A DNA stretch of 38,161 nucleotides, taken from NCBI GenBank assembly GCA_028711995.1, contig JAQTRE010000016.1, positions 1 to 38,161 of the forward strand, read 5' to 3'. This document shows, in pieces, positions 1 to 38,161 of the stretch. The stretch comes from Dehalococcoidia bacterium. Lineage in GTDB: Bacteria; Chloroflexota; Dehalococcoidia; SZUA-161; SpSt-899. How positions within the stretch are numbered: the first letter of the stretch is position 1; each line of letters starts with the position of its first letter. Below the pieces are notes generated by a model, which had not been told where the DNA came from, made no database searches, and saw only the letters and a program-made list of their open reading frames with translations. Made by a program: the position numbers and the translations under genes.

Positions 1-2
1 AC

Positions 3-623
3 GATGGCTATGTGGGTGACGGAGACTATGTCAATGGCATGCGTCTCATCTTCTTTGCTGAGACGACCAACTCGGCCGGCAAATATGTATTCGGCAATGT
101 GGACATGAATAACACTCTGCCCGCCTCACGCTGGCACTACTACTATGGCAGCGGGAAATACTGGCCATCCACCAGCGGGCTTTCGGTAAAATGGGTCAAC
201 CAGATCAATATCTACCAACCCAATTTTTACACCTGCGATGACTCCGGTACCCCCAAAAGCGCTTTCACTCAAGGGGACACGGTGTATGTAACGGGCACTG
301 GGCCCCCGGCAAGTACCGAGTACCATGTATGGATACAGACGGACGATGTGCTGATGTCAACGCTCGATGCGATGGATCGTCCTCTCGGCGGTAGCTATAC
401 GCTCACCAGCGGTGACGATCCCTCGGACGAGCAGGAGGAAGTGACCACAAACGGCAGTGGAGCTATAGCAATTACGCCGATCTGGGAAACTGACGTCTTC
501 AGTCCTGTAGGTAACTATGAAGTTGTTGCCGACAACCAGTCATCCGGAACGCAAGGAACTTATGACTCCAACGATAAGTTGGATAACCCCGGATGGTGGG
601 GCTTTACCTTGGCCGCTCCCTGA
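3..623 (+). CDS. Secreted molybdopterin-fold-like protein, 3' part only
   Basis: The reading frame is open to the left edge of the window, so only the C-terminal part is present. The first residues (DGYVGDGDYVNGMRLIFF, then GKYVFGNVDMNNTLP and LSVKWVNQINIY) match the C-terminal half of the domain found in the 6503 and 15805 genes. That domain resembles the molybdopterin-binding domain of sulfite-oxidase-type proteins, which typically ends in a K-W-x-x-x-I strand. After it comes a beta-rich region (TQGDTVYVTGTG ... VGNYEVVADNQ) like the YVTG-type extracellular repeats of archaeal and Chloroflexota surface proteins. The gene ends in WWGFTLAAP with no dockerin and no membrane anchor. The fold assignment rests on family resemblance. 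Any catalytic role is unknown. Confidence 0.65.
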   Translation, partial: DGYVGDGDYVNGMRLIFFAETTNSAGKYVFGNVDMNNTLPASRWHYYYGSGKYWPSTSGLSVKWVNQINIYQPNFYTCDDSGTPKSAFTQGDTVYVTGTGPPASTEYHVWIQTDDVLMSTLDAMDRPLGGSYTLTSGDDPSDEQEEVTTNGSGAIAITPIWETDVFSPVGNYEVVADNQSSGTQGTYDSNDKLDNPGWWGFTLAAP

Positions 624-961
624 TCGTTTTTGCGGGAAAGGGATACCGTCCTGCCGGTTGCCTGCCGCCGCCGGACAGGCAGGGCAGACAGGCGGTGTCG
701 GAACGCAACGTGGCAGAAACTCGGGTATTTCCGGGGGGGGTGGGGCGTCCGCCCAGGCGGACATGGGCTGTTTGTAGCCCGTCCCGGTCAAGACCGGGCG
801 GTAGGCCAGCGATTGAAATCGTGGCCTACATGTAAGGCTGTCCGCCTGCACGGACGGAATGCCCGGATAACGGACACTCTCAGCCTGTAAATGGGAAGTT
901 GCTGAGTAGGCCAGCGGCCAGCCAATCGGGAAAAAGGTACTAACAAAAAAGGAAGGTTGAG
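624..961. other. Intergenic region packed with hairpins
   Basis: No convincing gene is seen in this 338-bp gap. It holds at least four short perfect inverted repeats between 747 and 855, listed separately. A purine-rich ribosome-binding region (aaggaaggttgag) sits just before the next start codon. Open frames here lack homology and overlap the palindromes, so I treat them as spurious. Confidence 0.6.
747..855. repeat. Cluster of perfect inverted repeats
   Basis: Four separate inverted repeats lie side by side: gtccgcc/ggcggac at 747-762, cccggtc/gaccggg at 783-798, gtaggcca/tggcctac at 801-829 and gtccg/cggac at 840-855. The 801-829 repeat starts with GTAG and ends with CTAC, like the REP-type palindromes elsewhere in the window. 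The cluster lies between two surface-protein genes and could end the upstream transcript, or it could be a REP array. There is no T-run. Confidence 0.7.
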
Positions 962-3436
962 ATGTACAAGAGTGAGAGAGCAAACGGAGTGTTGGCGATA
1001 CTAATGATTCTATCGATGCTTGGTGTGCTGTTGCTGGCTCTGATTTCGCCGGCGACAGCCTCGGCTGCCGGACTAGTGGAGCAGGCTTCGGCGGTGGAGG
1101 CGGCAGAATGGTACGGGAGTTATCTTGGAGGATCCAATTACGACTATGGGGAAAGCATTGCAGTGGACAATACGGGGAACAGCTACGTAACCGGACGTAC
1201 AAAATCTACAGACTTCCCCGTCACCACAGGTGCCTACCAGGCAACCGGAGCCGGCGGGTATGACGTCTTCATAACCAAGTTCAGTTCCAGCGTTAACCTG
1301 ATTTATGGCACTTATCTCGGGGGCGCCGGCACTGATTACGGCAGAAGTATTGCTGTAGACAACGCCGGTAACGTCTACGTCACAGGCTATACAAACTCTA
1401 CAGATTTCCCCGTTACCACAGGTGCCTACCAGGCAACCGGAGCCGGCGGGTATGATGTCTTCATAACCAAGTTCAGTTCCACCGGCAACATGGCCTACAG
1501 CACCTATTTTGGTGGCACCGGTCTTGACGATGCAAACAGTATCGCCGTAGACAATACAGGGAACATCTACATCACCGGATACACTGCTTCTCTTGCAGAC
1601 TTCCCTGTTACCGAGGGTGCCTATCAGTCTACCAGTCAGGGTTTGCGGGATGCTTTCCTAGCCAAGTTCAATTCAGACGGCAACTTGGTCTACAGCACCT
1701 ACTTCGGAGGGGCCGATGAAGATACTGCATACGGCATTGCCGTGGACGATATGGGAAACATGTACATAGCCGGAAAGACAAAGTCAACGAATTTCCCAAC
1801 TACCCCCGATGCTTATCAGACAACATACGGGGGAAGTAGCCTCGATGCTTTCGTAGCCAAATTCAATGCAGCTGGCAATCTGGCCTATAGCACCTATCTC
1901 GGAGGTTCCGGTTCTGACAATGCATTTAGTATTACCATGGACAATACAGGGAAATTCTACATCGCCGGATCCACAAACTCCACAGACTTCCCCCTTACCG
2001 CGGATGCTTATCAAACAACACTTAGTGGCACCACTGACACCTTCTTGGTCCAGTTCAGTTCCAGCGGCAACCTGGTCTACAGCACCTATTTCGGAGGTTC
2101 CGGTATTGACCAGGCAAACGGCATAGCTGTGGACAATACAGAAAACATCTACATCACCGGATGCACTAGCTCTACAGATTTCCCCATTACCGCAAGCGCC
2201 TATCAGACAGCCCATGGTGGAGGTACTACGGACGCCTTCGTAACTAGGTTTGGCCCTGGCGGTAACCTGGCCTACAGCACTTACCTCGGCGGCTCTGGTT
2301 CCACCGACCAAGGAAGTAGTATTGCAGCGGATATCACCGGAAACGCCTATATCAGCGGATATACAAACTCTACAAACTTCCCCGTTACACCAAACAGTTA
2401 CCAAACAACCCATGGCGGGGGAACCTATGATGCTTTCTTTGCTAGAATGACAGTAGCTGCATCTCCAGCTCCCGTGGCTGCCTTTAGCGCTGCCCCCACC
2501 AGTGGAGATGCTCCGCTGACTGTCAACTTCACTGACGAGTCAACAGGCACAGCACCGCTCACCTATGCCTGGGACTTCGACAACGACGGCACACCGGATT
2601 CCACCGACCAGAACCCGATCTATATCTATACCATTAGCGGTATTCATACGGTTAAGCTGACTGCCACGAATGCCTATGGCAGTGATGATGAGGTCAAGAC
2701 TGCCTACATCACCGTCAACGCGGCACTGGTGGCCCCGACGGCGGCCTTCACAGCCAGCCCGACCAGCGGCACGGCTCCTCTTGCCGTTAGCTTCAGTGAC
2801 CAGTCAACGGGCACAGCTCCATTAACTTATGCTTGGGACTTCGATAACGACGGTGTGGTCGACTCTACTGATCAGAATCCATCTCATGTCTACAGTGCTG
2901 TCGGCACCTACACGGTCAAACTTACGGTGACCAACGCCGCTTCCAGTGACGATGAGGTGAAGACCGATTACATCACCGTCAACTCGGCACCGGTGGCCCC
3001 GACGGCGGCTTTCATTGCCAGCCCGACCAGCGGCACGGCTCCTCTTGCCGTTAGCTTCAGCGACCAGTCAACGGGCACAGCTCCATTAACTTATGCTTGG
3101 GACTTCGATAACGACGGTGTGGTCGACTCTACTGATCAGAATCCATCTCATGTCTATAGTGCTGTCGGCACCTACACGGTCAAGCTCACAGTGGCCAATG
3201 CCGGCGGCAGTGATGACGAGATAAAGACCGGCTTTATCACGGTGACAATGTCTTCTACTCCGGCGTGGGACCTGAACGGTGACGGAGTCTGCAACATCGG
3301 GGATGTGGTGGTGATCGGTCTGCACTGGGGCGATACAGGGACCCCGGGCTGGATTCCTGAAGACCTGAACAACGATGGCGCCATCAATATTGGCGACGTG
3401 GTGGTCATTGGCCTGCACTGGGGGGAGAGCTGGTAA
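962..3436 (+). CDS. Secreted SBBP beta-propeller protein with three PKD domains and a C-terminal dockerin
   Basis: 824 aa. A signal peptide (about residues 1-36, ending in ATASAAG) leads into roughly nine SBBP-type repeats (about 50-495). Each has the pattern YSTYLGGSG, then a short D-rich turn, IAVDNTGN-IYITG, S-T-DFP and AYQ; this is the family of seven-bladed propeller-like repeats on bacterial surface proteins. Three PKD domains follow (about 496-590, 591-678, 679-766), each with the YAWDFDNDG core. The last 56 residues are a dockerin with two calcium loops (DLNGDGVCNIGD and DLNNDGAINIGD) and paired GLHWG motifs, ending in the final Trp. The start has a purine-rich RBS (aaggaaggttgag). 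The dockerin implies docking on a cohesin, and three cohesin genes lie downstream. The last two PKD units and the start of the dockerin are copied exactly in the next gene. Confidence 0.9.
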   Translation: MYKSERANGVLAILMILSMLGVLLLALISPATASAAGLVEQASAVEAAEWYGSYLGGSNYDYGESIAVDNTGNSYVTGRTKSTDFPVTTGAYQATGAGGYDVFITKFSSSVNLIYGTYLGGAGTDYGRSIAVDNAGNVYVTGYTNSTDFPVTTGAYQATGAGGYDVFITKFSSTGNMAYSTYFGGTGLDDANSIAVDNTGNIYITGYTASLADFPVTEGAYQSTSQGLRDAFLAKFNSDGNLVYSTYFGGADEDTAYGIAVDDMGNMYIAGKTKSTNFPTTPDAYQTTYGGSSLDAFVAKFNAAGNLAYSTYLGGSGSDNAFSITMDNTGKFYIAGSTNSTDFPLTADAYQTTLSGTTDTFLVQFSSSGNLVYSTYFGGSGIDQANGIAVDNTENIYITGCTSSTDFPITASAYQTAHGGGTTDAFVTRFGPGGNLAYSTYLGGSGSTDQGSSIAADITGNAYISGYTNSTNFPVTPNSYQTTHGGGTYDAFFARMTVAASPAPVAAFSAAPTSGDAPLTVNFTDESTGTAPLTYAWDFDNDGTPDSTDQNPIYIYTISGIHTVKLTATNAYGSDDEVKTAYITVNAALVAPTAAFTASPTSGTAPLAVSFSDQSTGTAPLTYAWDFDNDGVVDSTDQNPSHVYSAVGTYTVKLTVTNAASSDDEVKTDYITVNSAPVAPTAAFIASPTSGTAPLAVSFSDQSTGTAPLTYAWDFDNDGVVDSTDQNPSHVYSAVGTYTVKLTVANAGGSDDEIKTGFITVTMSSTPAWDLNGDGVCNIGDVVVIGLHWGDTGTPGWIPEDLNNDGAINIGDVVVIGLHWGESW
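2735..3276 (+). repeat. 542-bp exact duplicate, copy 1
   Basis: This block encodes two PKD domains and the first residues of the dockerin. By eye it is base-for-base identical to 5540-6081, including third codon positions. The flanks differ (gccccg against gctccg on the left; the dockerin diverges after cctgaa on the right). The two PKD units inside the block are also close copies of each other with a 264-bp period. Confidence 0.92.
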
Positions 3437-3461
3437 GCGGCTGAGTTGAGACGAGAAGATT

Positions 3462-3503
3462 TTTCCGATGCCTGCCCTTCTTCGGGAGGGCAGGCATCGG
3501 AAA
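3462..3503. terminator. Long hairpin with UUCG tetraloop
   Basis: A 19-bp stem (left arm begins tttccgatgcctgccc, with one G-U pair near the loop) closes on a ttcg tetraloop 25 bp after the dockerin gene stop. It is long and stable enough to end or protect the transcript. A T-run follows it only in the minus-strand direction (aaaaatc read in reverse), so its use as a + strand intrinsic terminator is uncertain. Confidence 0.6.
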
Positions 3504-3610
3504 TGCCATGAATTAGGAGAAATGCAGAGGAAGGGTGGATGTAACGAAGTTCGCGATCTCATCACGATAGACTCGTGTAACAGCAATGAGGCGAATAGGA
3601 GGATAGATAG

Positions 3611-6241
3611 ATGATACACATGAGGCGAATCACCGTCACTATTCTTGCCCTGTTGGCAATCGTTGCCTTGCTGGTTCCCCTTTCGACGGCATCAGCCGGG
3701 AAAGGCTATACCATTGACGCCAGCGCCGGCATCGGAGGAACGATTACCCCTTCAGGGACTATAAAAGTAGGCAGCGGGGGCAGTCAGTCCTTCACGATTG
3801 CCGCGGATACTGGATACCGGATTGTGGACGTACTCGTGGATGGCGGCTCGGTAGGGGCGCAGAGCAGCTACACCTTCAGCGATGTCCAGGCCGATCACAC
3901 CATTGCGGCCAGTTTCGTTGCCCCGTATATCTACTTTGCCAACCCGTCGGCTCTTCCTGGAGTGGAATTCGGCATGAATCTGTACGATTTTGCCCCGAAT
4001 GCTAGTGGAGTAGTCTGGTTTGATACGGATGGGGATGGCATCCGTGATGCGGCGGAACCGCAGTCGACCGTGACTGTGAACCTGGCGGGCAGCGGGAGCC
4101 CGTGGCCTCATCTATCGACTCCGGCGGACGCTGAGCCCGGCGTATATTCTGTGTACGCTGATGTTCCGGAAGGTGAAGCGGTGGAAGCATCGGCTGGCTT
4201 CACCGTCAGGGGCATGATATTGAGCCCTGCCTCGGGGACATCGGGAACAGTCATAGCTATCACGGGGCTTGGCTTCGCGACCGACAGAACCGGGACGGTC
4301 TGGTTCGATAGCGACGGCGACTCGGCGATCGATGCCGATGAGCCTCAGGTTGCGGCCAGCACTGACTCTGGTGGCACCCTCTCTCCCGTGTCTCTCACTG
4401 TCCCGGCCGTGGCTGGTGGCAGTTACTATGTGCGGGCAGACGTTCCCACGGGCGGTTTCGTTCCTGACGTATCGGCCGCCTTCGTGGTTCTTGGAGCGCC
4501 TGTCGCTGCCTTCACCTCGGATGTGCAGTCGGGCACTGCTCCGCTGACCGTCCAGTTCACCGACCAGTCCACCGGGGATCCAGCATCGTGGGCGTGGGAC
4601 TTCGAAAATGACGGCACGCCGGATTCTACCGACCAGAACCCGACTTACACGTACGCTTCCGCTGGTACGTTTACCGTGAAACTAACGGCGACCAATGCTG
4701 TCGGCAGCGACGATGAGATAAAGCCCGACTATATTAACGTAACTACACTAGGTCCGAAAACATGGTATGTTGACGACTCCGGTGGCGCCGACTTCATGAC
4801 CATACAGGCGGCCGTGACGGCAGCCAGTGGCGGGGACACCATCATTGTCAGGGACGGCACCTATAACGAGAACGTCGTAGTTGACAAGAACCTGGCCATC
4901 CAGTCGGAAAGCGGTGCTGCCTCGACCACGGTCACGGCGGTGGTTTCCACCGCGCCGGTGTTTGATGTGAATGCTAGCGGCGTGGTGATTGACGGATTTT
5001 CAGTTCTGGGTCCAACCGACACTCACGTTGCCGGTATCGAGCTTGTAGACGTAAACGATTGCACGATACGGAATAATGACTGCTCCGGAGGACTCTACAA
5101 CGGCATTCACCTTGGTGGTGCAGCAACGAATAATATCATCACCAAGAACTACTGCCACGGCAATACCCAGCGCGGCATCAGTGTCCGGGACACTGCCCAC
5201 GGCAACTTTATCTCAGAGAACACGGTCGAAGACAATGGCGATGCGGGTTTCTGCATCAAGGACGAGACTCACGATAACATCATCTGGCTCAACAACGTTA
5301 TCGGCAATCGGGTGGAGATGCTGACGGCCAACACATACAATTCACTGACTCCGCTTGCCTACGGATACAATGGCGGCACCTACACCGGTTACCTTGGCAA
5401 CTACTACTATGATTACACTGGCAGCGATGCCGATGGAAACGGCGTTGGTGACACTCTTTACAGCTTCGGCACATACAGCGACAACTACCCCTTGATGGGC
5501 GAATGGCATGACGGTGAGATCTCCGTCTCGGTAGTTGCTCCGACGGCGGCCTTCACAGCCAGCCCGACCAGCGGCACGGCTCCTCTTGCCGTTAGCTTCA
5601 GTGACCAGTCAACGGGCACAGCTCCATTAACTTATGCTTGGGACTTCGATAACGACGGTGTGGTCGACTCTACTGATCAGAATCCATCTCATGTCTACAG
5701 TGCTGTCGGCACCTACACGGTCAAACTTACGGTGACCAACGCCGCTTCCAGTGACGATGAGGTGAAGACCGATTACATCACCGTCAACTCGGCACCGGTG
5801 GCCCCGACGGCGGCTTTCATTGCCAGCCCGACCAGCGGCACGGCTCCTCTTGCCGTTAGCTTCAGCGACCAGTCAACGGGCACAGCTCCATTAACTTATG
5901 CTTGGGACTTCGATAACGACGGTGTGGTCGACTCTACTGATCAGAATCCATCTCATGTCTATAGTGCTGTCGGCACCTACACGGTCAAGCTCACAGTGGC
6001 CAATGCCGGCGGCAGTGATGACGAGATAAAGACCGGCTTTATCACGGTGACAATGTCTTCTACTCCGGCGTGGGACCTGAATGGCGACCACACCTGCAAC
6101 ATCGGGGATGTGGTGGTGATCGGTCTGCGCTGGGGCGATACCGGAACGCCCGGCTGGATCCCTGAAGACCTGAACAACGATGGCGCTATCAATATTGGCG
6201 ACGTGGTGGTTATTGGCCTGCACTGGGGGGAGAGCTGGTGA
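3611..6241 (+). CDS. Secreted InlB-like/TIG/PKD/right-handed beta-helix protein with C-terminal dockerin
   Basis: 876 aa. A signal peptide (about 1-28, ending in STASAGKG) is followed by an InlB B-repeat-like domain (about 30-98: GGTITPSGTIKVGSGGSQSF, then GYRIVDVLVDG and YTFSDVQADHTI). Two IPT/TIG-like beta domains carry VWFDTDGDG signatures (about 100-290), then PKD 1 (about 295-378) and a right-handed beta-helix of NosD/parallel-beta-repeat type (about 383-630: YVDDSGGADFMTIQAAV, then repeated N-x-I-x-x-N turns such as DCTIRNNDC and HGNFISENTVEDN). Two more PKD domains (about 643-818) and a dockerin (820-876; DLNGDHTCNIGD and DLNNDGAINIGD) complete it. Beta-helices of this kind often bind or cleave polysaccharide, but no catalytic residues can be assigned. 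The PKD pair and dockerin start are an exact copy of the preceding gene. Confidence 0.9.
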   Translation: MIHMRRITVTILALLAIVALLVPLSTASAGKGYTIDASAGIGGTITPSGTIKVGSGGSQSFTIAADTGYRIVDVLVDGGSVGAQSSYTFSDVQADHTIAASFVAPYIYFANPSALPGVEFGMNLYDFAPNASGVVWFDTDGDGIRDAAEPQSTVTVNLAGSGSPWPHLSTPADAEPGVYSVYADVPEGEAVEASAGFTVRGMILSPASGTSGTVIAITGLGFATDRTGTVWFDSDGDSAIDADEPQVAASTDSGGTLSPVSLTVPAVAGGSYYVRADVPTGGFVPDVSAAFVVLGAPVAAFTSDVQSGTAPLTVQFTDQSTGDPASWAWDFENDGTPDSTDQNPTYTYASAGTFTVKLTATNAVGSDDEIKPDYINVTTLGPKTWYVDDSGGADFMTIQAAVTAASGGDTIIVRDGTYNENVVVDKNLAIQSESGAASTTVTAVVSTAPVFDVNASGVVIDGFSVLGPTDTHVAGIELVDVNDCTIRNNDCSGGLYNGIHLGGAATNNIITKNYCHGNTQRGISVRDTAHGNFISENTVEDNGDAGFCIKDETHDNIIWLNNVIGNRVEMLTANTYNSLTPLAYGYNGGTYTGYLGNYYYDYTGSDADGNGVGDTLYSFGTYSDNYPLMGEWHDGEISVSVVAPTAAFTASPTSGTAPLAVSFSDQSTGTAPLTYAWDFDNDGVVDSTDQNPSHVYSAVGTYTVKLTVTNAASSDDEVKTDYITVNSAPVAPTAAFIASPTSGTAPLAVSFSDQSTGTAPLTYAWDFDNDGVVDSTDQNPSHVYSAVGTYTVKLTVANAGGSDDEIKTGFITVTMSSTPAWDLNGDHTCNIGDVVVIGLRWGDTGTPGWIPEDLNNDGAINIGDVVVIGLHWGESW
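5540..6081 (+). repeat. 542-bp exact duplicate, copy 2
   Basis: Identical to 2735-3276 at a constant offset of 2805 bp, which keeps the reading frame. Absence of silent differences points to very recent duplication or gene conversion. Confidence 0.92.
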
Positions 6242-6331
6242 TTAGCAAACGACAAGGAGGGTTAAATACGGCGAGAACGGATGTGGGATTGGAATGCCGG
6301 TTAGTGTTGCGTCAACCATGATCCGGCGCAA

Positions 6332-6414
6332 TGTCATTCTGAGGGAATCCTTATGGATGACCGAGGAATCTCCACGGATCGGGAGTGAGATTCTTCGCTT
6401 CGCTCAGAATGACA
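6332..6414. repeat. MITE-like element with 12-bp terminal inverted repeats
   Basis: The ends are tgtcattctgag (6332-6343) and ctcagaatgaca (6403-6414), perfect inverted repeats bounding an 83-bp segment. The right end continues the sequence gagattcttcgcttcgctc, a string that recurs as an interspersed repeat in many environmental bacterial genomes (recollection, not a search). It sits in the 260-bp gap between two dockerin genes and has no coding capacity. Confidence 0.65.
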
Positions 6415-6502
6415 TAACACTAGCGGCTGGGTATCGATTTTCAGCGACCACTTAAAAAAGGAAATGGGGGAATGACCTATACACCGTTGGAGGGAGACTC
6501 AG

Positions 6503-8335
6503 ATGAAGAATAGACTGGCTCTGGGATTTTTGAGCCTTGTATTGATGGCAGGCATAATCGTTGGCGGAGTATTATTCACTGCATCAGTGGAAGCTACCAG
6601 TGCAACAGCGTCGCTCCACATTGTGAAGTATGCCGCCGATGGCAGCACGGTGATTGGAGAGGCAACGGTTACCATTGCTGACTTGGAAACAGCCGAGGGA
6701 CACCCAGAGGTGCAGGGTGATGGCACTACCCACTATTTTACAGAAGGCCCCACGTTTGACCCGGCCAACCTGTGGGACCCGGATGAGACCTGCCCCGGCG
6801 ATAGTCTGAAGGATAAGGGGGCTCTAAAAGGCACCGCGCTCAATGACCTCTGCAATCTGGTTGGGGGAATGGCCGATGGCGACCAGGTCAACGTAATGGC
6901 CTCTGACGGCTACAACGAAACGTTTGACTATCCCAATGTTTACAATACCCTGACAGATCCCACCCTCAATTCCAGGCAGGGGCCGATGGTCATCAGCTGG
7001 TGGAAAGACGGGCAGTACAGCGGCAGCGGATGGAGCGATGGAATGCTGCTGGCCTTCTTCCCCACAGTGGGACGTACTTCCGACGGCAAACTGATATTCG
7101 GACACCAGGACATGCATGATTGCCTGCCCGAGCACAACTGGCATTACTACTACGATAACGCAATAGCGTATCCTTCCACCCATGGTCTCTACATCAAGTA
7201 CATCAAAGAAATCAGGATATTTACTGGTGGGGTCCAGGGGTGGACGGTTACCCTCTCCGGCGCTCGGAACGATGTCCTGACCAATACCTGGTTTGAAAAT
7301 GGAATCGCCTGCCATACTCCGCCCGCTAATCCGTTGGCGTTTACTTATACGGATACTGAGAATAATACGTGGAGTGGCCTGCCGCTCTGGTACGTTTGCG
7401 GTCTGGTTGATGACGACAACATCCATGGTCCCGGCTCCTTCAATGACGGCCTCTATTACAATGTCAAGGTCTCTGCTGTAGATGGCTACAGCTACACCTT
7501 TCCCAGCACTGACGTCGCCCGCAACAATGGCATGATTCTGGCCAACAAGCTCAACGGCGAGCCTTTGCCATCCGATAAATACCCCTTGAAATTGGTCAGC
7601 GCCTCCTTCACCAACGGCGGGCCGAGCGTTGCACAGATAGCTGAGATCAAACTACTGAACATTAGTACGACGCCGCCGACTCCCACTCCCACTCCGACTC
7701 TCGGTGTGGCAGACTGGCCTCTGCAACTGGTCGGGGCACAGTCGTACACCATGACCCAAGCAACTTTTGAAAGCGGTGCAGCTTGTCACCCAACAAGCTA
7801 TACCGACGATGACAGCAACGTCTGGAGCGGCATCCCCTTGTGGTTGCTGGCGGGTTGGGTGGACGACGATGTCCAGCATGGTGGAGGAGCATTTAATGAT
7901 GCCCTGGCAGCCACCAATTACCAGATAAAGGTTTGGGCAGCCGATGGTTACTCCTACACGTTTTATTCCGCTGCCGTCGCCCGAAACGATAATATTATCG
8001 TGGCCAATAAACTGAACGGGGCGGATCTGCCGCAATACACCGGGGATCCCGCCACACACCCCGCCTACCCCTTGAAAATTACAGGCCCGGCGACCGCCAG
8101 CGGCGACCGCATAGGCGGCATTGTTAAGATTGAACTCATCGGTCTTCCGTCCGGTCAACCGGAGTGGGACCTGAACGGCGATCACGTGTGTAATATTGGG
8201 GATGTGGTGAAGGTGGGGTTGCAATGGGGGCTGACCGGCATTCCCGGCTGGATTCCTGAAGACCTGAATAAGGACGGTAACATCAACATCGGGGATATCG
8301 TGGTGCTGGGCTTGCATTGGGGAGAAACGTGGTAG
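6503..8335 (+). CDS. Secreted protein with three molybdopterin-fold-like domains and a dockerin
   Basis: 610 aa with a signal peptide (about 1-32). Domain 1 (about 35-240) matches the 15805 protein (LHIVKYAADG, LNDLCNLVGGM, ASDGYNETFDY, IKYIKEIRI). Domains 2 (about 244-388) and 3 (about 402-550, after a PTPTPTPT linker) match each other and resemble the Oxidored_molyb domain: a Cys-His pair (ACH at 270-271 and 428-429), then WSGLPLW or WSGIPLW, AVDGYSYTF or AADGYSYTF, ANKLNG and a final I-x-I-x-L strand. In sulfite oxidase the Moco-ligand Cys lies just before the equivalent W-x-G motif, so these Cys residues could be metal ligands (inference). The dockerin (554-610: DLNGDHVCNIGD, DLNKDGNINIGD) predicts attachment to a cohesin. 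RBS ggaggga. It might instead be a non-catalytic binding module. Confidence 0.8.
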   Translation: MKNRLALGFLSLVLMAGIIVGGVLFTASVEATSATASLHIVKYAADGSTVIGEATVTIADLETAEGHPEVQGDGTTHYFTEGPTFDPANLWDPDETCPGDSLKDKGALKGTALNDLCNLVGGMADGDQVNVMASDGYNETFDYPNVYNTLTDPTLNSRQGPMVISWWKDGQYSGSGWSDGMLLAFFPTVGRTSDGKLIFGHQDMHDCLPEHNWHYYYDNAIAYPSTHGLYIKYIKEIRIFTGGVQGWTVTLSGARNDVLTNTWFENGIACHTPPANPLAFTYTDTENNTWSGLPLWYVCGLVDDDNIHGPGSFNDGLYYNVKVSAVDGYSYTFPSTDVARNNGMILANKLNGEPLPSDKYPLKLVSASFTNGGPSVAQIAEIKLLNISTTPPTPTPTPTLGVADWPLQLVGAQSYTMTQATFESGAACHPTSYTDDDSNVWSGIPLWLLAGWVDDDVQHGGGAFNDALAATNYQIKVWAADGYSYTFYSAAVARNDNIIVANKLNGADLPQYTGDPATHPAYPLKITGPATASGDRIGGIVKIELIGLPSGQPEWDLNGDHVCNIGDVVKVGLQWGLTGIPGWIPEDLNKDGNINIGDIVVLGLHWGETW

Positions 8336-8469
8336 TCATCTAATCATATCTAAAATGAAAGGAGGTGGATAGACAGGAATTTATTAGCAGAGTACACATG
8401 TTCAGTCTCAGACGCTTATCTAATTGTGTGTATTGTCAAAGAAATCGAAGCAAGATACGGAGGAAACAA

Positions 8470-10461
8470 TTGAAAAAGATGAACAGGAAAACGATCCTTG
8501 TTATGCTGGCCATATTGGCTGTTCTTGTGGCATTGCTGATTCCGGCGCTGCCGGCTGCCGCCGGATCAGGCTATTCACCTGTCACTGTCTGGTACGGCGC
8601 AAGTAGCGTTACTATCGACCAAACTACATGGGACACTCTGAAAGCTAGCTACGGGCAGACTATTACCGGTACCTACAATACTAATACCTATGAGTATAGC
8701 GGTGTACCTGTTTACCGGCTCTTGGAACAGATTACCGGCGTCAGCGCTCTCTCGGATTATAGTGCTCTTGTGGAGGACGGTTCAGCAACGCCATACCAGG
8801 TGCTTGTTGGACCGCACGCGTGTGATAACATACCTGTAAAAAGTAACGATACCCTCATTATCGCTGATAGTGGCACTCTCAATGGCAGCCCCGATACTAC
8901 CAGACTGCCAAGATTGGTTTGTCCATCCTTTACCGGCGGGGGTAAATACTACAATCAAAGCATTGTCAAAATAACACTAGTGTACACTATTTCAGTTTCC
9001 GCTCCCACTAACGGCACCATCAGTCCTTCAGGATATACGTGGAACACCAGTAGTACCAATCCCTGGAGTTCCGCAACTTCATCCGGTGCGGTTTATGTCA
9101 CCAACGGCGGCAGCCAGACCTTCACTATGGCAGGCAACACCGGTTACCACATATCAGCCTTAACCATAGATGGGGGAGCTGTCACTCCAGCTACCAGCTA
9201 CACCTTCAGCAATGTGACCGCCAATCACACTCTGGCTGCTACTTTCTCAGATTCCTCGGTCAGCGTCAGCATTACCCCGTCTTTCCAATCGGTAGCCAAT
9301 GGCACAACATTCAACGTCAGCCTGGCAATCGACACCAGTACAGCCTCACGTGGATGGCAGGCGAATGTGGACTTTGATGCAACCAAACTGTCTGCTAATA
9401 GTGTGACTGAAGGCACCTTCCTGAGCGCCTATGCTACCGCGAACGGCGGTGGTACTGTTTCTGGCGGCGCCGCTACAATTGACAACGTCGGTGGACATGT
9501 TGTCATACCCGGCTACGCCATTACTGGCGCAGGAACTGGCGGTCCCACGGGGACCGGAACCCTCTGCACCATTTCCTTCACCGCAAAACCTGCCGTCAAT
9601 AGTGCGGCCAGCATCACTCCATCGGCTGTTGTGGTTGCAGACGTGAATGGCACCGCCATTCCTGGCGTCACGCTTGCCGGAGGCACTGTCGCTATCGGCA
9701 CCTTGCCTCTGCCTGACCTGGTGGTTTCAGCCGCCTCAACAACGGCCGAAGCCAATCCTGCCATGTACACTGTTACCTATACCATTACCAATAACGGGGC
9801 CGATGCCGGTGCCAGCACTACCTCCATCAGCATTGATGGTGGCACTCCCATAACCGTTGCTTGTCCGGCTTTGGCTACAGGTGCGAGCGATACCCAGACG
9901 ACAGCTGCTCAGACACTCTCTGGCACAGCTGATTCCATCTTGATCACTGCCGATAGTGCCTTTGCTGTTGGCGAGAGCAATGAGAGCAACAATACCAGGA
10001 CCACCAGCTACTCTTATGCACCTGCTCAACCGGGTGATGTGCCGGTCAGCGGCACCACTCAGACGGTCCTGAATTTTGTCCTTCCTGATGCGGTTAGCTG
10101 GGATCCATTGAATATCGGCGATAACTCGGCTGATCGAACCATGAAGGTGACTTCCAACACGGACTGGCAGGTAACTGTCCTCGGTACCAATAATGGCTAC
10201 ATGACCAAGTACAACGGCACCATTTATGATCCTGCCGTCAAACTCCATGATGCCCTGCTCCTTATGTCCGAGAATACAGTCACTCTAACGGACTCGTCTC
10301 AGGTGCTGGCTGACGGTACCCCAGCTGGCCAGCCGTTGGATAATTCCGGTGACGCTCGCAGTGTGGCCTTCCACCAGCAGGTGTACTACGTAGATACTGC
10401 CTTGCCCAGCGGTTCTTACTACTATGTAGTAGTGACCTTTACTGCTTCCCAGACAATATAG
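8470..10461 (+). CDS. Secreted multidomain cohesin protein (molybdopterin-fold-like, InlB-like, cohesin, CARDB)
   Basis: I chose the TTG start at 8470 because GGAGG lies 6 nt upstream; the in-frame ATG at 8479 is too far from it, and 5' extension gives an implausible N-terminus. The product is 663 aa. It has a signal peptide (ending PALPAAAG), a molybdopterin-fold-like domain (about 34-172: VTVWYGASSVTI, YSGVPVYRLLEQITGV), an InlB-like repeat (about 176-258), a cohesin (about 263-413: GTTFNVSLAIDTSTASRGWQ, VTEGTFL, GYAITGAGTGGPTGTGTL) and a CARDB domain (about 414-518: LPDLVVSA, YTITNNGADAGA, VGESNESNNT). A beta-rich C-terminal domain of unknown type (about 519-663) follows. No anchor is visible, so it may be a free adaptor. 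This cohesin lacks the Cys pair found in the other two. Confidence 0.82.
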   Translation: MKKMNRKTILVMLAILAVLVALLIPALPAAAGSGYSPVTVWYGASSVTIDQTTWDTLKASYGQTITGTYNTNTYEYSGVPVYRLLEQITGVSALSDYSALVEDGSATPYQVLVGPHACDNIPVKSNDTLIIADSGTLNGSPDTTRLPRLVCPSFTGGGKYYNQSIVKITLVYTISVSAPTNGTISPSGYTWNTSSTNPWSSATSSGAVYVTNGGSQTFTMAGNTGYHISALTIDGGAVTPATSYTFSNVTANHTLAATFSDSSVSVSITPSFQSVANGTTFNVSLAIDTSTASRGWQANVDFDATKLSANSVTEGTFLSAYATANGGGTVSGGAATIDNVGGHVVIPGYAITGAGTGGPTGTGTLCTISFTAKPAVNSAASITPSAVVVADVNGTAIPGVTLAGGTVAIGTLPLPDLVVSAASTTAEANPAMYTVTYTITNNGADAGASTTSISIDGGTPITVACPALATGASDTQTTAAQTLSGTADSILITADSAFAVGESNESNNTRTTSYSYAPAQPGDVPVSGTTQTVLNFVLPDAVSWDPLNIGDNSADRTMKVTSNTDWQVTVLGTNNGYMTKYNGTIYDPAVKLHDALLLMSENTVTLTDSSQVLADGTPAGQPLDNSGDARSVAFHQQVYYVDTALPSGSYYYVVVTFTASQTI

Positions 10462-10476
10462 ACCGGTGGTCAAGAA

Positions 10477-10506
10477 TGGGGACGGCTTCTGAGCAAGCCG
10501 TCCCCA
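10477..10506. terminator. 12-bp stem hairpin after the cohesin adaptor gene
   Basis: tggggacggctt and aagccgtcccca form a perfect 12-bp stem with a 6-nt loop, 15 bp after the stop codon. No T-run follows, so it may be a terminator of weak type or a REP-like hairpin. Confidence 0.5.
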
Positions 10507-10600
10507 ACCCAATTTCAAGCGTGGGGAAAGTCCAAGATGTCCTAGATACATAGAATAACTGGTATCATGATCGGGAGCGCGTCGAGAGGAGAACGGAACA

Positions 10601-11674
10601 ATGAAGAGCCCATTAGCCAGGTTTTCAATGCCCTATATGATTATCGTTATCGCCTTTGTATTGGTGAGCCTATGCCTGTTTATCAATGTCTCGCCAATTT
10701 CGGCATCTCCGGGTCTCAATGTCACCGGATCTCTGGTTGACGTTACGATCTCCCCAGGACAGAGTTATGTTCATACGATGGATATTGCGAGCGGGTCAAC
10801 TTATTCCATGGATATGCAGGTCGAGATCAGAGGATTCGGGCAGTCTCTTGACGGATCAACTATTGAGCTGACTCCCGAAGATGATAATTCCCTGTATTCT
10901 GCTCGGTCCTTCATTACCCGGATTGACAATACCTCCTTTCATCTGGAACCGGGCGGCTCGCAGCAGGTCAAAGCTACCATAAGTGTTCCGGCTGGTACTG
11001 CTCCCGGGACAAGGTATGCCGTCATTTACATACACAGTCAGCCTGGTGGCGAGGGCAAAGTTGGTGTAGTGGTGGCCGTTGATGTTCCGGTTATTGTTCA
11101 TATTCCCGGCACCGATACTGCTGTCAGGAAAGGGGAGATCACTGATCTGGATGTCCCCAAGATAGAAGCCGGTAAGCCAATTCAAATTCTGACCACGTTC
11201 AAGAACACCGGCGATATTCATTTTAAGGCCAAGAATCAGGTCAGTATCGCCGATGAATCCGGGCAAGTGATTTTACAGGCTGAAACTCCTCTGAGCTCGT
11301 CATCCGTTATACCAGCTTTCTCCCGGTTGTTCACTGCCACGCTGGTGCTCCCCGAATCGATGGAAGGCTTACCGGCAGGGAGGTATTTCGCAGAATCGAA
11401 AGTGACACTTGATGACGGGACGTTGCTGGACACCAAGGAGACCAGCTTTGACATAGAAGCAAGCTACCAAGCGCCGCCTACTTCAACGCCTTCGGCGTCA
11501 GCTACCACGCCAGCTCTGATATCACAGTCTACTCCGGCTCCATCCACTTCGACCTCGTCTGACCGGGGTATCAGCTGGTCTCTGATGGCGATTATCATTG
11601 CATCCATAGTAACAATCGGTGCGATAGTCATAGCTCTGATAGTGACACGAAGGAGGCAGCCGCTGCCCAAATAG
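10601..11674 (+). CDS. Membrane-anchored DUF916/WxL-interacting-like protein
   Basis: 357 aa. An N-terminal signal peptide (about 1-36) precedes two Ig-like beta domains (about 40-285). The first has PGQSYVHTMDIASG, FHLEPGGSQQVKATISVPAG and GTRYAVIYIHSQPGG, the pattern of DUF916/COG1470-type domains in which a tail-of-beta domain stabilises surface protein complexes. The second has KAGKPIQIL-like and FKNTGDIHFKAKNQV strands as in DUF3324. A Ser/Thr/Pro linker (about 288-320) leads to one transmembrane helix (about 325-348) and a short RRRQPLPK tail, so the domains face outside. It lies between cohesin genes and may be a surface partner of the complex. RBS gaggag. Family assignment is moderate and partner unknown. 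Confidence 0.65.
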   Translation: MKSPLARFSMPYMIIVIAFVLVSLCLFINVSPISASPGLNVTGSLVDVTISPGQSYVHTMDIASGSTYSMDMQVEIRGFGQSLDGSTIELTPEDDNSLYSARSFITRIDNTSFHLEPGGSQQVKATISVPAGTAPGTRYAVIYIHSQPGGEGKVGVVVAVDVPVIVHIPGTDTAVRKGEITDLDVPKIEAGKPIQILTTFKNTGDIHFKAKNQVSIADESGQVILQAETPLSSSSVIPAFSRLFTATLVLPESMEGLPAGRYFAESKVTLDDGTLLDTKETSFDIEASYQAPPTSTPSASATTPALISQSTPAPSTSTSSDRGISWSLMAIIIASIVTIGAIVIALIVTRRRQPLPK

Positions 11675-11803
11675 GCTCTTGGGGAAATACCCATGGAGGA
11701 CGCGTTGCAAAGGAAGCGGAGATGCGCATTACCTGAGCGCAGATAGAGTATGCCTTGCTACTGCATTTTTAAATCGGAATAACGGAAGGGCTGAGAGATC
11801 GGG

Positions 11804-13387
11804 TTGTTGAAGATATCTGGAAAACGGCAATTAGTCATAAGCATCCTATTGCTCCTGATCCTGGGCGGTTCATTCGTGATAGCTCACGAGTTGGCTGTAG
11901 CGTCTGGTAGTGGCATGAGCATATCCCCAGCAGCGCAGACAGTAAGTCCGGGGGAAAGTTTTGATATCGTTGTAACGTTGAACACGGATACTCCATCCAG
12001 GGGAGGGCAGTGCTCCCTGAACTTCAATGCCGCCTTGGTGCAGTGCAATGGTGTAACTGAAGGGAGTTTTTATCATAGTTGGGTTCAATCCCATGGCGGG
12101 TCTGCCGTGGTCTTCCCTCAGCCGGTGATCCACAATGATGCCGGCCGGGTTACCGATGTGGGCATTGCCATCATGGGTGGAGGAACTGGCGGGCCTTCCG
12201 GCAGTGGTGAGTTTTGCATTTATCATATGACCGCAAAGACGGGAGTTACCGGGACTTCAGTTATCGTCTTGTCTAATGTGGTGCTTACGAACCAGAGTGG
12301 AAAGAGCGTATCCAGTCCCACTGTAAATAATGGGCAAGTACTCGTTATTTCACCGTCGACCGTAACTGCACCCCCAATGACATCCCCGGCTGTGCCCAGG
12401 CCTTCGTCTACAACGCCTGTACCTCCAACGAAAACCACGGATACAGTCAACCCATCGACTGAGACTGCACTTCCGCCACTCACGCCTACAGTGACACCAA
12501 CTCAGGAAAGTGATTCCCAGCCCACCGTTATTGACCTGTCTGCTACGGTGAATTCCGAGGGCGTTTTGCAGATGAGCGTTGACCAAGGAGACATCCGGTA
12601 CGGTGAGAACGGGTGGACGCTCAGGCTGGAGATTGGAACTGGTGCAAGGGCACTGACAAAAGACGGGGAACCGTTACAGGCGATAACCATACAGCCCAAT
12701 GCAACACCATCCCCACCGCCGTCCGGCAAGCGTCTTGTGGGGTTTGCTATCGATCTTGGCCCACCCGGGGCAATCTTTAGTCCGCCGATGAGCGCTATCT
12801 TCAATTACGATCCCAACTTGCTTCCCCGGGGTGTCAAATCAAGCGAATTGATCCTGGCCTATTTTGACGCTCAAAAGGGAGAGTGGATCGAGTGCAACTA
12901 TGTGGCTGATCCGAAAAGTCATAGCATCACAGGGTACATTGACCACTTCACTACTTTTTCCATACTGGCCAGGGAGAACAAGGGTATAGGTTGGAGTCTC
13001 GCTGCTATTATCATACTGTCAGAGTTGGTGGTGGCAGCGATCGTGATATTTTTCATTGTGCGGAGAAGGCGCTCTTCGGTTAGAGCGGCAATCTCACCCC
13101 AAACACCGAGTTCAACTGCGCTTAGCTCGGCGGAGAGGAAAGTGATTGCCGGAGATTCGCAGGCAGACTCATTATCAAGCAGGGCGAAGTTCGCAAATGC
13201 CGCCATCAAAACCCGAATTGAGACTACAACCGGTAAACTGGTATTTACAAGTCAGGACAAGCTGCCGTCGAACATAGAGATAGTCAACGCGTCGGGCTGC
13301 GATCTGGTTGTCTCGGTGGAATATGACCCTGAATTGTATCCGGAAGGCGTCACCAAAATCACTGTGGTTGAAAAGGAATCGCAATGA
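11804..13387 (+). CDS. Membrane-anchored cohesin protein with cytoplasmic tail
   Basis: 527 aa from a TTG start with GAGAG 6 nt upstream. A signal/anchor segment (about 6-30) is followed by a cohesin (about 36-185: GMSISPAAQTVSPGESFDIV, TPSRGGQCSLNF, GVTEGSFYHSW, GIAIMGGGTGGPSGSGEF). A Pro/Thr linker (about 186-240) and a beta domain (about 240-390: VGFAIDLGPPGAIFSPP, ITGYIDHFTTFSIL) resembling the domain near the C-terminus of archaeal PGF-pre-PGF surface proteins come next. One transmembrane helix (about 396-418) and VRRRR stop transfer follow. About 105 residues then lie in the cytoplasm, including IETTTGKLVFTSQDKLPSNI. This is a good candidate for the cell-surface anchor that holds the dockerin proteins. 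The inside tail is unusual for a scaffoldin and could sense or report binding. Confidence 0.82.
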   Translation: MLKISGKRQLVISILLLLILGGSFVIAHELAVASGSGMSISPAAQTVSPGESFDIVVTLNTDTPSRGGQCSLNFNAALVQCNGVTEGSFYHSWVQSHGGSAVVFPQPVIHNDAGRVTDVGIAIMGGGTGGPSGSGEFCIYHMTAKTGVTGTSVIVLSNVVLTNQSGKSVSSPTVNNGQVLVISPSTVTAPPMTSPAVPRPSSTTPVPPTKTTDTVNPSTETALPPLTPTVTPTQESDSQPTVIDLSATVNSEGVLQMSVDQGDIRYGENGWTLRLEIGTGARALTKDGEPLQAITIQPNATPSPPPSGKRLVGFAIDLGPPGAIFSPPMSAIFNYDPNLLPRGVKSSELILAYFDAQKGEWIECNYVADPKSHSITGYIDHFTTFSILARENKGIGWSLAAIIILSELVVAAIVIFFIVRRRRSSVRAAISPQTPSSTALSSAERKVIAGDSQADSLSSRAKFANAAIKTRIETTTGKLVFTSQDKLPSNIEIVNASGCDLVVSVEYDPELYPEGVTKITVVEKESQ

Positions 13388-13489
13388 TGTTCCTAACACC
13401 AGGAACGCAGTTATTGGGAGGTATTCAGAAGAGACAGATCGTACGCTCCGTGATCAGCCGTTGTGAAGCACTGATTACTTAGGGAGCCT

Positions 13490-13586
13490 CTGATCAAGTG
13501 GTGCAGGATTCTTCCTGCCGGGGGTCTGGGGGTGTCCCCCAGATTTCTCTTCTTCCCCCAAGAGTGGGGGTTAGGGGGTTGATCAG
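13490..13586. repeat. MITE-like element with nested hairpins
   Basis: The segment is bounded by an 8-bp inverted repeat, ctgatcaa at 13490-13497 and ttgatcag at 13579-13586. Inside are tctggggg/cccccaga (13525-13543, loop tgt) and a cccc/gggg hairpin at about 13555-13570. It fills most of the gap between two cohesin genes and codes for nothing recognisable. Confidence 0.6.
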
Positions 13587-13704
13587 GACTTCATCAGAGC
13601 TTTCTTAGCATACAGATGGGCGGAACAACGGACACATGGTAGGGGGATGTGTTTCTGATCGCCTGATTGGAATCGCAGTTCAATATTGTTTGAGGAGAAG
13701 TGAA

Positions 13705-14226
13705 TTGAATCTAATAGTTACTAAACGGGAGGCTATCGAAATAAGCCTTCTAAGCGCTATCTTATTAAGCACGTTACTTGTGTTGGCGTCATGTGGCACA
13801 TCTTCATCTCCGTCCGAGGCGGGTGCTGCCATCAATCCCATCAGCAGAGATGTGCGCATTGGTGATACGTTCACTTTCGATGTGCTGATAGATACTGAAG
13901 TCCCCTCGCGCGGGGCTCAGTGCACTCTCACTTTTGATCCGAAGATGACAAGATGCGACGGGGTAACCGAGGGCGATTTCTATAGAGATTGGGCATCTGC
14001 CAACGGGTGCACCGCCGTTCTTTTCCCGGGGCCTGTCATTGATAATGAAAACGGGCAAGTCTCAAGCATTGGCATCGCTATCCTGGGCACTCAGGAAGGT
14101 GGCGCGAAGGGAAAAGGGGTGTTATTCAGTTATCATTTTACAGCCATTGCCGATGGAGTGGCGGCGCCGACCCTTTCGAACGTAGTCATAACTGACCAAT
14201 CAGGCAACGCATTAAAAAAACAATGA
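13705..14226 (+). CDS. Cohesin-domain lipoprotein
   Basis: 173 aa from a TTG start with GAGGAG 7 nt upstream. A hydrophobic segment ends in the lipobox LASC (Cys about 30), so the protein should be lipid-anchored on the outer face of the membrane. The rest is a single cohesin (about 40-173: INPISRDVRIGDTFTFDVLI, VPSRGAQCTLTFDP, CDGVTEGDFYRDW, GIAILGTQEGGAKGKG). It is closely related to the cohesin of the 11804 gene, including two shared Cys residues (QC and RC or QC, 11 residues between them). The C-terminus ends right after the domain. With no other domain, its role is probably simple surface tethering of one dockerin protein, perhaps the phosphoesterase encoded 24 bp downstream. Confidence 0.85.
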   Translation: MNLIVTKREAIEISLLSAILLSTLLVLASCGTSSSPSEAGAAINPISRDVRIGDTFTFDVLIDTEVPSRGAQCTLTFDPKMTRCDGVTEGDFYRDWASANGCTAVLFPGPVIDNENGQVSSIGIAILGTQEGGAKGKGVLFSYHFTAIADGVAAPTLSNVVITDQSGNALKKQ

Positions 14227-14250
14227 CAATACCTGTCAAGAGGCGGATAG

Positions 14251-15639
14251 TTGAAAATGCGTATGAATAGATGGATTGGGAACCGTGTCGGCGTCTTCTT
14301 GCTGGCGGTGATGGCATCTATCATGCTGGTCTCTTTTGTGTCAACAGCACCGGCCGCAGCCCAGTTAGAACCGCTAGCTTTGATGTGGGGCCCTTACATC
14401 ACCGGGACTACGGCAACCAGTGTTGTCATCAACGCAAAGACCAGCGAGCCGACAACCATGAACCTGGAATGGGCTACCGATGCCTATTACAATGAGCATC
14501 ACAGCTATCCTTGGGCAGCGGCACACACTGATCCCGATACGATGCACAACTTCCCGCTCACGGGGCTTGAATCGGACACGGTCTATCACTACCGGCTGAA
14601 TGATGGCGCCGGTTTTTCTGATGATTATCACTTCCGCACTTTCCCCACTTCAGGTCCATTTACCTTCATAGTCTATGGGGACACTCAGGACCAGTTGCCA
14701 TCATTCAGCCAGTATGAACGGTATAAGCTGGTTGCCGATGCTGTGGCTGCGGAACAGGATATCGCATTTGTGCTTCATTGCGGAGACCTGGTGAACAATG
14801 GCAATGAAATTACTGACTGGGACCGCTACTTCGATGTCAGTCGCCAGCTGATGGCGAACACGACAGTCTACCCGGCACTGGGTAATCATGAAAAGAACAG
14901 CGCTCTCTTCTATGGTGCCTTCGGGATTGCGCCATACTACTCTTTTGATTGTGGCGATGCTCACTTTACCGTGCTCGACAGCATCAATACCAGTGATACC
15001 GAGGCTGCCTGGCTGGGTAGCGACCTCGATAACAGCAAGCCCTGGAAATTCGTGTCATTCCATTATCCGATGTACACTTCTGACCCCAATCATTTCGGTG
15101 GCTGGGCTAATCTTCAGGAAGAATGGGAGGATCTGTTCCAGACGCATGATGTAGCGGCTGTCTGGAATGGGCATATCCATGCCTATGAGCACTATCTGGA
15201 AAACGGCATCCACTATGCTGTGATGGGAACAGGGGGCGGTCCGCCGGGCCTGCTCAATCCGACAAAGTACGAAGGCTACCAGAACAGTCTGGAAAACAGC
15301 ATGGCATACGCGAAGGTTAGAATAAACCCTCCCGGCAACACTGCCACAGTGCAGATTATTCGCGTTGCGGACATTTCTGCCGACGGTACCCAGGTAACGA
15401 CCACGTACCCACCGGGTACGGTCTATGATACCTTCGTAATGATTTTGCCAGGGACTCAGCCGCAATGGGACCTGAATGGCGACCACATCTGCAATATCGG
15501 GGATGTAGTGAAAGTGGGGTTGAAGTGGGGATTGACCGGTAATCCCGGCTGGATTTCAGAAGATGTGAATACAGACGGAGTGATCAATATATCGGATGTG
15601 GCAGCAATCGGTTTGCATTGGGGAGATACCTGGCAGTGA
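14251..15639 (+). CDS. Secreted metallophosphoesterase (purple acid phosphatase-like) with dockerin
   Basis: 462 aa from a TTG start with GAGG 7 nt upstream. A signal peptide (about 1-37, ending in APAAAQ) is followed by a fibronectin-like N-terminal domain (about 42-130: GPYITGTTATSVVINAKT, Y-H-Y-R-L). The calcineurin-type catalytic domain (about 133-340) has all metal motifs: GDTQ, GDLVNN, GNHE, the His in SFHYPMY, and GHIHAYEH. This layout matches bacterial purple acid phosphatase-like enzymes, which hydrolyse phosphate esters outside the cell; the PAP-type Tyr of GDxxY is absent (GDLVN). The dockerin (about 405-462: DLNGDHICNIGD, DVNTDGVINISD) predicts docking on a cohesin. The substrate is unknown. 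Confidence 0.88.
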   Translation: MKMRMNRWIGNRVGVFLLAVMASIMLVSFVSTAPAAAQLEPLALMWGPYITGTTATSVVINAKTSEPTTMNLEWATDAYYNEHHSYPWAAAHTDPDTMHNFPLTGLESDTVYHYRLNDGAGFSDDYHFRTFPTSGPFTFIVYGDTQDQLPSFSQYERYKLVADAVAAEQDIAFVLHCGDLVNNGNEITDWDRYFDVSRQLMANTTVYPALGNHEKNSALFYGAFGIAPYYSFDCGDAHFTVLDSINTSDTEAAWLGSDLDNSKPWKFVSFHYPMYTSDPNHFGGWANLQEEWEDLFQTHDVAAVWNGHIHAYEHYLENGIHYAVMGTGGGPPGLLNPTKYEGYQNSLENSMAYAKVRINPPGNTATVQIIRVADISADGTQVTTTYPPGTVYDTFVMILPGTQPQWDLNGDHICNIGDVVKVGLKWGLTGNPGWISEDVNTDGVINISDVAAIGLHWGDTWQ

Positions 15640-15804
15640 ACTTGTGAAAAAGGGCGTGGCGAGAGAAATCTGAAAATTGCGAAGGGGGAAATGTGGGGTA
15701 AATAGACCGCAAACACTGCACCAACATGGAAGGTTTGTCTGAAGCCATAACAACTACGTTCTTCCAGAGAGAAACGATGAAATGGATATCGAAAGGGGCG
15801 AAAA

Positions 15805-16683
15805 ATGCTAAAGAAATTACTGTTACCAGTCTTCTCCATCTTGGTTCTCCTGTCAATTCTCACGGTTCAATTATTCTTGGCATCTCCGGCGCTGGCAGCC
15901 GGAGCCACCACCGAGGTGCACATCGTCAAATATGCACATGATGGCGTCACCGTGATCGCCGAAAAGACGGTCACCTACGAATGGATGAAAGCGAACTTGC
16001 ATGTCTATGGAGACGGCAATATCCACTATTATCATCAAGGCCCTATTTTTGAAGGCGATCTCTGGGATCCGGATGAGATCAACAACCTCAAGGACAAGGG
16101 CGCGGTGCAGGGTTCCAGCGTCAAAGACCTGTGCGACACGGTGGGTGGGATGAGCCCCGGCGATGAAGTGATGATGGTGGCGGTTGATGCATGGCATACC
16201 GAGTTTGCCTATTCGAACATCTATGAGCCGCTGGATCGGCAAGGGATCATTGCCCTTTGCTGGTTTAATGGGGAAGATGCGCTCATTGGGGAACGCTACG
16301 GCGAGGGTTATCCCGCCAAGAATGGCTATAGTACAGCTCTTCAAATCGTGTTCATGGCCGGGACCCCCAATCCGGAAGGCAAATATGTGTTCGGCAATAC
16401 CGATATGAAAATGGCCTTGCCGGAAGAGAAATACCAGCATTTCTACGAAGGCCTCTATCCCAGCACCAACGGGCTTTCCGGCAAATGGATTAAGGAGATA
16501 AGAATCTACAGCGGCGGCATCGATCCGAATCTGAAGATTGAACTCAAGTCGGATAGCGCTTCCGCGGGTGATGATGACGACGATGACTCGACGCCCTGGA
16601 TTCCCATCGTGCTGGGAGTGGTAGGTCTGACTTTCATCGGCGTGACTGGCTATGTTTGGATAAAGGGGAGAAAAGAGGCATGA
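15805..16683 (+). CDS. Membrane-anchored molybdopterin-fold-like protein
   Basis: 292 aa with a signal peptide (about 1-32). The extracellular domain (about 34-235) matches domain 1 of the 6503 gene and the partial gene at the left edge: VHIVKYAHDG, LWDPDE, VKDLCDTVGGM, GKYVFGNTDMKMALPE and LSGKWIKEIRIYSGG. The last strand is the K-W-x-x-x-I seen at the end of Oxidored_molyb domains. No Cys lies before the GSSVKDL motif, so the usual thiolate ligand seems absent. An acidic stretch of Asp residues (about 252-260) precedes a transmembrane helix (about 264-287) and a short GRKEA tail. The stop overlaps the next start (ATGA), so the two genes are translationally coupled and stand immediately upstream of wtpABC. 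Confidence 0.75.
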   Translation: MLKKLLLPVFSILVLLSILTVQLFLASPALAAGATTEVHIVKYAHDGVTVIAEKTVTYEWMKANLHVYGDGNIHYYHQGPIFEGDLWDPDEINNLKDKGAVQGSSVKDLCDTVGGMSPGDEVMMVAVDAWHTEFAYSNIYEPLDRQGIIALCWFNGEDALIGERYGEGYPAKNGYSTALQIVFMAGTPNPEGKYVFGNTDMKMALPEEKYQHFYEGLYPSTNGLSGKWIKEIRIYSGGIDPNLKIELKSDSASAGDDDDDDSTPWIPIVLGVVGLTFIGVTGYVWIKGRKEA

Positions 16684-17255
16684 AAACCAAGATTATTGCC
16701 GCAGTAGGTATATTGCTTATTCTTGCATCGGTGCTGGTTTATCTTGAGCCTTGGGAAGAAGATACGAACGGAGATGACATCGACTGGCAGCTTAACATTA
16801 CCGGGCCCAACGGTGCCCAGGAAATCCTGAGTTATGATGAAATCAAGCATTTGCCTGCCTATGAGGGATTTGGGGGATATTTCACCACCACCGGCTTGAT
16901 CTATGGCCCCTACGAAGTGAAGGGTGTCTTATTGACCGATCTCTGTGACCTTGTTGGCGGCGTTACACCGGAGGATGTTGTCTTCGTGTCAGCCATCGAT
17001 GGATATTCGTCCGTCTACGATTATGACCGGGTGTTGGGGAATTTCGATACCTATGATCCTGATACGATGGAGGTCGTCTCTCACGGAGAATCTAGGCTCG
17101 TTCTGATGTACGAACAAAACGGCAAGCCCCTGAGCTATGATGACGGCCAACCGTTGCGAATCGCTCGGATAGGACCTGATGACAAACTCCTCATCGAGGG
17201 GCAATACTGGGTCAAGTGGGTGGATGGGATAGAGGTTGAGAAGCTGGAGGAGTGA
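16680..17255 (+). CDS. Membrane-tethered molybdopterin-binding-domain-like protein
   Basis: 191 aa. The start is the ATG that overlaps the previous stop. An N-terminal hydrophobic segment (about 4-24) should act as an uncleaved anchor or signal. The rest is one compact domain with the clearest Oxidored_molyb signature in the window: YGPYEVKGVLLTDLCDLVGG, VSAIDGYSSVYDYD, LVLMYEQNGKPLSYDDGQPL and WVKWVDGIEVEKL. These correspond to the G-V-x-L, ADGY, NG-x-PL-x-x-x-x-G-x-PLR and K-W-V-x-x-I-E-V elements of the family. No candidate Cys ligand precedes the G-V-L-L motif. It lies 54 bp before wtpA, and such pairing suggests a role with tungstate or molybdate, or with the cofactor that uses it (inference). 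Confidence 0.78.
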   Translation: MKTKIIAAVGILLILASVLVYLEPWEEDTNGDDIDWQLNITGPNGAQEILSYDEIKHLPAYEGFGGYFTTTGLIYGPYEVKGVLLTDLCDLVGGVTPEDVVFVSAIDGYSSVYDYDRVLGNFDTYDPDTMEVVSHGESRLVLMYEQNGKPLSYDDGQPLRIARIGPDDKLLIEGQYWVKWVDGIEVEKLEE

Positions 17256-17309
17256 TCTCTACAGCCATCAGCGGTCAGCATTCAGGATTCGGGGGGTGAG
17301 GACAAATCT

Positions 17310-18368
17310 ATGAACACAAGAAATCGATGGGTGAGTTTTGTCGCTTTAGCGGCCATTCTGCTTTCGGCCTTTTCCGGGGGCGGATGCGGATCTTCTCACA
17401 AAACGACGCTCAAGGTTATCAATGCCGATAGCCTGATGGTTCCTTTCACTGCCATAGAGAAGGCGTTTGAAGAACGGCATCCGGATGTCGATGTGCTTAT
17501 TGAAGGGCATGGCAGCATTCAGGCCATCCGGCACGTGACCGAGCTGTATCATGAGTTTGATGTGATCGCAGTGGCCGATTGGTCTCTCCTGCCCATGATG
17601 ATGTATGATAAGCCGATGCCGGATACCAATATTCCCTATGCCGATTGGTATGTGAAATTCGGCACCAACCGGCTGGGTCTGGCATACAAACCCTCCGGCA
17701 AATACGCCGACGAAATCAACAGCTCCAACTGGTATGAGGTGATATCGAGATCGAACGTCAAAGTCGGCACTTCCGATCCCCAGTTTGATTCCTGCGGATA
17801 CCGGGCCCTGATGATGTGCCAGTTGGCGGAACTCTACTACAATGACGACACCATTTTCGAGAAGGTCATGGGTGATTTCTCACCCAAAGTCTCGGTGACC
17901 TCAGATAATGGGAAATACACCATTTCTTTACCGGCAACGGCGCGATCCAAGAGGTTGACCGTTCGGGGATCAAGTATAGGGCTTCTGGCTACCATCGATA
18001 GCGGCGATATCGACTATGCCTTCATGTATGAGAGCATGGCCCAGCAGCACGGGCTGAAGTTTGTTGAACTGCCGCCGGAGATCGACCTGAGTTCGCCGGA
18101 TTATGCGGATTCCTACGGGAAAGTCACCTGCAGCCTTTCCTTCCAGCGCTTTGCAACGGTGATCCCCGAATTTCGTGGAGAGCGTATTCTCTATGCTATG
18201 ACCATTCCCAAGAATGCTCCACACCCTGATGTAGCGGCGGAATTTGTGGCGTTCGTGCTTTCACCGGAGGGGTGCGAGGTGCTTTCTAAGGCATATCAGC
18301 CATCCCTGATCCCGCCGATTGTCGACAGACCGGAGAACGCGCCTGCGCTGGTGACGTCGCCTTCGTGA
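17310..18368 (+). CDS. wtpA: Tungstate/molybdate ABC transporter substrate-binding lipoprotein
   Basis: 352 aa. The lipobox SGGGC (Cys 26) makes this a lipoprotein. The mature part is a periplasmic-binding-type protein of the WtpA/ModA family: VINADSLMVPFTAIEKAFEE, then GHGSIQAIRHVTEL, DVIAVADWSLLPMMM, FGTNRLGLAYKP and GTSDPQFDSCGYRALMM, in which DPCGYRS-like signatures mark the WtpA branch. It should capture tungstate or molybdate outside the membrane and pass it to the permease encoded next. The choice between the two oxyanions cannot be made from sequence alone. RBS gtgagg. The gene belongs to an operon with wtpB and wtpC and follows two molybdopterin-fold-like genes. Confidence 0.88.
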   Translation: MNTRNRWVSFVALAAILLSAFSGGGCGSSHKTTLKVINADSLMVPFTAIEKAFEERHPDVDVLIEGHGSIQAIRHVTELYHEFDVIAVADWSLLPMMMYDKPMPDTNIPYADWYVKFGTNRLGLAYKPSGKYADEINSSNWYEVISRSNVKVGTSDPQFDSCGYRALMMCQLAELYYNDDTIFEKVMGDFSPKVSVTSDNGKYTISLPATARSKRLTVRGSSIGLLATIDSGDIDYAFMYESMAQQHGLKFVELPPEIDLSSPDYADSYGKVTCSLSFQRFATVIPEFRGERILYAMTIPKNAPHPDVAAEFVAFVLSPEGCEVLSKAYQPSLIPPIVDRPENAPALVTSPS

Positions 18369-18374
18369 ATCCTT

Positions 18375-18403
18375 GTAGGGGCGGGTTTCAAACCCGCCCC
18401 TAC
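18375..18403. repeat. GTAG-bounded REP-type palindrome
   Basis: gtaggggcgggttt and its exact reverse complement are separated by one base, a 14-bp stem from GTAG to CTAC. It lies between wtpA and the likely wtpB start, inside an in-frame upstream extension of wtpB. Its hairpin could reduce expression of wtpB and wtpC relative to wtpA. Confidence 0.8.
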
Positions 18404-18418
18404 TGGAGATCAAAACAA

Positions 18419-19213
18419 TTGACGAGATTCCTTTCAACCCACAAGTTCACAATCGTCTTCGCCGCGCTGGGGCTGGTCATCCTGCTCTTCATTTTGGTCC
18501 CTCTGCTGAAAATGGTGTTCGCCTCCAGCCCCGGCGATGTGCTCGATGCCCTGCTTGATGATAAAGAGGTCAGAGATGCCATCTGGCTAACCCTCTACGC
18601 GTCGTTTATCTCAGCGGCAGTGGGGATGATCTTCGGAGTGCCGCTGGCCTATCTCCTGGCCCGCCGCGATTTCCCCGGAAAGAAGGTGGTCGAGGCCATT
18701 ATCGATCTGCCGGTGGTGATCCCTCACACGGCGGCGGGTATTGCCCTCCTGTTCGTATTCGGCTCCAATTTCTTCGGCGGCCAATTCTTTCATGCTTTTG
18801 GATTGGACTTTTTCGATGCGGTGCCCGGCATCGTCATTGCCATGATGTTCGTCAGCATCCCGTTTCTGATCAACGCCGCCAAAGAGGGATTCAAGAGCGT
18901 CGACCCCAGACTGGAGAAGGTGGCCCGAACGCTGGGCGCCTCTCCCCGGCAAACCTTCTTTCAGGTGTCTTTGCCCCTGGCGGGGAGAAGTATCATGTCG
19001 GGTGGGGTGATGATGTGGGCCAGAGGGGTGAGCGAGTTCGGCGCAGTAATTATCATCGCTTACTATCCCATGATCGCCCCGACGCTGGTTTATCAACGTT
19101 ATGAGACGCAGGGACTGGATGGTGCCAGGAACGTTGCGGTCGTGCTGCTTCTGGTCTGTCTGGCGATCTTCATCGCCTTGAGATACCTCACCCAGAAAGG
19201 CGGCCGGCCTTGA
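18419..19213 (+). CDS. wtpB: Tungstate/molybdate ABC transporter permease
   Basis: 264 aa from the TTG at 18419, which has GGAG 10 nt upstream. The frame stays open back to a GTG at 18365, but that stretch is only the REP palindrome, so I reject it. The protein has about six transmembrane helices and the ABC permease signature EGFKSVDPRLEKVARTLGAS followed by Q-x-F-x-x-V-x-L-P-L-A, where the EAA loop contacts the ATPase. LIDLPVVIPHTAAGIAL-type and WARGVSEFGAVIIIAYYP segments are typical of the ModB/WtpB branch. It forms the membrane channel of the importer. The stop overlaps the wtpC start (TTGA). Confidence 0.88.
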   Translation: MTRFLSTHKFTIVFAALGLVILLFILVPLLKMVFASSPGDVLDALLDDKEVRDAIWLTLYASFISAAVGMIFGVPLAYLLARRDFPGKKVVEAIIDLPVVIPHTAAGIALLFVFGSNFFGGQFFHAFGLDFFDAVPGIVIAMMFVSIPFLINAAKEGFKSVDPRLEKVARTLGASPRQTFFQVSLPLAGRSIMSGGVMMWARGVSEFGAVIIIAYYPMIAPTLVYQRYETQGLDGARNVAVVLLLVCLAIFIALRYLTQKGGRP

Positions 19214-20256
19214 TTGACATAAAGAACATCAGTGTCCGCCTGGGAGATTTCCGCCTTCAGAATATTACCCTTAACATTCAAAAGGGGGAGTATTTTGTCC
19301 TGCTGGGTCCGACGGGAGCGGGCAAAACGGCCCTAATTGAAACCATTGCCGGGCTGAACCCGGTGACGCAAGGACAGATACGGCTCGACGGAGTCGAAGT
19401 GACCCATGTAGCGCCGGAGAAGCGAGGCATCAGTATTGCCTATCAGGATCAGGCCCTCTTTCCGCACCTTTCAGTGCTGGGAAATATCGCCTTTGGATTG
19501 CGCCAGAGGGGGCTATCGAAGTCCGAAGCGGCAACGCAATCGCAGTGGGTGATTGATCTGCTGGGAGTCTCTCACCTCTTGGAGCGCAAGCCGGATACGT
19601 TGAGTGGTGGGGAAAGCCAGAGAGTGGTTCTGGCCCGCGCCCTGGCGGTCCAACCCAAGGTGCTGTTGCTGGATGAGCCGCTCAGCGCGCTGGACCCTGA
19701 GACAAGGGAAAAGGTACAGCAAGAGATACTTCTGCTGCATCGAAAGCTGGGATTGACCATCATCCACGTGACCCACGATTTCGAGGAAGCGTTCTCTATG
19801 GGAGACCGGATCGCCGTTCTCGACCGGGGAGTTCTGGCCCAGGTGGGAACCGTTGATGAAGTCTTTCGCCAGCCCAACTCCGAGTTCGTGGCCCGCTTTC
19901 TGATGGCGCGTAACATCTTCAGCGGCGATATCCGGGATGGCGAGGGAATGCACCCGATGATGCACATCCAGGGCTTGAAAGTGCCCGTGACCACTTCCCT
20001 GCGAGGTGAGCGCCATGTCTCCATCCGCCCGGAAGATGTTCTCCTCTCCGCCAAACCGATGGCCGATGATACCCGCGTTTCTTTTCAGGGGCGCGTCACT
20101 TCCGTTTCAAACAAGGGATCGGTGGTCTATGTCTCGGTGAATGTGCCCCCGGAGTTTGTCTGCCTGCTCACCCGTCGGGAGTTCGAGATGATGCGCCTGG
20201 CGGAGGGGGAAGAGGTGTTCGTGGGATTTGAGATCAAGGCCCTGCACGTCTTCTGA
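19210..20256 (+). CDS. wtpC: Tungstate/molybdate ABC transporter ATP-binding protein
   Basis: 348 aa from a TTG overlapping the wtpB stop. Walker A is GPTGAGKTALIE, the signature is LSGGESQRVVLARAL and Walker B is VLLLDEPLSALD, followed by the His-switch THD. The C-terminal about 110 residues form a TOBE-type regulatory domain (HVSIRPEDVLLS, then VTSVSNKGSVVYVSVNVPPE), as in ModC/WtpC/PotA-type importers, where it can bind the oxyanion and inhibit transport. It powers WtpA-WtpB uptake. The end (VGFEIKALHVF) is partly duplicated about 680 bp downstream as a remnant. Substrate choice comes from context. Confidence 0.88.
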   Translation: MIDIKNISVRLGDFRLQNITLNIQKGEYFVLLGPTGAGKTALIETIAGLNPVTQGQIRLDGVEVTHVAPEKRGISIAYQDQALFPHLSVLGNIAFGLRQRGLSKSEAATQSQWVIDLLGVSHLLERKPDTLSGGESQRVVLARALAVQPKVLLLDEPLSALDPETREKVQQEILLLHRKLGLTIIHVTHDFEEAFSMGDRIAVLDRGVLAQVGTVDEVFRQPNSEFVARFLMARNIFSGDIRDGEGMHPMMHIQGLKVPVTTSLRGERHVSIRPEDVLLSAKPMADDTRVSFQGRVTSVSNKGSVVYVSVNVPPEFVCLLTRREFEMMRLAEGEEVFVGFEIKALHVF

Positions 20257-20369
20257 TTTTTAGGCAGACGTTAGCGCACTGAAGCAGCTGGCGTGGGATC
20301 TGGTTGATATCGTGATCTGCTTGTCGGTCTGGGGTTTTTCCATCGTGTTGTGCTGGCGGTGTAACGAAC

Positions 20370-20612
20370 TCAGTGTGGCTCTCTGTCCAGCGACGACGAG
20401 CGCTGAAACTTCTGTAATTCCTTGACAACGCAGTAAGCGCTAAACCCCAAGATGCCAATGATCATTGCTGTTTCCAGCGTCAAGACGAGTACATTGGATT
20501 CATAGATGTAGAACTCGCCATAGATCCAAATGCAGATGAAATGGCACAGCAGGAATAATGCCATCCCAATGGCCAGCAGAGCCAGCAGAATAATGTTCAA
20601 TCGAGAGGTCAT
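20370..20612 (-). CDS. Small two-helix membrane protein
   Basis: 80 aa on the minus strand. I chose the ATG at 20612 because GAGGA lies 7 nt upstream; the frame runs further but without an RBS or plausible protein. It has two hydrophobic segments (about 7-29 and 40-62) with ICIWIYGEFYIYESN between them, and a basic, Ser-rich tail (KFQRSSSLDREPH). I do not recognise a named family. It stands alone, opposite in direction to its neighbours. Confidence 0.65.
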   Translation of the reverse strand: MTSRLNIILLALLAIGMALFLLCHFICIWIYGEFYIYESNVLVLTLETAMIIGILGFSAYCVVKELQKFQRSSSLDREPH

Positions 20613-20875
20613 CGGATTCCTCGGATATGCAGTCTCATGAACTTGAGATGTTGTGCTACCTTTAATGGTATTGCGCGCTGCTGAAGCACGCAACATTGAC
20701 ATCACCCAAACATATTGAGGGTGACCATCAAATGTTGGCTGGGGATAACCTACAATTGGGGTGTGATGTGCCATGTTAGGCCGCAAAAATCCTCTGTGAC
20801 AGTTTCAGAGGACCTTGGCTAATCGGCTGGGGCGGTTGCGATCTCAGTTTCTTCCCGGTGTGTTCAATCATCGAA

Positions 20876-20939
20876 ATGGGCCTAGTGGGAGGGGAAGGGA
20901 TTTATGGGGTTCGATCTCAAGGCCCTGCATGTTTTCTAG
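20876..20939 (+). pseudogene. Remnant of a second wtpC-like 3' end
   Basis: The last codons read EGKGFMGFDLKALHVF and a stop, matching EGEEVFVGFEIKALHVF at the end of wtpC (20195-20256) with one codon missing. A stop codon lies in frame just upstream, and similarity fades to the left. Silent differences show that this copy is old. It suggests a lost paralogous transporter gene or an ancient tandem duplication. Confidence 0.6.
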
Positions 20940-20975
20940 CTCGACATAATGTGCAGGGACAGCCCCGAATCCTGT

Positions 20976-21004
20976 GGTCATTCCCGACCTGATCGGGAAT
21001 GACC
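20976..21004. terminator. 12-bp hairpin upstream of the pyr promoter
   Basis: ggtcattcccga and tcgggaatgacc form a perfect 12-bp stem around cctga. It lies between the wtpC remnant and the pyrR promoter and is followed by ctttgatt, a weak T-rich stretch. It may end upstream transcription. Confidence 0.5.
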
Positions 21005-21014
21005 TTTGATTGCA

Positions 21015-21043
21015 TTGGAAAAAACCACTCAAGCTGTTATAAT
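21015..21043 (+). promoter_or_regulatory. Sigma-70-type promoter for the pyr operon
   Basis: TTGGAA (21015-21020) and a perfect TATAAT (21038-21043) are separated by 17 bp. Transcription should begin near 21050, giving a leader of about 110 nt that contains the PyrR site and terminator. Confidence 0.7.
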
Positions 21044-21064
21044 TCCCCAAGAGACCTTTAAGCC

Positions 21065-21086
21065 AGTTCCGAGAGGCCGGCAAGGG
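21065..21086 (+). promoter_or_regulatory. pyrR: PyrR-binding loop in the pyr leader RNA
   Basis: The leader holds agttccgagaggccggcaag, which closely matches the PyrR-binding loop known from Firmicute pyr leaders (core UCCnGnGAGGCU then GCAAGG). PyrR with UMP binds this anti-antiterminator and allows the downstream terminator to form. The segment ggcaag within it can also pair with cttgcc of the terminator (21131-21136), so the two structures exclude each other. Confidence 0.75.
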
Positions 21087-21127
21087 AAAGCAGAATCGAA
21101 ACATTCTCCATTGGAGTTGCTAGAATT

Positions 21128-21159
21128 CCTCTTGCCGAATCTCGGCGAGAGGTTTTTTT
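21128..21159 (+). terminator. pyr attenuator terminator that also covers the pyrR ribosome-binding site
   Basis: cctcttgccga (21128-21138) pairs with tcggcgagagg (21142-21152) through 11 bp with one G-U, followed by seven T residues that end one base before the pyrR ATG. The only Shine-Dalgarno-like sequence, gagagg, lies in the right arm of the stem, so folding would also hide the ribosome-binding site. Confidence 0.75.
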
Positions 21160-21726
21160 ATGTCTGAAAGCATCATCTTATCGGAGCAGGATATCCAGCG
21201 AACGCTGACTCGCCTGGCTCACGAGATCATTGAGAAAGACAAAAATCAGAATGGATTACTCCTCATCGGGCTGCGCACCCGGGGCATTCCCTTGGCCAGG
21301 CGCATCTCCTCTGCCATACGCGATATCAACGGCACGGAAGCCCCGGTTGCCGGGCTCGATTTTACTCTCCATCGAGACGACTTGGATCTGCGCAAGGAAG
21401 ACCTCTCCATCGAACCCAGCGACATGCCTGCCAGTGTTACTGATAAAAGGGTGGTGCTGGTCGATGATGTGCTCTTCACCGGAAGGAGCGCTCGTGCAGC
21501 CATCGATGCGCTGATGGAGTGGGGTCGGCCAAGGATCGTCCAACTGGCTGTGCTGATCGACCGCGGGCATCGGGAGATGCCGATCAAAGCGGATTTCGTG
21601 GGGAAGAATATCCCTTCCTCTCTGCGGGAACGGGTGCAGGTGAGGGTCAAAGAGATCGATGGCAAGGATGAGGTTGTCCTCTTAAGGGACGAGGCGGCCT
21701 TTGCCGCCAAAGGAGATCGCCAATGA
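21160..21726 (+). CDS. pyrR: Bifunctional pyr operon regulator / uracil phosphoribosyltransferase
   Basis: 188 aa, the normal PyrR length. The PRPP-binding motif VVLVDDVLFTGRSARAAIDAL lies at about residues 99-119 (VLVDDVLFTGR core). GLRTRGIPLARRI and the DFTLHRDDL segment are also typical of PyrR. The protein binds the pyr leader RNA in the presence of UMP and also makes UMP from uracil and PRPP. The ATG sits directly after the terminator T-run. Its stop overlaps the pyrB start (ATGA), so the pair is coupled. Confidence 0.92.
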   Translation: MSESIILSEQDIQRTLTRLAHEIIEKDKNQNGLLLIGLRTRGIPLARRISSAIRDINGTEAPVAGLDFTLHRDDLDLRKEDLSIEPSDMPASVTDKRVVLVDDVLFTGRSARAAIDALMEWGRPRIVQLAVLIDRGHREMPIKADFVGKNIPSSLRERVQVRVKEIDGKDEVVLLRDEAAFAAKGDRQ

Positions 21727-22898
21727 CGATTGCCGGACGTGATCTGATTTCGATCAATGACTTCTCCAATGAAGAGATACAGGCGGTACTGGACCTGGCC
21801 GATGAGATGAACTCTGCACTCAAGGAAAAGAAGCGGCTTGATCTTTGCCAATCCAAGGAACTCTACACCATATTCTATGAACCCAGCACCCGTACCCGAA
21901 GCTCTTTTGAGACGGCCATGCATCGGCTGGGAGGCAATGTGGTCAGCCATGCGGAGGCTCAGGTGACTTCCTCGGCGACCAAAGGGGAAACGATCTCTGA
22001 TACGGTGAGGGTTCTGGATAAATATGCGGACATCATCGTCATGCGTCATCCTCTGGATGGTTCCACGAGGCTGGCCGCAGAGCATTGCAGTGTTCCTATC
22101 ATAAGCGGCGGTGATGGCGCCCACGAGCACCCAACTCAGACGCTGGTTGATCTCTATACCATCGGCAAGGAGAGGGGAAGTATCAAGGGCAAAAACGTGG
22201 CATTGTGTGGGGATTTGCGTCACGGCAGAACGGTGCACTCGTTGGCCATTGCGCTTGCTCGGTTCGGGGCTCATGTCACCTGTATCGCGCCGCCCGGATT
22301 CGAGTTGCCGGAGCATATCCATGATGGCATCAAGGCTTATAAGGGAAAGATCACCGAATACCGGACGCTGGCGGAAATCGTTGGGGAAAGTGCGCTGACC
22401 GTGAAACACCAGAAAGGATTCTCCAACCTCCTGCTGGAAAGCATCGATGTGTTCTATTTTACCCGGTTGCAGCGGGAACGAATCTCCGGTCAGGATGTCA
22501 ACACCGCTGCCCAGGAAAGCTATCGAATCAACCAGCATCTGCTGGAGAAGTCCAGGAAGGACGCCATCATCATGCATCCGCTTCCCCGGACCAATGAGCT
22601 GGCATACGAGTTTGATCAGGATGAGCGGGCGGCCTATTTCAGGCAGGCAGGCTATGGGGTTCCGGTGAGGATGGCTTTGATTGCATTGCTTCTCGGTGTG
22701 GTGGAACCGAAGATCGAACAGAAGCCGAGGAGGGATCTCATCAAACTGGCAAAGGATGTGTCTGATGTGGTGTGTTCCAACCGGCAGTGTGTCACCAATA
22801 CGGAAAAATACGCACCCAAGAAGTTCTATCGGGTTCCGGGTGCTGGCCCACAGGTTCTGAGGTGCTACTATTGCGATTGGCTGCTGCAGAATGGGTAG
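21723..22898 (+). CDS. pyrB: Aspartate carbamoyltransferase with fused PyrI-like zinc tail
   Basis: 391 aa, about 80 longer than a normal catalytic chain. The catalytic part has YEPSTRTRSSFETAM, EHPTQTLVDLYTI and HPLPRTNELAYEFD, the carbamoyl-phosphate and aspartate sites. The reaction joins carbamoyl phosphate and aspartate to carbamoyl-aspartate in pyrimidine synthesis. The last about 60 residues carry C-x4-C-x24-C-x2-C (CSNRQC at 351-356, CYYC at 381-384). This closely matches the zinc-binding site of the PyrI regulatory chain, but without its N-terminal allosteric nucleotide-binding domain. The tail probably helps trimer or subunit contacts rather than CTP feedback (inference). PyrB-PyrI fusions are known, for example in Thermotoga. 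The stop codon lies inside a REP-type palindrome. Confidence 0.92.
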   Translation: MTIAGRDLISINDFSNEEIQAVLDLADEMNSALKEKKRLDLCQSKELYTIFYEPSTRTRSSFETAMHRLGGNVVSHAEAQVTSSATKGETISDTVRVLDKYADIIVMRHPLDGSTRLAAEHCSVPIISGGDGAHEHPTQTLVDLYTIGKERGSIKGKNVALCGDLRHGRTVHSLAIALARFGAHVTCIAPPGFELPEHIHDGIKAYKGKITEYRTLAEIVGESALTVKHQKGFSNLLLESIDVFYFTRLQRERISGQDVNTAAQESYRINQHLLEKSRKDAIIMHPLPRTNELAYEFDQDERAAYFRQAGYGVPVRMALIALLLGVVEPKIEQKPRRDLIKLAKDVSDVVCSNRQCVTNTEKYAPKKFYRVPGAGPQVLRCYYCDWLLQNG

Positions 22899-22923
22899 GC
22901 ATGGCCGATGTCGGCCATGCCTA
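22896..22923. repeat. REP-type palindrome spanning the pyrB stop
   Basis: taggcatggccga and tcggccatgccta form 13-bp arms around tg. A GTAG starts at 22895. The core TGGCCGA/TCGGCCA is shared with the palindrome inside the downstream RAYT gene. It includes the pyrB TAG stop and ends 14 bp before the likely transposase start. Confidence 0.85.
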
Positions 22924-22937
22924 TTGCCGATAGGAAA

Positions 22938-23474
22938 ATGAAGGTTCATCAGAATCTGCCGAAGTTTAATGACACTTCCTATGCGCATTTTGTCACCACG
23001 AGGACTTATGAAAGCTATCCCTGTTTCAAGAACGAAAAGCTTGCCGGGATTCTGCATGAAGAGTTGGTGTTTTACGCTGAGAGATATGGATTTCACCTGC
23101 TGGGTTATGTGATCATGCCGGATCATCTCCACGCGTTGATTTGGTGGGATGCGGAAGCAAAGCCGGAGTTGGCGATATCGAAGATCATGAATAGCATCAA
23201 AACGATGACCAGTAAAAGAGTCAAAAGGCAATTGTTTTACGGCGATGGCGCTGAATACAAGGGTAGCTTGGCCGACGTCGGCCAAGCTACCCCAAGGCAC
23301 TTCCATCTGTGGCAGCCCGGTTTCTATGATTTCAATATCTATACCGAGGGAAAACTCTGGGAGAAACTCGAATACATGCACGGAAATCCGGTGAAGGCTG
23401 GTTTAGCTTCCACTCCATCAGATTATTGCTGGTCCAGCTACAAGGACTACGCTGAAGGGAGCGAAGGCCTTTGA
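22938..23474 (+). CDS. REP-associated tyrosine transposase (RAYT, Y1_Tnp family)
   Basis: 178 aa from the ATG at 22938 (preceded by tagga); an in-frame ATG at 22908 lies inside the palindrome and is less likely. It has the IS200/IS605-like HUH signature MPDHLHALIWW (His-x-His of HUH) and the downstream helix with the nucleophile region GFYDFNIYTEGKLWEKLEYM, where the Tyr is probably Y in FYDF or NIY. HGNPVKAGL and YCWSSYKDY are hallmarks of the RAYT family, which processes REP single-strand hairpins. A 32-bp perfect palindrome inside the gene encodes an extra in-frame segment around GSLADVGQATP. The stop overlaps the next gene start (TTGA). It interrupts a pyr block. Confidence 0.88.
   Translation: MKVHQNLPKFNDTSYAHFVTTRTYESYPCFKNEKLAGILHEELVFYAERYGFHLLGYVIMPDHLHALIWWDAEAKPELAISKIMNSIKTMTSKRVKRQLFYGDGAEYKGSLADVGQATPRHFHLWQPGFYDFNIYTEGKLWEKLEYMHGNPVKAGLASTPSDYCWSSYKDYAEGSEGL
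23261..23292. repeat. Perfect 32-bp REP-type palindrome inside the RAYT gene
   Basis: The left arm is gggtagcttggccgac and the right arm is its exact reverse complement. GTAG begins at 23263 and CTAC ends at 23290. It preserves the reading frame and codes for about ten residues. It shares the TGGCCGA/TCGGCCA core with the palindrome at 22896. Confidence 0.93.
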
Positions 23475-24358
23475 CTGAAAAACCGGTGATCATGTTCGGT
23501 GGGAAAGGTGGGGTTGGCAAAACAACCTGCGCCGGAGCCACTGCACTTCATTACGCCAAGAAGGGGCTGGACACGCTGGTGATCTCCACCGATCCTACGC
23601 CTTCCCTTTCGGACATCTTTGAGATCGATGGGAAGCAGAAGAAGCCGGTGCAGGTCCTCCAAAATCTCCATCTGGCGGAGCTGGGCCTCGACGAAGTCAA
23701 GGACATGTGGAACAGGAAGTTCGGCCGTGACGTTTACGAGATCTTCTCCGCGCTGGTGGCCATCGAATATGAGGCGTTTGTGGATTTCATCACCTCCATC
23801 CTGCCCGGACTGCGGGAAGAGTTCATGGTCGACTATATCAAAGGCCTTACCCGAAGCGGCAGCTACCAGAAAATCGTCTGGGACACGGCTCCCCTGGGGC
23901 AGACATTCGATCTCCTGAGGGCTCCATCGATGATCGGCGAACATCTGAAGCCGGCGCCGAAAATTTATTCCAAGCTGTTGCTGGGGAAACGGAGCAAGCG
24001 CCCCATTATGGAAATCATCAAGGAGTGGGCCGAGCTCTCCAATGAGGATATCGCCTTTCTCAAGCGGGATGTGGAGTATAACCTGGTTGTGATTCCCGAG
24101 GCGCTCTCCGTCCGTCAACTGGAAGGGATATTCGCCGAGTTCTCTCAGAACCGCCTTCCCATCAACCGGTTGATCATCAATAACGTCATCAAGACAGTGG
24201 ATTCCGGTTTTCTGCGCACCAAACAGGAACAGCAGGAGGGATACATCAAGATTATTCATGACAGGAGCGGCGGCCGGCCGGTGGTTGAGTTGCCGCGCTT
24301 TCCGTATGAGATCAAGGGAATCGGGCGGTTGGAAGAGATCATGGAAGCACTGTTCTAG
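23471..24358 (+). CDS. ArsA/Get3-family ATPase, single domain
   Basis: 295 aa from a TTG that overlaps the RAYT stop, with gaagg upstream. The deviant Walker A is GGKGGVGKTTCAGA (residues about 10-23), followed by STDPTPSLSDIF and the switch WDTAPLGQTFDLL, as in ArsA and Get3/TRC40 ATPases. The length fits a half-size ArsA. The Cys triad that binds arsenite is not visible, so an arsenic role is unlikely. In bacteria such ATPases may handle membrane proteins or metals. The function here is unknown. It is the first gene after the transposase and leads into hisF, 12 bp later. Confidence 0.82.
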   Translation: MTEKPVIMFGGKGGVGKTTCAGATALHYAKKGLDTLVISTDPTPSLSDIFEIDGKQKKPVQVLQNLHLAELGLDEVKDMWNRKFGRDVYEIFSALVAIEYEAFVDFITSILPGLREEFMVDYIKGLTRSGSYQKIVWDTAPLGQTFDLLRAPSMIGEHLKPAPKIYSKLLLGKRSKRPIMEIIKEWAELSNEDIAFLKRDVEYNLVVIPEALSVRQLEGIFAEFSQNRLPINRLIINNVIKTVDSGFLRTKQEQQEGYIKIIHDRSGGRPVVELPRFPYEIKGIGRLEEIMEALF

Positions 24359-24370
24359 AGGAGGAATGAA

Positions 24371-25135
24371 ATGAAGACTGTAAGAGTGATCCCGTGTCTG
24401 GATATGAAACAGGGTCGGGTGGTCAAGGGGGTTCACTTTGTGGAATTGCGCGATGCGGCCGATCCCGTGGAAGCAGCACGCGCCTATTCTGAAGGCGGAG
24501 CGGACGAGATCGCTTTTCTGGATATCACCGCCACCATCGAGGGACGCCGGACGATGTTCGATGTCCTCAAAAAAGTGTCCGCAGTGGTTAAGGTGCCGCT
24601 GACGGTCGGTGGGGGGATCAAATCGCTGACGGATATCGAGGAAGCACTGAAATCGGGAGCGAGCTGTGTTTCCATTTCCAGCGCTGCCTACCGGGACCCT
24701 GAGATGGTGAAGAAGGCGGTCAAAGAGTACGGGGCCAAGAGGATATTGATTGCCATCGATGCCGATGAGAACAGGAAACTGCCATCCAAGCGTGAGGTCT
24801 ATATTGATGGCGGGCGCACGGCCACCGGCAAAGACGCCGTCGAGTTTGCCAAAGAGATGGCTGCGCTCGGTATAGGGCAGATCCTTCCTACGAGCAAAGC
24901 CACTGACGGCACCAAGGCCGGATTCGATCTGCACCTTACGCGTTCGATTGCCGATGCTACCAAATTACCGGTCATCGCCAGCGGAGGCGCAGGCACGCTG
25001 GAGCATTTCTATGAAGCGGTCAAGGAAGGACACGCGCAAGCGGTCCTGGGCGCTTCGGTCTTCCATTTTGGAACGTTCACCGTTCGTCAGGTCAAGGAAT
25101 ACCTCAAATCGAAAGGCGTGCCGGTGAATCTGTAG
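24371..25135 (+). CDS. hisF: HisF-family protein with altered HisH-contact and gate residues
   Basis: 254 aa with an RBS gaggagg. It is a TIM barrel of the HisF family: RVIPCLDMKQGRVVKGVHF, FLDITAT, LTVGGGI, IAIDAD and IASGGAGTLEHFYEA. HisF joins ammonia to PRFAR to give imidazole glycerol phosphate and AICAR. Catalytic Asp11, Asp130 and Asp176 (Thermotoga numbering) are kept. Asp98, which contacts HisH, is Ser and gate Lys99 is Cys (GASCVSIS). Gate Glu167 is Gln, and the loop TSxDRDGT is changed to TSKATDGT. No hisH or other his gene is nearby. It may use free ammonia, or it may be a paralogue with another job. It is placed between an ArsA-like gene and carB. Confidence 0.82.
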   Translation: MKTVRVIPCLDMKQGRVVKGVHFVELRDAADPVEAARAYSEGGADEIAFLDITATIEGRRTMFDVLKKVSAVVKVPLTVGGGIKSLTDIEEALKSGASCVSISSAAYRDPEMVKKAVKEYGAKRILIAIDADENRKLPSKREVYIDGGRTATGKDAVEFAKEMAALGIGQILPTSKATDGTKAGFDLHLTRSIADATKLPVIASGGAGTLEHFYEAVKEGHAQAVLGASVFHFGTFTVRQVKEYLKSKGVPVNL

Positions 25136-25201
25136 TAGTGCATAAATCTCCCATCAAGGGCGAGGAGTTTCTGCGAGAAGAAATAATTTCAGGAGTTGAA
25201 T

Positions 25202-28402
<3,201 letters not shown>

Positions 28403-28457
28403 AAGAGGTCAGTAGGGACGATCCGATGTGATCGCCAATTCACATCATGGAGCAGGT

Positions 28458-29135
28458 ATGGAGACTGAATTCAAAGCGGTTGCATCAGCCAGGCTGATCA
28501 GTCATCTGGCGGCGGAGCCGCTGAAAAGGAGCATAAGCCGAAGGCTTTTGGGGAAACCTTATATCTTATATTCGGACCTGCTGAACGTCTCGTGGTCGAT
28601 GTACGAGACCGGTGCCATCATCGGGCGGGCCAGACGTCAAAGGCTGCGCTTACTGATGCAACTGCTGTTCACCAAACCGAATATGAATACATCGGAAAGA
28701 GTCATCCAGTGGATGCAAGCCGATGCCCAGTCTCGGTGGGAGCATTTCAACAAGGCATTTGGGAGAGAACCTGAGAACTTCATTGAACTGATCAGCGATG
28801 CAGAACTGGCAAAGGCAGGTTTCAATCCCGCAAAACCCAATAGCAAGCTGCAAGCGGAGCTGAAGCGGAAACTACCCATCACGCAAGAGATTCCCGATTC
28901 TGTGGTGACAATGGGGGTTAAGGGAATCGGTTTTGGCAGTTGTTTTCCGGAGTTGACGGTGACGCTGTACAGAGATCGTCATTACCGTTTGGGGGAGCGA
29001 CTGAGTTTTGAAGCGCGAGAGGCGCAGATACTCGAAGAGATGACGCTTTTCATCGCGGAGTATTCTCCCGACCTTTTGAATCCATTGGGGCTCAAAATGG
29101 TGAAAGGGAAGGTGACGCATGCCTTTGACTCTTGA
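28458..29135 (+). CDS. Hypothetical protein, cytoplasmic
   Basis: 225 aa from the ATG at 28458 with ggagcagg upstream; an in-frame GTG at 28428 lacks an RBS. I do not recognise a family. The N-terminal half is rich in Arg/Leu with amphipathic helices (LYSDLLNVSWSMYETGAIIG, RARRQRLRLLMQLLF). The middle has QADAQSRWEHFNKAFGREP and the C-terminal part MGVKGIGFGSCFPELTVTLY. No signal peptide or membrane segment is seen. It lies 55 bp after carB and may be read through from that operon. Confidence 0.7.
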   Translation: METEFKAVASARLISHLAAEPLKRSISRRLLGKPYILYSDLLNVSWSMYETGAIIGRARRQRLRLLMQLLFTKPNMNTSERVIQWMQADAQSRWEHFNKAFGREPENFIELISDAELAKAGFNPAKPNSKLQAELKRKLPITQEIPDSVVTMGVKGIGFGSCFPELTVTLYRDRHYRLGERLSFEAREAQILEEMTLFIAEYSPDLLNPLGLKMVKGKVTHAFDS

Positions 29136-29188
29136 AGGGGATATAGCACGGGGGCGAGCCTTGGTGATATAGCTGGGGGCTATCCCTA

Positions 29189-29217
29189 TTGAGTACAATT
29201 ATTTCTCGGAGTATAAT
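29189..29217 (+). promoter_or_regulatory. Strong promoter just before a lipoprotein gene
   Basis: TTGAGT (29189-29194) and TATAAT (29212-29217) are 17 bp apart. The expected start point is near 29224, only about two bases before the ATG at 29226. The same stretch forms an 8-bp inverted repeat (acaattat at 29195-29202 and ataattgt at 29213-29220). Confidence 0.7.
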
Positions 29218-29225
29218 TGTTTCAA

Positions 29226-29666
29226 ATGTGCAAACGAAGTGTGATCATAACGGTGCTGATCGGGCTTGTCATCGCAGGGCTGATGTTTGCCGCATGTGAT
29301 GGCGATGATTCCGGTACCCCTACGGCCACAGCGGTTTCGCCCACGCCAACTGATACTTCTACACCTACGCCATCGGCATCGCTCACTCCAACCACTACTA
29401 TCCCTACTCCTACTCCTACCTCGACGCCAACGCCAACTCATGTACCGACAACCTGTGAAGTGCAACGGGATTCCATACAGGTGGCGCTGGATAGCTACCA
29501 TAGTGCCAATGGAAGATGGCCCACGGCGGATGGCGCTCCGGGCGATATTGATTGGGACAAGCTAGTTCCGGCTTTCTTGGCAGAAATTCCCTCTCTGGAT
29601 GGCACATGTGAATGGCAGGTCAATAGCCAGCCTGAAGGAAAGGTGTGTCTGCTCAAGCCCTGCTGA
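29226..29666 (+). CDS. Lipoprotein with Thr/Pro linker and pseudopilin-like domain
   Basis: 146 aa from the ATG at 29226; the TTG at 29217 lies in the -10 box and is rejected. A hydrophobic signal ends in the lipobox MFAAC (Cys about 24). A Thr/Pro/Ser-rich linker (about 29-78) is followed by a C-terminal domain with QVALDSYHSANGRWPT, KLVPAFLAEIPS and GTCEWQVN. It resembles the alpha/beta part of type II pseudopilins, which have an A-L-D-x-Y-x-x-x-N-G-x-Y/W-P motif and a Val-Pro-x-Tyr/Phe-Leu turn. It lacks the usual pilin N-terminal helix, being tethered by lipid instead. Partners are unknown. Confidence 0.72.
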   Translation: MCKRSVIITVLIGLVIAGLMFAACDGDDSGTPTATAVSPTPTDTSTPTPSASLTPTTTIPTPTPTSTPTPTHVPTTCEVQRDSIQVALDSYHSANGRWPTADGAPGDIDWDKLVPAFLAEIPSLDGTCEWQVNSQPEGKVCLLKPC

Positions 29667-29809
29667 ACTTGCAAGTGTGGCACGGAGTGCTACAAGCTTC
29701 CCCAGTAGTAAGTCCTACTTAGTCTTTGCCAGCTAAGGCATTGAAAGTATTCCTCAGTATCCGATCCACTATGTTCCAGGAGTCATAGGACGCAGTCTCT
29801 TTGCCTCGG

Positions 29810-30235
29810 TCATGCACTTTTCTCGACGGTGAAGTGGGTGTGGAGGAGTTCGGTCTTTCCCGAGAGGGAAACGATGGTTCGGTCGAAGGGAAAAGAACGG
29901 TGGTGTTCGTGATTCTCCGGCGGCTTATGCTCGAAGATCATAGCGGCCTCGCATTGGTCGCGATATTTTGCATTGAGCAGGGCGCATGAGAAGTATAACT
30001 CGTTGCCGGGGAGAACGTGCTTTTTCCAGAAGGGATACTTCTCGTGGGTGGCGATTCGGCTGTTGACGTCATCAGCCCCGCCTATGTAGATCAGTTCGTT
30101 GAGCGATACGAATTTGCTTTGAGGATCGAACGTACACTCATATACACAGTAGATTCCTGATATTGCCGGAATGCTCCACCGATTTTCTTCCGGCCAGTAT
30201 CCTTTGAACTCCAGATCGTAGGATTGCTCTGTCAT
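29810..30235 (-). CDS. GIY-YIG domain protein
   Basis: 141 aa on the minus strand with AAGGAGAT at good spacing before the ATG. It has GIYCVYEC, then LIYIGGADDVNSRI with a conserved Arg, an acidic residue in CEAAMIFEHKPPEN and the final Asn, which is the layout of GIY-YIG nuclease domains (GIY, YIG, Arg, Glu, Asn). The linker between GIY and YIG is about 18 residues, longer than usual. It may be a DNA-repair-like or stand-alone nuclease. It faces rsgA in the same direction and is 145 bp upstream-separated from it. Confidence 0.75.
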   Translation of the reverse strand: MTEQSYDLEFKGYWPEENRWSIPAISGIYCVYECTFDPQSKFVSLNELIYIGGADDVNSRIATHEKYPFWKKHVLPGNELYFSCALLNAKYRDQCEAAMIFEHKPPENHEHHRSFPFDRTIVSLSGKTELLHTHFTVEKSA

Positions 30236-30374
30236 GATTGATCTCCTTTAGCGGGCCTCCCCGGCATTCCTCCTGATGCTGGATTACGATGCCATTTTAC
30301 TACGCCAAGGGTCGGGACGCAAAGTGCGATACCAAATGGCTCCGAAAACGGAATCAGTCTTCAGCAGTCGTTGC

Positions 30375-31439
30375 CTATTTGTTTTTGACCTGTTTCTTGG
30401 CCGCCTTGATGAACTGCCCGAACTTCCGATCCTTCTTGCGTTTTTCAACATAGGACAGTTCATAGTGTTCGGATTCTTTGCGTAATCTCAGGTAGCTCTG
30501 GTACCGGGCCTGGTCCAAAATCCCATCCTGGGCGGCCTGCAGAACGGAGCACCCGACTTCACTGGTGTGGGTGCAATCAGTGAATCGGCATCCTTTGGAG
30601 AGCTCCAGAATATCAGCGAAGCTCTCGTCAATGCCTGTGGTGACGCCGATATTCCCCAGTTCCCTCATCCCGGGAGTATCGATCAGCATAACTCCCTCGT
30701 CAAGGACAATCAGTTGGCGGCGCGCCGTGGTATGTCTTCCCCTGCCGTCTTTCGGGCGGACAAGGTTTGTTTCAAACGCGTTCCGTCCGATGAGGTGGTT
30801 CAAAAGAGTGGTTTTGCCAACTCCCGATGAACCGAGTAAACAATAGGTTTTGCCGGGTTCCATCACCTGCCTGATGCTGTCTAACCCTGCCCCGGTTTGG
30901 TTGCTGAAAGCGATGATCTCGCAACGGATGTTTGCATCCCTGACCGCTGCAATTCTCTGCTCCAAAGCCTCCTGGCTGATCAGATCGCTTTTGCTCAGAA
31001 GAAGCATCGGCTCGATATTGCCGTCGTTGGCCATCACCAGATATCGTTCCAGTCTGCGCAGATTGAAGTTGAAGTCGCATGACTGCATAATGAAGGCCGT
31101 ATCAATGTTTGAGGCAATGATCTGGTAGTCTACCCTCTTACCGGCGGCTTTGCGCCTTAACACCGATTTCCTTGGGAGCAGATCATCGATAATGGCAAAC
31201 GTATCGGAGTTGGTGTATTGAACCCATGCCCAATCTCCGACTGCGGGAAGATCAAGGGCAGATTCTGCGGAGAACATTAGCCTTCCGGTGAGTTCGGCTA
31301 GAACTTCACCAGCTTCATTTCTTACCAGGTAATTGTCTCTGTTGACGGCAGTAACGCGAGCCATGCGAAAGCCGGGTTTGTTTAACTCAAATCGCTTTCG
31401 TTGAAACCAGTCATCCAAGCCGAGAGTCGATAGCTCCAT
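30375..31439 (-). CDS. rsgA: Ribosome small subunit-dependent GTPase A
   Basis: 354 aa on the minus strand. It shows the circularly permuted GTPase order: G4 (LLLSKSDL), then G1 (GSSGVGKTTLLNHLIG) and G3 (LIDTPGMRELG). The C-terminal zinc knuckle is intact (CRFTDCTHTSEVGC), and an N-terminal OB-like domain (residues about 1-100) precedes the GTPase. RsgA helps the last steps of 30S ribosome assembly. The tail is basic and Lys-rich (KKRKDRKFGQFIKAAKKQVK), suited to rRNA binding. G4 is SKSD rather than the usual NKxD, a common RsgA variant. Confidence 0.92.
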   Translation of the reverse strand: MELSTLGLDDWFQRKRFELNKPGFRMARVTAVNRDNYLVRNEAGEVLAELTGRLMFSAESALDLPAVGDWAWVQYTNSDTFAIIDDLLPRKSVLRRKAAGKRVDYQIIASNIDTAFIMQSCDFNFNLRRLERYLVMANDGNIEPMLLLSKSDLISQEALEQRIAAVRDANIRCEIIAFSNQTGAGLDSIRQVMEPGKTYCLLGSSGVGKTTLLNHLIGRNAFETNLVRPKDGRGRHTTARRQLIVLDEGVMLIDTPGMRELGNIGVTTGIDESFADILELSKGCRFTDCTHTSEVGCSVLQAAQDGILDQARYQSYLRLRKESEHYELSYVEKRKKDRKFGQFIKAAKKQVKNK

Positions 31440-31553
31440 GCCCTATATTCTGATATTTCGCCGGAACAATTGCAAGTCCGCTCGCGTTGAGATTTTGAAT
31501 GAGCCGCCTTGGATTTTATGGGAGGCCACTCTGGATTCTCCGCGATCAGCCGT

Positions 31554-31886
31554 CTATTTGGGAGGGGTCGCAAACAGGCCAACCAAAGCGCCTACCGCAG
31601 CTGATCCCAGAGCCACAAGAACTTCCGGGGTAGTCTTGTCTTGAAGCACAAGTACAATGGAGCCGATCGCTGCTAATATCGCCAGCGAGCCGAGAACACC
31701 GACAGCAATACGGTAGACCAGTTTGTCGCCAAAATAGGCGATTTCTATATCGGCTCTTTCCACCGCCTTGGGTGCTGTTTCTTCAAGTACGCGTACGGTA
31801 TCTCCTGCTTTCAATCTTTCCAGTAGCCCCGTATCTTCTTTGAACATCTTTACCATTTGTTCTGCCGAGCGGATTTGTTCTTTCAT
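31554..31886 (-). CDS. Small membrane protein
   Basis: 110 aa on the minus strand with AAGGAG six bases before the ATG, and a TATAAT-like box at 31912-31917 further upstream. The N-terminal half is charged and helical (MKEQIRSAEQMVKMFKED, then VRVLEETAPKAVERAD). Two transmembrane helices follow (about 56-80 and 88-106), the second ending AVGALVGLFATPPK. I do not recognise a family. It lies 115 bp before rsgA in the same direction and may be cotranscribed with it. Confidence 0.72.
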   Translation of the reverse strand: MKEQIRSAEQMVKMFKEDTGLLERLKAGDTVRVLEETAPKAVERADIEIAYFGDKLVYRIAVGVLGSLAILAAIGSIVLVLQDKTTPEVLVALGSAAVGALVGLFATPPK

Positions 31887-32236
31887 CTTTCACTCCTTGA
31901 TTTGTTTTTTGATTATAGCTCAGAACTCAGGGGACTGGCTGCCCACCGAACTTCCGGGCTTGTGCTGCCGGGACTGAATCGAAAACCTCAATGGGTCATG
32001 TTGAACTCTATGTCTGTCATTCGGCTTGAAACATTCAAAATTGCCGCATGGGGCTCCTGGGTCCGAATGTGGCACAGAAGAGGTATATCACAAATAAAAG
32101 GCGGAAGCAATGCGTGTTATTGACAAGATTTCAAGAAAGGCATAAACTCAAATCCTCCACCCGAGAGATTGTTTCCAGGTAAAACAAGTCTTGTTCGGCG
32201 TCACCGGTACTCCATCAAATGAGGAGGTGAAGTGTC
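31887..32236. other. 350-bp divergent intergenic region
   Basis: It separates the minus-strand membrane protein from the plus-strand Lrp-like gene. A minus-strand -10 box lies near the left end and the plus-strand promoter at 32120-32148. I see no gene in the rest. Confidence 0.55.
32120..32148 (+). promoter_or_regulatory. Promoter for the Lrp-like gene
   Basis: A perfect TTGACA (32120-32125) and TAAACT (32143-32148) are spaced by 17 bp. The leader would be about 80 nt, ending in a strong RBS (gaggaggtg). Confidence 0.72.
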
Positions 32237-32476
32237 ATGGCAAGAAAAGGATATGTTCTGGTGAAATGCGAGGGAAGCAAGATACGCGAGGCGGTCCAGA
32301 TGATTCGCCAGAAACCCGGGGTGGTAGCTGCGGATGTGGTCACCGGCGCTCATGATATCATCGTCACCTTGCAGGCTGCCGATGCCGAAGACGTAGCTAA
32401 GATCGTTCTTAATGACATCGCTGGCGTCTCTGGTGTGACGGGCACTACCACATATTTGGCTGTGTCGCTTGCTTAG
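32237..32476 (+). CDS. Stand-alone Lrp/AsnC ligand-binding domain (RAM) protein
   Basis: 79 aa, an isolated regulatory domain of the Lrp/AsnC family with no helix-turn-helix. The pattern A-Y-V-L-V-K, then VQMIRQKPGVVAADVVTGAHDIIVTLQAADAED fits the RAM fold, in which the G-x-H-D-I-x-V segment forms the ligand pocket edge. In other bacteria such proteins form dimers or octamers and can modulate full-length Lrp proteins or act as sensors of amino acids. RBS gaggaggtg. It is alone in its transcription unit. Confidence 0.88.
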   Translation: MARKGYVLVKCEGSKIREAVQMIRQKPGVVAADVVTGAHDIIVTLQAADAEDVAKIVLNDIAGVSGVTGTTTYLAVSLA

Positions 32477-32867
32477 AGAATAGGACTTGCCTCATTTCCT
32501 CGCCGAATGAATTGTGCTCCCGAAACCTGGCTGTCAAATGCTGGCACGCTTGACATAAAAGCATACTTGGTTGTGTGAGATGCAGCCTTAGCGGAAGGGA
32601 AAATGAACATGGGGTAACAGGATCAAGTCTATAAATCGTTAGTGTTAACTCTACAGCTAGTGTTAACACTAACTGTAGAGTTAACACTAGGAATGAAGGT
32701 CATCTGGCGCTGGATAGTGGCAATATTACCGATCATGTTGTGAAAACTGAAACGACGGCCGCAGGTATGGTAGGCCCTTGTGCGAAAAACTATTCCCGGA
32801 ATCTGGACTGCCCTCAAAACATGAACGCTTTTGCAGGCAGGTGAATTGGCCTATCGAATTACAGACA
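32477..32867. other. 391-bp convergent gap
   Basis: Apart from the 50-bp palindrome at 32640-32689, I see no gene or repeat here. The flanking genes point toward each other. Confidence 0.55.
32640..32689. repeat. 50-bp near-perfect palindrome with three GTTAAC sites
   Basis: The centre is between 32664 and 32665. 24 of 25 base pairs match, with one C-A mismatch at 32657/32672. GTTAAC occurs at 32644, 32662 and 32680, exactly 18 bp apart. There is no T-run. It lies between two convergent genes. Confidence 0.92.
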
Positions 32868-33620
32868 CTATGCTGGGCGTTCATTCTTGACAAAAACCAC
32901 ATTCTCTCTCCGCTCAGTTTTGAAGAGGGCTATCGCGGTTAACAGATCGCTGAGCTTGGTATATCCGTAGTTTCTGGGATCAAAGTCAGGGGCTTGTTTG
33001 ATGATGTTATATCCTACAGGTCCCAGGTTGGACCATCCGTTTTCGTCAGATGCTGCTTCGATGGCAGATCTGAGTAAGTTGAGGAGTTTCGTGTCTTGTC
33101 GCAATTCCTGCCTCGATTTTCTTTTGACCGACTGCTCAGTTGTTGAAGAGGCAGCAAAAACTTCGGTATATATAAATCTATCACAAGCGGTGACAAAAGG
33201 TCGTGGTGTTTTTTGTTCACCGAAACCGTAGACAATTTTGCCTGACTCTCTTATTCGTGAGGCCAGGCGGGTGAAATCGCTATCGCTGGATACCAGGCAG
33301 AATCCATCAAAATTCCCTGCATACAACAAATCCATGGCGTCGATGATCATAGCACTGTCGGTGGCATTTTTCCCTGTGGTATAAGCAAATTGCTGGATCG
33401 GTTGAATGGAGTGCTCCAGCAAGGCTGTTTTCCATTGACTCAGATTGGGAGTTGTCCAGTCTCCATAGATTCGCTTGACACTGGCAAATCCAAGTTTTGC
33501 AATTTCCGCCAGTAGCCCTTCGACTATTGCGGGATTTGCATTATCTGCGTCAATCAACACCGCCAGGGCAGACCCGTGTTCTCTTATATCAGCCACTTCG
33601 GTCTCCTTTAGCTGCAACAT
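32868..33620 (-). CDS. NYN-domain nuclease-like protein with LOTUS/OST-HTH domain
   Basis: 250 aa from the ATG at 33620; an ATG at 33671 would add 17 hydrophobic residues that do not fit the family. The N-terminal NYN/LabA-like PIN-type domain has ALAVLIDADNANPAIVEGLL, KNATDSAMIIDAMDLLY and GFCLVSSDSDFTRLA, with the acidic residues of the metal site. The C-terminal part (about 170-250: NLLRSAIEAASDENGWSNLG, then PRNYGYTKLSDLLT) is an OST-HTH/LOTUS RNA-binding domain. Such proteins are probable RNases or RNA-binding factors. A promoter lies upstream at 33811-33840. Confidence 0.88.
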   Translation of the reverse strand: MLQLKETEVADIREHGSALAVLIDADNANPAIVEGLLAEIAKLGFASVKRIYGDWTTPNLSQWKTALLEHSIQPIQQFAYTTGKNATDSAMIIDAMDLLYAGNFDGFCLVSSDSDFTRLASRIRESGKIVYGFGEQKTPRPFVTACDRFIYTEVFAASSTTEQSVKRKSRQELRQDTKLLNLLRSAIEAASDENGWSNLGPVGYNIIKQAPDFDPRNYGYTKLSDLLTAIALFKTERRENVVFVKNERPA

Positions 33621-33810
33621 AATTTTTACAATACCTGCCCAGAGTGAGGAACAATCTATCAACAGAATCATATTGGGAGAGCTGATCGCACCACTTTACT
33701 CTGCCAGATGAGTTCACGTTATTCTCCGATTGTTGATGGAGCTAGTATATGCGCGATGGCTTCAGATAGTCAACAGAATCACCTGAACAGGCAACCCCAC
33801 TCCGTAGTGG

Positions 33811-33840
33811 ATTATACTGAACACCTATTATGGTCATCAA
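33811..33840 (-). promoter_or_regulatory. Promoter for the NYN-LOTUS gene
   Basis: Read on the minus strand, TTGATG (33840-33835) and TATAAT (33816-33811) are 18 bp apart. The leader to the start codon would be about 130 to 185 nt. The rest of the 33621-34002 gap holds no visible gene. Confidence 0.6.
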
Positions 33841-34002
33841 GTCGGGCAGGATCGCTCACTTCAAGAGAGGCCGCTGGCTCACTCACATTTGTTAAACTCC
33901 TGCTTTGACGGGGTGGCTGTCTAGCACGATCAAACAATTGCGTCAATGGTGCTGCTTGTTATACTCAGCAATGACTTTTCTCTGTCCAGACAGGACTATA
34001 TT

Positions 34003-34989
34003 CTATCTGCGAGACAAACCTGCCATGGGAGGGAGGCGCTGGCCGATGATGGCTTCTGCCTGGCTGACAATTCTATCGATCAATTCCTTTACTGTCGGGA
34101 CATCGCTGACAAGCCCCACAGCCTCGCCAACGCTATTCATTCCAGCATCTAGCTCACCGTCCAGAAAAACTCTCCTGTAAGCTGCACCGCTGATCAAAGG
34201 CAACAACTCTTCAAGGCGAGCCCCCCTCGCCTCAAGTTTCTGGATATCTTCAACAGCCTTGCTCCTTAAAACTCTATGGGTATTTTGTAGAGACCGCATT
34301 ATGACGACGGTGTCTCTTTCAGTAGATTTGAGCATCCATTCTTTGAATTTAGGATGGGCAGGGCATTCCTTCGTGGCAACAAAACGAGTCCCCATGACGA
34401 TTCCCTCAGCCCCCAAAGCTAAGGCGGCAACAAGTCCCCGTCCATCAGCAAACCCGCCCCCGGCAATAACAGGCACCTTGGCCGCGTCAGCCAGAATCGG
34501 AAGAAGCACCAGGGTGGAGACATCTTCCGGGCCGGTCGCCCCGCCATTTTCCGTACCGACGATTGCTATCATATCTGCTCCGGACTCTTGCCCCTTGAGA
34601 GCATGTCTTAATGTGGCGGCCTTGTGGATTATGATCACTTTGCCTTCTTTGAGATGAGGCACGTACTCTTCCGGGGAGCGCTGACCGGAGGTCTCCACCG
34701 CTTTGACTCCCTCCTCGCAGATAACCTCTATGAACTCTCTGTTAGGAATGGGCCTCACAGAGGGAAACATGTTGATATTGCATCCGAAAGGTTTGTCGGT
34801 CAGACTCTTCGTTTTCCTGATCTCTTGCCGGAGTTGCTCTGCTGTTTCGAAGTTGGCTGAGGCCAGGAGTCCAAGTCCGCCGGCATTGGAGACGGCTGCT
34901 ACCAGTTCAGCTCTGGATAACATGTTCATACCACCGCAGATAATGGGATACTTTATCCCCAACATTTCGGTAACCCTGGTTTTGAACAT
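34003..34989 (-). CDS. Nitronate monooxygenase / enoyl-reductase-like FMN flavoprotein
   Basis: 328 aa on the minus strand. The ATG at 34989 follows AAGGAAG and starts at the family N-terminus (MFKTRVTEMLGIKYPIICGG); longer starts add an unrelated leader. The 2-nitropropane dioxygenase/NMO TIM barrel is clear: NAGGLGLLASANF, then KPFGCNINMF, GADMIAIVGTENGGATG and PVIAGGGFADGRGLVAALALGAEGIVMGTRF-type phosphate-binding motifs for FMN. The family oxidises nitronates or reduces enoyl thioesters (FabK-like). Which one applies cannot be told from sequence, and the His of active NMOs is not obvious. It stands alone. Confidence 0.85.
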   Translation of the reverse strand: MFKTRVTEMLGIKYPIICGGMNMLSRAELVAAVSNAGGLGLLASANFETAEQLRQEIRKTKSLTDKPFGCNINMFPSVRPIPNREFIEVICEEGVKAVETSGQRSPEEYVPHLKEGKVIIIHKAATLRHALKGQESGADMIAIVGTENGGATGPEDVSTLVLLPILADAAKVPVIAGGGFADGRGLVAALALGAEGIVMGTRFVATKECPAHPKFKEWMLKSTERDTVVIMRSLQNTHRVLRSKAVEDIQKLEARGARLEELLPLISGAAYRRVFLDGELDAGMNSVGEAVGLVSDVPTVKELIDRIVSQAEAIIGQRLPPMAGLSRR

Positions 34990-35296
34990 AAGTCTTCCTT
35001 TCAGTAAGTTGTCTTCCGACCATCGGCGCGTGATGCCCTCGGTCAGGTTCATCGTATTCGCGCAATTCCTTGAAGTGGAGTTCCCAGTAGCGCATCTTCG
35101 CAAACTGTCCCGTTGGTCAGACTTTTCTCGGCCATTGGGTGAATTATAGCACTGAGCACCAGGCGTGTGTACCGGTATCCGATGCATTTGTTGATCGTGT
35201 GCTCTTTGCCTATTTGTATTCCACCTTAGCGGGGACCGACGTTATGGCCTTCAAGTTGGAATCCCCAATAGACCAGGTAGACTGAACGGATGTAGC
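34990..35296. other. 307-bp intergenic region
   Basis: No convincing gene. A minus-strand TATAAT box (35143-35148) could belong to the flavoprotein gene, but no good -35 accompanies it. A minus-strand frame at 34907-35095 (MRYWELHFKELREYDEPD) looks protein-like at its start but then runs into the flavoprotein gene in another frame. Confidence 0.5.
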
Positions 35297-35554
35297 ATGG
35301 ATGCCAAGCAAACGAAGGAGCGCATGGTGGCTGATTTCAACTCTGAACACAAGGCCGTTCTGGATTCGCTGCTCCTGGGTTATCCTCAGGTGCGGCCGTT
35401 TGGCTGTCCTTGCCTACTATGCCGGCAAGAAGTTATGTATCTGTCTGTATGAGCAAGGTGTTGGGGGCAACTTACCCCAAAAGCATATTCCCAGAGGGCA
35501 GCGAGGATTCGATGTTGGCACTGAGGCTCAGCAGGTTAATTGAGGGAGTGGATT
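35297..35554 (+). pseudogene. Frameshifted remnant of a TfoX-N/YjbR-like small protein
   Basis: Three frames must be joined. The first (from 35297) reads MDAKQTKERMVADFNSEHKA, then VLDSLLLGYPQVRPFG. The second (about 35405-35480) reads AYYAGKKLCICLYEQGVGGN, then LPQK. The third (35540) reads MREWIVL. Together they resemble one small family with a GYP-x-V-R-P...FG-x-PAYY-x-GKK core and a C-terminal MREW. At least two frameshifts break it, so it is not functional as one protein. Confidence 0.5.
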
Positions 35555-35922
35555 GTTCTTGTTGGTGAGTTCACTAACACCGGCATCCAGAAGTGGCGGC
35601 AGAAAGCAAGTTCACTCGTTTGTCAGAAAAACATGTGTGGGTTTGCCCATCTGATAGGCGATTTTGCCCTTTCAAAAGAAGGGCAGTTTAACTTCTTTTC
35701 AAGGGAAAAACTGGTCAGGGATGAAGCTAAACGAGGCGCTACGGGCATCCTGGAGACTCGTTTATTGTCAAGTGGAGAACGTGCCAACGCTCGGCTTCTT
35801 AAAGAGAGTGCCTCCTTTTTGTGGGCAACCCTTTATCTAGGAGATGCTAAGTCTTAAGGCCTGTGTGTTAAGCAGCCCAGAGAAACAACTCTCCTCTCAG
35901 CGACCAATCCCGGTTTGCGGTG
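35555..35922. other. 368-bp region without a supported gene
   Basis: A + strand frame runs through 35540-35857, but its sequence (for example GFAHLIGDFALSKEGQFNFF) has no RBS or family match. I treat it as chance after the eroded gene. Confidence 0.4.
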
Positions 35923-36105
35923 CTAGAACTCGATTTCGTGGGGCGGGACTTCGAGGGCTTTTGCGAGCTTGCGGATGGTCAACGGTCTCGGCTTGATTGC
36001 GCCCAGCTCAATCCGTGAGACAGTGGCCCTGTTAATGCCAGCGAGTTTAGCCAGTTGTTCTTGAGTGAGCAATCTATCCAGTCTTAGTTTTTCCAGTTTA
36101 GGCAT
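35923..36105 (-). CDS. XRE-family helix-turn-helix regulator
   Basis: 60 aa from the ATG at 36105, a compact HTH_3 domain: RLLTQEQLAKLAGINRATVS, then RIELGAIKPRPLTIRKLAKALEV, with helix 2-turn-helix 3 in the first segment. A TATAAT on the minus strand at 36118-36113 overlaps the alternative ATG at 36114, so the message would start about at 36106 and be nearly leaderless, which favours the 36105 start. Three 20-bp-spaced repeats lie directly upstream and are probably its operator. No toxin or partner gene is next to it. Such short XRE proteins often act in antitoxin or phage control. Confidence 0.85.
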   Translation of the reverse strand: MPKLEKLRLDRLLTQEQLAKLAGINRATVSRIELGAIKPRPLTIRKLAKALEVPPHEIEF

Positions 36106-36122
36106 ATGAAACATTATAGCGC

Positions 36123-36172
36123 TTTGTGGGACTTAATAGTATTTTGTGATGCAATATGATGCATTGTGATAC
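36123..36172. promoter_or_regulatory. Three direct repeats with 20-bp period, likely XRE operator
   Basis: TTGTG cores start at 36124, 36144 and 36164 with exact 20-bp spacing: CTTTGTGGGAC, TTTTGTGATGC, CATTGTGATAC. They cover the zone upstream of the -10 box (36113-36118). The -35 hexamer is poor, so the promoter may depend on this site. Confidence 0.6.
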
Positions 36173-36474
36173 TTTTAGAGAGCAAACAAAGAGGGGGCGA
36201 TATGGTGGTGAGTCTGATGATCCATTCCTGCGAATGAAACCGTGCAGAGTAAGCGTGATTCACTTTTTACGTAAAAGCACACACAGCGATTGTAGAGGCT
36301 TGCCTGTTGTCAGATAAGGGCCAAGCAACGTCACACCCTATGTCGTCTCTGCAGGAAGACTTCTTGACACAGGCAAAAGAGGAAAAGGTCTTCCTAAGCG
36401 GGGTGAAGAACCGCAGCCGTTATTGCGGAGGTTTACCATAATCCCCTGTCTTTCTCTTACTGCAGGGCGTCAAA
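36173..36474. other. 302-bp region without a gene
   Basis: I see no supported gene or strong repeat between the XRE operator and the first copy of the duplicated promoter. Confidence 0.5.
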
Positions 36475-36526
36475 TTGACGACAGATTTTGTTTGGTGTAG
36501 ATTGGTATAAAGTGCTTAGCCCTACA
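36475..36526 (+). promoter_or_regulatory. Duplicated promoter module, copy 1
   Basis: TTGACG (36475-36480), 17 bp, then TAGATT (36498-36503), followed by ggtataaagtgcttagccctaca. From 36495 a 32-bp part matches 37113-37144 in about 25 bases and starts with GTGTAG and ends in CTACA, a dyad around the start point. It drives the small membrane gene at 36615. Confidence 0.6.
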
Positions 36527-36614
36527 TACCTGAAGGATCGATACCACGGGTGGTTTAGGTGTTGTCTTATGCTTCATCTCCTGTCTGCACTCAGCAAAGG
36601 AAGAGGAGGGCTTT

Positions 36615-36779
36615 ATGGGATCAGAAAATAAGTCAAAGCCAGTCCGGGTTGACAGCGGCATGGGTGTCATCTGGTTCATCGGTTGGCTATTCACTATTGG
36701 ATATGTGCAACTCGCCTGGTGGAAGATTATCCTTGGCATTGTGGTGTGGCCATATTTCCTCGGAGTTCACGTCAGGTAG
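36615..36779 (+). CDS. Small membrane protein, 54 aa
   Basis: A short gene with GGAGG five bases before the ATG. The product is MGSENKSKPVRVDSGMGVIW and then two hydrophobic stretches (about 18-33 and 37-50) ending FLGVHVR. Polar N-terminal residues and aromatic-rich helices fit a small two-helix membrane protein of a kind common in bacteria. The function is unknown. It follows the first copy of a promoter module also used by the HNH gene. Confidence 0.68.
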   Translation: MGSENKSKPVRVDSGMGVIWFIGWLFTIGYVQLAWWKIILGIVVWPYFLGVHVR

Positions 36780-36900
36780 GAGGCGTTTAAGGATTCAAAC
36801 CGGCAGGTCCAGAAGTGGTAGTGGCGGCGAGACTTTACTGGATGGTCATTCTATCCGTCATTTTAGCGGGATTTCTCAAGCAGCCTTCCCAAGCTGTACC

Positions 36901-36980
36901 CATGGGCCTCTGGGGTATTATCGGTTGAGTTTCTGGATGTTGCAAAGGGATAACTCACCCAAAAGGTGTTCCCAGAGGGT
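36901..36980 (+). pseudogene. Degraded second copy of the 35297 remnant
   Basis: The stretch aactcacccaaaag...ttcccagaggg at 36952-36978 matches aacttaccccaaaag...ttcccagaggg in the 35297 remnant at about 24 of 30 bases. One frame reads GPLGYYRLSFWMLQRDNSPK, which resembles AYYAGKKLCICLYE with LPQK. It is too eroded to code. Confidence 0.3.
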
Positions 36981-37091
36981 TGTCTGGACTGACTTGGAGG
37001 TGTCAGGTGAGATAGCTCCCCATAGGCTTCGGAATCTGAGAGAGCTCCTTTTCATGTCTCACTTGAAGAAGATCAGATCAAAGGTAGGCGA

Positions 37092-37144
37092 TTGACGAGA
37101 TATATGCATCTAGTGTAGATTGGTGTCAAACACTTAGAGCTACA
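37092..37144 (+). promoter_or_regulatory. Duplicated promoter module, copy 2
   Basis: TTGACG (37092-37097), 18 bp, TAGATT (37116-37121), then the shared dyad from GTGTAG (37113) to CTACA (37144). Copy 1 is at 36475. This copy stands about 60 bp before the HNH gene. The rest of the 36780-37201 gap holds only the degraded remnant. Confidence 0.6.
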
Positions 37145-37201
37145 CTCGATTTCTGAAAGATTCAAGAAAAGGTCATTTAGTCGAAACGGGGAGAATTATT
37201 T

Positions 37202-37507
37202 ATGGCCGAAGAAACCACTAATAGGAGAAAAGCCATTCCACAAGCAGTCAAGATGACTGTGTGGAAAAAGTATTTTGGAGCCGATAAGGCGCAGGCACCA
37301 TGCTGTGTATGTCAAAAAACAATTCGCATCACGGATTTCGATTGCGCCCATGTCATATCTAAAGCTAACGGAGGATCAGACGATACTACCAATCTTCGTC
37401 CAACCTGTGGGGGATGCAATGAGGCGATGCGTGCGAGAAACCTGGAAGATTATAAAGCCGAATACTACAGCGTTCATAAGGGGACCAGTAGCAGCCCCAA
37501 GTCCTAA
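37202..37507 (+). CDS. HNH endonuclease-domain protein
   Basis: 101 aa with ggggag upstream of the ATG. It has CCVCQKTIRITDFDCAHVIS, then KANGGSDDTTNLRPTCGGCN, which contains the HNH core (Asp-Cys-Ala-His, Asn, and His/Asn region) and two C-x-x-C pairs that bind the structural zinc. Such small HNH proteins cut or nick DNA, sometimes as part of phage or restriction functions. The C-terminus is short (SVHKGTSSSPKS). It shares a promoter type with the 54-aa membrane gene 420 bp upstream. Confidence 0.85.
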   Translation: MAEETTNRRKAIPQAVKMTVWKKYFGADKAQAPCCVCQKTIRITDFDCAHVISKANGGSDDTTNLRPTCGGCNEAMRARNLEDYKAEYYSVHKGTSSSPKS

Positions 37508-37552
37508 CCAGTTGGCAAAGATAAGGTCGCAGGTTTAAGTATCCTATTTCGC

Positions 37553-37797
37553 TCAGCTTCTCTTCTTCCTCTCATTATATCCACGCTCGCCGTAAGGCTG
37601 TACCTTCTCCAGCCAAAGTTCCTCTAAGAAGGCTAAATCCGCCTGATAGTCATGACACTCTCCCTTGATTGGCGTGAGTTCATCCAGCAATTCAAAGGCG
37701 AAGTTTTCGCTGCCGAATTCATTCCACTCGTCCTGAAGCCTCTTGTTCCGATGGCTACCCAAGTTCAATTGGAATTTGTTGCTATTGAGAATGCCCT
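37553..37797 (-). pseudogene. GIY-YIG-family protein lacking its N-terminal catalytic part
   Basis: The frame on the minus strand reads GILNSNKFQLNLGSHRNKRL, QDEWNEFGSENFAFELLDEL and LEELWLEKVQPYGERGYN. This is the C-terminal two thirds of a GIY-YIG relative in which GSHxNxxLQxxWNxxGxENFxFE and QPYGxxGYN are constant. The GIY and YIG motifs should come before GILN, but the frame meets a stop about 40 codons upstream and shows PPQEPK there instead. It is therefore a truncated or frameshifted gene, unless a short TTG-initiated form (from 37768) is used. Confidence 0.6.
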
Positions 37798-38147
37798 TTG
37801 GCTCTTGGGGCGGCTCAATTCGGACGTTGGACTGACCTCATCGAAGAAATAAGCACTCTCTAATCCGCATAGTATAAAAGCGAACGATACTCCGTATACG
37901 ATTTATCATAGAGAATCTCGCCTGAAGACCCGTGTCACTTTTCAAGTAATCGACCCACCTCGTTTTCACCCAAATTGACCACCCCTGGGTACCGGATAAC
38001 TGCGATTTTACACTTCTTTCACCTCCTTGGGCAATGGAGGCTGTTTAGTTTTGATTTCAGCCTCGACTTTGACTGATTTTGTAATGCCTTCACCCCCACG
38101 TATCTGGTAGAATCAACTCAGATTCAGATTGAGGGGGAGAATCCTCC

Positions 38148-38161
38148 ATGAGAACAGCCAA
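38148..38161 (+). CDS. Start of a gene that runs off the window
   Basis: ATG at 38148 follows a purine-rich RBS (gaggggga, 38131-38138) and opens MRTA before the edge. Nothing can be said about the product. Between 37840 and 38147 I find no convincing gene. Confidence 0.3.

Follow-up and report, generated by a model that had tools for sequence, protein, structure and literature searches.

A conserved trio of two sulfite-oxidase-fold proteins and an altered WtpA, possibly for the capture of tungstate, molybdate or metal bound to a pterin, in a cohesin-dockerin locus of an uncultured Dehalococcoidia bacterium

We found that the conserved unit within a cohesin-dockerin locus of an uncultured Dehalococcoidia bacterium is a gene trio, and not the combination of cohesins and dockerins with the wtp genes. 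The trio encodes a membrane-anchored sulfite-oxidase-fold (SUOX) protein, SUOX-A (15805-16683), a small, membrane-tethered SUOX protein (16656-17255) and the tungstate/molybdate binding protein WtpA (17310-18368), all on the forward strand of the window, the 38,161-nucleotide stretch of DNA that was analyzed. Methanogens and the organisms that live with them as partners cannot do without tungsten and molybdenum, which are often in short supply, and the trio looks like an undescribed way to handle tungsten, molybdenum or pterin cofactors outside the cell. Our tentative reading, to which we give slightly less than an even chance, is that the locus encodes an extracytoplasmic system which captures and hands over tungstate, molybdate or metal bound to a pterin, and which in this lineage is held at the surface by its own, private cohesin-dockerin set. 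In the literature, we found no paper joining the elements of the locus.

SUOX-A and WtpA were encoded on the same strand in all 61 database loci in which both were called, separated by a median of 548 bp, about as much as one small gene takes up. The recurrent families, by number of loci, were SUOX-A (77), WtpA (65), small SUOX (59) and the phosphoesterase (37), and additional proteins with SUOX domains accompany the trio. It was noted that the trio loci belong mostly to methanogens and ANME-related archaea, along with a few anaerobic bacteria. The dockerins of the locus were shared by only one other genome (one other locus among approximately 80). The linkage to wtp genes proposed in an earlier note on this DNA stands, across distant organisms, for the SUOX-fold and tungstate binding proteins, and is not supported for cohesins and dockerins with wtpABC. 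The recurrence of the latter arrangement in Chloroflexota was likewise not borne out, with SUOX-A in only 3 of the 393 Dehalococcoidia genomes and in 2 of 400 genomes of the phylum, and the dockerins in that single relative.

The WtpA of the window scored above the TIGR03730 cut-off (313 bits) and matched the solved homolog 2onk with 276 bits. It adjoins a WtpB permease (18365-19213; NF040839 as best model, 321.6 bits, sub-cut-off) and a WtpC ATPase (19210-20256; NF040840 as best model, 397.8 bits, sub-cut-off), as in the known WtpABC importers (AF_0094, MJ1186, MA_0280, PF0080). Classical WtpA proteins hold tungstate with two carboxylates, Glu218 and Asp160 in Pf numbering (PMC4139814). The Asp ligand was kept in the window, whereas the Glu ligand is Ser and the residue at +2 is Gly, with the Glu218 column assigned by alignment and numbering. 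The SUOX-linked WtpAs formed a single separate clade with a support of 1.0. None of the 65 linked members of this clade has an acidic residue either at the ligand position or at +2, and the 15 sequences that do have one there, including the classical solved WtpAs and unlinked copies from the same genomes, all fall outside it. Loss of the Glu could result in weaker tungstate binding. The SUOX-linked group also differs from the known importers in that the permease is often missing from the cluster: of the 50 trio loci whose sequence extends 3 kb or more downstream, 31 had none within 3 kb of WtpA, and import is therefore not a necessary part of the trio unit. It is conceivable, although we would not call it probable, that a distinct WtpA clade, altered at its oxyanion site, co-evolved with secreted SUOX/PruR-like proteins lacking the Mo ligand, giving methane-cycle archaea and syntrophic bacteria an undescribed extracytoplasmic means of capturing W/Mo-pterins or their oxyanions, and that one bacterial lineage made it into a cohesin-dockerin surface complex.

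The nearest folds of the SUOX domains in Foldseek searches were PruR, a periplasmic pterin-binding protein, and the sulfite oxidases. For the AlphaFold model of the trio SUOX-A (pLDDT 83) the top match was PruR (7kom; E = 3e-4), a resemblance of fold only, and its sequence had no match in the PDB; PruR was the best small-domain match for SUOX-A and among the best for the SUOX-B domains. PruR binds pterins, is secreted and has no Mo cysteine (PMC13259868), and SUOX-A and the small SUOX share with it (7KOS, 7KP2, 7RKB) a secreted SUOX fold that lacks the Mo-ligand Cys. PruR differs in that it is one small domain, matched to the locus proteins by fold with no common sequence family seen in this analysis, and in that it is paired with DcpA-type signalling genes in Proteobacteria, whereas the locus family is paired with WtpA. 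Its pterin-binding residues are Tyr104, Trp160 and Asn102 or Asp; a conserved D-G-Y and a C-terminal Trp are possible counterparts on the locus side. The profile of the small SUOX matched 1ogp in the PDB through its C-terminal sequence (E = 2e-7), with PruR not among the matches listed. A search of the small SUOX against plasmids gave one weak haloarchaeal match.

This likeness raises the question of whether the locus senses pterins or oxyanions, with PruR-like, pterin-loaded SUOX-fold proteins touching a membrane partner, WtpA acting as co-receptor, and the surface proteins tuning attachment or metal supply. PruR is the nearest single-domain fold, and in Agrobacterium a membrane partner relays its signal (PMC13259868); WtpA often occurs without its permease, and a GntR/PBP-like regulator is present in the cluster of one relative (G068). 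Sensing appeared unlikely to us, however: no DcpA-like or histidine kinase gene was encountered among the recurrent neighbours of the trio loci, and the SUOX domains are repeated and fused into long surface proteins as well as into a phosphoesterase, unlike a simple receptor.

The earlier note had read the locus as a surface display of Moco/Wco-type domains, that is, of catalytic sulfite-oxidase-type enzymes whose metal the importer supplies. The SUOX fold itself favors enzymes, and sulfite oxidase and YedY (MsrP) share both this fold and the C-terminal sequence (PF00174). PF00174 was above its cut-off in the proteins at 6503-8335 (27.5 bits) and 16656-17255 (38.6 bits); the trio SUOX-A and a truncated SUOX-A at 3-623 had no Pfam match, yet share homology with the A domain of the former protein. 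In the SUOX-B domains, a Cys (83%) and a His (86%) are also conserved just before a WxGxPLW motif. By hhalign, this Cys does not align with that of a bona fide YedY-like protein encoded in this genome and was set aside as the Mo ligand, but it may still serve as one, since the alignment there is gapped and uncertain. At the Mo-ligand position itself, no Cys is present in SUOX-A or the small SUOX. Moco enzymes are generally exported in the folded state via Tat. In a simple motif scan, the export signals looked Sec-type, with loose Tat matches in only 3/64, 3/61 and 1/44 proteins, and no Moco biosynthesis gene was found among the recurrent neighbours of the trio loci. Because SUOX-A and the small SUOX lack the Mo-ligand Cys, the signals are Sec-type and the nearest folds are PruR and the sulfite oxidases, cofactor-loaded display is unlikely, and we regard the catalytic reading as a rather improbable one.

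The locus (3-20256) carries four type-I dockerins, three cohesins, five SUOX proteins, a metallophosphoesterase and wtpABC, and the strand, order and coordinates given earlier for these genes were all confirmed. The edge of the contig cuts the locus at the start of the window; its upstream part lies on another contig (C127), which overlaps the window by exactly 127 bp and encodes two further SUOX-PKD-dockerin proteins. The truncated gene at 3-623 is the 3' part of a secreted, 467-aa SUOX-A protein without a dockerin; its 5' part lies on C127, and SUOX-A matches were obtained on both sides. Downstream are a secreted SBBP beta-propeller protein with three PKD domains (962-3436; PF06739, PF18911, PF00404; dockerin 3266-3433) and a secreted TIG/PKD/NosD beta-helix protein with a PKD domain (3611-6241; PF05048, PF18911; dockerin 6071-6238). 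These are followed by the secreted protein at 6503-8335, comprising SUOX-A (6512-7237), two SUOX-B domains recognized by profile (7226-7681 and 7700-8161) and a dockerin (8165-8332). A secreted calcineurin-like metallophosphoesterase with a purple-acid-phosphatase-type N-domain (14251-15639; PF00149, 64 bits; PF16656) bears the fourth dockerin (15466-15633).

All of these dockerin-bearing clients are secreted and carry no anchor. Two of the three cohesin proteins were predicted to be anchored in transmembrane and lipobox scans, one (11804-13387; cohesin 11915-12349) by a helix near the C-terminus (residues 393-422) after a P/T-rich linker, and one (13636-14226; cohesin 13825-14223) as a lipoprotein with its lipobox Cys at residue 53. 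In the remaining cohesin protein (8365-10461), a degenerate SUOX-like N-terminal segment (SUOX-B profile, 4e-8) precedes a cohesin (9265-9699) and CARDB (PF07705), and no membrane anchor was seen. A NEW3/WxL-like surface protein (10601-11674), membrane-anchored through residues 323-351, is kept in another relative (G188) with 42% identity.

The domains expected from the earlier reading were confirmed, some above their Pfam cut-off and the others sub-threshold or by homology to these. PF00963 was above cut-off for the cohesin at 9265-9699 (31.4 bits), while the other two, both recovered with a cohesin profile, scored 20.5 and 16.6 bits but share 36-38% identity with it, and the G188 ortholog of the cohesin at 13825-14223 passed the cut-off (27.8 bits); the window cohesin profile had no match in the PDB. 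Dockerin_1 exceeded its cut-off in one of the four window dockerins (28 bits against 14-15 bits for the others). These dockerins are C-terminal double-F-hand domains with 71-95% identity to the first copy, their profile matched the solved dockerin 2y3n_B (E = 2.5e-9), and the double F-hand Ca-binding motif is present in all six dockerins of the window and C127. Pairing of the window cohesins with these dockerins is predicted from sequence. Exchange of partners with the genome's other cohesin-dockerin sets (C93, C137, C42) was judged unlikely, as their dockerins match those of the locus at only 7-17 of 55 residues. No glycoside hydrolase, cellulase or CBM model was found in the locus proteins with Pfam, and each cohesin protein has a single cohesin, which rules out a cellulosome with its multi-cohesin scaffoldin and agrees with the predicted non-cellulosomal surface assembly. 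Cohesins and dockerins without cellulases are also found in ANME archaea and Archaeoglobus, with dockerins described on metal-uptake-related proteins in ANME (PMC9012536). The present locus differs in having as clients SUOX-fold proteins and a phosphoesterase, encoded in an operon-like run with wtpABC, and in its six closely similar dockerins versus three cohesins.

Least probable of all is a role in surface architecture or adhesion, in which a surface layer or a contact between cells is made from the SUOX-like, PKD, beta-propeller and beta-helix modules and wtp is a passenger. The adhesin-like modules would fit this, as would the long, multi-domain surface proteins of archaea and the proposal of cohesin/dockerin proteins at the cell surface of ANME (PMC9012536). 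For a passenger, however, neither the same-strand adjacency in 61/61 loci nor a separate WtpA clade whose ligand site is altered would be expected.

For the capture and hand-over of metal, the dockerin clients would clip onto the anchored cohesins, and the SUOX-fold domains, filled outside the cell, may bind a pterin, metal-pterin or oxyanion in the manner of PruR. The phosphoesterase would trim a phosphorylated ligand, and WtpA, with its altered oxyanion site, would take the metal oxyanion and pass it to WtpBC. The conservation of the trio, the WtpA clade with its own site, the fold match to PruR and sulfite oxidases, the division into clients and anchors, and the G068 fusion described below speak for capture. 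Against it, the ligand of SUOX-A, the small SUOX and SUOX-B is putative, the permease is often absent, SUOX-A resembles PruR by fold only, loss of the WtpA Glu could weaken tungstate binding, the cohesin-dockerin pairing is a prediction from sequence, and Moco is reportedly too large for the pocket of PruR (PMC13259868).

Kept together in archaea and bacteria alike, and with a WtpA clade of its own, the trio would point to a metal or cofactor acquisition step missing from the ModABC, WtpABC and TupABC models. It is open to testing because it occurs in methanogens that can be cultured, among them species of Methanocorpusculum, Methanocalculus and Methanogenium. Cohesin-dockerin clipping, in turn, apparently serves a use here besides plant-fibre breakdown. 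A natural comparison is offered by G068, in which these modules are fused to one another and held by a membrane anchor. Beside wtpABC and tupABC-like genes, it encodes a single chain of SUOX-A, two PKD domains and the phosphoesterase with a C-terminal transmembrane segment and no dockerin, which indicates that these modules belong together whatever the linkage.

We found that the conserved part of the locus is a trio of genes encoding SUOX-A and small SUOX, both of the sulfite-oxidase (SUOX) fold, and the tungstate/molybdate-binding protein WtpA. One genome per species was scanned for relatives of SUOX-A, and the best 80 of 190 were kept; their 78 loci belong largely to Methanomicrobiales, Methanosarcinales, and ANME-related archaea, and a few to anaerobic bacteria. 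WtpA was present at 64 of the 78 loci. The recurrent families were SUOX-A (77 loci), WtpA (65), small SUOX (59), phosphoesterase (37), a large SUOX-A protein (28), WtpB (27), and WtpC (25), with sampling by SUOX-A similarity, so that these rates apply to the SUOX-A family only. No Moco biosynthesis genes were among the recurrent neighbours of this set. SUOX-A and WtpA lay on the same strand in all 61 loci where both were called, separated by a median of 548 bp, matching the length of the small SUOX gene. The permease was absent within 3 kb in 31 of 50 trio loci having enough sequence (L050, L051, L055, L098, and 27 others), and the conserved partner is thus the binding protein rather than the pump. 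The pump may be encoded elsewhere; if not, this WtpA has a role beyond import.

The SUOX-linked WtpA also differs in sequence. In classical WtpA, tungstate is held by the carboxylates of Glu218 and Asp160 (Pyrococcus numbering; PMC4139814), and the solved AF_0094, MJ1186, and MA_0280 carry Glu in the column corresponding to Glu218. In contrast, linked WtpA has Ser there and a non-acidic residue at +2, while the Asp is retained; the mapping of Glu218 rests on alignment and residue numbering, and the linked versus unlinked contrast is independent of it. An acidic residue at one or both of these positions was found in 15 sequences, all of them outside the linked clade. In the tree, 65 of 66 linked sequences split from the unlinked ones (support 1.0). 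One linked sequence, L103_70, did not follow this split; it is an additional WtpA lying close to a cluster. Two sequences classed as "unlinked" fell inside the clade, and both came from short contigs.

There are three classes of SUOX domain, which profile comparison showed to be related to one another: SUOX-A, which is without a Pfam family, small SUOX, and SUOX-B (both PF00174). Structure models of SUOX-A (pLDDT 83) and SUOX-B (pLDDT 92) matched PruR and sulfite oxidases. The Mo-ligand cysteine of sulfite oxidases was absent at that position in SUOX-A and small SUOX, as it is in PruR, a secreted pterin binder of the SUOX fold (PMC13259868). The best reading is that the system would capture a W/Mo oxyanion or metal-pterin outside the cytoplasm and hand it over to WtpA. 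Gene conservation, co-location, the fold, and the WtpA difference are direct findings here, and from them we infer the ligand, the hand-over, and the substrate of the phosphoesterase. One rival reading is PruR-like sensing. Another, true molybdo- or tungstoenzymes on the surface, would fit the sulfite-oxidase matches and the conserved Cys and His near the Mo-ligand region of SUOX-B. However, when the SUOX-B profile was aligned with the YedY-like protein of this genome, the Cys did not fall at the ligand position, and the export signals of the SUOX proteins appeared Sec-type. Moco enzymes generally receive their cofactor in the cytoplasm and are then exported folded via Tat, so a pre-loaded cofactor is unlikely in these domains, and the display of Moco/Wco-type domains proposed in the earlier note was not borne out. 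The trio has a substantial chance of being a new acquisition system. In addition, L121 (G000:C74, 1444-2127, minus strand) encodes a YedY/MsrP-like protein that has the Mo-ligand Cys; its gene adjoins rubrerythrin-like and flavodiiron-like genes, possibly an oxidative-stress cluster.

The cohesins and dockerins claimed in the same note proved real. A double F-hand motif was found in six dockerins, four in the window and two on a second contig, C127 (pairwise identity 58-95%, mean 73%), and a profile built from the four matched a solved dockerin at 2.5e-9. The three window cohesins form a single family with no other members in the genome; one passed the Pfam cut-off, as did a relative's ortholog of another. 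Further cohesin-dockerin sets occur on other contigs of this genome, at L012 (C93) 2843-5773 and 7982-9715, L013 (C137) 256-1827, and several genes of L014 (C42), and some of their chains carry both domains together. Because their dockerins are very different, sharing 7-17 of 55 residues with those of the window, the window set is probably private. The dockerin-bearing clients have a signal peptide but lack any further convincing anchor, although one of them contains a weak hydrophobic stretch internally. The cohesin proteins differ: a TM helix lies close to the C-terminus of one, another has a lipobox, and the third has no anchor. This layout is that of an anchored assembly, with predicted cohesin-dockerin binding.

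Recurrence of cohesin/dockerin with wtpABC in relatives was not upheld. Of 393 genomes from the class, 3 contained SUOX-A, and the dockerin motif was seen at no locus of the set other than the window locus and that of G188, a related genome from this class identified as Dehalococcoidia bacterium Zod_Metabat.1111 by an exact sequence match of its contig. The G188 cluster is nearly syntenic with that of the window and includes six matching dockerins as well as related cohesins; its contig ends before WtpA. Another relative, G068, has the trio and wtpBC but no dockerin; its SUOX-A is fused with two PKDs and the phosphoesterase into a single chain that has a TM helix at the C-terminus. The cohesin-dockerin part was added locally. 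Surface architecture with the transporter as passenger is the weakest of the rival readings. On the far side of the G068 SUOX cluster are a GntR/PBP-like regulator (L040:17524-18627) and a TupABC-like tungstate transporter (L040:18664-20000, continuing into L041). Non-cellulosomal cohesin-dockerin proteins are already known, including some with metal-uptake proteins in ANME archaea (PMC9012536); no description of the SUOX/WtpA/cohesin-dockerin link was found in the literature searched, which excludes most subscription papers.

The SUOX-A tree was mainly archaeal, and the main bacterial sequences clustered together (support 0.95), consistent with lateral transfer. The SUOX-A sequences of L052 and L082, from records labelled Omnitrophota and Clostridiaceae, were nested within archaeal branches, suggesting that the genes moved laterally or that the contigs were mis-binned.

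The window is one entire contig (C16) of a 3.3 Mb draft genome. Its positions 1-127 exactly match the end of C127 (L022:8431-8557), an overlap of the assembly k-mer size, so the two are adjacent and the locus begins upstream, on C127, in the order hisH, hisF, two proteins of SUOX-PKD-dockerin type, and the 5' portion of the first ORF, which is truncated in the window. Every cluster gene through wtpC lies on a single strand. Further along, aspartate carbamoyltransferase fused to the PyrI C-terminal metal-binding domain (window:21723-22898) is followed, within a pyr-type gene run, by an IS200-like (Y1) transposase-family gene (22908-23474), and one protein at 32868-33671 combines an NYN nuclease-like with an OST-HTH/LOTUS domain.

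Follow-up and report, generated by a model that had tools for sequence, protein, structure and literature searches.

In methanogenic consortia, tungsten and molybdenum are limiting for the metabolism of formate and aldehydes; to our knowledge the known uptake of both metals starts at an ABC binding protein. Four kinds of described system come closest to the locus analyzed here, which lies in a 38,161-nucleotide contig of a Dehalococcoidia bacterium (JAQTRE010000016.1, assembly GCA_028711995.1; the entire contig is referred to as the window). PruR (7kos, 7kp2, 7kom, and 7rkb; PruR-DcpA in Agrobacterium) functions in signaling (PMC13259868) and shares with the domains of this locus the character of a small secreted SUOX-fold domain without the molybdenum-ligand cysteine. 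The locus differs from PruR in the tandem arrangement of the domains on large surface proteins, in a Cys-His-His set and in the partners, which are an importer and a phosphoesterase rather than a c-di-GMP enzyme or kinase; pterin binding is putative here. Sulfite oxidase and MsrP (YedY), which belong to PF00174, resemble the domains in their fold and partly in sequence signature, but the domains contain no cysteine at the ligand position and those of the ACH (Ala-Cys-His) type lack the V-K-W element. The tungstate ABC transporter WtpABC is represented in the window by a complete set of genes; the other Dehalococcoidia WtpA loci that were viewed mostly have the order B-C-A and no SUOX-fold partners, whereas a larger surface module is found here. 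Finally, the locus resembles cohesin–dockerin (cellulosome-type) assemblies in its dockerin-like tails and cohesin-like neighbors, but among the cluster proteins scanned none was identified as a glycoside hydrolase and most of the matches are below the Pfam cut-off.

A sequence-only reading of the window had described the protein encoded at 6503..8335 as a dockerin protein with three tandem molybdopterin-fold-like domains, two of them with a Cys-His pair at the position of the Moco ligand. The features of this protein are as follows.

6503..8335, + strand: secreted surface protein of 610 amino acids, with a signal peptide (amino acids 1-32, by eye), three SUOX/PruR-fold domains and a dockerin-like tail
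6599..7225, + strand: domain 1, without ACH, of the family of the 15805 protein; AlphaFold2 pLDDT 93, top PDB match PruR 7kom
7226..7675, + strand: domain 2, ACH type, with Cys270, His271, and His308 and a PF00174 match
7310..7315, + strand: Cys270-His271 codons of domain 2
7424..7426, + strand: His308 codon of domain 2 (VDDDNIH), completing the Cys-His-His set
7700..8161, + strand: domain 3, ACH type, with Cys428, His429, and His459; AlphaFold2 pLDDT 90, resembles sulfite oxidase, YedY, and PruR
7784..7789, + strand: Cys428-His429 codons of domain 3
7877..7879, + strand: His459 codon of domain 3 (VDDDVQH), completing the Cys-His-His set
8162..8332, + strand: dockerin-like tail with two Ca-binding-loop repeats

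The ACH motif occurs exactly twice in the protein (0.014 occurrences are predicted from its composition), in both cases ahead of WSG(L/I)PLW as had been read (Trp290 in domain 2 and Trp441 in domain 3), and is kept in homologs across three phyla. Domains 2 and 3 are duplicates with 49% identity and the two occurrences therefore represent a single homologous feature. The dockerin-like tail contains the two calcium-loop repeats, but its Dockerin_1 score (14 bits) is below the Pfam cut-off of 22.9 bits. A similar tail on the open reading frame at 962 passes the cut-off with 28 bits.

The fold of the domains was examined by structure prediction. AlphaFold2, fed with 88 homologous domains, returned a model of domain 3 with a pLDDT of 90 and a pTM of 0.87 for which Foldseek identified sulfite dehydrogenase/oxidase and YedY (E approximately 5e-5 to 1e-3, query-length TM approximately 0.6) together with PruR (7kos, 7kp2, and 7rkb, TMt 0.6–0.67), which is of similar size. 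Domain 1 is not recognized by Pfam, and the sole Foldseek match of its model with E < 0.001 was the Vibrio vulnificus PruR 7kom (TMt 0.71); PruR is the best size match for both domains. A Pfam scan of the open reading frame placed PF00174 above the cut-off in domain 2 only, and PDB sequences gave nothing useful against domains 2 and 3 as single-sequence queries. Judged by the models, the domains almost certainly adopt the SUOX/PruR fold, in agreement with the three tandem domains of the sequence-only reading. Domains 1–3 all belong to the short, PruR-like kind of SUOX fold, and each of the three domain types is truncated in the manner of PruR and lacks the Moco cysteine. A separate family without ACH is made up of domain 1 and the 15805 protein. 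As had been proposed, the domain occurs at the locus in two kinds, of which one has the Cys-His feature. A segment of domain 1 (window 6824-6962) resembles NF041762, a GEGP diheme protein that may hold a similar domain. Attachment of heme at GxACH, read as a degenerate CxxCH, had been prompted as a candidate by the NF041762 match and was rejected based on the variable gap between Cys and His (0–5 residues).

The position of the ACH cysteine was compared with that of the Moco ligand in the MsrP-like protein encoded by the same genome (L001, LDCVEGW), whose cysteine aligns with the YedY cysteine (RCVEAW). A local HMM alignment to MsrP reached the second half only and the comparison is accordingly based on a global alignment, which places the W-x-G motif imperfectly, and on secondary structure. 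In the global profile alignment the ACH motif falls on AHH of L001, nine residues upstream of the ligand cysteine, and the ligand cysteine itself falls on an Asp of YTDDD in the ACH domains. In the AlphaFold2 model of domain 3 the cysteine (Cys29 in domain numbering) ends a helix (20-29) ahead of a short strand (32-35), and it is the far end of that strand that carries the ligand cysteine in MsrP and YedY. No cysteine was found at this position, where the strand preceding W-x-G ends, in the profile alignment or in the model. Within the remaining signature of the ACH domains the Pro of PxR is invariant, the Arg is present in 65% and V-K-W is absent. The claim that the ACH cysteine occupies the Moco-ligand position is unsupported because the motif aligns nine residues early and the cysteine precedes the strand; based on alignment and model, this cysteine is very likely not the Moco ligand.

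The cysteine, the following histidine and a histidine after V-D-D were compared in 140 homologous domains. A total of 132 contain all three residues (Cys, His within 0–5 residues and His in the loop after V-D-D), six lack the entire set and two have replaced the cysteine alone (by Gln or His) with both histidines kept. Co-occurrence of the triad yields a Fisher P of 3e-9 if relatedness is ignored, the tree containing two losses only. These losses of the whole set are independent and affect a clade of Dehalococcoidia and one Bacillota domain whose sisters keep the set. Loss as a unit combined with the flexible Cys-His gap argues that the three residues form one site, for which metal binding is the simplest explanation and is considered probable. 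By its pattern of conservation the Cys-His-His set is a putative new site on the SUOX fold, separate from the molybdenum-binding one. Two other explanations of the set were weighed. If domains 2 and 3 were Moco enzymes or Moco-binding domains with the ACH cysteine as thiolate ligand, the SUOX fold, which is real, and a conserved cysteine upstream of W-x-G would be expected, but this cysteine lies nine residues before the ligand position and ahead of the strand, its distance to the histidine ranges from 0 to 5 and the histidine after V-D-D varies along with the pair in a manner not expected of a Moco thiolate, two domains replace it while keeping both histidines, and V-K-W, an element of the Moco site, is missing, all of which makes this explanation very improbable. 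A structural zinc (or a similar ion) that braces the shortened domain, in proteins that mainly act as binders or scaffolds for another ligand, agrees with the variable Cys-His loop and the all-or-none loss; however, six domains are otherwise intact without the set, indicating that it is dispensable for the fold, and a bracing role is considered rather unlikely.

The surroundings of the protein contain further copies of the domain, putative scaffold proteins and a tungstate transporter.

12..623, + strand: second copy resembling domain 1 (its C-terminal part), at the edge of the window
8365..10461, + strand: surface protein with SUOX/PruR-like N-terminal region, cohesin-like middle and CARDB
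11804..13387, + strand: cohesin-like protein with a C-terminal TM segment (weak Pfam cohesin match)
13636..14226, + strand: small cohesin-like protein, possible lipoprotein
14251..15639, + strand: secreted metallophosphoesterase of the purple-acid-phosphatase type with a dockerin-like tail, conserved in related loci
15805..16683, + strand: p15805, domain-1-family protein with a C-terminal TM anchor, conserved module member
16680..17255, + strand: p16656, N-terminally anchored SUOX-fold protein that keeps GxPxR and WVKW and has no ligand cysteine
17310..18368, + strand: WtpA, tungstate-binding protein (TIGR03730 above cut-off, 313 versus 242.75 bits)
18365..19213, + strand: WtpB, permease (best match, slightly below the NCBIfam cut-off)
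19210..20256, + strand: WtpC, ATPase (best match, slightly below the NCBIfam cut-off)

Dockerin-like tails are present on four proteins (962, 3611, 6503, and 14251) and cohesin-like domains on three neighbors (8365, 11804, and 13636; weak matches, mostly below the Pfam cut-off), and the Pfam scan also identified PKD, CARDB, and beta-propeller domains in the cluster. This suggests that in this organism the binder and the phosphoesterase may be docked on an anchored scaffold via dockerin-like/cohesin-like pairs. The start codon of p16656 overlaps the stop codon of p15805 (ATGA). GxPxR and WVKW are invariant in the p16656 family, and its profile matches plant sulfite oxidase at 2.7e-7 over the region HGFPLR...VKW. 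Because it is the GxPxR and WVKW region that aligns with plant sulfite oxidase, p16656 looks like a pterin-pocket protein without the metal ligand. Matches of p16656 to TAL effectors were discarded as artefacts of summation over repeats. Loss of WVKW in the ACH domains goes along with the gain of Cys-His-His, and 74% of the domain-1 proteins have a Lys at the WVKW site. Pterin binding in PruR involves a Tyr and a Trp; DGY is common in the domains of this locus.

GTDB genomes were scanned with an alignment of four ACH-type domains, yielding 37 loci within the Methanomicrobiales, syntrophic Bacillota (Pelotomaculum, Syntrophomonas, Desulfotomaculaceae, and others) and the Dehalococcoidia; no viral relatives were found. 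The comparison of the module is based on MAG-derived loci, which are not independent since gene adjacency is inherited. The order phosphoesterase, p15805, p16656, WtpA recurs in the Methanomicrobiales, the Dehalococcoidia, and one of the Bacillota, and the phosphoesterase is part of the module at most loci. In two cases (L055:9905-12757 and L056:1331-4258) a domain-1 SUOX fold is fused to the phosphoesterase. Of 150 genomes from the archaeal order to which locus L012 belongs, 56 contain the p16656 gene, and WtpA adjoins it in all 30 Methanomicrobiales loci examined. Among the Dehalococcoidia p16656 was found in 4 of 393 genomes, with WtpA adjacent in three and the contig ending in the fourth. 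At the ACH loci p16656 adjoins WtpA in every assessable genome (Chloroflexota, archaea, and one of the Bacillota). Loci of Pelotomaculum and the Desulfotomaculaceae have TupA pairs (L016 and L020) or ModABC (L023) in the place of WtpABC, and in the Bacillota locus L025 WtpABC stands beside a giant protein. The occurrence of three types of tungsten/molybdenum importer at the same kind of locus argues that the ligand concerns tungsten or molybdenum, and the link between the module and the transport of these metals is strong.

The giant proteins of the Bacillota contain four ACH domains in a conserved order. Four-ACH giants were also observed in the Methanoregulaceae (L015, L018, and L033), and their domains match those of the Bacillota position by position. 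The sequence comparison is pointing to a possible horizontal transfer of giant proteins between methanogens and syntrophs. Many of the Bacillota loci with giant proteins have no tungsten/molybdenum importer within 10 kb and have an ECF transporter or ExbB/DUF2149 instead, and one Bacillota locus adjoins hypB/hypF (nickel); given these neighbors, the ligand at those loci may not be tungsten or molybdenum. The ECF S unit at L021:16986-18068 and its homologs at L016, L019, L020, L023, L027, and L042 belong to PF09819 ("cobalt" type), possibly carry a C-terminal SUOX-like domain (weak PF00174 match) and are encoded beside the giant proteins together with genes for the ECF T unit and a double ATPase. 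A MotA/ExbB proton-channel gene followed by DUF2149 is found at L027:5337-6320, L028:1957-2932, and seven further Bacillota loci, suggesting a putative ExbBD-like energized step in mostly monoderm bacteria.

Based on sequence comparison, a role of the module in tungsten/molybdenum acquisition is likely, and it is fairly probable that the 6503 protein is the extracellular binding component of the acquisition apparatus. The SUOX-fold domains, held by dockerins on cohesin-bearing anchors in this organism, would bind tungsten or molybdenum species at the cell surface, with either the oxyanion or metal seated at Cys-His-His or a pterin-bound cofactor occupying the former pterin pocket. The secreted phosphoesterase would trim a phosphorylated ligand, and membrane-anchored p16656 would hand the ligand or the released metal to WtpA. 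Capture of a pterin-bound form is possible although not the favored outcome; cofactor capture, a hypothesis, would explain the fold, the phosphoesterase and the importer together. More tentatively still, and on balance doubtful, the module might serve extracellular salvage of tungsto- or molybdopterin cofactor, in which SUOX-fold surface proteins capture cofactor that neighboring cells release, the phosphoesterase trims it and importers take up the metal (by WtpABC, TupA, or ModABC), the system being traded horizontally between syntrophs and methanogens. In the Bacillota the pterin would perhaps enter via the ECF transporter with the possible SUOX-like domain on its S unit.

An acquisition role competes with two readings of the surface proteins that dispense with metal supply. 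As redox or pterin sensors in the manner of PruR-DcpA they would account for PruR, a signaling protein, being the best structural match, but the annotated genes of the window include neither a DcpA/DTB regulator nor a sensor-kinase partner and the partners that recur with them are an importer and a phosphoesterase, leaving a sensory function quite improbable. The PKD, CARDB, beta-propeller, and cohesin/dockerin neighbors would also fit general surface or adhesion modules that stand near WtpABC through shared ancestry only; this is judged improbable given that the order p15805-p16656-WtpA is held in three phyla and two domains of life and that unrelated tungsten/molybdenum importers replace WtpABC.

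The SUOX-fold/importer module occurs in methanogenic archaea as well as in the bacteria living alongside them and, under the acquisition reading, probably helps to capture scarce tungsten or molybdenum or their cofactor. It was not found described in the literature searched, a search that covered sources other than subscription journals. If the reading is correct, a conserved surface stage with the fold of a pterin enzyme ahead of the ABC binding protein would represent a new layer of trace-metal biology and offer a candidate function for many proteins labeled only "molybdopterin-dependent oxidoreductase".

In keeping with the acquisition reading, the source genome is a heavy user of tungsten and molybdenum, as judged by six AOR-type genes and several molybdopterin oxidoreductase genes. 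Two molybdopterin oxidoreductase genes of this genome (C125:3653-4918 and C159:5110-5640) contain an in-frame TGA and are possibly selenoprotein formate dehydrogenases. No Rfam element was identified in the window, and hence no Moco/Tuco riboswitch. A REP-associated tyrosine transposase (window 22908-23474) is located amid biosynthesis genes, with pyrR and pyrB before it and hisF and carB after it. Furthermore, contig C127 of the same genome (L059) carries another cluster, in which three genes of the domain-1 type are arranged in tandem.
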